Shown here: positions 1 to 64,000 of the stretch, piece after piece
How positions within the stretch are numbered: position 1 is the stretch's first letter
Layout: each line of letters starts with the position of its first letter
NCBI GenBank assembly: GCA_921293015.1
Contig: OV121096.1
Location: forward strand, 14,511,000-14,574,999
DNA length: 64,000 bases
Reading direction: 5' to 3'
Source of the DNA: Phorcus lineatus
Lineage: Eukaryota; Mollusca; Gastropoda; Trochida; Trochidae
Translations under genes and position numbers: made by a program
Notes under the pieces: model-generated
Seen by the model: the letters and a program-made list of their open reading frames with translations, nothing else
Told to the model about the DNA's origin: nothing
Databases searched by the model: none

Positions 1-275
1 TCAATTCAAGAAGGATGTATTATGAAAACATGCACATAAGTGTACAATTTGGCTTGGTTAAATAAGGTGATTTTACCCGGGAGCCCCACTTTAATCGGAT
101 CATGCGTTAATGGCACAGTCTGACTCAAATTTTCAAAAATTAACATTGGAAAATTTTTTAAAATGTACTTAGAGACCTGAAACTTTTTTTAAAAGATCGG
201 CAATGAGATTTGAAGCAAAAAAGTAAATCATGGCGAATTCGTAGCATGCATAGTTATGCAGCCATATTGGTTTTT
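1..275. repeat. Repeat fragment related to 8320-8455
   Basis: No gene is seen. The stretch from about 140 to 260 (short A-rich block, then TTAGAGACCTGAAAC, then AAATCATGGCGAATTCGTA) resembles 8320-8455, which has CTAGAGACTTGAAAC and AAATCATAACGAATTCATA in the same order. Both copies lie directly before sequence of the mollusc AGCTCATC repeat, so this may be its 5' neighbour or part of it. Confidence 0.5.
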
Positions 276-1640
276 TTTACTTTTTAGCTCATCAGGTCTG
301 AAAGACCGGATGGGCTTATGGCATGGCAAGGCGTCCGGCGTCCGTCCATCCGTCCGTCCATCCGTAAACTTTTCACTTTTTCGACTTCTTCTCCAGAACC
401 AATGACTCTAGAGAGCTGAAATTTTATGTGCATACTCCTTGGCAAATGGGGATTCTAAATTGTAGATTTCGTGACCCCATGACCCCAAATGGGGTCACAA
501 GGGTCAAAAACTTAAAAATCTATTTTAATCTTCTTCTCCAGTTCCAAAAGGTCCAGAGAGCTGAAAAGTTGTGTGTAGACTCCTTGGGAACTGGAGATTC
601 TAAATTGTAGGTTTGGTGACCCCATGACCCTAAATGAGGTCACAGGGGTCAAAACATGAAAAACCTATTTTCATCTTCTTCTCCAGTTCCAAAAGGTCCA
701 GAGAGCTGAAAAGTTGTGTGTAGACTCCTTGGGCACTGGAGATTCTAAATTGTAGGTTTGGTGACCCCATGACCCCAAATGGGGTCACAGGGGTCAAAAC
801 CTGAAAAACCTATTTTCATCTTCTTCTCCAGTTCCAAAAGGTCTAGAGAGCTGAAAAGGTGTGTGTAGACTCCTTGGCCAACGGGGATTCTAAATTGTAG
901 GTTTGGTGACCCCAAATGGGGTCACGGGTCAAAACCTAAAAAACCTAATTTAATCTTTTTCCCTAGTTCCAAAAGGTCCAGAGAGCTGAATAGTTGTGTG
1001 TAGACTCCTTGGGCTTTGGAGATTCTAAATTGTAGGTTTGGTGACCCCATGACCCCAAATGGGGTCACAGGGGTCAAAACCTGAAAAACCTAATTTCATC
1101 TTCTTCTCCAGTTCCAAAAGGTCTAGAGAGCTGAAAAGGTGTGTGTAGACTCCTTGGCCAACGGGGATTCTAAATTGTAGGTTTGGTGACCCCATGACCC
1201 CAAATGGGGTCACAGGGGTCAAAACCTGAAAAACCTAATTTAATCTTTTTCCCTAGTTCCAAAAGGTCTAGAGAGCTGAAAAATTGTGTGAAGACTCCTT
1301 GGACACTGGGAATTCTAAATTGTAGGTTTGGTGACCACTTGACCCCAAATGGGGTCACAGGGGTCAAAACCTTAAAGTCCTACTTTCATCTTCTTCTCCA
1401 GTTCCAAAAGGTCTTGATAGCTTAATAGTTGTGTGTAGACTCCTTGGACAATGGGGATTCTGAATTGTAGGTTCGGTGACCCCTTGACCCCAAATGGGCA
1501 ATGGGCCTTTTTTATTTGATTGTGAAAACTCAGACGTTGGGACAGGCTATCTTTCCTACACTGCCCATGACCCCATGGTCTAAACCACAACACCTATTTC
1601 TATCAAAAGTCTGATGAGCTACAGAGCCCATGGCTCTATT
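276..1640 (+). repeat. Mollusc-type AGCTCATC repeat with internal 145-bp tandem array
   Basis: The element starts near TTTTTAGCTCATCAGG, continues with a short hairpin (AGGTCTGAAAGACCGG), GGCATGGC and CGTCCGTCC runs, and ends with a hairpin-like AGAGCCCATGGCTCT near 1640. Between them lies an array of about eight units. The GTTCCAAAAGGTC motif recurs at 541, 686, 831, 966, 1111, 1256 and 1401, a period of 145 bp with one unit 10 bp short. Each unit contains the inverted pair GACCCCAAATGGGGTC. The small open frames in it are by-products of the period and are not genes. A shorter copy is at 40068-40592 and a 3' end fragment at 42242-42295. Confidence 0.75.
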
Positions 1641-2099
1641 TTTTAAATTTTCGGACCCCATGCAACTTTGACAATCTTCTTCTCTGATGATACTTGCAGT
1701 GGACAGCTGATATTCATACTTAATGGAGCTGAAACATTTGAGTTTTGAATTACACTCATAGAAGGTCCCAACATTAACCCTTCCGTTGCTGAATATTATT
1801 TTGACCAGTTTTGCCCCTGTGGCTGAATTTTCCAGCGCTCGCCTCGCTACGGTAATAACGCAATTAGCCCCTGTGGCTGAATTATTTCGCACCGCGAGTC
1901 GCGGCTGTTTTTTCGATAAATGGTGTATTCACATGGCGGATTACGGGTGAAACTGACCGTTTGATACAAAAGTAGCCCGCCAATCCCGTACACAAATGAA
2001 CGATCTTTATCCGACACTTTGAATGAAATTTTTATCTTACCTAGAACGGTTTCTATTGCAATATGAAGATTGTCTTTATTTAGAGTTACGGAAAATCCT

Positions 2100-3340
2100 T
2101 AAATATAATCGCACAATTAATTTTTTTATATGGAATTGAAGATACATTATTCCTCTTTACGATGATATATATTTTTTTACAATGCGACCTCTAGTTAGAT
2201 TTCTACAATTATCTAAAGATTGTCTTTATTTCCGGCTGAATAAAATCCCTAATACTTAGCGCGCATACATGTATTATATATGGAATTGTAGACAATTTAT
2301 TCTTCTTTATGATGATAAAAGATTGTTAGAATATGTCACCCTGTTCAAAAGATATACGCCGCGAAAGATGGTTGGGGGTACCCCGAGGATGCTCCGACAT
2401 AACGGGATTTTTAGCCAGAACTAATTCTCCCTTGGGCAGTCTGGCATCGGTACGCTAATTAGTACCGTTATACCCCCGGGGCACCCCCGAGGCACCAGCA
2501 TGCGAGTGCCAGTGTTCTAAGCACCAGCGTTGCTTCCTGCTGTACCGATCCTCTCGGCGCGTGCAGTCACACGCGGGCGAACATTCCGAGATAATAAAAT
2601 CAATCATTCTATACGCACGCCGCATCGTTATTTCTTGCTGCGCATGTACAAATTATACATGGAAATAAAGATAAATCTTTCGTCCTTACGACTGTGAAAA
2701 AATAATGAAAAGGTGCCAACTGGTTCAAAAGATATGAAAAACGAAAGAGTGATACCCTCAACTACTTGAAAAAAAATTTTGATAAGCGTTCTATTTGCGA
2801 CACCAGTCGCATCATCCACCGCATCGTTATTATTGACTGCGCATATGCATATTATACATGGAATTAAAAACAATTATATTCCCTTGAAATAGGTGAAAAA
2901 AATATAAAAAAGTATAAAATAGTTCGGGAGATATGAACCGCGAAAGAGCAACACCCTCAACTACTTGAAAATAGATTTTGACAATCGTTTTATTTGCGAC
3001 ATTTGTCGCAGCACTCGCCGCACCATTTTTATTAATTGCGCACATGCATATTATACATGGAATTAAAGATCATTCTTTCCGCTTGAGAAAGGTGGAAAAA
3101 AATTTAAAAAGTGCCAAATAGTTCGGGAGATATGAACCCTTAAAGAGGGGTACCCTCAGACATTTGGGGAAAAAAATTGATAATTGCGACATTTCTCGCA
3201 TTATTTGCCGCTTCTTTATTATGTGTTGCGCACATACACATTTCATAATGAATCAAAGCCAGTTCTTTTCCCTTTACGATGATGTAAAAAGTATGAAGTT
3301 TCGCCACCCGATTCTAAGAAAACAAATTGCGAAAGATCGG
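2100..3340 (+). repeat. PB-1 left array of degenerate 150-200 bp units
   Basis: Six copies of one core recur near 2110, 2262, 2639, 2838, 3038 and 3226. The core is a GCGCAYATG-like start, a TTATACATGGAATTAAAG segment, then a pyrimidine-rich TTCTTTCCCTTTAC block and a RATGATRTAAAA tail. The spacers contain TTTGCGACATTTGTCGC, a small inverted repeat. The units are in the same orientation as those in the right arm. No protein-coding potential is apparent. Confidence 0.75.
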
Positions 3341-3540
3341 GGGTAGGTTCGTGATGCGGTTCGTATCGAACGTCCAGTGACAGCTCACATTGACTTTCTC
3401 TGTCTCTTTTACGACTTAAAAAAAGATTATTTTATTGACAATCAGTATTTTATATTACACTTATTCACCTTATTGATGTGAAGAATAAACTTTATAAGGA
3501 GAGTAACGCTCATCCACACTTCTGCTTCTTTCTTCTTTCT

Positions 3541-5515
3541 TCAATCTTCTTGATTATCCCCCTCATTTTCCTTCTCTGACGTCAAACTGATATAAGCTTT
3601 AGTGCAATCTTGTGACGTGTGATAAATTCTGAAACATGGTGCTGCACATAGAGCCACATTACACTCGATACATTCGAAAGAAGATTCTTTGCCTACCCTT
3701 TTCTTCTTTCGAACTGGCTGATTTGTTTCTTCGACTTCCCTTCGACAAAGTTCTCTATTCGCTTTGGAGCAAACAACACACATGCGTGTGAGGTTTTTCT
3801 TCTTTCCAACAGGCTGAATCTTTGATGGAAAGTGACGACCATGGAGTCGCAAGACACTATTGTCGCTCGTGCTCGGCCGGCCGCGAGGACGTCTGCGCAG
3901 GGAGGGCACTTTTTCTGTTTCGGCGAAGGTGATCATATGCTGCACCAAATCTTTTCTAAATTGACGGCTTGTTTTCAAAGGTTTGTCTTCTGAGAATTCT
4001 TTATAGATAATGTAAGAATTCAACATGGCAACGTTCAACACATGAAACCACAAGCGCTTCCACCATTTAAGAGTTTTCATTTTGAACGGGGTGTACGACA
4101 GCATCTGGTCGGCCCAATCCACACCTCCCATATATTTGTTGTATTCGTGCACAATACGTGGTCTCGTATTTGCTTCCCCAGTCACTCGGTTCTTCTTTCC
4201 TGTCTCTACAATTTCGGCGTCTTCTACGGTTGACATGAGCAACACTGACTTCCTGTCCTCATACTGCAAAACGAGTAGGTCTTGATTGTGATAGACTGTC
4301 ATATCCCCTTTCTTCTGATTCTTCTGTGCCTTCTTTAGCTTTTCAGGAATGCCTTTGCGATTTCCTCTCAAAGTTCCCGTCGCACCAGTTCCCATTTCCC
4401 ACAAGTTTATATACAATTTAATGCCACCGAGGAATAGAAATTGTCCATGAACACATGATACCCTTTCCCAGCATATTCCTTCACCAAGTCCATGACGAGA
4501 TCATATGTTTTCCCACCAACAGAAACAGCTTCATTTGTTTTTCCAGTGTAGAGTTTGAACTTGCAAACATAACCATTTGTTGAGTCGCACAACATGTAGG
4601 CCTTTATCCCATACTTCTTCGGCTTGTCGGGATTATATACTTTGAAACTCAGATTGCCTTTCCAAGGCACCAACCCTTTGTCAACACAAATGTTTTGATG
4701 CGGCTTATAAACTCTGGAAAAACGATGCACAATGCGTTGGTACAGATAGCCAAGTTTATTCATTGGTGAAAAATGCGGAGTGTTTCGTCCCGGCATTAGG
4801 TTGTTATCATTCAAATGTAGATACGTTAGCAGTAGCCAGAACCTGTCGCGGGGCATGCACTTGGAAAAGAAGGGCGTCGACGTAACATCACTTGTTGACC
4901 AATACTCAGAAAAGTTTCTCTGTACAACCAGAGACATTGCTATTGTCATTGCAATGAATACTTTCATTTCTTCGGCATTCGTATCATACCAGTGCCTCAA
5001 CCGTGAACAGGAACCTGTTGGTGGAAGTATCTGTTGGTTTCTGCTGCCAATGATCCATAATCATCTTCATGAAAAAACAGTCCGAAAAAGTCTACAGGTT
5101 GCGGGTTATCAGGCAATTCTATGAACCGTCCTAATCCCGTTGCGCCAGTAAAATGCAATTCGACACGTCCACGTTGCCTCGGCCCCTCTTCCCAGCGATC
5201 CATAAAATTATCTTGGTCATCAAAATGTGTGTCCATTTCATTATATTGCTCGTCAAAGCCACTGAACTCTTCCTCTGTGGAAGTACCAGCCGTAGCAGTT
5301 TCACCCGTACCAGCTAATATGTCTCTTGCAATGTTTCTTATTTCTTGATCACTATCAATGTCACTTTCACTGTCACTGTCACTGTCACTATCACTCTCAT
5401 CAGTTGATTCCATATCAGAAGCTTCATCGGCATGGACCTCGTTGATGAAGTCGTCGTCGCTAGACGTTGACGGACCTTCCCAACTCCTGGTTCGCGGCCT
5501 CCTGGCCTTAGGCAT
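3541..5515 (-). pseudogene. piggyBac-type transposase, PB-1 copy (two frameshifts)
   Basis: Encodes a DDD transposase of the piggyBac (PGBD) family, which cuts at TTAA. The chosen start is the CAT at 5513-5515, giving MPKARRPRTRSW, conserved in the other two copies. Order: an acidic Ser/Asp run of about 15 residues near residue 40, the DDE core, and a C-terminal Cys-rich zinc domain (CVVC...C...C near 3650-3790). The three expected aspartates are visible: ICVDKGLVPWKG (copy 3 has VDEG), VFMDNFYSS and GGVDWADQML. It is broken twice. Near 5010 about 19 net bases present in the PB-3 copy are missing. At about 4416 a 5-base insertion (TTAAT on the + strand) shifts the frame just after the second aspartate motif. 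It is therefore unlikely to make an active enzyme. Confidence 0.9.
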
Positions 5516-6190
5516 CTTTCACATCAATCTGTAAATGATTGAAAATAATTTAGGCACACGCAAGATATAATAACATCAACACATGACCTGTTGTACAGAG
5601 AAATTCAATGTGAGCTTCATGGACATTCAATTGCCACATTTTGTAAGTGTTTGAAACAAATTTGCTGTTGCGCGCCTTTGGCGCCAGCGGTCATCAATAA
5701 TCCGGACATTTTCTAATTGTCCTGGCGAAAGCCGGACATTTTGTTTCACGATTTGCAAAAATAACAAATCAGGACAAATTCTAACATTGCTGGACAATTT
5801 CTAACTTTCGGACAACTTTTCACAATCCAGCCGAACAAGTTCTAATGTCGCCGGACACTTTCTAACTTTTGGACGACTTTTCACAATCCCGCCGAAGGTG
5901 CCGATGGCACCGACGGCCGCCGACGTTGTATCAACATTATCAACCCTGATGCCGCCTTCTGACTCCTATGCAACGAGCCGGCGAGTCGCGAACAACTGCC
6001 TTCTACGTCAGGAAAGTTCTGATTGTCAGTTGTGGATTACAAAAGTTTTTCAACTCTTGACTTCTCTTCCGAGAATGATAGGTTCCACGGGCCTATCTGT
6101 CGGGACGGCCGTAGTCAACGAGCACCCGGCCCCTTGTCTTTAGTTCACTGGAAGGAACTCATGTCATCCCGACATATATAGCAAACTATT
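5516..6190 (-). promoter_or_regulatory. Presumed 5' region of the PB-1 transposase with GGACA...TTCTAA motifs
   Basis: This stretch lies directly upstream of the transposase start on the - strand. Between about 5698 and 5890 a short motif, GGACAnTTTCTAA, recurs about five times, once as the imperfect palindrome GGACATTTTCTAATTGTCC. The same motif cluster sits in the same place in PB-2 (27780-27965) and PB-3 (54165-54300). A promoter or transposase-binding role is an inference from position only. Confidence 0.4.
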
Positions 6191-6278
6191 TAAAACATCG
6201 GAATGCTACCAAACTTTTTTTTCAAAAATGAGTTTCCTCGACCAACAAAAATTTGGCAGAAAAAAAACACATACCTGC

Positions 6279-6455
6279 TGGCGGTGCCCGACGAAAGTCC
6301 GCTGAAATTTTTTTTCTCGAACACGAACATTTTCGTTGGACACATTTTCTCATGACCTGATGGCGGTGCCCGGCGAAAGATCCCCGACATATTGTGTCTC
6401 AACCACAAACATTTTCGTTGGACAACTTTGCCTTGACCTGATGGCGGTGCCCGAC
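6279..6455. repeat. 81-bp tandem repeat of the piggyBac family (about 2-3 units in PB-1)
   Basis: The motif GGCGGTGCCCGACG recurs at 6281, 6362 and 6443, spaced 81-82 bp, with AACATTTTCGTTGGACA between copies. PB-2 has four motif copies (27163, 27245, 27325, 27405) and PB-3 has two (54643, 54724), so copy number varies between elements. Confidence 0.75.
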
Positions 6456-6599
6456 GCAAAAATCCCCTAACTCAAAAAAGACATCAATAACGCTATGAAT
6501 GTAAATCCAAAAGGTTTTTTTCCTTCAACTTTCATGGTTTATAAAACTCTATAATTGAACACTAAAGAAACAGGGTTTCCTTCATAATTTTTTTTACTT

Positions 6600-7640
6600 A
6601 TTACATTTATTTATAACATTTTAGCGGCGCTTGTTGAGTCTTTATTTCTATGAGCGCATAAACAAATTGTATATCAAATTGAAGAGAATTTTCTGCTCTT
6701 TACGCTGATACCAAACGTTGTTGAGCGCGCCACTTGGTTACAGAGATACAAAATGCGAAACTTGCCAAATTTGCGGCACTTCTTGTGCCTTTATTTTTGA
6801 GTGCGCATGTATGATCAATATATTGAAATGAAGAACAACGTTCCGTCTTTATTTAGACGTAATATTTATCAAAATCCGCCAAGTTGTATAGAAAATATCG
6901 AGTGTCAAAGAAATGTACATGAAAATCGAACTTCAGATCACATGAAAAGAACCCTTTGTGCGGCGCTTGCTGCATCGTCGTTTGTTTTAGCGCATGTACA
7001 TTTTATATATCACTTTGTAGACAATTTATTCCTCTTGATAATGATATAAATGGTTTTGAAATGTGTCATTTGTACACGGGGATATGAAGTGCCAAAGTTT
7101 CCCTATTTGCGTCACTAACGGAATTGCGAAGTGCGAAAGTTGTTCTTTTTACGGCACTTGTTGAGTCTTTATTTATTTGCGCGCATAATAATTGATAAAG
7201 GGAATTAAAGACAATTCATTTGTCTTTATAGTGATGTAAAATTCAACAAAATCTTTTTCACGGTGTAAAAGAAATTCATTGTGAAAGAAAGGCACATGAA
7301 AATCGCGCTTCAGATCACATGATAAGAAAGTCGGCAAAATTACCTTTTTGTGCGGCGCTTGCTGTATCTTTATGAATTGTTGCGCATGTACACATTTTAC
7401 ATGGAATTAAAGACAATCTTTTTCTCTATCTTGTGATATAAAAAATGTCAAAATATGTTGAGCACATCATGAGAAAATTGGTGTGACAAAACAGTGTAAA
7501 ACTAAAAATATATAAAAATCACCTTTTTTGCGGCACATGCGGTATCTTTATTTCACGAGGCGCACATATGTTTTTTACATCGAATTAAAGACATTTTTTT
7601 TCTCTTTCAAATGATCCCACCTATATTGAAATCCGCCCAA
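6600..7640 (+). repeat. PB-1 right array of degenerate 150-200 bp units
   Basis: Six more copies of the left-array core recur near 6655, 6800, 6990, 7175, 7383 and 7558, each with a GCGCAT-like start, ATGGAATTAAAGACAAT or a variant, then CTCTTTA and GATATAAA. Between them is a GCGGCGCTTGCTGTATCTTTAT block not prominent in the left arm. No gene is seen. Confidence 0.75.
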
Positions 7641-8111
7641 GGGTTCAGAACATAGGGCGTGCGATAGGAAGGCGTGCATAGGGTCAAAATGCACGCGTCT
7701 CAGTAAACGATAGCATGCGCGGGTCGGTAAGCTCGTGCGAGAGGGTAGAAAGTGCCCACAGGCTATTAGCACGTGCGGCGGGGAGTGGGGGAAAATTGAG
7801 TGATTTTAACGTTTATTTTCGGTACGATAAACATTATCAATACTCTCATAACTTTCGGAGCATGTTCGCGCATTATTTAGAACACCAACGAAACAAAACA
7901 CGGTTGCTTAGCGACAGCTGGAACGAAAATACAAGCGTTGAACTGAGACTACTGCTAGGCAATAAATTTCCGGGCCCCGCTACCGAGACCCGCGGTCATA
8001 ATTAGTTAGCGTGAGAAAAATAGAGTGTGCTACTCGCATCCCGCTAAGGGGACTTGCGGGCAAAGCTAATTTCATCCCGGAATATTCCGGGACCCGCATC
8101 TTAAGGGTTAA

Positions 8112-8711
8112 TACTTTTTCTCAGCAACCCTTCAAAATCGGGCGACTTAGCTCTTGTGACCATGTTCAAGGGGCGATAACGCAAAAAGTTAGATGCACAA
8201 TTGCACCAATGTTTCAGGAATGTAAGACCTGTATGTGGACTTGACCAAACTGTTAAAACATCGAACGTGAACAGTCCTTTTCGTTCACAATTAAGAATCA
8301 AAAACAGGAAAAATATTTTGACCAAACCGAACATGGGGGTAATTTTTCAAAATGCAGCTAGAGACTTGAAACGTATTTTGAATGAAGCCTCATAACAGTA
8401 CATACAAAAAATTAAATCATAACGAATTCATAACTAGCATAGTTTTTTTACATTTTCAACTTCTTTGCAATAATCAGTTTGGTTATGAGATTTGGTCACA
8501 TAAATAAGTTGCTGTTTACCACTGAGACAAAAAAGCCTGTGAAGGTCAAAGAGGAAGTCTTGAAGACCTAAGTACTGCCTCGGCATTCCTTGTTATTATT
8601 ATTATTATTATTATTAATCAACTTACTATTCTTTATAATTCTTTTACTATTCTGATAACTTTTTGTGATCGTGACAATCTTCTTAGAAATGGACAACTGT
8701 TGTTTTTTCAG
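8112..8711. other. Intron sequence with repeat fragment and ATT microsatellite
   Basis: No gene is seen. 8320-8455 repeats the sequence at 140-260. About 8455-8480 carries a CATTTTCAACTTCTT trace of the mollusc repeat. An (ATT)8 microsatellite lies at 8592-8616, about 95 bp before the NUP35 exon acceptor. Confidence 0.6.
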
Positions 8712-8808
8712 AGATCTTTCAAGAATAAAAGACAAAGGTGGAGCACCACCTGTGAAAAGCTTGTTTTTAAGTCCTGGTGCAGATAGTAGCTTTGCAGGCC
8801 CTGTTCAG
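8712..8808 (+). CDS. NUP35: NUP35 internal coding exon (97 nt)
   Basis: The exon is preceded by a pyrimidine-rich acceptor (TTGTTTTTTCAG, ending 8711) and followed by a consensus donor (CAG then GTGAGT at 8809). The first base completes a codon begun in the previous exon; 32 whole codons follow without a stop. The residues include KDKGGAPPVKSL and end SSFAGPVQ. Known: vertebrate NUP35 has a closely similar KDKSGAPPVRSI motif in the N-terminal half, which is the main reason for the name. The other two frames contain stops or resemble nothing known. An (ATT)n microsatellite lies about 95 bp upstream. The upstream exon that should supply two bases of the first codon was not found in 1-8711, which is almost all repeat. 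Confidence 0.8.
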
Positions 8809-9559
8809 GTGAGTTAAGAAATGAAGATTTATGATGCTGTGTGCCTTGAGGGTATTCGACTTTGTCTCAACAAACGCAATTGAACTGTATACACTTCACT
8901 CTAACACTCTAGGATCCAAACTCTTCCATGGTAGGCTGTAAAATCCTCATGAGAATAGCCAGATATTGTTAAACTTTTGGTGTCATCAATACCAACCATC
9001 CATTGCTGCTACACATATCAAAGGTTTGGGTTGACTTGATGAATAATTTTGGACAAATGTAACTTTTCTTGAAAAATCAATTCCTTGGTATCTCAATGTT
9101 TTGAGCGAATCCTTCTCATTTGCAAGTAGATTTTAAATTTTGAATGCCCCTTGGTCCTATAGCTACAGATAAGCTGCGTTTCTCTGTATTTTACGGAAGA
9201 AAATCACTAAAAACGTAACTTTATGATAAAAATATTGGAGTACAATTATGCAGACATTTTCTCTAAAATTCGAAGAATCACAATATTTTGCATACTTGAC
9301 CCTTTGTGGATATGAACGCTCTATGTCAGAATTTGACATATAAACTGATGTCTCTCAATTGTCACTGAAGCCTGTCTGAAGTCACAAAAGTTCATTAACA
9401 TTAACCCTGCTGATCATTTTTCTAAATGTCTATTCAACTTTTTACCTTATCTTGCTTAAAAGGCCCAATGGGCTTGTGGCAACATTCTTCTTGGAGATAC
9501 ATTTTAACACAAACAAACTGCTCTAGTGCAAACACTAAAATCATTAACTAAACTCATGG
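8809..9559. other. Intron sequence, no feature seen
   Basis: Start of the 22.4-kb NUP35 intron. No coding sequence is seen. Around 9457-9500 a short AAAAGGCCCAATGGGCTTGTGGC resembles a decayed start of the AGCTCATC repeat. Confidence 0.5.
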
Positions 9560-10310
9560 TTCGCCTAGAAAAGTACTTGCATTTTGTTTTGATAATGGAC
9601 AAGTATTTGAATTTACAATGCTTACTAAATGTCCTGAAAAAGTACTGGAATTTTGCGGTAATGTCCTTGAAATTTTCAAAATTGTACTGGAATTTACCGT
9701 GACAACGATCAGAATCTAAAACACGGAAGTATCGTCGTTCTGCTAACTGAGCAAATTGATAGAAAAGTGAATGAAACAAAACCAGTCTGCGAGCTTCCAA
9801 TCATTCCAACAAATCGGTAATTTCTGCTACCCAGGATCTAATGCATTCAGGAAATTCTGATGTCGCCATGTGGCACTTTGGAAAATGGCGGCATCGAACA
9901 AAGTTTTGTCACTTGACCTAGTCAATTGATACGTGTCAAATCTGTCAGTTATGAGTGGCAAGCGTGGTTAGTGCGTTTTCAACGCTAAATGTTTAAGCAA
10001 TCCTGCTTATAGTTGGGTAAAGCCATCTGGTGACAAGAGAAATGCTTTCTGCACACCCTGCAATCGTACAATTGACATTTCAAATATGGGAGAGAGCGGG
10101 CTGAAATCTCATATGAAAGGAGAAAACATTGTGCGGCTACGAAATTGAAAGTAATTAAGTCCAACTATTTAAAATTTCTCTGTGAAGAAAGAAGATAGTG
10201 TCGATGTTGGTGATAATTAATATAATTAGAGTAAATAAGTATGAATAATTCTGCGAATAAATGTACTTGAAAAATGGTAAGATGTCCTTGAAAAGTACTG
10301 GAATTTTATT
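9560..10310 (+). mobile_element. Decayed hAT-like element
   Basis: Both sides carry a GTCCTTGAAAAGTACTGGAATTTT-like block (about 9635-9690 and 10283-10310), and a zinc-finger open frame lies between them (9951-10148). This layout fits a hAT transposon remnant. The exact ends and target duplication were not resolved. Confidence 0.45.
9951..10148 (+). pseudogene. BED-like zinc-finger fragment of a hAT-type transposase
   Basis: The open frame begins MSGKRG, has an in-frame TAG at codon 7, and then reads on to TGA at 10146. It contains AFCTPCNRTIDIS followed about 14 residues later by LKSHMKGE, a CxxC...H arrangement like the BED-type finger at the N-terminus of hAT-family proteins. About 66 codons in total; the catalytic domain is absent. 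The family assignment comes from motif spacing and memory of similar proteins, so it is moderate. Confidence 0.45.
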
Positions 10311-10445
10311 CTGTTTTGCCTGTATGAACAATGAAATGAATAAATCAGAACACAATATATACTCAACCAAACTGCATCCTTTGCTGGCAATACATTGACA
10401 ATGTGTATTCCAAAAATGCAGCAGAGATTAATAAGTTCCTTTCCA

Positions 10446-10676
10446 TTAGTTCTTATTTCCAAGTTTTTGAAGAGAGAGGAGTATAAAAAAATCTTTAATG
10501 TCATTCAAATGATCTAATTCTGGAATAAATTCGTCTTTGTCAGGAAATGTATAATCTTCTAATAAACCTGTCCTGGCATTAAAGTCCTCACATATGACGA
10601 TATCTCTTTTATTATGATGAGACTTCAGATCTAAAATAGCACTTTCCAGGTAGTCAGTGTGGAGTTTTCTGAGCAA
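10446..10676 (-). pseudogene. LINE endonuclease fragment
   Basis: The translation contains RDIVICEDFNARTG followed by a tyrosine. This matches the GDFNAR-type motif of APE endonucleases of non-LTR retrotransposons, with Gly replaced by Glu. Only about 76 residues remain. It lies downstream, on the same strand, of the reverse transcriptase C-terminal fragment at 11317-12277. That is the wrong order for one intact element, so it is a separate or rearranged piece. Confidence 0.55.
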
Positions 10677-11097
10677 AGATTGCTATCTCTCTTGGAGAAC
10701 AATGCTTTATCCTCCTCACAATTCCAACACAACTTCTCCATCATCAAGGATAAGATTATCAAATCTTACGTGTGACATATGGTACCTCTCTTTTTCAGTG
10801 TCCATATCGTCTTAAAGTTTCCTAAGTGCAGTAATCTAAGGTCTAGCAGCTTGGCTTGATCACCAGCGTATAGATATTTGCTCATGAAGAAATACCTTTT
10901 TATAAGTTCATAAGTATTTAAACAAAATTCAAAATGAGATAAAATTTACAACTTACTGCGCTTGAATGTCCCGCTCAATATTTTAGCACTTAGGATGAAG
11001 ATATATGGGGAGACTGGATCTCCCTGCCAACAGAACAGAACAGAATTTTATTTCCCCATAATTCACAACAATGACATAGAGAACAGTTAAATATATC

Positions 11098-11143
<46 letters not shown>

Positions 11144-11146
11144 TTA
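11098..11146. repeat. AT-rich microsatellite
   Basis: A run of alternating TA with CATA steps in the presumed 3' flank of the minus-strand LINE fragment. It produces spurious Tyr/Ile-rich open frames on the - strand. Confidence 0.85.
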
Positions 11147-11316
11147 CAAATTGGAGTAATAGTGTGCCGTATACATAGACATGTGTTGTGCATAGATTAC
11201 ACAGACCTTCTATAACGAATTTTGCCAAGTTTAGTAAAAGTGGTTTATAAGTAGTTTTCAAGAGGGCTGTATACTTTTCATTTGAAGGATACTTACAGTG
11301 ATACGATGGAAGGTAT

Positions 11317-12277
11317 TTACTTCTTAATATTGATGGAAAAGGGGCAGGCCAAAAGGAAATGAAATTCGTCACTGGTGTAAATATTACAGAGTTTACAAAT
11401 TCTTTTGTCCTTATAAATTTTACTCCACCGACCAGTTTCAATAGGTAATTTATGGTTTGAAGTTTTGAAGCGGGTAAGCCAAATTCTTAGATTGCTAGGA
11501 AGTTCTAAAATATATGAGTCGATATGGGGTTTAACTTTGTAAATTTTGTAGTATTTAGCTTTTGAGGAATCAATTTGAGAAGCAGTCCACATTTGGAAAA
11601 ATTTGTCAATAAGGACTCGTTTAATAGATGAGTTTAAAATGTGTGAACTGTTAAAATATTGTTTTATCCATCCATAAATGAAACCTGTTTCCCGCAATAT
11701 TCCTTCAATTGAATTAATTGAATTGAAATTGAATTTAGTATTTGCATTTTGTAAAGTATACATAAGAAGGTACATTTGATATGATAATTTATTTGGGTTT
11801 TGCAACATTTTACGCCAGAAAGAAATAGTTCTACTTTTGATACAAATACTGAGAGGATAACGGCCAAGTTCGCCATAGACCATATAATCTGGTGTAGACA
11901 TTTTTACTTTAAGAATATATTTACAAAATTTAAGATGAATCCGTTCAAGACAAATAATATTTTCAAATCCCCTCACTTCATGAATATAAAAGTATTGGCT
12001 GTACAAGTTGATCAAATAGTTTTAACTGACAATCAAGGGGGATATCTAAAATATTAACTTTACGCAATGATGCGAACATTGATCTTGAGGCTTGCCCATA
12101 CAGGCGTTTAATACATTTACAGAAACGACCTGCAACCTCTTGAGTTTTGGAAAAAGTTCTCCCAAACCCATTTACTAAAACACTACATTTCATATCGTGG
12201 AATAAAGTCAATATCTTTTTTTGTAGTCTTGGTCCGAAATTAAAGACTTCTAAGACATTTACCCTCAGGCAGACCAC
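11317..12277 (-). pseudogene. LINE reverse transcriptase C-terminal region
   Basis: Two overlapping frames (11978-12277 and 11317-12015) separated by a frameshift carry the end of a non-LTR retrotransposon polyprotein. Visible signs: a FDQLVQPILLYS segment that follows the RT core in many LINEs, a VYGELGRYPLSI segment, and a terminal CKLCN...DEFHFLLACP zinc-like motif. The RT catalytic FADD box is not in this fragment. The same C-terminal type occurs on the + strand at about 15960-17234. Confidence 0.65.
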
Positions 12278-12289
12278 CTATCACCTCGC

Positions 12290-12555
12290 TACATGAGTAA
12301 AGCGTGCTTCCACGTCAATCAATCAAAGTCTTGTGATCAGGTCATGGTGTTGTTCATTTCTGTTTGTCTTTTTAATAAAACATTAAGACATTCGGTAAGA
12401 TAAATTGTTATCACATTCCATCAAGGGTGACATAGGGATATATTATTCCCACAAAAGGTTTTATGCATATGGGGTAACTTGACAGGAGATCCCTTCATCT
12501 GGGAAGTCCTTCAACCTGTTGTCGTGTCACATATCGACAACTTTGCACTGGAGAC
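12290..12555. other. Intron sequence, no feature seen
   Basis: No coding or repeat structure recognised between the LINE fragment and the next hAT-like element. Confidence 0.5.
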
Positions 12556-13370
12556 AAGTGCTGCAGCCAGGCTGTGTAATTGCGGGAATCCCGCTAATTG
12601 AACTTACCTTGGCGCTTTATTTATAACGTATGCGAAAAGTAGTCCCTAGTTGAGAATTTTTTTCAATGACTTGTAATTATTATTTTGTAACATGTGATGG
12701 TGGAAATGAAAGGTCTAATGCTGTAGTGTGTGTGTAATTTTTTCTGGATTTTAATTTCACTGTTATGGTGCTGGTGTGAGCCGGCGATCTGACCCCAAGT
12801 TGAAGGCCGAGTGACTGACGGCCTTGACATTAGGGTGATATTTGTTTACCGGTCTTCGGAGCCGCAAAATGTGTGCTCATTTTTTGACTGAAAAGTGCTC
12901 TTTGGCAGGTAAGTCAGTGTGCAAAAGCTCAATGGTCTACCAGATATAGGGAAGTGGCTGTGTTAGAAACACAATGGTGATAGAACTACTTGGAAATAAT
13001 TGTGGTCTATGGCCAATTATTTGATGCAACGTGTAAACAAGAATAATAACAGATTATTTTGTCAAACAAACAAAGTCAAACAAATGAAGCAGATGAAGTA
13101 ACAGAAAAAGATGATGCAACTGTTGAGGTGCATACCGAAAGGATTGTTATTGATGAAAATCGTGAAGCTGTCCAAACAGACGAAACGGAAACTGCAGAGC
13201 GAAGTGACCGTCACATGGCCAAAACTAAATTCATTCACAAGTATTTATTATTTTTTACGCTTGTCTAAGTGTATACTAGAGCTAGTTTTCGGAATTTCTC
13301 TAATTGGCCCACATTTTCAAAAGTTGGGGGCCAATTGGCCCCTGCCACTGAAATCCTGGCTGCAGCACTG
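12556..13370. mobile_element. hAT-like non-autonomous element, about 0.8 kb
   Basis: The ends are inverted: AGTGCTGCAGCCAGG near 12557 and CCTGGCTGCAGCACTG ending 13370. Just inside the right end is GGGGGCCAATTGGCCCC, a feature shared with the right end of the element at 21622-22805. No convincing target duplication was found. A 69-codon acidic open frame at 13059-13268 could be a transposase scrap but resembles nothing certain. Confidence 0.5.
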
Positions 13371-13482
13371 ATAGTCAGTTTAAGTGGTAAAGAGTTATTC
13401 TTGTCATTTTGAAAGGTTTGATAAAATCACATTTTTGGGTCAAAATTGACAGATTTATCATGGTCAGAGGTGACGTTCACAG

Positions 13483-14634
13483 CACAGGGGCGTGTATCGC
13501 CGAAAATAATAATAGTAATATATAATGAAGAAAAAAAAGGGTATCTCTACTATATAAATACTAAAGGGATGTAACGCCCTCAGACCCCTCGTCTTGTTCC
13601 GGGACGAAATCAATTTGGAAATTCAATATAGATTAATATAACAATATACACACATGAAGCCTGATAAATTCCCTTTCAATAGAATGTGAAACAATCAAAA
13701 TCGGTTGACTTTTGACAGAGCTACACTGTTTTGAAATCGAAAAAAGTATGTTTTCTTGTGAGTACGCCAAAATCCTGCCTCACTAAAACATCGCTTTCAA
13801 ACTGATAAAATACGAATTAAACCCTCGCATTCGTACTTTGCACGAGAAATACAACTTTATCGCAATCCCCTTGCATTCCGATTTCGTAGCGTGACTATTC
13901 AAATGAAATATTATGTGATATATACCTTGTAAGCGAGCTTTTAATGCATTATATGCGGTTTCGATCGCTCGAGTCTGCCATGTTTGACCTCAATATTGGA
14001 CAGATGGCATAGAATAGGAGCGGCTCGCTAATTGGTTAAACATTAACTCTTCTGTAGTGAAGTTACAAAGAATTAATGTTTAGCATATCAGCGAGCCGCT
14101 AGTATTCTGCGCTATCCTTCCGATATTAAGGTCAAACATGGCTGACCCGAGCGATCGAAACCACATTTAATGCAGTAAAAGCTCGCTTACGAGGTATTAA
14201 TCACATAATATTTCATCTGAATAGTCATGCTACGAAATCGGAATACATAGGGATTGCGATAAAGTTGTATTTCTCGTGCAAAGTACGAATGCGAGTGTTT
14301 AATTCGTATTTTATCAGTTTGAAAGCGATGTATTAGTGAGGCAGGATTTTGGCATTCACAAGAAAACATACTTTTTTCGATTTCAAAACAGTGTAGCTCT
14401 GTCAAAAGTCAACCGATTTTGATTGTTTCACATTCTATCGAAAGGGAATTTATCAGGCTTCATGTGTGTATATTGTTATATTAATCTATATTGAATTTCC
14501 AAGTTGATTTCGTCCCGGAACAAGACGAGGGGTCTGAGGGCGTTACATCCCTTTAGTATTTATATAGTAGGGATACCCTTTTTTTTCTTCATTATATATT
14601 ACTATTATTATTTTCGGCGATACACGCCCCTGTG
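13483..14634. mobile_element. 1.15-kb foldback (hairpin) DNA element with 8-bp target duplication
   Basis: The left half (13483 to about 14050) and right half (about 14075-14634) are near-perfect inverted copies around a small centre near 14063. Ends: CACAGGGGCGTGTATCGCCG and its complement. The 8-bp direct repeat GTTCACAG lies immediately outside both ends (13475-13482 and 14635-14642). End sequence and 8-bp duplication fit a hAT-superfamily foldback MITE. It has no transposase. Inside the NUP35 intron it would be transcribed as a long hairpin RNA. Confidence 0.85.
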
Positions 14635-14642
14635 GTTCACAG

Positions 14643-14884
14643 TATATATGTTTAAAAAAACTGCACTAATGAACATAATCAAACAAATATAATAATATCA
14701 TGCTTATGATTAGTGATAATTTATGTCAACAGTGCAATTAATTTTTCATTTACTTACAAAAATCTACAGTATGTGACATGTCCGTCCGTAAATTTTGTGT
14801 CCTGACCGTAAGGGCAAAATATAATTGCTACAATAATTTGCCCCTTATGCTGCATATTGTCTGTACTTGCTGTTTCTGAATGTT
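14643..14884. other. Short spacer, no feature seen
   Basis: AT-rich sequence between the foldback element and the SINE; nothing recognised. Confidence 0.5.
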
Positions 14885-14900
14885 CTAAATCCTCTATATG

Positions 14901-15216
14901 GGGGCGTGATAGCGCAGTGGTTAGTGCGTTCGGCTTCGGATCAGGAGGTCCGTGGTTCGAATCCCGCCAGGGGCTCGGCAACTTTGTCTGCAGTAGAGAA
15001 CCGTTCTACACGCAGTCAGGTTTGGGTGCAATGCTACAATGAAATTCAGCGCAGTACCACCCATGGTTCGCTAGTTCCAGCCGATGCTCGCAGGTTTCAC
15101 CGCAATGCATAGCCACAATGGTGTTGCGGGCTTTCTCCCTGCAATAATACTAGCAGCCGCGATATAAGTCAAATAATCTTGAAAGCGGTGTTAAACACCA
15201 ACTCACCTCACCTCAC
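14901..15216 (+). mobile_element. tRNA-derived SINE, 316 bp, with 16-bp target duplication
   Basis: The head resembles a tRNA: A-box-like TAGCGCAGTGG near 14910 and B box GGTTCGAATCC at 14954-14964. The body is about 240 bp and the tail is ACTCACCTCACCTCAC. CTAAATCCTCTATATG flanks it exactly (14885-14900 and 15217-15232). A second member is on the - strand at 17245-17559. Confidence 0.9.
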
Positions 15217-15959
15217 CTAAATCCTCTATATGCAAATTACGCCATAACTACTCAATTTCATAACAAAACCCTACAACCCCATCGTTTCCTTGTCCAATTA
15301 CGCATTCAATGCAAGCATGTACAACTAAATACAATTAGAAATCGCACATTAAACATAAAAAACAACACCCACCGAAGCTGGAGACTGCTCAATCCAAACT
15401 ATTTTTAGATGCATTTGCTTCCACTGTCGACCGAGAATTCACTGATGTTACCGATGTTCCTTCCGAAGTCTACCGATTTCCTTCAAAAGTGGGACGATGT
15501 TGCTTCTGTGAAAAATCTCTGTTATTACCGTTTTTCACCGATGTTGATGGTTTGTTACGCGATTAAGCTGGTTTCCTTCCATCATGGAAGCTTTTCCTTC
15601 TATTAGGCACTGTTTTCCTTCAAATTTGATGCATTTCCTTGAATTACTTAGGGGGGGTCTGATATCGCAAGTGTCATAGGCCATTGGAATTCAATACCAA
15701 TAAATATCATATATATACATTCCAAGAAGTTGACGACTTCAGCTGCAGAAGACACATCAATTGATCAATTGATCGGATGTTTGCACTTAAATATCTCCTG
15801 ACAACAACACTGGGTAAGAGGTAAAACAATTGGAACAACCATTGGTTTACGACCCACATTCATGTATTCCTGGTCCTCCCTGTTAAATTTGATTTAAATT
15901 TGATTAACGATGCCGTTTTTTGTTGAAATGTGTTCGATTCTGTACAAGGAAATCATTCC
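15217..15959. other. Intron sequence, no clear feature
   Basis: No gene is seen. Around 15440-15630 short TTCCTTC/TTCCGAAG and CACCGATGTT motifs recur irregularly, without a clean period. The run GGGGGGGTCTGATATCGC lies near 15651. Confidence 0.45.
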
Positions 15960-17234
15960 TTTGGTCCTTATTTCAATGCCATGTTCTCAGTAACCAAATA
16001 GTAAACTTCTGTCTAATATGTATGAGATTGTAAAGGCATGTGTTAAGAATAATCATGAATCCTTTCGAAAACGTTTGAATAACAATTTGGTGTAACACAG
16101 GGGTATACTTTAAGTTCTTTCTTGTTTTCATTTTTCATTAATAAGCTTGCCACTCAAATTGAAACTAACTGTATAAGCGGTATTCAACTACATCATGAAA
16201 TAGTCCAAATTTTTCTTCTCTTATTTGCGGATGACATTGTCATGTTTTCAAGCATCATTAATGATCTCCAAAATCAATTATATGAACTTAAATATTACTG
16301 TGATGCATGGAAATTGACAGTAAAAGGAGATAAAACATAAATAGTAGTCTTTAAAAAGGGAGGTATTTATCTAAAAGAGAAAAATGGTCACATAGGGTGA
16401 TAATCTAGATTGTTTTAGTTATTACAAATATTTGTATTTTACAAATGGATTGCAGTTGAACAAACTTGTCAAATATACTTGTCTCTAAGCGCAAAAAACA
16501 CTGATTGGAATCCTAAAAGTCCAATAGGAGATAGTAATAACAAAATATTTGATGCTAATATAAACTAAATTTTGACTTATTGGTCTGTTATTTGGGATGA
16601 ACTAATTTTCATAAAATTGAAAGAATACATTTGTGTGCATACAAGAAATATCTTAATGTTAAGTTTAATACAATTAACATAATGGTCGATGGTGAATGTG
16701 GCAGACTTTTAAAGAATCAAAGCTGATACTGGTTGAAGTTGTAAATTATGCCCTCATAGAATGCCCCAAAAATGTCATAACATGATGCTATTGTATGACA
16801 GACACGGAGAAAGAACTTTGGCCTCCAACGTTAAAGATTTCTTATTCTCTATTGGTTTTGGAAACATTTGGAATGATCAATATGTTGAGTTACACACATT
16901 CAAAGGTCAAAACTGATTTGTGTAAAGAAGTATACTGATAATGTGTTAACATAATGAAATTTAAGCGACCATTAGATTTCAGTGTTCAACTCGCAATCCA
17001 TTGGTTGAAAGCGGCTGATATAAAAATGTTCAAAAAGAAGATAGAATATGTAAGCACTGTGTTTTGAATCGAAATGAAGATTTCATCTGTCCTTCTTATC
17101 ATGCACTACAATACAAATACATTAAAATTATAAATATATTAACCCATGTATCATGTTCATCCATTATGCAATGTTTTTTAGAAATGATGTTTAATCGCTG
17201 TAATGTGAATGTATGTATGTATATAACTATAATT
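15960..17234 (+). pseudogene. LINE reverse transcriptase remnant, + strand
   Basis: The clearest part (16122-16340) encodes FSFFINKLA followed by LLFADDIVMFS, the catalytic YADD-type box of non-LTR reverse transcriptases. Stops and frameshifts follow, but a zinc-like end (CKHCVLNRNEDFICP...) is visible near 17050-17110. The 5' endonuclease part is missing, as in typical 5' truncation. A SINE inserted directly after it at 17245. Confidence 0.65.
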
Positions 17235-17244
17235 TATTTATGTA

Positions 17245-17559
17245 AGGTTTAGGTGATATAGGGTTTTACACCGCTTTCACAAGTATTTCACTTATATCGT
17301 GGCTGCTAGTATTATTGCAGGGAGAAAGCCTGCAACGCCATTGTTGCTATGCATTGCGGTGAAAACTGCGAGCAATAGCTGGAACTGGCAAACCATGGGT
17401 TGTACTGCACTGAAATTCAGTGTAGCATTGCACCCAAACCTGACTGCGTGTAGAACAGTTCTCTACTGGAGACAAAGTTGCTGAGCCCCTGGCGGGATTC
17501 GAACCACAGATCTCTTGTTCAAAAGCCGAACACGCTAACCCCTGCACTATCCCGCCCCC
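17245..17559 (-). mobile_element. tRNA-derived SINE, - strand, with 10-bp target duplication
   Basis: Same family as 14901-15216, reversed. The B box is at 17495-17505 (complement of GGTTCGAATCC). TATTTATGTA flanks it at 17235-17244 and 17560-17569. It shares length and body with the first copy but is visibly diverged. Confidence 0.9.
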
Positions 17560-17569
17560 TATTTATGTA

Positions 17570-19661
17570 CTACATGCCTGTGACCTTTTCAGTATGAAAT
17601 AAAGATTGCAGATTGAAGTAAGTACAATTCATGAAGTCAACAAATATATAATGATCCTGATGGCATAAACTTTTCAGTCAAAAATATTCATTCCAAAGTT
17701 TGTATTAAATCTATTATCGCAACACTCACGCATGAAAATAAGAACCGCCTACAAAAATATATTTAAACAAATCATAAGTTTTGATTGATAATCTTGAAGT
17801 TATGATCTGGTCTGATCTAATTCACACCCTGACCCTTTCAAGTAATATATGTTTGTACCAGATTGTGAATTAGATAGAAGCCTTCCATACAGTCTAGGTC
17901 CTCATGCAGCAAGTCTAGATTTGACAGCATACACATATGAAATAAAGAGCCCGAAGGAAAGAATATAATGGATCAATAAATTATTAAAATATTTATTGGA
18001 CTTAATTTTAGTCTAGTTAATGTTAACTCAAAAGTTATAAGCTTCACAGGATCTGTTTCAGTTGACTTTAAAGTCATCACTTGGTGTAAGAAAAGTGAAA
18101 CTTGTTTCGCTATATGCAAAAACTGTTTATCATGAAACACTTATGATATAAGCCAAAAGGTTAGCATGGCTCATTGACTCCCACAAATAAAAGCCACAGA
18201 CCACATTTGAATAACCCAAGCAACAATGTCAATCGGATGCTTGGTGAATATTATTACATGAATTCTTATTTTGTGAAAATAGATAAAATTTTGGATTTTA
18301 CACCATCAATTTAAAACTTCTTATTTCTATTTATGTCAAACTTCGATACAGTCTTCTCCTTGCTTTTCCACTCAGGGTCATAAAATTTGGCTGTCTGCAG
18401 TTCCACTGTAATTCAATACTCTGTAATATGAGACTACCGGTCATTGGTCCTGATACTGCTATATCACCACACCCTATTCACTGTACTCCCTGCTCTCCAC
18501 AGAAAATTCCAATGCATACCAAAACCATGTTGTCTATGAAACACTAATTAGTTTATGGGCAGTGGAACAAATCATTGATGACCTGAAAATAAACAATTGT
18601 AGCACCCTCTTGTAGTCGCACGGGCCTGTCTTTATAATGTAAGGTAACTGTTTGGACAGTTTTAGTAATTGTCATGACAAAGTTGTTTGAATATTCAAGA
18701 ACTAATGAAGTTGTTTCAAAAGTTTAAATAAAAGTTAAAAATATTAATTCCTTTAGAAATAATATTTGTTTGTGTATAGAAATTTACTGTTCAATATAGT
18801 TTTGATGTAGTTGCTTTAAAATTAATGATTTCAGTTTGGTCTAAAAAAAACATAGCGGTTTGGACATTTATAGAATATATATTTTTATTTCAAGAATATT
18901 TTGTAGGGCAAAATTGTGACTATTGCATAAAGGGATTAATTTGATTCTATTTGTCATAAACCAAAACATATTTTCTTATTTTAGGTTATATTTTCTATAG
19001 GAGCAATGATAAGAAAAAGGTGTCACTGTTTGAACAAAATATTTGTAACGGTTTAGAATTGTTTTTATCAGAATTTTGTATTACTGTTTCTAATAATATC
19101 TCCAAGTACTATTAATATGTGTCAATATTGGTTTTGATAAAAGTAAATGATAGTTTAAATGCTTTATGTGGTTAAAAAAATTTTAACCCTATTTTAAACA
19201 TTCTTCAAGATTGTACAGTAAGTTTAGAACTTTTTATCTCTTAATTAAGTAGCCCAAAAAATAATGAACATGATAATAATTTCTTTCTTTTTTATTCAAG
19301 TTAGCAATTTTGGTATGAATTTACATTTCTACCTAATTGGCTCATTTTTAACATACAGGTATAATGTTTTAATTACAATTGGATTTGAAATGATACTGAA
19401 AAAATTATGATGACATCAGTTGAATAGAAATCTGTATCCACAAAAAAAGAACCAATCACAGCTGAGGAGTGAAGGTCAATGACTTATAAACTGTTAAGGA
19501 AAAACAAGTGAATTTGATATGTAACCAATATATGTCAGATACTTGGAGAATGGAGTTATTACCAACTCTCACAAAAATCAATTGCAAACCAACCTGATTC
19601 TATTCAGCCTTTTAGGATTTCGTTTTGATCTTAAATGTGATTATTATCCAAAAAAATAATA
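17570..19661. other. About 2.1 kb of AT-rich intron, nothing recognised
   Basis: No coding, inverted or tandem structure was recognised on either strand. The stretch is rich in TTTAAA and AATATT words with short poly-A runs. Confidence 0.5.
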
Positions 19662-19663
19662 TA

Positions 19664-20996
19664 CAAGGCCAAAAAAGAAAGTGTGTATTATTGAAATTGA
19701 TCAAACTCCTTTAAACATAATTTCGTAAGTGTACAAAATGTAAACCTGTTCCTGATTAATCATATTGAACACAAAAACAGGTTTTCCTCGTGAAATTTAC
19801 TTTAATGGTAAAATACTTGCTGCACGTTTGTGAAAAGGCATGTTTTACACGTGGAGAGTCTGAAAATTCATGCAGCAGTGTGAATCCTTGGATATTTAAA
19901 CACTCAAAACTTTAAACACTATCGTTCACATTAAAACTTGCGCTGCTGTTACAACGACTCCACAAATGCATGCCAAAATTGACAAATAATCAACGTCTCT
20001 TTGCCCTGGGTATGATTAGAGCTGGCAGGACATACAGAGAGGTTGCCCAGCATTTAACTGCCACCGTAACACTGTAGACAGGCTAGTCCAGCGACATGCA
20101 CAACATTGTGCTGTTTGAGACCGACCCCGCTCTGGGAGAGCCCAGGTTACCACCCCTGCACAAGATCGGTATAACCGTGTAGCCCACCGGCAACCGGCAA
20201 CAAACTGCAATGACGACAGCCAGGAACATCCCTAACCTGAGGCGGATACATCCGCAAACAGTAATCAACCGGCTGAGAAAATATGGCTTATGTCCTTGAA
20301 GACCTGCAATCCGTCCAATTTGACGTTACGTCATCGTTGTGCTCGTCTGCAGTGGTGTAGATAATATCGAGGGCATCCCTTACACTGGTGGCAACATGTT
20401 TTATTCACAGATGAATGTTGTTTCCATCTTTCTTCATCAGATGGCCACCAGGGAGTGTACAGACGTCAAAACGAACGTTACGCAGATCTGTGTATCTTGG
20501 AGCGAAACCGGTATGGAGGAGGGTCTCTCATGGTGTGGGATGGTATCACTGCCTGTAACAGAACTGAGCTAGTCATTATTGATGGCAACCTCAATGCAGC
20601 CAGATATCGTGATGAAGTGCTTGCACCTGTTGTTGTCCCGTTTCTGCAACGTCACGGCCCCGGCGTCATTCTACAGCAGGACAACACCCGACGCAACGCA
20701 GCTCGTGTTGTTCAACAGTATGTGCAGCAACAACAAGTGGATGTTCTTCCCTGGCCCACAAATTCGCCCGAAATCTCGCCCATTGAGCACGTATGGGACG
20801 AAATGAAACGTCAGCTACGCCGGCTTCCTGATGCACCATCAACGGTTGTGGAACTCCAAAGACAGCGTATCAAAAATTCGTGTTTATCACAAATTGATTG
20901 ATCTGTGATTTATTGACATTGCCATGAAATAAAAGGAGATATATGTATATATATTGTTAGTGTTTTTTAGCATGCACACTTTCTTTTTTGGGGGAG
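19664..20996 (+). mobile_element. Tc1/mariner-type transposon, 1.3 kb, defective
   Basis: TA dinucleotides lie outside both ends (19662-19663 and 20997-20998). The left end has CCAAAAAAGAAAGTGTG at 19669-19685 and the right end its complement near 20973-20990. A broken transposase gene lies between. Length and layout are normal for the superfamily. Confidence 0.75.
19970..20901 (+). pseudogene. Tc1-type DDE transposase, broken
   Basis: The start near 19970 reads MPKLTNNQRLFALGMIRAG, like the N-terminal helix-turn-helix of Tc1-type enzymes, but stops appear within 35 codons. The last 148 codons are open (20455-20901) and contain YGGGSLMVWDGI, a QQDNTRR box with the second catalytic Asp, and LPWPTNSPEISPIEHVWDEM with the third acidic residue. 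The first-Asp region near 20400 (FTDE-type) is in a different frame. Non-functional. Confidence 0.8.
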
Positions 20997-20998
20997 TA

Positions 20999-21615
20999 CA
21001 GAATTAATTCTAGTTGCTTAATGTGTTGCTAAAACTTGTGTATTTGTTCCAATCTCAATGTTACTACTCAACTGACAAATACAAAAGGTATCAAATTGAC
21101 TGAAAGAAGCATATGTCATTGAAAAGCAAGTGTAGGATATGTTAGGGTATTTGTGGCTGGTGTGTGTACTGACAAAATAGTCTAACCGGTTGAAATTTTT
21201 GAAGAGTTTGCAATTTTAATTTTCAAAGTGTTTATCCAGGCATTGGACAGACTTCCCGTCAATGTGGGGAGGGGGTCGTGGGTGAAGTACCGTATATTAA
21301 TGTGTTATTAATTCGAGTTTTTTATACCAGAAATAAAAGACGTAATTATAATTGAAAATGTTTGTCACACGGCCTTGTTTTCTACGAAATGATAATCTTG
21401 AAACAAAGCGCAAATTGTCACATGTTATACTGAAGTGTAGTCACATGACCTGATTTTCCAAGAAATTTTAATCTGGAACCGATTTGCAATTAGTCACATG
21501 TTGATTTTTTTAATTTACATTTCAGTTATATAAGAAACATGGCTAGAAACAATCGTTCATTTTGAAATTCTATAATTTTATAATTCATTGAAATACATTA
21601 GTATTGACAATTTTC
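20999..21615. other. Intron sequence with one arm of a small repeat
   Basis: No gene is seen. 21113-21165 contains AAGCAAGTGTAGGATATGTTAG, which also forms both arms of the hairpin at 22926-23074. Confidence 0.5.
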
Positions 21616-21621
21616 TAGACA

Positions 21622-22805
21622 CAGTGTTCTGCCGAGGCCGCGCCCTTGCGCCATTCCCGCAATAAATCTACAATTGACGCAATGATTTTAAAGTAAGCGG
21701 GTCAATGGGCGCGTTAAAATGTATCTAAAATCGATTTATGATCATTAAAATTAAATGTCAATTCATATCTGAGCTACTTCGTATTTGGATCGGTAAAGAG
21801 CGCCCGTAACATCACTTCGACCGAGTTATTCTATAACATTTGATTTCATTGGACGTTGATAAGTTTCCGTTCACTACTGCACCAATCACGTTTGGCGATA
21901 CATTATTTATGCAAGGGAAGTAACTCTTATCACTCGCGAATCGGGCGTGAACAAGCAGACGCTTTTCGCGATGGTTCGAAGAAATGAGATAAGTTATCAA
22001 ACTTTATGTGTATAAGAAACAGGAAATATTTATTTTAATGCATAAATATTCATCACGTATTTATAGACTTTAATTGTTTGCAATTGACTATTTTGATTTA
22101 TTTTTAATACAGAAACGAATCGATAATCAATTAATCATTGACATTGCCAACCTCTCAGACGCGAATCCAGATTAATATTTCGTTTTGTTTTACTATTTCC
22201 TTCAATCGTGTTAGTTATTTATGTCAACAAAGAAAAATGATAAAATACCTTTCACTTTTTTATGTTCAAAGATGACCAACTGACATTCTAATAAAACATT
22301 TTTTCAATTTATATCTTATTATTTTCTTCACACGAGTTGCTTATCATTTTTCCACATTAAACATGTCTCGGTGTAATCTTGATTAAATATCTTTTATAAT
22401 TCACAGAAATTAATCAATTTTATAATGGAAAATAAGTGGCTGGGTGATGGTCACTACCATTTAGATTTTTAATTTTTTGGGGGACATGAATGTTTTAATA
22501 ATTAACTAAAGAACATCTTGCCATATTCTTATTTTTAGATGAAACATAGAGATGTGTTAGCTGCAAACAAATAGGTTATTTTTCTTATATAATTTTGAAG
22601 ATTTTTAACTCATAATGTACACAATGCATGCACATAACGTATATACAAACAAAAGAAATAATTTTATGATTTTAATGCGATTTTTAATTTAATAAAAAAT
22701 AAAGGCTTGAAACTGACTTGACCCCTACCCAATAAAAATTGACCCCAACTTTTTTCTGAAGTGGGGCCATTGGCCCTAAGTTTTGAAATGCTTGGCAGAA
22801 CACTG
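21622..22805. mobile_element. hAT-like non-autonomous element, 1.18 kb
   Basis: Inverted ends CAGTGTTCTGCC (21622) and GGCAGAACACTG (ending 22805). The 6-bp TAGACA lies directly outside both ends (21616-21621 and 22806-22811). Near the right end is GTGGGGCCATTGGCCC, similar to the element at 12556-13370. The interior has no transposase. Confidence 0.7.
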
Positions 22806-22925
22806 TAGACATACCATAATGATACCGTTGTACCTCTGATTTTTTCACATTGCAATTGGCCAGTTTTAACCAATGAAAAAAGGTATGACAAATAACAGTA
22901 TTGATAGTTTGTTGATAGCGTCTAG

Positions 22926-23074
22926 CATGTACCGAGAAGCAAGTGTAGGATATGTTAGGTTATTTTCGGTAATGGTGTTCGTTCTTATTTTTTAAGAATT
23001 TTATGTCATTTACTTCTTGGTACACACCAGCCGAAAATAACCTAACATATCCTACACTTGCTTCTCGGTACATG
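22926..23074. repeat. 149-bp hairpin element
   Basis: The left arm starts CATGTACCGAGAAGC and continues through AAGTGTAGGATATGTTAG to TTATTTTCGG. The right arm (about 23030-23074) is its inverted complement. The loop is about 60 bp. Confidence 0.75.
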
Positions 23075-23159
23075 TATGGACAGGATTTGTAACGGGTTGG
23101 ACATAAACATCATCATTCCAATCAACACTAACTTAATGAACATTTAATCAATTTGGTTG

Positions 23160-23760
23160 ACTTATCACAGAGTCGACTTATACACAGTTGTGTACGGTAG
23201 ATTGGCTCCAACTAGTAAATCTTTCAGGTTCTTGTTGTGGCTGAAGGCCTTAATGGGTAGAGATGGGAAGATCTTATTACAGAAATCAGAACCGCTGAGA
23301 AGGGACCAGCATTTCCTGATGATTTGTTTGACTTCCATGTTCATGGGTTTACAGTCGCAAACTAACCCCTTTGCTAGTTTTGTCTGCAGGTGGTTTGCGC
23401 CCTTCCTGGAGAAGATCTCTCCTATTAGTGGCATCCGACTTTTGTTTTGCTTTAGGATAGGTATCCCCTGTTGAGGTACCTTAGAAGAGCAGATTCTACT
23501 GAGTCAGAGAACTGTATATGGTCCTTTCGTCTTGACATATGAAGGATGGAAAGAGCTGTAAAGCAAATAGAAATGCTTATCTGTGGGTTTACAGTCAACG
23601 TGAACTGTAAGGTTTGGAGTTTGTTCTTGTTAGAAAACAAAGTATCCAGAAAAGAAACTTTACTATGCGAGAATTCTGCTATTAATTTGATGGTTTGGTG
23701 GGAAGAATTGAAATAATTGATAAATTTCTCTAGTTTATCCTGTCCTGGTGTCCAGATGAG
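23160..23760 (-). pseudogene. Penelope-like retroelement fragment (after the RT core)
   Basis: Two frames on the - strand (23452-23640 and 23165-23434), continuing upstream to about 23760, carry FLDTLF-like and SVESALLRYLNRGYL motifs and then FSHNKNLKDLLV. These are features of the region after the RT core in Penelope-like elements. No GIY-YIG domain is visible. The name is from motif memory and is moderate. Confidence 0.5.
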
Positions 23761-23762
23761 AG

Positions 23763-25698
23763 TTGTGGCTTAATCATCATGACCTACCCAATCTGGTGAA
23801 ACAGCGATATGCAACCAACCTCCGCACAAGAACTATGTCATTGTTGAAACCAGAAATCTCCCAGGCTTTAGACTCACTGCTCATAGAAATATGCACCAGA
23901 GTCATGCCCTTCACGTCTGCTACAAATCAGTACCCTTCATACAAACCAAAGACCAAGCAAAGAGACAGACAAAGAAAGATATGTCCTCTTTGCCCATCTA
24001 CAGGTAGAACTAGCAAAAATCCCTTCTTCAGTCAATATAAGTTCCTTCCTGATCAAGATAAGAAATATTTGGTCAAAGCACGGCAAATTGCAAACATACT
24101 TGATGATGAAAATATTGATGAGCATAGTGATGATTGACTGCAGCATATAGACCCTTTCCACCAAACGCAGACATGTTGGTCCATCACCATGGATGAATAC
24201 CTTTTGTGACTATAACACAGTGCCACGTACCCCGGACAGCAGCGCAGAAGGGAATATGATGCGGTTGTCAACTGCTACTGCCCTAGATGTTGATATGTAA
24301 CCAAGATGTTGATTAAACCTTTATCTCCACTGGGATGGAAGAGATTTTCTTTTCAATGGACTTGTTATTGAAAACCTTGACGTTGAAGTTTTGGCGGGCA
24401 TTCCCTTTATGGAGGTCAATGATGTAACGCTACCACCCGCTAAGCTTCAAATCATATTGTCAGATGGTACCACATATGTCTATCCCCCAAAACACAGTGC
24501 TAGCCAGACAAAGTCTTCTATCTGGCACACATGCATCTTACATGCTCCAAACCAGAGCACAACGATATGGCCAGACTACTACATCGAATACCTGTTCCAA
24601 AAAATTACTTTACTGACGATTCAACATTTGCAGTTGAACCGCGCATTGACACAAGGTCTGATCAATCAATCCTATCCCTGGATTGGCCTCAACTAGATAT
24701 CATCTCCAGTGTGAACGGGAAAATCAGAGTACCAAACTTGACCGATACTCCTCAAGTGCTAAAGAAACATGAACATTTCTGTCAGGTACACACTGTTCAT
24801 ACACAAGACAACTCTTCAGGGACTGAACCCCTTGATTTGCCGAAGACTGTTGTCCAAACAACAGACATTCATACAACATCCTCCCTAAAGAGTTCAAGCC
24901 CAAGTTTGCAACCTTGAACGGTGAATATGATGAGGTGTTTTATCCTAAAATCACAGGCTACAGTGGTGCTTCTGGACCCTTCAAAGCTCATGTAAACATG
25001 GGGAAGGTGCAGCCACCTCAACGCAAGGAAAGAATTCGATAGTACAAAAAAGACAAGTTGGTTGAGTAACAACAGTTTAAGTAGTTGGAAGATGTGAAGG
25101 TCTTTGTTCGACCGGCCTATGTCAAGGTACAAGTTGAATACTTGAACCCATCCTTCTTGGTTAAGAAACCAAATGGAACATTCTGACTCATCACTGCATT
25201 CTCAGATGTTGATCGCTACAGCAAACCACAACCCTCATTGATGCCGGACGTGAACGTTAACTACCCTACGTCAGATTGCCCATTGGAAGTACTTGATAAC
25301 TACAGATCTCCTTGGTGTCAATGGACTCAAGTTGTCAGCTAAGAAAACTTGTATTGCACTCAAATAAACAACTATTTTGGTTTGGCAGTGGACCCAGAGT
25401 ACCATCAAAGTTACACCTCACCGTGTCGCCCACCTGTTCACGACAAGACACTGTCTATGGCCTTTGCTCATTCATTGGAACATATGAAGTATTGGCACAG
25501 GTGATCCCGCCTTGTTCTGGCTACATTGCTCCCCGAGAGGGACGCTCATCGAAAGATAAACTCACTTGGTCTGATTCCCTACTTGACGCCTTTAAGAATA
25601 CTCAGAAGGGACTTTCAACAACCAAAGCTGTCGTATTACCACGCCCAGATGATCAACTTTGGATCGTGAAAGATGGAGCCGTCAGCCTAGACAGATAG
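23763..25698 (+). pseudogene. Gypsy-like retrotransposon polyprotein remains
   Basis: Several broken frames on the + strand: a basic segment with CPLCPSTGRTS and an acidic end (23763-24137); a segment opening AGIPFMEVND (24391 on); a segment with KKHEHFCQVHT (to 24917); then EYDEVFYPKITGYSGASGP and [10 protein letters not shown] (24910-25185), the start of an RT domain. A deletion removes the RT catalytic core. The last part (25312-25698) resembles the RNase H side (PHRVAHL-, FIGTYEVLAQVIP-like). It starts within a few bases of the Penelope-like fragment, which points the other way. No LTRs were identified. Confidence 0.55.
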
Positions 25699-26744
25699 AG
25701 TTGGAATCTCAGTAGAGTCAATATTTTGAAACTTTTATTCCTCGGAACACACTCTGCAAATATTAACCCAAAGTACAGCAAATAATTCTTAAATTGTAGG
25801 TTTCCTAAAAGTTAATTGTTTACATCAATTATTTGTTGTGTTTAGTTAATATTTGATATGTTTACAAATGAAATACGAAGATGAGTGAATAAGTTATCTA
25901 ATTGATATTGAATCTGTTATAATAAAACCTATAGTATCAGGTTTTCTGTATTAGCAGTTAATCTGATGATTAATAAGAAGTAAAGAGAACATCAGCTCTG
26001 AATCTTATGATAGACAATCAGACGCAATCCGAGTTTACACTTTAACGTAAAAGATCTATTAGGGAACCTTTAAATCTCTAGCACATACCACTAATGCCTA
26101 TCTTTCGATATTTCTAACGACCCACATTAAGTTATCTATCAAAAATGTTATTCGGTAAATATGTACGCATTCAGGTAACAAAGCCAATTCTGATAATAAT
26201 GCAAAGTTTCAATTAATCTGCATGTTCTCACTCACTCAGTTATGCTGCTGTCTGCAGCTTGTGTGTAATAAAGTTCAGTTCAGAATATTTACTCAGTTGA
26301 AGCCATTCTTGTAAATGCCTTTTCATGTAAAATTGTTATTTATTGTGACTTACCTCCATGAGAGATAATCTGTGCATAAGTTTTACCAGTAACACAGCAG
26401 GAATAACATTTACAAGCAATTTGCTGCAAACTACAAACTTACAGGCAAAACACACTTGTAGGTAACAATGTTTAATGTTATGTTGCCACTTGCATGTTTC
26501 CGAGTGGTTCTTGTCCAAATTATTTCACATCCACGATGAGCTCCTTCCTTTCAGGCCATGCTGAGTTTAAGACAAATACATTTTGTTATGGCCTGATCAA
26601 TAATTCACAATAGTGTTATGGTGGATATCCGGATTGGATATTAGGTGGTTGGGTAACCCTGTAGAATATTGAGACAAGTGCCAGCCCTAGTCAATAAATG
26701 GTACCTTTCTTTCGCACTCAGTATCTTGTATACCACTTTGCATA
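25699..26744. other. Intron sequence, no clear feature
   Basis: No gene is seen. An AATAAAGTTCAGTTCAG motif near 26266 could be the end of an LTR belonging to the gypsy-like relic, but no second copy was found. Confidence 0.4.
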
Positions 26745-29700
26745 TTTTGATAAATTTTACATCTAAATAAAGATGAAACAATGTTCTTCATTTCCATATA
26801 TTGATCATACCTGCGCACACAAAAATAAAGGCACAAAAAGCGCCGGAAATTGGGCAACTTTCGCATTACGTATGTCTGTAACCAAGTGGCGTGCTCAACG
26901 TTTGGTATCAGCGTAAAGAGCGGAAAATTCTCTTCAATTTGATATAAAATTTGTATATGCGCTCACAGAAATAAAGATTCAACAAGCATCGCTAAAATGT
27001 TATAAATAAAATGTAATAGGTACAAAAATGATGACGGAAACGCTGTCTCTTTAATGTTCAATTATAGAGTTTTATAAACCATGAAAGTTAAAGGAGAAAA
27101 AACTTTGGGGTTTACATTCACAGAGTTATGATGTCTTTTTTGAGTGAGGGGATTTTTGTATTGGGCACCGCCATCAGGTCATGGGAAAACTGTCCAGCGA
27201 AAATGATCGTGGTTGAGACACAGTATGTCGGGGATCTTCCGTCAGGCACCGCCATGAGGTCATGGCAAAATTGTCTAACGAAAATGTTTGTGATTGAGAC
27301 ACAGTATGTCAGAATCTACCGTCGGGAACCGCCATTAGGTCATGTCAAAATTGTCCAGCGAAAATGTTGGTGGTTGAGACACAGTATGTTGGGGACCTTC
27401 CGTCGGACACCGCCATCAGGTATGGGGGATTTTGCAACAAAAAGTTTTTGATCGAGGAATCTCATTTTTGAAAATAAAGTTTAGTAGCATTCCGAGGTTT
27501 TAAACATTTTGCTATATATTGGGATGGCATGGGTTCCATTGAGTGACAAGGGACCGTGTGCTCGTTTACTACGGACAACTGACAGAACCTGTGGAACCTA
27601 TAATTCTCGGAAGAGAAGTAACTCTTGTAATCCACAACTGACAATCAGAACTTCCCTGACGTAGAAGGCAGTTGTTCGCGACTCGCCAGCTCGTTGCTTT
27701 GGAAGTCAGAAGGCAGCATCTAGGTTGATAAAGTTGACACAACGTCGGCTGCCCTCGGTGCCATCGGCACCTTCGGCAGGATTGTGAAAAGTCGTCAGAC
27801 AGTTAAAAAATGTCCAGCAACATTAGAACCGTTTTCGTCAGATATGTGAAAAGTTGTCTGAAAGTTAGAAATTGTCCAGCAAAGTTACAATTTGTCCTGA
27901 TTTGTTACTTTTGCAAAGTCATAAAACAAAATGTCTGGCATTCGCCAGGACAATTAGAAAATGTCCGGTTCACCACCATTACTGATGGCCGCTGGCATCA
28001 TCGGCGCAACAGCAAATATATTTAAACACTTCCAGAATGTGGCAATTGAATGTCCATTAAGCTCACATTGAATTTCTCTGTACAATAGGTCATGTGTTGA
28101 TGTTATATCTTGCTTGTGCCTGAATTATTTTCAATCAATTACAGATTGATGGGAAAGATGCCTAAGGCCAGCAGGCCCCGGACTAGGAGTTGGGAAGGTC
28201 CGTCAACGTCTAGTGACGATAACTTCATTAACGAGATCCATGCCGATGAAGCTTCTGATATGGAATCAACTGATGAGAGTGATAGTGACAGTGATATAGG
28301 AAGTGACATTGATAGTGATCAAGTAATATGAAACATTGCAAGAGACATATTAGCTGGTACGGGTAGAACTGCTAAGGCTGGTACTTCCACAGAGGAAGAG
28401 TTCAGTGGCTTTGATGAGCAATATAATGAATTTGACACACATTTTGATGACCAAGATAACTTTATGGAGCGCTGGGAAGAGGGGCCGAGGCAACGTGGAC
28501 ATGTCGATTTGCATTTTCGTGGCGACACAGGATTTGGACGGTTCATAGATTTGCCTGATAATCCGCATCCTGTAGACTTTTTCGGACTGTTTTTTTCATG
28601 AAAATGATTATGGATCATTGGCAGCAGAAACCAACAGATACTTCCACCAACAGGTCAATGATAAGGTTTTAAAACCCTGTTCACCGTTGAGGCAATGGTA
28701 TGATACGAATGCTGAAGAAATGAAAGTATTTGTAGCAATGACAATAGCAATGTCTGTGGTTGTACAGAGAATCTTTTCTGAGTATTGGTCAACAAGTGAT
28801 GTGACGTTGATGCCCTTCTTTTCCACATGCATGCCCCGCGACAGGTTTTGGATACTGCTAACGTACTTACATTTGAATGATAACAACCAAATGCCGGGAC
28901 GAAATACTCCACATTTTTCACCAATGAATAAACTTGGCTATCTGTACCAACGCATCATTTATAGTTTTTCCAGAGTTTATAAGCTGCACCAAAACATTTT
29001 GGAAAGGCAATCCAAGTTTCAAAGTATACAATCCCGACAAGCATGGGATAAAGAAGTATGGGATAAAGAAGTATGAGATAAAGAAGTATGGGATAAAGGC
29101 CTACATGTTGTGCGACTCAACCAATTGTTATGTTTGAAAGTTCAAACTCTACACTGGAAAAACAAATGAAGCTATTTCTGTTGGTGGGAAAATGTATGAT
29201 CTCATCATGGACTTGGTGAAGGATTATGCTCAGAAAGGGTATCATGTGTTCATGGACAATTTCTATTCCTCTGTGGCATTGTATATAAACTTGTGGGAAA
29301 TGGGAACTGGTGCGACGAGAACTTTGAGAGGAAATCGCAAAGGCATTCCTGAAAAGCTAAAGAAGGCACAGAAGAAACAGAAGAAAGGGGATATGATAGT
29401 CTATCACAATCAAGACCTACTCGTTTTGCGGTATGAGGACAGGAAGTCAGTGTTGCTCATGTCAACCGTAGAAGACGCCGAAATTGTAGAGACAGGAAAG
29501 AAGAACCGAGTGACTGGGGAAGCAAATACGAGACCACGTATTGTGCACAAATACAACAAATATATGGGAGGTGTGGATCGTGCCGACCAGATGCTGTCGT
29601 ACACCCCGTTCAAAATGAAAACTCTTAAATGGTGGAAGCGCTTGTGGTTTCATGTGTTGAACGTTGTCATGTTGAATTCTTACATTCTCTATAAAGAAAT

Positions 29701-30475
29701 CTCAAAAGACAAACCTTTAAAAACAAGCCGTCAATTTAGAAAAGATTTGGTGCAGCATATGATCACCTTCGCCGAAACAGAAAAAGTGCCCTCCATGCGC
29801 AGACGTCCTCGCGGCCGGCCGAGCACGAGCAACGATAGTGTCTTGCGACTCCAAGGTCGTCACTTTCCATCAAAGATTCAGCCTGTTGGAAAGAAGAAAA
29901 ACCTCTCACGCATGTGTGTTGTTTGCTCCAAAGCGAAAAGAGAACTTCGTCGAAGGGAAGTCGAAGAAACCAATCAGCCAGTTCGAAAGAAGAAAAGGGT
30001 AGGCAAAAAGTCTTCTTTCGAGGGTAAGGAGTGTAGTGTCGCTCTGTGTGCAGCACCATGTTTCAGACTTTATCACAGGTCACAAGATTGCACTAAAGCT
30101 TATATCAGTTTGACGACAGAGAATGACAGTGAGGGGGATAATCAAGAAGATTGAAGAAAGAAGAAAGAAGCAGAAGTGTGGATTCGCGTTACTCTCCTAA
30201 ACCAGTTTGTACTTCACACCAAAAAGGTGAAAAGTGAATTCATTGTAACATATTGTAAATAAATATTCTTTTTTTTTTATTTCGTAAAAGAGACAGAGAA
30301 AGTCAATGTAAGCTGTCACTGGACTAGCAATACGAGCCGCATCACCCGATCTTTCGCAATTTGTATCTTTAGAATCGGGTGGCGAAACTTTATAATTTTT
30401 AAATCAGCTTAAAGGGAAAAGCTCAGAATTAGGGATTTTATTCAGCCAGAATTAAAGACAATATTTAGATACATG
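26745..30475 (+). mobile_element. piggyBac-family transposon PB-2, both ends missing
   Basis: Reversed relative to PB-1, so its transposase is on the + strand, sense to NUP35. From the left: units matching the PB-1 right array (26745-27010), four 81-bp repeats (27163-27430), the motif-rich 5' region (27780-28150), the transposase (28158-30154), then 30155-30475. In that last part an internal deletion joins sequence equal to about 3250 of PB-1 with sequence equal to about 2250 (the AGGGATTTTATTCAGCC word). The TTAA-CCCTT ends are absent on both sides. Confidence 0.8.
28158..30154 (+). pseudogene. piggyBac-type transposase, PB-2 copy (nonsense, frameshifts, catalytic Asp lost)
   Basis: The start at 28158 reads MPKASRPRTRSW. 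Breaks in order: a CGA-to-TGA stop at about 28329 after the acidic run; one extra T near 28590 shifting the frame; and a deletion of about 25 bases near 29001 that removes the codons for the first catalytic Asp (ICVDEGLVP in PB-3) and shifts frame again. At 29044-29098 a 15-16 bp GGGATAAAGAAGTAT unit is repeated about three times where PB-1 and PB-3 have one. From 29192 a 320-codon open frame remains with VFMDNFYSS, GGVDRADQML and the Cys-rich C-terminus (CVVCSKAKRELRRRE...CAAPCF). Not functional. Confidence 0.9.
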
Positions 30476-30909
30476 GTAGTCATGTTTACTTTTAGATCAG
30501 CATCTATGAACTTCACTCACTGCAGTACTCTGTAACTTGACACTTCCAATGATAATTAGACAAGTGATGTCTTATTTGTTGCGGTGTTATATTACCAGAT
30601 GTGGGGTTTTTTTTGAGTCATCTACTTTCTCCATATGGATGTTACGGTCTTTGTTTTCTATCAAAGACTTTAAAAGAAAACTTTTTTAATGATTTATTTT
30701 TTATATTAGTGTTGCTTACCGTGACAAAAATACCTCGTGAACATGCAGTATCAGTTTTACCTTGGTAAACAGATCAGTTTATTTTCAATACTAAGAAGCC
30801 AAATCCTCAATTCAGATGAGTTCATTTTTGTTTCCGGAAGTCAGGACCTTTCACAAAATGCAGTTCTCTAGGACAAAGATCCGAGTTCATAATTAAAATC
30901 GTCACGGTA
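30476..30909. other. Intron sequence, nothing recognised
   Basis: AT-rich stretch between PB-2 and the hairpin MITE. No coding or repeat signal seen. Confidence 0.5.
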
Positions 30910-31126
30910 GAATCATTCATTTATATCAACGTTTCAATTAGGAGATCAACCTAGTGTGTTTTAAAATGTGAGACATGTTATACTGGATTGATCGCTAATA
31001 AATTCCCGCTGGTTGTTCGGTTTCAATTTAAAATTTAGTCACTATCAATCCAGTATATCATGTCTCTGATTTTCGAACACACTGGGTTTATCTCCTAATT
31101 GAAACGTTGATATGAATGAATGATTG
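30910..31126. repeat. 217-bp hairpin MITE just upstream of a NUP35 exon
   Basis: The left arm (30910-30996) runs from GAATCATTCATT through CGTTTCAATTAGGAGAT to ACTGGATTGAT. The right arm (31043-31126) is its inverted complement with a few mismatches. The loop is about 45 bp. It ends about 95 bp before the exon acceptor at 31222. Confidence 0.75.
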
Positions 31127-31222
31127 AATCACAGTTAGGATATAAAAGAGAATTTTCTAATATTATGGGGATAAATCCATTCTTAGGATGCAATAGTAAC
31201 ACTTTGACAATTCTTGTTTCAG

Positions 31223-31307
31223 TCGTTCGCATCACAGTTGACCCCAAGATGTCCTGGAAGCTCCTCTATAGCAGTACGAGGGGTTTCTCCAGGGCCCCCA
31301 ACAGCAG
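31223..31307 (+). CDS. NUP35: NUP35 internal coding exon (85 nt)
   Basis: The acceptor is TTCTTGTTTCAG (ending 31222), with a branch-point-like CTTTGAC a short way upstream. The donor is GCAG followed by GTACAG at 31308. Read in the phase dictated by the previous exon, it gives 28 open codons starting SFASQLTPRCPG and ending PGPPTA, then a single base G that pairs with the first two bases of the exon at 42342 to make a glycine codon. The sequence is rich in Ser, Pro and Gly, as expected for this unstructured part of NUP35, but has no strongly conserved motif. The assignment rests on splice sites, phase agreement on both sides and position between two recognisable exons. A hairpin MITE ends about 95 bp upstream. 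Confidence 0.72.
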
Positions 31308-31477
31308 GTACAGGCACTCATTATTTAGGGCTGCTGTCAGTTTTAGTCTGGTTTCAACCGCCGCCACATTGTATTAAGCTTTTTCCACTGAGACTTTCAG
31401 AACTCATATACATAACTTCTTATTTATACTTGGGGGGAGGGGGGGGACATGTTTTGATATGTTCACATTGAAAGTCA
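31308..31477. other. Intron sequence with a G run
   Basis: Start of the 11.0-kb NUP35 intron. A GGGGGGAGGGGGGG run lies near 31432-31446. No gene. Confidence 0.5.
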
Positions 31478-31765
31478 AATAATGATGATAATAATAATAA
31501 TAATAATGTGGATATTTATAAGGCGCACATTTCCATCCTCTAGTGCATGCTCAAGGCGCTACCAACATTATTACCCTGGTTCTACCCAAGCTGACATATT
31601 TGTCACTAGAAGGTCACCACCAACACACTGCTTTACCAGGTACCCATTTCCTGCTGGGTGAACAGAGGCACATTTCGAACTAAGTCTCTTGCCCAAGTAG
31701 ACACCACAAGTCTCTTAACTCGTGTCTCAGTGTGGGGCAGGGATCATTTATTGATGATACCACCT
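31478..31765 (-). mobile_element. Short interspersed repeat or LINE tail with (AAT)n end
   Basis: Begins with an (ATA/AAT)n run at 31487-31507, then ATGTGGATATTTATAAGGCGC and TGCTCAAGGCGCT. This layout, read on the - strand, is a tail of SINEs and L2/CR1-like LINEs ending in an ATT microsatellite. The LINE at 61145-63108 ends in a similar way (GCTCAAAGCGCAT next to ATAATAATAG). No coding sequence. Confidence 0.5.
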
Positions 31766-32026
31766 GGGAATTCTATGGACATGTTTACATTCAAGTTAAA
31801 AGTTAAAAGTAACAAATTCTGAAATCACTAAACAAAAATTCAAAATTTTGTGAAATCACCTCAATGAAGTCATGAAATCTAAATGCAACAGGTTGTGAGT
31901 CCAATTTTCGTGGCTTTAATGCTAAGTTGCTTTTGTGGCATATTTAGAATTTTTTTATTGTGGCTGTTAAGAGGGTGGAATCTTCAGTTTCGGGGCTTTG
32001 CAGTGTTCTGCTCATCTAGTCTTGTT

Positions 32027-32206
32027 TAGTAGCACACCAAGTAGAAGCACATTTGATTCAACCTTTTTCTTGTCTAGTATCACACCAAGTGGAAGCACAT
32101 TTGATTCAACATTTTTCTTGTCTACTAGCACACCAAGTAAAAGCACATTTGATTCAACATTGTTCTTGTCTGGTAGCACACCAAATAGAAGCACATTATT
32201 TTCCAT
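32027..32206. repeat. 48-bp minisatellite, about 3.8 units
   Basis: Units begin TAGTAGCACACCAAGTAGAA at 32027, with the next at 32075, 32123 and 32171, so the period is 48 bp. One more unit is at about 40026-40066. Because 48 is a multiple of three, both strands show open Ser/Thr-rich or Val/Leu-rich repeat frames. I see no sign that they are coding. Confidence 0.85.
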
Positions 32207-32209
32207 AAG

Positions 32210-32760
32210 CCTTAATTCGGCTTGCGCATATCAATCTAGTATGTTGCTCCATGTTCCGTTATTGACGCTTTTCAAAGAAATTTCTTACTCCGATCACAAA
32301 ACAACCATGTGATCTCCCCTGTGGCAGTGTGGTGCCATCTGATCATTCTTGCTCTTGTGTTGCATGGAAACAGATGCCTCTTCGCTTTATTTTGAGTGCA
32401 AGGAATTTCTCCTTGTTCGAAGGTAAGCATTTATTTATATTATATATATCTTTCTGATTTCGATTGTGGCATCGAACATAGTTCGAGCAGTAATTCACAG
32501 TCTACTATTTTCACTGAGAATGTGGTTCCGGTAAGGTAACTGTAAATTCATTATGTCTGTCAGAACTTTTTTATTGCCACGTGGTAAGGAGGTTACCACT
32601 GTTGTGGGTGATTTTGTTCTTTTGTCAAAACCGAAAACACTGTTTCGGTTGATACATATTTGATTGACACATTTGTTGTTTCTCGGTCCGGTTGGTGGCA
32701 AGAACTGACCTGTGCTGTTTTCTATTTGGATTTGAATTTGAAAAAGTTCTGTTTTTAGAC
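32210..32760. other. Intron sequence, no clear feature
   Basis: No gene recognised. Possibly the 5' flank of the gag-like relic that follows. Confidence 0.4.
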
Positions 32761-33510
32761 ATGACATCTGATGTGGAGAATGATGTGTTGTCCCTCGAAG
32801 ACAAGGACATAAGTAGTTTTGATGGCTTCTCCAACGTTCAAGCCCAGTACCGACTGAAGGTCAGGGATGTTCCCGCTTCTAACAAGTTATCGCTATCTGT
32901 ATCTGACATTGCTAACCTGAAAGAGAGGTTTGGTTCGCTTACAGACAAACCAGGTAACCCTGAACCTAATGATATTCTGGATGACTCTGAACTGGCCAGA
33001 GTGTGCACAGGATCTGTCAGACCCTTCCTCTCACAACTGGTTTGAAGATGTTGAGTTGGACTTAAGGCTCCTGAGAGGGGCAAGGAAGTGAGAGAGCAAA
33101 GATGCCTAGCAAAGATGCCAAATGTGGCCTTCACAGCTCAGTGCTCCACGGAGGATGTTGTCAAGAAGTACAAGATCCCTGTTAATCGCGAAGGGTTGGC
33201 CCCACCCCTATTTAACACAGAAGTTTGGACAGAGGTAGTTACAGAGCTCATAGTGATGACAAGGCTGTCAGGGAGGTATTACCTTATTACAGTAGGGGTG
33301 CTACCCATTCTGAAGCTAGCGGAGGATGCTAAACTAGCCAGAGACTCAAGGACAAATCTTCAGGACTCTATGCTTTTAATGGGTCAAGCCCAGCTTGCCC
33401 TTAGCATTATCTCCTTTGTCCACACATCAAAAGGACATATTCCAAGCACTGTTCATTCAATACGCCAGTCACAACGCTCCTCTTCGGGGACGACATTGCC
33501 AAGGAAATGA
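32761..33510 (+). pseudogene. Gag-like fragment, possibly of a DIRS-type retroelement
   Basis: A first frame starts MTSDVENDVLSLEDKD and runs to a stop at 33045. A second frame (33088-33510) has KYKIPVNREGLAPPLFNTEVW and later ILKLAEDAKLARD and LLMGQAQLAL. This order (acidic N-terminus, PxNxE-W segment, helical segment) resembles gag-like proteins of DIRS-type elements as I remember them. No reverse transcriptase or recombinase follows. Low to moderate certainty. Confidence 0.35.
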
Positions 33511-34042
33511 AGTGATGCGAATTGTCTATTAGAGTTACACATGATGCCTTTCGGGGGGTCTTCCCGGTGTAACAGGCCAAACTTTACCCCTGGCCAGACT
33601 TTCCCCGGGGAAGGTTTGGCCTAGGACAATCTTTCCCCCCTGGGCTCAGTCTTCCATGGGGAAATTCTGACCTAGGCCATAGTTTCCCAACCCATGATTC
33701 CACTTACACCTATTTATATTGTCCACACTCATAGCAATTTGGTTCCTACTTAACCCTCAAGCCGCGGTATACGGAATGGTCATACATTGGTGATGGAAAT
33801 TTACAAACATTTGAAATAGTTCACATTTTGTTTTTCATTGTCTCATTTCTAATTGAAAAAGCGTGTTTATAAAATTTGGTTAGATTTAAAATTGTTTTTG
33901 TATTATCATCAGACATAAGTAAACAAAACATTTCAAATTACTGTTCCTAAGATATCTATGTGGTAAATATTGCTTTCGTATTTCAACATATAAAGTACAT
34001 TTTAAAGAAACATGGAATTAATCTTCTTTTACATTCCTTATC
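33511..34042. other. Intron with GGCCTAGG-rich cluster
   Basis: No gene. 33565-33700 holds several GGCCTAGG and TTTCCCC words related to the 57-bp arrays at 35755-36095 and 39722-40015, partly as a hairpin (CTTTCCCCGGGGAAGG). Confidence 0.5.
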
Positions 34043-34377
34043 CAGGGGCGTAGGAGCGAATTTGAAAGTGGGGGGGCTTGAATTGAAATTTTGTAACCAA
34101 AAAAAAAAAGAAAAGGAAACTTGCTGGCTGCTTATTCTATCTTATCATCAATTAGGACATAATACTGAAGTCAGTTTAATTCCTTGTTTGATTGGATGTT
34201 TTAGTTCTACCCTCAGAGTAGTTTTAGAACTACCCTCAAAGTAGTGCATAGTAACTGTTTTGTAACAATACTAGACCAGTTATTGGTAAATATGTAGTAG
34301 AAAGGGGAAAATAGTCATTTTGGAGAAAAAAAAACATTTCGAAAAAAAGCCAAGCCCCCCCTGTTCCTACGCCCCTG
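34043..34377. mobile_element. 335-bp hAT-like MITE
   Basis: Ends CAGGGGCGTAGGAGC and its near complement GTTCCTACGCCCCTG. Just inside are a G run and a C run (GTGGGGGGGCTTG / CAAGCCCCCCC). TTATC occurs directly outside both ends (34038-34042 and 34378-34382), so the duplication is 5 bp or a decayed 8 bp. No coding. Confidence 0.65.
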
Positions 34378-34394
34378 TTATCCTAGGTCAGTAG

Positions 34395-35676
34395 ATTTTT
34401 ATGTTTTATATCTTCGTAAAGAAGAACAAATTGCCTTCAATTCCATATATGATTTGCTAATATACTCAGTGAAATATGTCATTTATAAAGTTAAAAATAA
34501 AGACAATGACAATTTCTATTATGTGTGAGTGAATTTTTCAATCGGAATGTTGCTGTAAGGCCCGGGTGCGCTTGCCTCGGGCTACTAGCTTAGCAATATG
34601 ACTGTTGGGGTCGGAACTTTAACGGGGTTTAACACCTCTCTGCTTCCGTAATTTATATATTTTGTTTAGGGTGGCATATCCGAATGAACTTTGTTGTGAA
34701 ATATTGGGCAATAAATGGGCTTTATTTCTTTATATAATATGTCAATGTGTACTCGTTAATTAAATGACTTATAACGTTTGAAATAAAGACAACTTTTAGA
34801 TAACTGTAAAATTTGTTGTAGACATATTTTTGGAATAATTTTTATATCGACATCAAGAGGAACTATTCATCTTCAGTTTCGTATTGATTTTGCGCATGCG
34901 CTCTCAGAATTTTTGGAGTTACGGCACTCGAATTAAAAAGAAGGTTACTTCGGTTTTAGAAACCGTTCTAGGGGTGATAGAAATTTCATTTAAATCGCCG
35001 CTTAGTGATTTTCATAACATATTATTTATCTTTGATACAAACCTAAATGTCATATGTGGTGATATAAATTCAAAACATCTTAACTTGTCATATTCAAAAG
35101 ACATATATATATACTGATTTTCCATGAAAATCTAGAACAGCCTTATAAATGCACAGAGGTGTAGATATCACGTCCAATATACATGGATACTAGTTATATA
35201 ACCTAACAAACACTATCGACTCCTAACTGCCCTCCTGGCTGTTTTAGATAAGCCTCCAAAATTACGTTTGACTATTTGACGCGCACGTTTTTACGATAAT
35301 AATTGTGATGTTCTACTTTCATATTGGTACTGTAAAAAAAACCAGTAAGCTTTAAAATGTGTCTTTTCGTTAAACAGTCGATACTTTGCGATCAAATGAC
35401 ACCATTGATTAAGTTTGGCATATATGAATCCAACAACTCACGGAGTGGCTCTTTAAATTGCCAGGTAAGTATCATCCATTTGTATAATAGGGTATTCACC
35501 GACTAGTTTTATATACAACGATATTTATGTCCATAATTCGCCATGTAAACAAAGCATTTATTGGCAAAACGGTCGCGACTCCCGGCACTGGACAATTCAT
35601 TACGCATTATAGGTAGCGAGGGGAGTGCTGGAAAATTCGGCAAAACTGGTCAAAATAATATTCAGCAATTTGAGGG
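34395..35676 (-). mobile_element. piggyBac-family fragment PB-5 (left half, reversed)
   Basis: The right edge is a family end: GAGGG followed by TTAA at 35677-35680, preceded by the CG-rich terminal segment (AATAATATTCAGCAATT). Going left it matches the left part of PB-4, including the CTACTAGCTTAGCAATAT block near 34580 and the GGAATTGAAGGCAAT-type core near 34440. The other half of the element is missing. Confidence 0.65.
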
Positions 35677-35754
35677 TTAACTTACACTTACAAATCATCT
35701 TCTTTTATCTATAGTGGGAAGATACTCACTTATATTGGCAACTTTTTTTTCTGG

Positions 35755-36095
35755 TTAAGCAAGGCCATTCCTTCCCCACCCAGGGTAGTTATATACAGTG
35801 GGTAAATTCTGGCCTAGCTTGGCTATGTCTCCCTCAACTTTAGTGATTATTTACAATGGGGCAACTCTGGCCTAGCTGGGCTATTTCTTCCCCACCCTTG
35901 GTACCTATTTAGAGTGGGGAAACACTAGCCTAGCTGGGCTTTTTCTTCCCCACCCTTGGGATTTATTTTCAAGGGAGTAATTCTAGCCTAGCTAAGCTTT
36001 TTCTTCCCCACTCTTAGTGATTAGGGGGAAAACTCTGGCCTAGTTGGGCTCTTCCTTCCTGACCCTTGGTATTCATTAAGAGTGGAGAAAGGCTT
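35755..36095 (+). repeat. 57-bp minisatellite, about 6 units
   Basis: GGCCTAGC or AGCCTAGC recurs at 35811, 35869, 35928, 35985 and 36037, with CTTCCCCACCCTTGGTA between copies. The inverted version of this array is at 39722-40015. Confidence 0.8.
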
Positions 36096-37107
36096 AATCT
36101 ACAATGAATGATTTGATTGGCTCTTGTGCCTTTGTTCATACTATCAATCGTTTTAGAGAAAATCTCATTCTAAGCGGAGCGATAAAAAGCATTTTATTCT
36201 AACTAAATAATACTTTTCTATTTACGTCTTAGTTCTAACAATGTTACATGTGTATAATTTATTGTTGCGATTATTAGAGCAGTCAAATTAAAATTGTAAG
36301 TTATTAATCACTGACATCTCCGTATTCGTAAAATGCTTTTTTATGTGGATAGTAAGATTCAATTAATTCATTTTAACGTTTTTGATATACACATTCAGTT
36401 TTTGAAAAATGCTATGTTTTAATAAAAAAAAGTATTTTACACTTCTACTCATCATTACTTTATCATTTTGGGTTGCAGAATCATAAAAATTATATGATAA
36501 CATAGCCTAGTGATTTCTCAAAAAGTGTGTGCAGTTTTGTTAAGAATTCTTTTGTAGTTTCGAGAAAATTCGAATTCACGTGACTTTGTTCATTTTACAG
36601 CGCTTCTGCTTAAAAAAATCCAGATGACTGCGGGAGTTAGGCTCAAACATTCCAGCAAGCTAAAGGTTAAACAATTTATGAGAATTAATATTTCTTACCT
36701 TGTTAAACAACAACTTCCAATCCCGCACACGTGATGGAAGGAAGAAATTTTATGAATTTCTGTGCGGCAAAGTGGATTGTGAAAAATGTTGCATGATCTA
36801 TGGATGCAGAGGATAGATTTAAGGGAATTAATTCTGTATTTTGGGTTTTACAATGAAACAAATCTTGAAAAACACTCATCTTGTGAAGTTAACGTTGATC
36901 AGATAATGTAGAATAAATTGTTTCAAGGTAAAGTTTAGAATGACTGACTCCTCTAATGGATCCACATATGGTTCAAAGGGCATCTAAATGTGGTTTTTCT
37001 AATGATGCTGCTTCTGTCTTTGAACAGGTATTCCAAATATAATCAAAATAACAAAATTGGTAGAACAAATGAATTTATTTTTTAGGCTTTTTCTTTTGAG
37101 ATGAAGC
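36096..37107. other. Intron sequence, nothing recognised
   Basis: About 1 kb of AT-rich sequence between the 57-bp array and PB-4. No gene or repeat recognised. Confidence 0.5.
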
Positions 37108-37111
37108 TTAA

Positions 37112-39546
37112 CCCTTCCGTTGCTGAATATTATTTTGACCAGTTTTGCCCCCGTGGCTGAATTTTCCAGCACTCGCCTCGCTACGGTAATAACGCAATTA
37201 GCCCCTGTGGCCGAATTTTCCAGCGCCGCCAGATGCGACCGTTTTAACAACATATGGCGTGTTTACATGGCGGAATACGGACGTTATCGTCGTTTTATAC
37301 AAAGCTAGTCGCCGAATCCCGTGTTATAAATGGATGATACTTACTTGACACTTTGAATGAAATTTCTATCACCCCTGGAACGGTTTCTACAACCGAAGTA
37401 AACTTGTTTTCAATTCGGGCGCCATAACTCAATAAATTCCAAGAGCGCATGCGCGAAATCAAAACGAAACTAAAGATGAATTGTTCCTTTTCACATCGAT
37501 ATAAAAATTATTTTTATAATATGTCTGAAACGAATTTTACTAAATTTTAAAAATTGTCTTCATTTCAAACATTATAAAATCATTTAATCACTGAGTGCAC
37601 ACATGCAAATTATATACAAAATTGAAGCTAATTTCTTGCTCTATATTCCACGATAAATTTTATTACGATACGCCATCCTAAACGAAAGATATAAATAACG
37701 AAAGCAGGGTAGTGATAAATCCCGATAACGTTCTGACCCCCACAGTAATATTACTAAGCTAGTAGCCCTGGGCAAACGCACGCGCTCAGCGCGTGCAGGC
37801 GGGGTATCCCCGCTGAAAAATACACTCACACTTAACAGAAATTGTCTTTATTTCCAATTTTATAATTGAAGTTATTCGCTTTGTATACATGCAAATTATA
37901 TATGGAATTGAAGGCAATTTATTCTTCTTTACGAAAAAATAAATCATAACAATCTTTTGCACTGTAATTAGAAGTTATTACCAACGTAACGTGGGTATAG
38001 CTAGTGAATAAAGTCTTTGATAATCGCCTTACCGCGACATTTGTCGCATAATTTCCACACGTTTTATTTTGATGCAAATATGGGCAAATTACACATGAAA
38101 ATGAAGGTATTTATTTCCTCTTTACGTTGATATGAAAATGATAAATATGTACCGCTTGGTTTGGAATATATATAGTTTGCAAAGATTGTACCCTCAGGTA
38201 TTTCAAAACAGATTTTGATAATTGCGACATCACTTACCGCTCTTTTATTGTTTCATTGTAATTTGCAAATTTTACATAGAATTGAAGACGATCCTTTTCT
38301 CTTTATTGTGATATAAAAATGTTGATAATGCGCTCTGCCGTTAAATGGATAGGAAGTGTAAAAAGCAGTTGAAAAAATCGCTTCTCGGTTAACAAGATAT
38401 GAATAGAGAAATTGCCTGTTTGCGCAATGCTCGTCGGGTCTTTACTGATTTTCGTTTACATACAAATTTTATATGGAAAGAAAGATCATCCTTTTCTCTA
38501 TATTTTGATATATGAAATTTCAAAATGTCCCGAGAACTTTATGTGATAAAAAGTGCGAGAAAATGGTAAAAACACAAAGAATAAAGAAAAGTCGCAATTT
38601 TGCGGCACTTGCTGTATCTTTATTTTATATACTGCATATAACTTTTTTACATCAAATCGAAGACAATTATTTCCTCTTTATCACGAGGTAATCAATTTCA
38701 AAATACGCCTAGCTGTTGAGAAGATATAAATGAAATAAAGGCACATGTCAAAATCGCCGTTCAGTTTACATGATTTGAATAGAGAAATTAGCTTTTTGTG
38801 CGGCGCTTGCTGTGTCTTTATTTATTTTTGCGCATGTACAAATTTTACATGGAATGAAAGACAATCTTTCTCTCTATCTTATAATATAAAAATTGTCAAA
38901 ATAAGTTGACCACATCATGTGAAGATTGGTGTGACAAAATGGTGTAAAACTAAAAATATGTAAAAATCACCTTTTTTGCGGCACATGCTGTATCTTCATT
39001 TCAGGTGGCGTAGTTATGTATTTTATATTGAATTGAAGACAATTTTCTGCTCTTTCAAAAGATCCAACCGGTATTGTAATACGCCCAAGGGTTCAGAGCA
39101 TAGGGCGTGCGATAGGAAGGCGTGCATAGGGTCAAAATGCACGCGTCTCAGTAAACGATAGCATGCGCGGGTCGGTAAGCTCGTGCGAGAGGGTAGAAAG
39201 TGCCCACAGGCTATTAGCACGTGCGGCGGGGAGTGGGGGAAAATTGAGTGATTTTAACGTTTATTTTCGGTACGATAAACATTATCAATACTCTCATAAC
39301 TTTCGGAGCATGTTCGCGCTTTATTTAGAACACCAACGAAACAAAACACGGTTGCTTAGCGACAGCTGGAACGAAAATACAAGCGTTGAACTGAGACTAC
39401 TGCTAGGCAATAAATTTCCGGGCCCCGCTACCGGTCATAATTAGTTAGCGTGAGAAAAATAGAGTGTGCTACTCGCATCCCGCTAAGGGGACTTGCGGGC
39501 AAAGCTAATTTCATCCCGGAATATTCCGGGACCCGCATCTTAAGGG
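37112..39546. mobile_element. piggyBac-family non-autonomous element PB-4, both ends intact
   Basis: TTAA lies on both sides (37108-37111 and 39547-39550). It has the same ends as PB-1 (CCCTTCCGTTGC left; CATCTTAAGGG right). It contains about eight of the degenerate units (cores near 37600, 37880, 38075, 38260, 38455, 38628, 38825 and 39008) in one uninterrupted series, and no transposase. The last 450 bp (39095-39546) are almost identical to the end of PB-1. The flanks form GAAGC-TTAA-GCTTC, so the empty site was palindromic. Confidence 0.85.
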
Positions 39547-39550
39547 TTAA

Positions 39551-39721
39551 GCTTCTCAAATAAATTATCATAGGAATCCCTTTGGATATTATATTATCAA
39601 TATGCTTATTCCACTGGCAATCATTTTTCAGAATCTAAACTTGTTGTGCCTAATCGTCTATCTTATACAGTCAGCTATATGCTAACAATGATAATTATGC
39701 TATCCATCAATGTTGCATGAA
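39551..39721. other. Short spacer
   Basis: No feature recognised between PB-4 and the second 57-bp array. Confidence 0.5.
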
Positions 39722-40015
39722 GAATTTCCCAACTGTAAATAGATACCAAGGAAGAAATAGCCTAGCTAGGCCCGAATTTCCCCCTTTGATTAGATACCAA
39801 GGGTGGGGAAGAAATAGCCTAGCTAGGCCAGAAGTTCCCCCTTTGATTAGATCCCAAGGGTGGGGAAGAAATAGCCTAGCTTGGCTAGAATTCCCCCCAT
39901 ATAAATAGATACCAAAGGTGGAGAAGAAAATAGCCTAGCTAGGCCAAAATTTCCCTGTAAATAGGTACCAAGGGTGGGGAAGAAATAGCCCAGCTAGGCC
40001 AATATGTCCCTCTGA
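39722..40015 (-). repeat. 57-bp minisatellite, inverted copy, about 5 units
   Basis: CCTAGCTAGG-type words recur at 39761, 39818, 39875, 39933 and 39988, with ACCAAGGGTGGGGAAGAAATAG between copies. This is the reverse complement of the array at 35755-36095. Confidence 0.8.
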
Positions 40016-40067
40016 ATAAACCAAGTAGTACACCAAGTAGAAGCACATTTGATGAAACATTTTTCAC

Positions 40068-40592
40068 TTTTTAGCTCATTTGACCTGAAATGGGCTTATG
40101 GCATGGCATGGCATGTTGTCATCTGTCGATCCATCTTTCTGTCTCTAAACTTATTACTATTTCATCTTCTTCTCCAGGTAATCTGAAATCATATGTAAAG
40201 ACTCCTTGACTAATGAAGGTTTTAGTCTATAGATTTGGTGACCCTTTGACCCTAATAGGACTGGGCCACACCCTAAAAACCTATTTTCATCTTCTTCTCC
40301 AGGAGCAAATTGTCTAGAAAGCTGACACTTTGTTTACAGACTCCTTAGGTAATGGGGATACTAATTTATGCAATTGGTGACCCTGTAACCCCTAATAAGG
40401 ATGATAGGGCGCACGCCCTAAAGACCTATCTTCATCTTTTTCTCCAGAAGCAAATGAGTAGTACAGACTCCTTAGATCATGGGGATTGTAATTTATAGAC
40501 TTTGTTATTCTCTTGCCCCCAAATGGTGACCTGCAACCAATAGTAAAATAAATTATAGATAGCCTAATGAGCTACTAATGGCTCTATTTCTG
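40068..40592 (+). repeat. Second copy of the AGCTCATC mollusc repeat
   Basis: Starts TTTTTAGCTCATTTGACC with GGGCTTATGGCATGGCATGG, continues with three decayed CATCTTCTTCTCCAG units and ends ATGAGCTACTAATGGCTCT. It is preceded at 40026-40066 by one 48-bp minisatellite unit like those at 32027. Confidence 0.75.
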
Positions 40593-41218
40593 TGATATGA
40601 AACTAGCCAAAATGCACCTAGAGTTGAACGTGTAGTGTGAAATAAAGGTTTATGACTAAAGAAAATCTCAAAATCATTTATTAGCGGCACTTGCTGTAGT
40701 GCATATATACACATTAAAGAAAATGTTTGTTGTTTTCCAATCATCAATCATACATTGAAAACTATACAATGGTCAGATCAAAAGTAGGATGCGCTTTTGC
40801 TTTCTGAGAAAACAGTCACACTTGTAGTTTGATGTATCCATGTGTTGGAAAGTGACTGGCAAATAAGGTTCATAGCATAGGAATGCTTAGCACGAGTAAA
40901 TTGGGCTTCTGTTATTGTGATTTTAGATGCGGTAGATTAAACAATGGCTACCAGATTTAGTGATTATTTGGGGCAATTATTTAGAACAAAAACCATGAAA
41001 AAATGGGCGTCATAGCATAATGCATAACATAAATACAAGTGCATATTATACTGGGCTCTCCAAGCAGTAGCAAATCGTTACTGAATTTCTTTTTGAGCAA
41101 CCAAGTGTGGATTAGGCTTTGACCAAAGGGGCTTAAAAAACAAGTAAAGTGATCACATGATATATGGAACCTTGCGTTAATATTTAATGCATTTTTCAAC
41201 CTTAGTTGTAATGAATTT
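40593..41218. other. Intron with a possible scrap of the piggyBac unit
   Basis: No gene. 40680-40740 (TTAGCGGCACTTGCTGTA...ATACACATTAAAGAAAATG) resembles a right-array unit of PB-1, strongly decayed. Confidence 0.4.
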
Positions 41219-41332
41219 AAGAAATAAAGTTCGCTCTACCCCAATGTGTTTTGTAATAAAGTATAGTTTTGCTCAGGGAAAAACTATACTTTATTACAAA
41301 ACACATTGGGGTAGAGCGAACTTTATTTCTTT
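41219..41332. repeat. Perfect-armed 114-bp hairpin
   Basis: Arms of about 52 bp (41219-41270 and 41280-41332) match as inverted complements with almost no mismatch, around a spacer of about 9 bp (GCTCAGGGA). The arms start AAGAAATAAAGTTCGCTC. It is a MITE-like insertion or a snap-back duplication. Confidence 0.85.
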
Positions 41333-42341
41333 TCTAAGATGCTAAAATGATCTTTACAGGGACCACTCTGATTTTAATAATCTCGAAATAAAATATAGTG
41401 TTTACATCGCTCACATTAATAATCCATGAACAGGGCTAACTGTTGGCTATTCCAAGTATGGAACCCAACCCCTAGTTTAAAACGACATTTAGTTGGTTAA
41501 AGCTTTGATTACTGCAGTTTTGCACTTTAACTTTTTCATTTATTCAATTTTGAATTATATTTTCTTCTTATTTTTTTCTTGAAAAACTTAAACAAACAAA
41601 TTAACACCTCTTGTTTTTAAAACAAACTTTACTTTTACAATGTCGTGCAATTATGCAGTGCGGGCCACATTGACCATATAAGGCTTATCACGTGGTTAAC
41701 ATTCCACAAAGAATTGTGGGTATTGTTTGTTGTGGAAGCGTGATGGTGATGGAGGACTGAATCCGGACGTCTATTTTTTTGCTGTTGTCATAAACTTTGA
41801 AGGTGATGCTTTAATCTCTTATATAAGCCGACTGTTGGGGCTGTACACCCAGAATTACTTAATTATTAGGTTCACATTGAACCTGGTAGAGACGGTTGAC
41901 GTGAACCAACGTCACAGTCCCACGGGGCGCCGTGACCTGACGTGAAACAACGCGGTTACTCGACAGTCGACAAGCATTTGCTTTGCATTCTTCTTTCTGG
42001 TAAATAGAACTAGATAATTCGAAACTAGTCTCCATTAAAAGAAACATTTTCGGCAAAATCGCCAATACGATAGACATTGACAGGGATAAGCCATGTTGAT
42101 CGAAAGAACCGAGATGAAAGGTTACCATGGACCCGTGATCACGAGGGGGCAGCGGGGAAGAGCGGATATAACGTCATTCAATTGTTACGTCATGAAAAAA
42201 CTATACCTTTATTATATATTTTTCGATTGTTCTAACCGCTAGGCATCTTAGAAAATGCAATACAAGATGAGCTGCAGATTTCATGGCTCTATTTTCCAAC
42301 ATCAAAAGTTGATAAATAATAAGTGAGGGAATATTTTTCAG
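41333..42341. other. Intron with a mollusc-repeat 3' end before the exon
   Basis: No gene. 42242-42295 carries GATGAGCTGCAGATTTCATGGCTCTATTTT, matching the 3' end of the AGCTCATC repeat (1611-1640 and 40560-40590). It ends about 45 bp before the acceptor of the NUP35 exon. Confidence 0.55.
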
Positions 42342-42453
42342 GATTATTGCAAGGAGGCACAAGCTCAGCTCGCTGTGGAGAGAGTTTTATCACTGGAATG
42401 ACAAGCAAGATCCCAACATCCCCTGCACAGATGGATCCATTCTACACTCAGGG
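42342..42453 (+). CDS. NUP35: NUP35 internal coding exon (112 nt) leading into the RRM
   Basis: The acceptor is ATATTTTTCAG (ending 42341) and the donor is GG followed by GTAACA at 42454. In the frame set by the previous exon it encodes 36 whole codons ending SPAQMDPFYTQ, plus two bases (GG) of a following glycine codon. Known: vertebrate NUP35 has LSPAQLDPFYTQG directly before the RRM/MPPN domain, so this is the most diagnostic of the three exons. The next exon should begin with one base completing Gly and then encode an acidic stretch and the RRM start. I looked for it through 64000 and did not see it, so that intron exceeds 21 kb or the exon is too diverged to spot. The 3' end of a mollusc repeat lies about 50 bp upstream. 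Confidence 0.85.
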
Positions 42454-43325
42454 GTAACAACACTTCACTATCTTCCCCTTCTCTTCTCTCTATTGAAGTA
42501 TGAATAATTCACAATCATTTCAGCTAAAGACGCCTTCATACGATGCAATCTATGGCATACAACACGTTGCATAAATGATGTTGCATGCCATTTGTCGGTC
42601 ACACTCTTCAACAGTTGTATTCAATTTGTTATCTTGTAAGACTCTCTGTATATGCACATAAGTTATAATAATAGAAACAGAAATAATAGCGTCTTTTAGC
42701 AGTAATAGCAAAGATGATTTACTGGAACTTGCTGCAATTGGCCTAATTGTAGATTTGCAACAAGATAAAATAAAGATCTTGTTGGGCTAGACCGTTGATC
42801 GCAAGGAGAGGTTAAGTAGCGGGTATAGTGCGTTAATGCGTGAACTAGATACTGATAATCCAACTAACTTTTATAATTTTATCTGAATGTGTCATGCCAA
42901 TTTTAACTCATTAACGCCGAGCTTCACTGCTCAACGCCTGGGCCGCTGGCCACAGACACTGAGACCAATTAAATCAAAGCACCGCTCATTTCGCAACAGG
43001 CTTTGAGGGCGAGTAATGAATAGAAACTATCTTGCCTTGTAACATAAAGTCTTGAAGATCAAGTGCATGGGCTGAATATGGATACTTTACAGGAATATAA
43101 CATGTGATATTTCACAATCAGTTTTTTTTTTGCGTTTTGTCCGATTTCATTTCATAAACATATTCAAAGATGTTCATAAGCGAGAGAGAGAGAAATTGTT
43201 ATTATTGTCTCACCAAATACAATTGGCCAGTAAAGAACCTGTGATATCGCACCATTTATATTGGTCAAAGGGTTATGAGAGACAATTTCTCTTGCTTATG
43301 AGTACTTGAAAAACAACACATAATC
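42454..43325. other. Intron after the third NUP35 exon, nothing recognised
   Basis: No further NUP35 exon is seen here. A CATTTCAG acceptor-like site at 42522 is followed by CTAAAG, which would give a stop in the required phase. Confidence 0.5.
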
Positions 43326-44660
43326 ATTATGTTATAGCGCAATTAGCCCTTGTGGCTGAATTATTTAGCACCGCGAGACACGACCGTTTTTACAATATAT
43401 GTTGTGTTCACATTCGCAAATTCGCAAATTTCTCGTTATCACAGTGTTCAACTGTGTTCTGATATAGTAGTAAATGTCTGAATCTTCAACATGTTGTTGA
43501 GCACAGATACTGAGTATTGGAATTGCTTTGGGCTTTGAAGAATACAGATGCTTGTACTCAGTATTGAATATGCAGTTGTAAGCTGGTTTTGTAGGCTTGA
43601 TTTAAGTTTAGTTGTGTATTGAAGTGCTAGCCAGAGAAAGCTTATCTGTTTGGATGTAAAGGCTTTCAATGGGTAAGATTCTGAAGGTCCCAAGAGAAAG
43701 ACCCTGGTGTTGGGTTGTATATAACTTTCAGTTTTTTTTGGAAACTATATATCAGTCAGTAACTTTTTTTTTTCAAGTACCAAATCAAAATTTGTTAAGG
43801 CTTTAGTGCTGTAGTTGGATGGGTTTGTATAATCTGTATGTTTAATAGTGGAATTGTGCCAATAAGATAGAAAACTTTCCATTTTTCATATATATGATGA
43901 TATAGGGCTAGTAAAACTTCAAGGCAAGGTTCTTGAAGAAAGGGGCACAGAGTATGTTGTTGGGGTCAAATATGGCAAACTTCATAAATGGTGTTAACAG
44001 TTATTAAAATGTGCCACACGGTTCAACAGATACGAAATACTACAGGAAAGTAGATGACAAAATCGCTATGCAGTTCACAAGGATAGAAGAGCAAAATTAG
44101 CTTTTTGTGTGACACTTGCTGTGTCTTTATGAACTTTTGCATCTGTACAAATTTTACATGGAATTAAAGGCAATCTTTTTCTCGTTCTATCAAAATTATC
44201 AAAATTCGGTGAGTGCATGGTGAGAAATAAGGTATGAGAAATGGTATAAAATAAAAAATATCTTAAAATCACCTTTTTTACAGGTCATGCTATATCTTCA
44301 GCACAAATTAGTAATTTATGTCGTATTGAAGACAATTTTCTTTTTCAAATGATACAACCTGTATTATAAAAATTATATTGAAATCCACCCAAGGGTTTAG
44401 ATCATAGGGTGTGCGTAAGCAAGGTGTGCTTTTGTTTTGATTGCACGAGCCTGAGCAAACAATAACGTGTGCAGCTCAATAAGCTTGTGCGCGAGGGGAG
44501 CAATAACTCGAAGGCCTATAGCTTTTAGTTGGGGATGTTTAGTTACCATTGATGTACAGCGGAATCATCGCAAAACTGTGTCACAGTGACTTGTCAAGTG
44601 ATTGGTGTTTACAAGACAATGACGCAAGGAGTTAGGTTGTTGTAAAACATTTTCAAGTGC
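43326..44660. mobile_element. piggyBac-family fragments PB-7, heavily decayed
   Basis: 43335-43425 matches the terminal CG-rich segment of the family (GCGCAATTAGCCC...GGCTGAATTATTTAGCACCGCGAGAC). 43980-44560 matches right-array units and the start of the right terminal segment (CACCCAAGGGTTTAGATCATAGGGTGTGCG). Unrelated sequence at 43430-43740, perhaps a LINE scrap, separates the two. No TTAA ends remain. Confidence 0.55.
43448..43693 (-). pseudogene. Possible LINE C-terminal scrap
   Basis: An 81-codon frame on the - strand with a hydrophobic start and a QLTTAYSILSTS-like segment faintly resembles the region after the RT core of some LINEs. No diagnostic motif. It interrupts PB-7. Confidence 0.25.
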
Positions 44661-45213
44661 GTAAATTTATTTGCTTCAGATGTTTTTTTAACAGTATTTG
44701 AGCAAAAATCACACTCAAAAGTATTATATAGAACACATTGTTTAAGAGGAGGCAAAACGCATAATTGTGCTTATTACAAATTATTATCTGTATTTGTAGC
44801 ACTTATAAGAATCAATAATGCAAAAAAAATTAGAAAAATATAAGCTTTAATTCAACTACTAGGACACCAACGAATTCATGAATACGATGTATTACTGCTT
44901 CATGATATCAACTTGCCTTCTCAGTCGCTTTATCCACTTTGTTTGGATTGTGGGTTTATATAAAAAAATTATAGAAGTTGGGTCGAAGTGATCCACCACT
45001 ATTTAATAAGATCAGTGTTATATCGTATATTTATCGATATGAAGTTTTAGGTTGTCTCGAAAAAATGAAAGTCAATTTATGAACGGGAGACAATGTATTA
45101 TATGTTTACTGTAGTGATATTTGTATCATATTATGCAGAAATATTTTCTTACACTTAACTTTCATGACCACTTACATTGAAATTGTTTGTGGTTATCTAA
45201 CATATATTGTTAT
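44661..45213. other. Spacer, nothing recognised
   Basis: AT-rich sequence without a recognised gene or repeat. Confidence 0.5.
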
Positions 45214-45217
45214 TTAA

Positions 45218-46411
45218 CTCTTATGTTGCTGAATATTATTTTGACTATTTTTGCCCCCTTGGCTGAATTTACCAGCACTCGCCTCGCTACGGTTATAGCG
45301 CAATTAGCCCTTGTGGCTGAATTATTTAGCACCGCGAGACGCGACCGTTTTTACAATATATGGTGTGTTCACATTCACAAATTCAAGATGTAAATGGCCG
45401 TTCCATACAAAAGTAGCCCGCCGATCCCGTGTACAAATGAACGATCTTTATCCGACACTTTGAATGAATTTTTATCTTACCTAGAACGATTTCTATTACA
45501 ATCTGAAGATTGTCTTTATTCAAAGTTAAAAGAAAATCCTTAAATATGATCGCACAATAAGAAATTTCATATGGAATTGAAGATACATTATTCCTCTTTA
45601 CAATGATATATTTGTTGTTACAATACAACCTCTAGTTAGATATCTACAATTATCTAAAGATTGTCTTTAATTCCGGCTGAATAAAATCCCTAATCCTAAG
45701 CACGCATACATGTATTATATATGGAATTGTGGACAATTATTTCTTCTAAGATGAAAAAATTATTAGAATATGTTACCCAAAAGTCTTCAAAAGATAAACG
45801 CCGCGAAAGATGGTTGGGGGTACCCACCCCTAGGATGCTCAAACATAACAGGATTATTAGCCAGAACTAATTCTCCCTTGGGCAGTCTGGAATCGGTATG
45901 CTCATTAGTGCCTGCGTTGCTTCCTGCTGTACAGATCCTCTCGGCTTGTGCAGTCACACACGGGCAAACATTCTGAGATTATGAAACCGGAAATTCTTTA
46001 CGTACGCCGAAACGTTATTCCTTGCTGCGCATGTTCAAATTATACATGGAATTAAAGGTAAATCTTTTGTCTTTACGACTGTGAAAAAATAATGAAAAGA
46101 TGCCAACTTTTTCAAAAGATATGAAAAGCGAAACTACTTAAAAACAGAAATTGATAACCGTTCTATTTGTGACACCAGCATCACCACATCGTTCTTATTG
46201 ACTGCGCACATGCATATTACACTTGGAATTAAAGACAATTCTTTTTCCTTGAAATAGATTTTAAAAAATATGAAAAAGTATCAAATAGTTCAGGAGATAT
46301 GAAGCGCAAAAGACCGACACCTTCAACTACTTGAAAAAAGATTTGCGTTATTTGTCGCATCATTCGCCGCACCTTTTTTATTGACTGCACATATGCATAT
46401 TATACATTGAA
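45218..46411. mobile_element. piggyBac-family left-half fragment PB-6
   Basis: TTAA at 45214-45217 is followed by CTCTTATGTTGCTGAATATT, a mutated family end. The sequence then follows the PB-1 left arm unit by unit up to CATTGAA at 46411, where PB-3 begins at a TTAA. That TTAA falls within the family's own GGAATTAAAG core. The rest of PB-6 does not resume after PB-3 ends at 56910. Confidence 0.75.
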
Positions 46412-47985
46412 TTAACCCTTCCGTTGCTGAATATTATTTTGACCAGTTTTGCCCCTGTGGCTGAATTTTCCAGCACTCGTCTCGCTACCGTTATAACGCA
46501 ATTAGCCCCTGGGGCTGAATTATTTCGCACCGTTTATTTTCCGTTTTTTCGATATATGGTGTATTCACATGGCGAATTATGGATGAAAATGGCCGTTCAA
46601 TACAAAAGTAGCCCGCCAATCCCGTACACAAATAAACGATCTTTATCCGACACTTTGAATGAAATTGTTATCTTACCTAGAACGGTCTCTATTACAATCT
46701 GAAGATTGTCTTTATTTAGAGTTACGGAAAATCCTTACATATGATCGCACAATTAAAATTTTTATATGGAATTGAAGATACATTATTCCTCTTTACGATG
46801 ATATATATCTTTTTACAATGCGACCTCTAGTTAGATTTCTACAATTATCTAAAGATGCTCCGACATAACAGGATTTTTAGCCAGAACTAATTCTCCCTTG
46901 GGCAGTCTGGCATCGGTACGCTAATTAGTGCCGTTATACCCCCGAGGCACCAGCATGCGAGTGCCAGTGTTCTAAGCACCAGCGTTGCTTCCTGCTGTAC
47001 CGATCCTCTCGGCGCATGCAGAACATTCCGAGATAATAAAATCAATCATTCTATACGCACGCCGCATCGTTATTTCTTGCTGCGCATGTACAAATTATAC
47101 ATGGAATTAAAGACAAATCTTTCCTCCTTACGACTGTGAAAAAATAATGAAAAGGTGCCAACTGGTTCAAAAGATATGAAAAGCGAAAGAGGGATACCCT
47201 CAACTACTTGAAAACAAATTTTGATAAGTGTTCTATTTGCGACACCAGTCGCATCATTCACCGCATCGTTATTATTGACTGGGCATATGCATATTATACA
47301 TGGAATTAAAGACAATTCTATTCCCTTGAAATAGGTGAAAAAAATATAAAAAAGTATTAAATAGTTCGGGAGATATGAACCGCGAAAGAGCAACACTCTC
47401 AACTACTTGAAAACAGATTTTGACAATCGTCTTTTTTGCGACATTTGTCGCTTCATTCGCCGCACCATTTTTATTAACTGCGCACATGCATATTATACAT
47501 GGAATTAAAGATCATTCTTTCTGCTTGAGAAAGGTGAAATTTTTTTTTTTTAAAGTGCCAAATAGTTCGGGAGATATGAACCGTTAAAGAGGTGTACCAT
47601 CAGACATTTGGGGGAAATAATTGATAAATGCGACATTTCTAGCATTTTTTGCCGCTTCTTTATTATGTGTTGCGCACATACACATTTCATATTGAATCAA
47701 AGCCAGTTCTTTTCCCTTTACAATGATGTAAAAAGTATGATGTTTCGCCACCCGATTCTAAGAATACAAATTGCGAAAGATCGGGGGTAGGTTCGTGATG
47801 CGGCTCGTATCGAACGTCCAGTGACAGCTCACATTGACTTTCTCTGTCTCTTTTACGACTTAAAAAAAAGATTATTTTATTGACAATAAGTTTTTTATAT
47901 TACACTTATTCACCTTATTGATATGAAGAATAAACTTTATAAGGAGAGTAACGCTCATCCACACTTCTGCTTCTTTCTTCTTTCT

Positions 47986-49856
47986 TCACTCTTCTTGATT
48001 ATCCCCCTCATTTTCCTTCTCTGACATCAAACTGATGTAAGCTTTAGTGCAATCTTGTGACGTGTGATAAATTCTGAAACATGGTGCTGCACATAGAGCC
48101 ATATTACACTCGTTACATTCGTAAGAAGATTCTTTGCCTACCCTTTTCTTCTTCCGAACTGGCTGATTGGTTTCTTCGACTTCCCTTCGACGAAGTTCTC
48201 TTTTCGCTTTGGAGCAAACAACACACATGCGTGAGAGGTTTTTCTTCTTTCCAACAGGCTGAATCTTTTGATGGAAAGTGACGACCATGGAGTCGCAAGA
48301 CACTATCGTTGCTCGTGCTCGGCCGGCCGCGAGGACGTCTGCGCAGGGAGGGCACTTTTTCTGTTTCGGCGAAGGTGATCATATGCTGCACCAAATCTTT
48401 TCTAAATTGACGGCTTGTTTTCAAAGGTTTGTCTTTTGAGATTTCTTTATAGAGAATGTAAGAATTCAACATGGCAACGTTCAACACATGAAACCACAAG
48501 CGCTTCCACCATTTAAGAGTTTTCATTTTGAACGGGGTGTACGACAGCATCTGGTCGGCCCCATCCACACCTCCCATATATTTGTTGTATTTGTGCACAA
48601 TACGTGGTCTCGTATTTGCTTCCCCAGTCACTCGGTTCTTCTTTCCTGTCTCTACAATTTCGGCGTCTTCTACGGTTGACATGAGCAACACTGACTTCCT
48701 GTCCTCATACCGCAAAACGAGTAGGTCTTGATTGTGATAGACTATCATATCCCCTTTCTTCTGTTTCTTCTGTGCCTTCTTTAGCTTTTCAGGAATGCCT
48801 TTGCGATTTCCTCTCAAAGTTCCCGTCGCACCAGTTCCCATTTCCCACAAGTTTATATACAATGCCACAGAGGAATAGAAATTGTCCATGAACACATGAT
48901 ACCCTTTCCCTGCATAATCCTTCACCAAGTCCATGATGAGATCATACGTTTTCCCACCAACAGAAACAGTTTCATTTGTTTTTTCAGTGTAGAGTTGAAA
49001 CTTGCAAACATAACCATTGCTTGAGTCACAAAGCATGTAGGCCTTTATCCCATTCTTCTTTGGCTTGTCGGGATTGTATACTTTGAAACTCAGATTGCCT
49101 TTCCAAGGCACCAACCCTTCGTCAACACAAATCATTTGATGCGGCTTGTAAACTCTGGAAAATTGATGTACGATTCTCTGGTACAAATAACCAAGTTTAT
49201 TGATTGGTGAAAAATGGGGTGTGTTTCGTCCCTGCATTTAGTTGTTATTATTCAAATGTAGGTACGTTCAGTAATAACCAGAACCTGTCGCGAGGCATAC
49301 ATTTGGTAAAGAAAGGCGTCGACGTCACATCACTCGTTGACCAATACTCAGAAAAGTTTCACTGTACAACCAGAGAAATTGCTATTGTCATTGCTACGAA
49401 TAATTTCATTTCTTCAGCATTCGTATCATACCATTGCCTCAACCGTGAACAGGGTTTCAAAACCTTGTCATAGACCTGTTGGTGGAAGTATCTGTTGGTT
49501 TCTGCTGCCAATAATCCATAATCATCTTCATGAAAAAAACAATCTGAAAAGTCTACAGGATGCGGATTTTTAGGCAATTCTATAAACCGTCCTAATCCCG
49601 TGTCGACAGTAAAATGCACATCGACACGTCAACATTGCCTCAGCCCCTTTTCCCAGCGCTCCATAAAATTATCTTTATCATCAAAGCCACTGAACTCTTC
49701 CTCTGTGGAAGTAACAGCCGTAGCAGTTTCACCTGTACTTGCTAATATGTCTCTTGCAATGTTTCTTATTTCTTAATCACTATCAATGTCACTTTCACCA
49801 TCACTGTCACTGTCACTATTCCTCTCATCAGTTGATTCCATATCAGAAGCTTCATC
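47986..49856 (-). pseudogene. piggyBac-type transposase, PB-3 copy, main part (C-terminal)
   Basis: This is the least damaged copy. A 374-codon frame (48113-49237) has all three catalytic motifs: ICVDEGLVPWKG, VFMDNFYSS and GGVDGADQML. One extra T near 48270 shifts the frame before the Cys-rich C-terminus, which continues in the frame 47986-48303 (CVVCSKAKRELRRRE...CAAPCFRIYHTSQDC). Further up, MHFTVDTGLGRFIELP to QRQWYDTNAEEMK-like sequence is in the frame 49359-49619, and the acidic run is near 49760-49850. The N-terminal 30 or so codons lie beyond the copia-like insertion. Confidence 0.9.
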
Positions 49857-49998
49857 TGATAATGTACGTTGCTATGGCAATTCACTGTGGAGTGAGACGG
49901 ACGCATCCGCGGTAGAACGGAAGTGGGATATGGGTTGGCTTTTAAGTTGCTTGACTGTACAAATCTTAGTCAAAAAGATAGACAGCTAGTATTGACTG
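49857..49998 (+). repeat. 5' LTR of the copia-like element
   Basis: About 142 bp. The first 85 bp match the 3' LTR; the remainder matches poorly, apart from a GATAG...CTAG word near the end. The right edge is approximate. Confidence 0.6.
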
Positions 49999-50164
49999 CA
50001 AATACAGACAATGAAAACATCACTGAGAAGAATTTTTAGTGATATTAGGACACATTCTGATGAATCAGTAGTAGTGAAACAAGAAAATATCATGCTCACG
50101 AAACACTATGATAATTCAAGATTAGGATCTATATAGAAGGCCAAATGGCACAAATCCACTAAAC

Positions 50165-50730
50165 AGATATGGCAAGATATCTCGGTGCATGGTATGTGGT
50201 TCAAGATTTCATTGGGCAAAAGATTGTCCTATTAGACATGAAGAAAGGGAATTTAAAAGAAAAGACAAGCCTGATTTAGAACATGTGAAATTAACTTTAT
50301 TTACAGAAGATAGAAATATGTTAAATCATATCTTGGTGACAGAAGCAAGTGGTTGTGCAGTAATAGATACAGGGTGTACAAAGACAGTGTGTAGCCATGC
50401 GTGATATGTAGAGTCAAGAGGATAAATTGAATGTGGAAGGACGAAGAAAGAAGTGGTGAAAAACATGATTCCCTTTTTCAAGCAAAACTTCCAGCCACTA
50501 TTGGGACCACTTATTGTGACATTGAAACTGATGTGGTAGATGTGGATATAGCTTTACTTTTGAGCAGACGATCAATGAAAAAGGCAAAAACAACATTTAA
50601 CATTTATTAAGATCAAGCCTCCATGTTTGGTGAACAAGTTCAACTTGAGCTTACGTCAACAGGACATTATTGTGTCAATATCCAGAAGGAAAAGACAAAG
50701 CCTGACACAGTAAATAAAACACATGTTGTT
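50165..50730 (+). pseudogene. Copia-like gag/protease fragment
   Basis: A CCHC zinc knuckle (CMVCGSRFHWAKDC) near 50188-50230 is followed about 50 residues later by an aspartic protease active site (AVIDTGCTKTVC) near 50360. A stop and frameshifts follow, but protease-like sequence continues to about 50730. The motif pair and spacing fit copia-superfamily polyproteins. Broken. Confidence 0.7.
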
Positions 50731-51310
50731 TTGATAGTAGTCATGAAAAGCAGAACTACTTTAATAAAAAAATAATCAGGGAGTACAAAAAACGCATTGG
50801 ATTCACCTAAAACCCAATTAAAACAAAGACCTTGCGTACTTTACTCAATTATCGATATCGGCTTGCGTACAGCACTCTCCGGCATTTCAAACTCTACAAC
50901 AGTGTTACCGAAAGCGACGTCTACAACTAAACTATTTATCTAAGCAGTCACTATACAGAGTTTGTAGTCATGTGATCACTAGAGCGTCGTTTGATTTGGT
51001 GACTCTCGGGTCGCGTTCAGAAATCACAAGGCAAACCTTACCCGGCGTTTGATAATATTCGTTAAGACGCATGCGTCAACTCGAACTTAAAGCTCTCAAT
51101 CAAATGAAGTAAAATGGCTGCTGAGAAAACCAACCCACTCGAATAAAAAAAACTAAAATATTCGACATGTGTTAATTAACCTCAGTCACGGAGAACAATA
51201 ACTATCAATTTATTGAATTTTTCTTTATTTATTTCCTTTTGTTGTGGAGGCGAAATACCCAGGCGGACATTACATTCAGTTGTACAAAAAAATGTACATA
51301 TACACATATA

Positions 51311-53023
51311 AACTAATGCCCTTTTTACATGCACACTTTTACTCCTGTAAGTATATTTACTCCTAGGAGTAAATATACTTACAGGGAGTAAACATGCCAT
51401 GTAAACGGCCCCTTTGCAATTTACTTACAGGAGTATATTTGCTCCTAGGAGTAAAATACTCCACCCCAAGAGGTAAAGTAAAAGTATATTTACTTTTGCT
51501 CCTGTAAGTAACCATGTCATGGAAACAGGTTTTGTGTTTACTCCTGTAAGCAAACTGAATGCAGCATCCCAAAAATAGACATAATATTGTATCATTTCTT
51601 TAAAAAACAGACGGTCACAATCTGTATCATTTATGTCAATTTGAAGAGATTTTATGTGAAGACAATCTTTTTGCTGTGATTGAACAGTTATCCAAATGAG
51701 TCAAGAGGATCACAAGATAGAAGAGGAACTTTCTGATCTTTTCAATGTTTTGCAGATATTGAAATCAGCTCAAGAGTTCAGATCATTTAGAAGATAAATA
51801 GTTGTGTTTTTTAAATTTCCGGAATTCATTGCTATTGAACACCTGCCTTTAAAGTTTAAAACTGTACAGTAGGCATTAACTTTAATGAGCGGGTGTTGAA
51901 TAACAATGACTCACAGAAGTTTTAGAAACACAACTATTTGTCGATATTGTAACATAGCGTAAGAGCAAATTCTCTTTTTGCATATAAACTTTTGAGTGGA
52001 AAGGACTTTGTGACTGTTCAGTTTTTGTGAGGGGTATAATAGGAAGGTCATAATAAAAGAGAATTCCCAACTTAATATACTTTACAAATTAATGTTAGTG
52101 TAATACCAAACAATTGCTTTCATAATTGAATCTTACAATATTCACTATGTCATTTTTGACCAAGATTCAGATTTCCACTCAACTATTAATCAATTGATTA
52201 TATTTTATCAGAAAATTGGTGTTTTTGGTTAAAGATAACATCACTAAAAATGTTTCCAAATTCATCACAATTATTAATGTTATACTGAAAAAGCTGAGAA
52301 ATTTACCTTGACATTGTGTATATCTAAACTACTTCTATAAATATATTGGTGGTAAATTGAAAATAAAAGAATTGAGACTTAAGATTTCCATTTGAATGGA
52401 AAAAAACCATAAACCTATGTTGAAAATTGTTTTTTTTTATTGTTCATAATCATAAGCTGGCATGTCCCCATGATTACAACAGTTTGACATCCACGTTTAA
52501 ATTTAGGTAACTTGAGTCAATATTGTTTTATTATACGTTAACTTGGAAAAAAGTGTGGATCCTGACCCATTGTTGGAATCCCTTTTCACTACCTTTTATT
52601 CTGTGAGTAGCGCCACTACACAGACGAGTATATACATTCATTAAAGGCATTTCGATTTGAATATTTCAGCTATGAATAGGTGACATATCGACAGAAATAT
52701 ATGCTACCCATGATTTTATGTCAAATCGATTAGTCTTTATGACATTATGCCATTGGAACAACATTTGAAAGAAAGCAGATTTTCAGCTATAGCAGTACAC
52801 AGAAAATATTGACAATCTCTTCTTCTCCTTTGGATAGGCAGTTTACTCATTGTTAGTTCTCACCAAAAGGATGTTTTAACCGTAAGCAAATCATATATAC
52901 TTAAGGGTCCTCAATTTTCAATGGAACGTAAAGTAAATATACTTTTACTCCTAGGAGTAAATTTGCTCCAAGGAGTAAATATACTCCTGGGAGTAAAGAG
53001 TGCATGTAAAAAGGGCATAAGTT
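51311..53023. mobile_element. Foldback-like sequence nested in the copia-like element
   Basis: The ends are inverted over roughly 60 bp or more: AACTAATGCCCTTTTTACAT at 51311 and the complement of AACTTATGCCCTTTTTACAT ending 53023. Both arms contain repeated ACTCCTAGGAGTAAAT palindromes. About 1.5 kb of AT-rich interior has no gene. Neither target duplication nor superfamily was resolved. Confidence 0.6.
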
Positions 53024-53420
53024 ATTTAAAAGCAACATTATTCGAAAAATTTAAGTTTTGTTGATTACTCAATAAGGATCATAAACTATGAGAAATTACT
53101 CAATTCCTAAAATTTCTGGGAGTACAGAAAATTCGGCTTACTCCTCAAAACATGATATATTACTCAATTATATTCAAACATGGGAGTAAATACCCAATTA
53201 CCTTAAAAGTTATCTGGAGCTCTGGGCCCACATACTTTAGACAGGTTTGCCAGCTGCACCAACGCTCAACTTCCACTGTTTAACTGCATATATTCAGAAC
53301 CACTATCTGCCGGAGTAGATGCTCTCGCTCAAACAGGTTGGAACATTCACAACAACTGGGTCAACCCACCATTTTACTTACTTCCAAAAGTTATAGAGAT
53401 GATTATACACGAAGGAGCTC

Positions 53421-53756
53421 TTGCTACCATCATTGCACCAACTTTGCTACCATCATTGCACCAACCTTTCCAGGTCAGGTCTGGTGTCAATGGTTAAAGA
53501 AGATTGCTGTGTGCAACCCGATAAAAATTCCCAATCATGTTCAAGTTTCCAAGAGAATGGGTCCGGTGCCCGAGAGGAATTGAGAATGCCGAATAGAAAG
53601 GAAGATCTTACAGAAGAAGAAAAGAGTGCGATGAGATCCAAGATTGGACAGTTGTTATGGATAGCACGACAATCACATCCAGATATATTGTTTGAAACAT
53701 GTAGACTGTCTGGCTGTGTTAACACAGGAACTGTTGAAATAGATAGATCAGATTGA
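53421..53756 (+). pseudogene. Copia-like RT/RNase H junction fragment
   Basis: The translation contains LTEEEKSAMRSKIGQLLWIA followed by RQSHPDILFETCRLSG, a hallmark of the end of the RT region in copia-type elements. The catalytic YVDD box is not present. The frame ends at the start of the 3' LTR. Confidence 0.7.
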
Positions 53757-53897
53757 TAATGTACGTTGCTATGGCAATTCACTGCATAGTGAGACTGATG
53801 CATGCGCAGAAGAACGGAGGTTGGATATGGGAGCATGGAACGCATGCAGTCGTGTGTGAGGGACGAGAGTTTCCGGTATGATAGCTAGCCTATTTCA
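53754..53897 (+). repeat. 3' LTR of the copia-like element (144 bp)
   Basis: Runs from TGATAATG to CTATTTCA, immediately followed by the TCATC duplication. Very short for an LTR. Confidence 0.7.
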
Positions 53898-53989
53898 TCA
53901 TCGGCATGGACCTTGTTGATGAAGTCGTCGTCACTAGACGTTGATGGACCTTCCAAACTCCTAGTCCTCGGCCTTCTGGCCTTAGGCAT
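53898..53989 (-). pseudogene. piggyBac-type transposase, PB-3 copy, detached N-terminus
   Basis: The start codon is the CAT at 53987-53989, giving MPKARRPRTRS-like residues as in PB-1. The coding sequence runs to the insertion point at 53898 and continues at 49856 on the other side of the copia-like element. TCATC at 53898-53902 repeats 49852-49856. Confidence 0.85.
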
Positions 53990-54642
53990 CTTTCATAGCA
54001 ATCTGTAATTGATTAAAAATGATTTAGGCACAAGCAAGATATAACATCAACACATGACCTATTGTACAGAGAAATTCAATATGAGCTTCATGGACATTCA
54101 ATTGCAACATTTTGTAAGTGTTTGAAACAAATTTGCCGTTGTGCGCCCATCAATAATGGTTGCGATGCGGACATTTTCTAATTGTCCTGGCGAATGCCAG
54201 ACATTTTGTTTCACCACTTTGCACAAGTAAAAAAATCAGGACAAATTCTAACTTTGCTGGACACTTTCTAACTGTCAGACGACTTTTCACAATCCTGCTG
54301 AAGATGCTGACGGCACAGATGGTCGCCAACTATGTGTCAACATTATCAACCTAGATGCCGCCTTCTGACTTCCTAAGCAATGAGGACAACTGCCTACTCC
54401 GTCAGGGAAGTTCTTAATTGTCAGTTGTGGATTACAAGAGTTTTTCAACTCTTGATTTCTCTTCCAAAAATGATCGGTTCCATGGGATTATCCGTAGTAA
54501 ACAAGCACCCAGCCCCTTGTCTTTTGTTCACTTGATGGAACCCATGCCATCCCGACATATATAGCAAAATGTTTAAAACCCCGGAATGACACCAAACTTT
54601 CTCGACCTAAAAAATTTTGTTGCAAAATCCTCCTTACCTGAT

Positions 54643-54740
54643 GGCGGTGCCCGAAGGAAGATCCCCGACATACTCGTTCACAACCACAAACATTTTCGTT
54701 TGACAATTTTCCCAAGACCTGATGGTGGTGCCCAACGCAA
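54643..54740. repeat. 81-bp repeat in PB-3 (two motif copies)
   Basis: Copies of GGCGGTGCCCGAAGG at 54643 and GGTGGTGCCCAACG at 54724, the shortest version among the three elements. Confidence 0.7.
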
Positions 54741-55649
54741 AAATTCCCTCACTCAAAAAACACATCAATAACTCTGTGAATGTAAACCCAAAAGTTTTTT
54801 CTCCTTTGACTTTCATGGTTCATTAAACTCTATAATTGAACACTAAAGAAACAGCATTTCCTTCATCATTTTTTTACTTATTACATTTAATTTATAACAT
54901 TTTTGCGGCGCTTGTTGAATCTTTATTTCTGTAAGCGCATATACAAAATGTATATCAAATTGAAGAGAATTTTCTGCTCTTTACATTGATACCAAACATT
55001 TGTTGTTAAGTGCGCCACTTGGTTACAGAAATACGAAGTGCGAAAGTTGCTCAATTTGCAACACTTCTTGTGCCTTTATTTTTGTGTGTGCATGTATGAT
55101 CAATATATGGAAATGAAGAACATCGTTTCCTCTTTATTTAGATGTAAAATTTATCAAATTCCACCAAGTGGTATAGAAGATATTGAGTGTGAAAGAAATG
55201 TACATGAAAATCAAGCTTCAGACCACATAAGAAAAGCAAAAAAGTGCCCTTTGTGCGGCGCTTGATGCAACGCTTTTTGTTTTAGCGCATGTACATATTA
55301 TATATATCACTTTGTAGACAATTTATTCCACTTGATAATGATATAAATGATTTTGGAATGCGTCATTTGGTTATGGAGATGTAAAGTGCCAAAGTTTCCC
55401 TTTTTGCGTCACTAACAGAGATGCGAAGTGCAAAAGTTGTTCAATTGTTGAGTCTTTATTTATTTGTGCTCAAAAATCATCGATATAGGGAATTGAAGAC
55501 AATTCATTTGTCTTTATCGTGATGTAAAATTTGTGTGGCGCTTGCTGTATCGCTATTTGTTTTAGCGCATTAACATATTATATATCAAATTTTAGACAAT
55601 TTCTTTCTCTATCTTGTGATATAAAATATGTTAACTACGTTGAGCACAT

Positions 55650-56308
55650 TATGACAGTGCTAATAACTGTATATTATTATATTCTTCATATTTTTCTATA
55701 TATTCCTATGTATATGTTTTTCATTATTTTCAAGTTGTTGAGTAAATTCACAACAGAAACATGTCAATTGTCTTATACAAACACCTGAGGCAATCAACTA
55801 CTCATATGAATAATTTTTTATATGCTTTAGTAATCAGCAACTCTTTATTGTCCATCACTTTAGGCAATCGAAATGAAACAATTGTAACATCTTTACTTAA
55901 GGAAGTACCATGTCAGTCATACTCTATTTGACATTTAATATGCTTGAGGGCTTAACAGCTTTCAGTCATGTGAATCCCTTAAATAGGGCCCTCTCTGAAA
56001 TGAACATCAGTGGAGACCAGAGTGGAGCCCAGAGTGGATTCTACAGCAGGGAATGAGTGTGGAGTCAAGCGTCAACTTCACAGCTGACCTTTTCCTTCAC
56101 ACTCATGATGTCATAATGAAATAAACCATCATCTCTAGGACGCCATCTTTTGTGTCTATCTGTCCACTCCTGTCTGATCAGATGTTTTCCTCGGAACTCC
56201 GAGGTTGGATCCTATAGCATCAAGCTAATTCCCTGGGATAAATCTAGACTGGTGTCAACCTGTGAGACAGTAATGCCTATCGTCCTGCGGGTTGGCTCCT
56301 TCTTTGAC
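55650..56308. mobile_element. Insertion of about 0.66 kb in PB-3, possibly a solo LTR
   Basis: PB-1 reads GTTGAGCACATCATGAGAAAA at 7458. In PB-3 the same sequence is split, with GTTGAGCACAT before 55650 and ACATCATGAGAAAA after 56308, so ACAT is repeated at the junctions. The insert begins TATGACAGTG, ends CTTTGACA, and has a GAAATAAACC polyadenylation-like word near 56117. It has no convincing gene. A solo LTR is one reading. Confidence 0.45.
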
Positions 56309-56910
56309 AACATCATGAGAAAATTGGTGTGACAAAATGGTGTAAAACTAAAAATATATAAAAATCACCTTTTTTGCGGCACATGCTGTATCTTTATATG
56401 TATTTTACATAGAATTGAAGACAATCTTTTTCTCTTTCAAATGATTCCACCCATATTAAAATCCGACCAAGGGTGCAGAACATAGGCCGTGCAATAGGAA
56501 GGTGTGCATATGGTCAAAATGCACACGTCTCAGTCAACGATAGCACGCATGGGTCGGTTAGCTCGTGCGAGAGGGTAGAAAGTGCCCACAGGCTATAAGC
56601 ATGTGCGGCTGGAAGTAGGGGGAAATTGAGTGATTATCAATGTTTGCATAACTTTCGGAATATGCTAGCGCATTATTAAGAACACCAAAGAAACAAAATT
56701 GGTAGCTAAGTGGCAACCGGATGAAAAGTACTAGCGTTGAACTGACATTACTGCTGTACAACAATTGCCCGTGCTTCGCTAATGGGTACCACAGCGATGA
56801 TGAGCTAGAGTGAGAAAAACAAAGTGTGCTAGTCGCATCTCGCTGGGACATCATGCGGTCAAAGCTTAATTCGTCCGGAACATGTATGTGCTCAGCATCT
56901 TAAGGGTTAA

Positions 56911-59650
56911 TATAACCTCTCACACCGTATGGCAATGTCTCTGTCTTTGAATTTAACAATTAATGATATAATAACATACCTGGCGCAAGCGCTAGAAACA
57001 TCCTATATAATCCTAAAGAATTTAAGTAACCATTACAAACAATCTACTATCAATCTATCTGGACGTCGAGACAATAAACTAAGTAGCAGTCAAATGCCAA
57101 GAGTTACGCCATTATGACAGGATGTTTGACATGTGCCACCATTCCAACGGCACCAAGGCTGTAATTAGAGACCATTAAATTAAGAATTGAACTTGAATGC
57201 GATGGTTTTACCTAAGGGGCACCTATTTATCATAAAATTGAGACTTCTTTACCTAGTCTGATTTTTGTGACAACATTGGGAAGACATAATTGATGTACTG
57301 TAGGATAGTGTGCGTAGCATCGTATTAAAGTACTGTCTTTCTCTTGGAACAATACAAATAACTTAAGATATGTCAAATATCAAATTATCGAAGGTTGGAG
57401 TTGTTTGGATGTGCTTTAATATGTTTAAACGATGGTTAAAACAGCAAGATTTGCTGTTCTTTTCTAAATAAGGAGGTTATAGGGGCAACTTCTATCACGT
57501 CACCCGGCAGGACTCACGCTTCAGTGACCATGGGCCCTTTCAGTTCAGTTCATTGGTGCTGGTGTTTCAAAAAAACCTGATTTAAGTTGTTTATCGACAG
57601 ATTTTGAAAATTTAGATTTATGCCACTGTCAAATTCGGAAACATTTTAATGAATTGTGAAAGTTGCCATTGGGCATTTCAGTCGATTTTTTATTTGGAGT
57701 TGATAATTAATAACAATGACGTAAATTTCTCGTCGTTATCGATGACATCTATTCAGACATGCGCAGACGTAATAACTTGTGCCTTGACTATACCCTTAAA
57801 AGACTTATTGTTTTGAAAGTTTTTCACCAAATGTGAACAAATACAGTTCCTTGTTAGGCCTATAGTTAATTCTATGATTAAAGATCTCATTTAGTGTTGG
57901 TCATCTCATTAGATATATAAAACTTAATATACTGATAATAATATCAGCTTATCACACAAAATCAAACTTCATATTTTATATTATCCATATGAAGATGGAC
58001 ACAGGGTAGTATTTTCCCTGTAAGTCACACGGGAGTTACACATATTTCATTCATCTTTCAAACTTTTCCCGACTGGTAATATGTTTACCCGTTTTCTGAT
58101 TCGTCATTTCTCAGATGTGCCACCACAAAAAACTTGAGATACGTCTGCGCCGAATTGCACAAAAGTTTAGAAATTAGCAATTATTGAATTACTACGCCAT
58201 TACGTTAAGCTGACAGTCCCAAAGAAACGCCTGATTTTGTTCTATAGTAATGACGTCATAGAAAAGAGTTATGACGTCACAGTACCAGTTACGTTAGTTA
58301 CGTAACAAGGAGTTCAGTCGTCTTCTTGTATTATTAAAGGGCGTCGCTGACCTCTTCGATTAAACACAAAACTATTAAATGTAATTATTTTGAATGACTG
58401 TTTTGAAAAAAGGAATAAACCTTCAACAACTACATTTAGCTTTTATTTTGAAACTTGACAAAATTTAGCCGTGCGTAGGTAAGTGTCAAGTAAAGCTACA
58501 GGACACGTGTATGAATTTGGAGATTTGCAACCCTAAACATTTACAGAGGAACGATTATTTCTATCAATAATTGATTTATATTCAAGTTTTAATCTTTTTA
58601 TAAACATATTGGTAATATAAACAATAATCAACTTGTGACAGGAAATGACAGATTATCTTTCCTTCGATAAGATAATCTGTCATTCCCAGTCACTCTTTAG
58701 TTATTGTCCATATAAATAATGTGTTTTTTCCTGATGATTATGCACTGAAACTGAATAGACTATTACCAACCACAAGTTGTAATCAATTTTTGTGACCTTT
58801 GACCCTGCTGAGCTCTCCCAGGTACCAAAAAGAACGTAACTGCCCTGTCACTCAAACACTGATTATATCTTCTGTTTATGGAATCAACCAATCACAGTCA
58901 AGATGACAAAGATAAGAAACCCATGTTTTTTTTGGAGGTTCAGATCCCAGCCTTTAAGTAATCACAAGCAATGTCCCCGAAGAGATAACAAGTATATTCC
59001 TAAAATGAAGTTGAAACTCTTATAATTTCTCATTTTACAGAGCACAAGTTGAAATAATTTGCCTATTTACTTTAATTCAATAACAACCCGACCAAATTAT
59101 GTATGGCATCTCAGTCTGTGACAAAACACAAATTAATCTCATTAGCATATGTACATCGAACATGACTTATATATAATTACCAAGAAACTTTATTGGTATT
59201 TGTGCCTGTTTTGGTGTTCTTCTTTTATCAACATGTTTATATTGTTATTTCTTTTCATGAAATCAAAGAATCTTCAACGAATACTATAAACTAAAAGACA
59301 AAACATTTATTCAACATATCTGTTTCCAGAAATAGCATTTTGGATTGGTCCTGTCTATCAAGCCATTACGTCCAAATGTACAGAGAATACTTTACCAAAG
59401 ATAACTGCATAGCTTGTGATTTGACTCTTTTGTCCTACAAACCAAGCCAGGGTGAAGTGAAAGCAATAAACAATTGTTTTTTCGAATATGGTAGCAGTTT
59501 GACATAAGCAAAACCCCAAGTGCCGAAAAGCATTGACATACAAGCGAAATAGAATTTGCCTGCCCTCTAGAATATCAGGCGAACTAGCTGATTGGCTGAT
59601 TTAAATTAAGTCACAGGCAAACCTGACAGCTTGCGTAACGGAGCCTTCGG
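56911..59650. other. About 2.7 kb without recognised genes
   Basis: No NUP35 RRM exon or other gene recognised. It contains two TGACGTCA words (58251-58258 and 58272-58279) and a small hairpin (58646-58686, arms AATGACAGATTATCTT). The 63-codon frame at 56929-57117 resembles nothing known. Confidence 0.5.
58251..58279. promoter_or_regulatory. Pair of CRE-like TGACGTCA sites
   Basis: Two perfect 8-bp palindromes TGACGTCA start 21 bp apart, about two helical turns. Known: this is the CREB/ATF consensus. There is no gene start next to them, so function is open. Confidence 0.35.
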
Positions 59651-59655
59651 AAATC

Positions 59656-59738
59656 TATATATATATGTGTAACGAAGTGGAGCATTTTACATTTCATTTT
59701 AATGAGATTGGTGGTGCGCTACCGATCGTACAAAATGG
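59656..59738 (+). promoter_or_regulatory. Possible core promoter and tiny first coding exon
   Basis: TATATATATAT (59656-59666) is followed about 70 bp later by CAAAATGG and a strong splice donor GTAAGC (59739), so ATG plus one base could be a first coding exon. No downstream exon was recognised. Speculative. Confidence 0.2.
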
Positions 59739-59932
59739 GTAAGCTTTTTGTAACCACTTAATTCCTGTCGTGCAGGGTAAAACTAGGTGCGCAACCTAGC
59801 TTACCCCTTGCAGATATAGCATTGATAATCAAGCTACAACCTGGAACTAAAAATTACAATTTAACCTTAAATTGTATTGGTAATTCACTTATCTGGTCTG
59901 TACTTTATATGATATGATTCAAGAACTAACTG

Positions 59933-60046
59933 TCAATGATTTCTCTCAATGATTTCTATGGATTTCGTCAATGATGTCTTGTAATGATTTAAATTCTGAA
60001 AATGATTTCTATCAATAATTTCGTCAATGCTTTCTGTCAATGATAA
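59933..60046. repeat. Degenerate GTCAATGATTTCT minisatellite
   Basis: The word TCAATGATTTCT and variants recur about seven times with irregular spacing of 12-30 bp. It abuts the target duplication of the element at 60049 and may be the tail of the LINE whose 3' end lies at 61145. Confidence 0.6.
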
Positions 60047-60048
60047 TA

Positions 60049-61144
60049 CCGTATATGACCGGGTATAAGCCCCCCTCGCGTATAAGCGGACCCCCTTTCT
60101 CAACCCCCCAAATCCCAGTAAAAACCCGGTATCTCATGTATAAACCGACCCCGTTTTCTACACTCCCCGGCAGACTGGCTTGTTCCACGGCAGGTTGATG
60201 TTACCATCGATACATTGACACTTGATCTGGCTTTATCAAAACATTCTTTTTTTTTCAGGCGTTTATCAAAAATAAACTTAGTACAAAATAAAATATTGAC
60301 TTACGGTATCTGTTGTTTGTTTTAATAAAATCTTGCTACATTCCCATTAACACAAACTTTTTAGACAAACTTCCATGCGTCTTTGTGTGTCGCTCATGAT
60401 ATTTGTTAAAAGTCTTTTCATTGGCCCAGAAAAGGGAAGTTGGAAAACTCGACAAATCAGCAAGTCAAACACATTGTGCATTTTAACGCTACTTTCGATA
60501 TCGTGATTACCGGTACATGGGCACAGGAAACGTTAATTACAGCTTTTATTGCTGTTAATTGATCATCAAAGCAATATGTTATGTCATTACTGGTTAATTC
60601 AACATCTAACAGATCTCTTAACAACCTGAATAACATGTCCATCCGTCATGCGTTAAATGCTTATTGTCTATTGATACCTACGGTAAATATCCATCCATCT
60701 CATATAACAACGATTTCTATTCAACTTCTCATTTGTCCACGTCACAAAGGCCAGTCACTTGCATTCAGGTCAAATTATCGATCAATATTTGCCAGCTAAC
60801 ACGTGTTGCGTGTTGAATATTACCGGTACATAGATAATTTATATATATTTTTTTTTTTTAAATTTCCATTCGTATTTTTCTCAATATATTAATCATAAAA
60901 CAACAATAAGACAAAGGTATATTTATTTCAAATTTTATTATTTAAATGACATCGATGATTATGCACTGTCTTCGATGTAAACATTGTCTCCCTGGACTCG
61001 CTCGGCTTGATGAACCAGGCTGGATACTTACCTGGCCTCAGGAATTTTTGGTCTGAAACATAGACTTAGGGTATAGGCCGACCCCCCTCTTTGACCCTCC
61101 GATTTCTGGTATCAAATTCTCGGCTTATAACCGGTCATATACGA
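60049..61144. mobile_element. 1.1-kb TIR element with 8-bp target duplication
   Basis: Left end CCGTATATGACCGGGTATAAG; right end CTTATAACCGGTCATATACGA. TGATAATA lies exactly outside both ends (60041-60048 and 61145-61152). The interior is AT-rich without a transposase. An 8-bp duplication fits hAT-like transposition, but the ends are not the usual CAG type, so the superfamily is open. Confidence 0.8.
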
Positions 61145-61242
61145 TGATAATAATAGCATTTGTATTGCGCAGTATCCACGCCATAAAGGTATGCTCAAAG
61201 CGCATGGCCTCATAGTATGTTACAGAGGCTGTTTTGTTTTTT

Positions 61243-61467
61243 TTAATTGCACTGGTTAAAAAGATGTGTTTTTAGGTTTGATTTGAAGCACTCGAGAGAT
61301 GGACTCACTTTGAGGGCTTCAGGAAGTGAGTTCCAAAGAATAGCAGATGAAGCTGCAAAAGATGTACACCCAAAAGTTTTTAGTTTGGTGGCCGGTACAC
61401 AAAGCAGATGTTGTTGACTGGAACGTTGAGTTCTAGATGGGCAGTATGGGATAGTCAGGTCACTCAA
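61243..61467 (-). pseudogene. LINE polyprotein C-terminal end
   Basis: A 74-codon frame ending in CFKSNLKTHLFNQ, with LCVPATKLKTFG and AILWNSLPEAL before it, characteristic of the last part of CR1-like LINE polyproteins. Confidence 0.7.
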
Positions 61468-61581
61468 ATATGCAGGCCCAACCCCGTGAGCAGCTTGGTA
61501 AGTGAATGAGAGAATTTTGAAATTGATTCGCCCTTGAATGCAGAGCCAATGAAGGGAGTAACATGTGTGTTATATGTGCCT

Positions 61582-62394
61582 TTATGCTTGTCCAACACCA
61601 ACACCATCATGCCCAGTAGCTTTCGTGATGTCAACGGAGAGTAATATATCTTTAACTTCACTAACAGTCAATGATATAGAAGATAAAGTCTGGTCTGTTT
61701 TAGGAGTTACGATCGGTAGACTCTTGTCGGGATCTTTTACGGTTGCCTGGTCGCTGAAATAGTTGTTCATTATTGTAACTATATCTTCGAGGTCGTCATA
61801 TACGGAGTCTTGATACATAACTGGTGGGAAAACTGTGTTGTTGCCAGTGGATTGCATGTAGTTCTTAACTAACCGCCACCAAAACTTGCTACCGTACGAT
61901 TCATTTATCTTATTATCAATCTTAGATACATATTTTCTCTTTGCGGTGCGAACTGCTGATATAACTTTACTGCGAATTTTACGGAAACATTCCCAATCTG
62001 AGGATCGGTTACATCTTTTGGCTATTTTGTGCACACGGTTTCGTTTTCTTATCAAACTGCGCACTTTACCAGTTATCCACAGTGGATCTTTCGGCCTAAT
62101 AGTAACGATCTTATTCGGTATATGGTTGTCGCATATATCAAGAAAGGACTTTGTAAACGCCGTCACTGCTTCATCACTAGTATCTTCTGACAGATTGTTT
62201 TGCCAGTCGACTGAATGTAAACTAACATTTAGCTTTTCTTTATCAATCATATTGTAGTTATAGATTTTCCTTTTGAAGTGATTATTGCAGGGGATGTCAT
62301 CCTTGACAATTACACTTATAGGACAGTGATCACTACAAATAGGATCAGATACACCTGAACTAAGCACACTATCAGCAAACAATAAGTCAATCAA
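61582..62394 (-). pseudogene. LINE endonuclease C-terminus and linker
   Basis: A 270-codon open frame. CSDHCPIS carries the SDH motif of APE endonucleases. After a basic linker (RSLIRKRNRVHKIAKR) it ends at VSEVKDILLSVDITKATGHD, just where the RT domain should begin. The last few residues are from the deletion junction. Confidence 0.75.
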
Positions 62395-62691
62395 AGTTCT
62401 AGAAGTGGTTGTGATCCTAGCTGGTAAGGTGATGAAATTTTTGTTATTCCATACATTGCCTGAAGACTGTTAATTTTGGGAATATTTTGATTTAGAATAT
62501 CGAGGATGAAATCGCCCGTAATTATAGTTTGCATTTTTAACATCATTGCATTGGAAATCGACTGATCTAGTTAGTCCCAATATGCTTCACTTTTGTCTGC
62601 GCGGTAAATATTACAGATTAAGTAATTTTTGTTTTTACTTTTTATCTGTATCCATTGCGCTTCAAGTCCTGGTATAAAGAGATTATCCATA

Positions 62692-63108
62692 TTAACGACA
62701 TAATATAGCTATACCCCCGCCCCGGCTTGGGCGATCGTGACGGTACGGCAGATGAAAATTTGGAATAGAAATGTCACTCTGAAGAATACCGTTATGCAAC
62801 CACGTTTCTGTCAGACAGATTACATCATAGGAATGAAATTCACACGATAGTAGATCTACTTTATCTTTAAGACTTCGTACATTTAAATGAACGATTTTCA
62901 GGTTGTTTATTCGGGGATCAGGATTTGGGTGGATATCACCACAACATAAAAGTACAATATATATGAAAATTGGAGTGTTGATCTTATAATGACAAATCGA
63001 GGAAAAAAGATTTTTTGATATTAAGAATTTCAAATGTGCCTTGTTTGAGATTTGCGAATAGAACAATCCAACCGTCCGCTGATATTGAGCTATATCAACT
63101 GGCATCAA
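62692..63108 (-). pseudogene. LINE endonuclease N-terminus
   Basis: A 138-codon open frame with CCGDIHPNPDPR, then KIVHLNVRSLKDKV (conserved Asn) and ICLTETWLH (catalytic Glu) of APE-type endonucleases. Frameshifts separate it from the rest of the endonuclease at 61582-62394. Confidence 0.75.
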
Positions 63109-64000
63109 GTATTAACAGAAATAAGATATATATGGCAGGGGTTGCATTGAAACTATAAGAAAACTAAGAGAAAGTAGGTACAGTTTTAGCCAACAACTCT
63201 CTTCAATGCAAAAATGCATAGAACGTGACATATGAGAATGCAAATGGTAGACAAAACAAACAAGATAACAATTAGTAGAACTGTGTGATAAAACAGATGT
63301 TTTTGTAGTAGAAATAAACATAAAGTAAAGAGATAAAAAACAGATTAGGATCATAATCTGTGGTAGATAATCTTTGGTGGAAATAGAACTCCGAGTAGGT
63401 GATGGTAAGCGACCGCGGTACCTGTTGAAAACGCGTCATGAGTATTGTGATGCACATGCATGCTTGTGAAATAGATGGCGATACTACTGTATGTGTATGC
63501 CATGTTGGTTATATGTCGATAAGGATGGATATTTACTGTGTGGGAATTTCTAAAGACTAAGTTATTTTCTTATGTTACGTTTTTAACATAAGTATATGTA
63601 TTTAGTGTAGATGTTATTTAGTAAGAGGGTATAGTATAGTGTTAAATAATGTATGTGTTATCCATTGATAATTCATCTGGACATTAAATACTAAATGATA
63701 AACAATAAATCAATACTGAAAATAGATAAACAAAATAATTCCCTGTGTTTAATATGCACCCAAAAAGCGAAAGTAGCAGCTCGTAGTGAATGGGATATGT
63801 ATATATGTATGTACCCCAATTCCACTTCGGGTGATAATACAAAAAAATAAGAAAGCATAACAACATCTTTGATAATAGTAATAATGAAAAAACAAATCAA
63901 ACCAAAACAGCACACATAAGGCCTGCAAAAAGACTTAATATACCAGTAGCAAGATGAAAAGATATCTGCAGATGTATGCATGTAGTTGTCTCCGTGATCT
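63109..64000. other. Window end, no gene recognised
   Basis: Possibly the 5' untranslated part of the LINE, then AT-rich sequence. The short hydrophobic open frames on the - strand have no recognised motif. Confidence 0.4.

Follow-up and report, generated by a model that had tools for sequence, protein, structure and literature searches.

The three short exons that the first-pass annotation placed in a 64-kb stretch of Phorcus lineatus DNA almost certainly belong to a NUP35 (NUP53) gene, of which eight exons could be recognised by homology and phase and for which the genome searches turned up no further copy. The NUP35 protein, regarded as essential, is part of the nuclear pore scaffold and has a domain of the RRM type as well as a helix at its C-terminus. 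The gene lies on the plus strand and would be spliced from short exons, with introns of 0.3 to 22.6 kb that would have been partly enlarged by DNA transposons. The whole stretch analysed, called the window here, covers positions 14511000-14574999 of a 44.6-Mb contig, and the genome-wide searches covered 958 Mb in 74 contigs.

Exons inside the window and beyond its end

Within the window, the first of the recognised exons (exon 1; positions 8712-8808, plus strand, 97 nt) reads DLSRIKDKGGAPPVKSLFLSPGADSSFAGPVQ and was identified from its AG/GT borders, its phase and a tblastn match. Exon 2 (31223-31307, plus strand, 85 nt) reads SFASQLTPRCPGSSSIAVRGVSPGPPTA; its similarity is weak and it was placed by its splice sites and its frame-keeping length. 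Exon 3 (42342-42453, plus strand, 112 nt) carries SPAQMDPFYTQG at its end and was placed by its splice borders, tblastn and the PDB alignment. When joined, the three exons form a single open frame with no stop, with AG acceptors and GT donors throughout, and this frame contains both GGAPPVKSL and SPAQMDPFYTQG. Thus, the boundaries, the in-phase joins and the two motifs were all found as first proposed. The donors match the 9-base consensus at nine (exon 1), six (exon 2) and five (exon 3) positions; the donor of exon 3 is poor, yet exon 3 joins exon 4 in phase, which backs it.

Alignment of NUP35 proteins to the window had been suggested as a check. In an unspliced tblastn search of the 64-kb window with human NUP35, exon 3 was the top match (35.0 bits, E = 1.3e-4) and exon 1 the second best (27.3 bits, E = 0.033), both on the correct strand and in the correct order. 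With shuffled human NUP35 queries, the score of exon 3 was reached by 0 of 100 and that of exon 1 by 2 of 100. Because of these two, exon 1 by itself is borderline and cannot decide the case; exon 3 is set clearly apart, and, as far as sequence comparison goes, the downstream exons settle the matter. A Pfam search with exons 1-3 alone returned no family up to E = 1, and the single match up to E = 1 in the corresponding PDB search was NUP35 (E = 0.027).

The gene continues past the window. Exons 4-6 encode the RRM domain and are found 1.1 to 1.9 kb beyond the window end, at positions 65072-65125 (starting at L007:2072), 65404-65473 and 65817-65945 on the window scale. Exons 7 (82189-82350; L008:9189-9350) and 8 (88411-88488; L009:5411-5488) follow about 18 and 24 kb beyond the end, and the stop codon is at 88488. 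All five are on the plus strand, in phase and bordered by AG and GT. The exon order, the phase, the homology and the correctly placed stop codon are direct observations. Together, the eight exons amount to 787 nt within 79,777 nt (79.8 kb); the gene first described as spread across 34 kb is real, but much longer, at least 79.8 kb.

The first of the recognised introns (8809-31222, 22,414 nt) contains a piggyBac-type copy and a long palindrome, and intron 2 (31308-42341, 11,034 nt) contains a piggyBac end fragment (38598-39550). Intron 3 occupies 42454-64000 in the window and runs on to 65071 (22,618 nt in all), and introns 4-7 measure 278, 343, 16,243 and 6,060 nt, the last two calculated from coordinates. 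About 86% of the window is intron, in agreement with the earlier proposal that it is mostly intronic, so that most open frames there are to be read as insertions.

Exon 2, which is likely correct, is the weakest of the recognised exons, resting on splice signals, phase and an open frame, with little similarity. Since exon 1 closes on a complete codon (phase 0) and exon 3 opens with a codon's final two bases, an exon of length 3n+1, or several adding up to it, is required between them. We took the splice scores of exon 2 itself as thresholds; in the gap between exons 1 and 3, 111 candidates 60-150 nt long scored at least as high. The needed length (one more than a multiple of 3) was found in 33 of them, and five of these 33, exon 2 included, were open. 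It is conceivable that exon 2 is wrong and that some other short exon in the 33.5-kb gap bridges true NUP35 exons 1 and 3, as its direct similarity to NUP35 is slight and four further open, in-phase candidates have splice scores equal to or above its own. However, exon 2 combines the needed length and an open frame with CAG borders on both sides and the expected Ser/Pro/Gly-rich reading, a composition that by eye it alone shows among the five, whereas the other four fit this region of NUP35 worse by eye and one of them resembles a piece of transposase. Such a replacement of exon 2 is thus unlikely.

Identity as NUP35 and copy number

The identity proposed in the first-pass annotation was borne out by the protein obtained from the eight exons. 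This protein of 261 residues aligned to human NUP35 (PDB 7r5j) with E = 1.2e-59 over its own residues 22-261, and the alignment reaches the C-terminal tryptophan with which the human chain ends. In the PDB search, human NUP35 was the best of seven distinct sequences at E <= 0.01, all seven of which are named NUP35 or NUP53, and solved RRM domains of NUP35/NUP53 were also matched. The Pfam family RRM_Nup35 (PF05172) scored 103.2 bits against a cut-off of 24 (E = 7.3e-30), the match falling mainly in exons 4-6 just outside the window, and Nup35_RRM_2 scored 40.1 bits. The conserved motif SPAQ-DPFYTQG precedes the RRM and is joined to it in phase. The protein ends with VLKGDDAPQKDMSFVSKLKEYVLGW followed by the stop, and this end aligns with the human C-terminus and finishes in GW. 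Judged from this alignment, the C-terminal helix region is present at the protein end, and membrane binding by it is putative.

Human NUP35 (PDB 7r5j, 326 aa; RRM structures 4lir and 1wwh) shows the same order of elements: GGAPPV/SGAPPV, SPAQxDPFYTQG, the RRM, AYK-SDYQV, and VSK-EY-GW at the end. In tblastn, GGAPPVKSL pairs with human SGAPPVRSI, and it is left unpaired in the PDB-search alignment. The two proteins differ in that the N-terminal 80 or so residues of human NUP35 were not located in this gene, and in the Ser/Pro-rich linker and the region following the RRM, both of which have diverged here. Among the matches listed in a literature search by titles and abstract openings, whose coverage of print is unproven, no title dealt with NUP35 gene structure.

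The first-pass annotation had named a complete NUP35 gene elsewhere as evidence against its model, and no second NUP35 was found genome-wide with either the RRM_Nup35 profile or the human protein, each search scoring the best candidates only. The profile gave one match at E <= 0.001 (six candidates scored), at contig positions 14576813-14576944, 1.8 kb beyond the end of the window on the strand that carries the window exons. The human query gave two matches at E <= 10, each of them within this locus (E = 2.9e-13 and 0.104; three candidates scored). It recovered exons 5 and 6 only and skipped the short window exons, so a very diverged second copy could be missed.

The borderline score of exon 1 and the lack of a Pfam match to exons 1-3 alone are what one would see if the window merely held chance matches to short motifs. 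The score of exon 3, however, was equalled by none of the shuffled queries, and the RRM and C-terminal exons come next on the same strand and in phase; the alignment of the joined protein to human NUP35 refutes chance, whose probability we regard as negligible. It is also extremely unlikely that the exons are relics of a decayed NUP35 duplicate, with the working gene elsewhere or absent from the assembly. The failure to find one or more 5' exons would fit decay, but all eight exons are open, in phase and bordered by AG and GT, the RRM and the C-terminus are well conserved, and the genome-wide searches gave no other copy. A processed copy is excluded by the retained introns. The NUP35 gene that we favour would be transcribed with these junctions, and its protein would probably work as in other animals.

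The upstream end of the gene

The first base of exon 1 is the third base of a codon, and at least one exon must therefore lie upstream. The N-terminal exon or exons and the start codon were not found in the 111 kb upstream of the window with degenerate patterns (FLMG(D/E), LP.FLMG and LGSP, which we take to be N-terminal NUP35 motifs, and looser forms). This search covered 12 loci, 11 of 10,000 bases and one of 2,000 (1,000 of them overlapping the window). We inspected 24 short stretches around pattern hits, a subset of the hits and nearly all on the plus strand, and read the stop-to-stop frames in two of the 11 large loci (at least 32 aa), in half of the small locus (at least 20 aa) and in window positions 1-8711 (at least 25 aa); none of these stretches or frames held a convincing 5' exon. 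Window positions 1-8711 are mostly repeat, consisting of a 145-bp tandem array (385-1498; 7.8 copies, 87% matches) and a piggyBac-type element (1774-8111). Farther upstream, L004:3503-5569 (plus strand) contains a stop-to-stop frame of 688 aa that matches DUF4371 weakly (23.2 bits; the cut-off is 32.1) and that may be a hAT-type transposase.

Genome-wide, LP-x-FLMG-(D/E) had two matches compared with one for the reversed pattern; both lie on other contigs, in surroundings unlike NUP35. P-M-x-L-G-S-P and its variants had 29 matches and the control had 33. Of the 29, two are on the contig of the window, millions of bases away; four others were inspected and rejected. A looser pattern gave 252 matches versus 185 for its control, with none on this contig among the matches listed. 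Human NUP35 residues 1-97 gave one match when used as a genome-wide protein query (E = 0.835), on another contig and with an internal stop. The N-terminal motif may have diverged, may be interrupted by an intron or may lie at a greater distance. One N-terminal pattern match brought up a 188-aa frame that is TIR-like by eye (L014:1264-1830, plus strand, contig C13).

Transposons in and around the introns

Three piggyBac-type copies were found in the window. Copy A (1774-8111, minus strand) lies upstream of the first recognised exon; copy B (26701-30421, plus strand) is in intron 1, with transposase frames at 28618-29076 and 29192-30154; and copy C (46412-56910, minus strand) is in intron 3. The earlier reading of the transposons as insertions in the gene thus holds for B and C, which sit in NUP35 introns, and does not extend directly to A; given the expected 5' exon upstream of it, A is likely intronic as well. 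Transposase frames of all three copies match Pfam DDE_Tnp_1_7, as in the piggyBac superfamily, and A and C have TTAA at both ends together with CCCTT/AAGGG termini. Clean ends were looked for in copy B and none were found. Copy A shares 92% identity with C across an alignment of 3.07 kb and 87% with B across 3.3 kb. In contrast with the piggyBac superfamily, A has a length of about 6.3 kb and C, once its insertion is discounted, of about 6.5 kb, their non-coding parts contain tandem repeats (199-bp units at 2638-3158 in A and 47062-47539 in C), and in A and B the transposase domain is divided between separate frames; the scanned frame of C covers profile positions 102-349 of 349.

Copy C is split by a 4,041-bp insertion (49857-53897), whose borders match a stretch that is continuous in copy A. 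Together with the TTAA at either end of C, these borders lead us to infer that both halves of C belong to a single element. By eye, the frames of the insertion are retroelement-like, with a zinc knuckle and a DTG protease motif. Elsewhere in the window, intron 1 contains a 1.15-kb near-palindrome (13483-14634; 93% overall, with one arm pair 99% complementary), which is possibly a fold-back element, and a 270-aa frame on the minus strand (61582-62394) resembles part of a LINE by eye and matches no Pfam family at E = 0.01. Neither Rfam, at gathering scores, nor a tRNA scan gave a hit in the window. That the intronic transposon copies alter the expression or splicing of NUP35, for example through the palindrome or the nested insertion in intron 3, is very unlikely.

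Long transposon-bearing introns in conserved genes are common in large animal genomes. The architecture described here, a conserved gene found once and containing such introns, is ordinary, and our views of nuclear pores or of transposons are unchanged by it. It is nevertheless a useful result for annotation: a conserved gene could be pieced together from exons 54 to 162 nt long within large introns, and the transposon frames of the window sit inside or beside a host gene.
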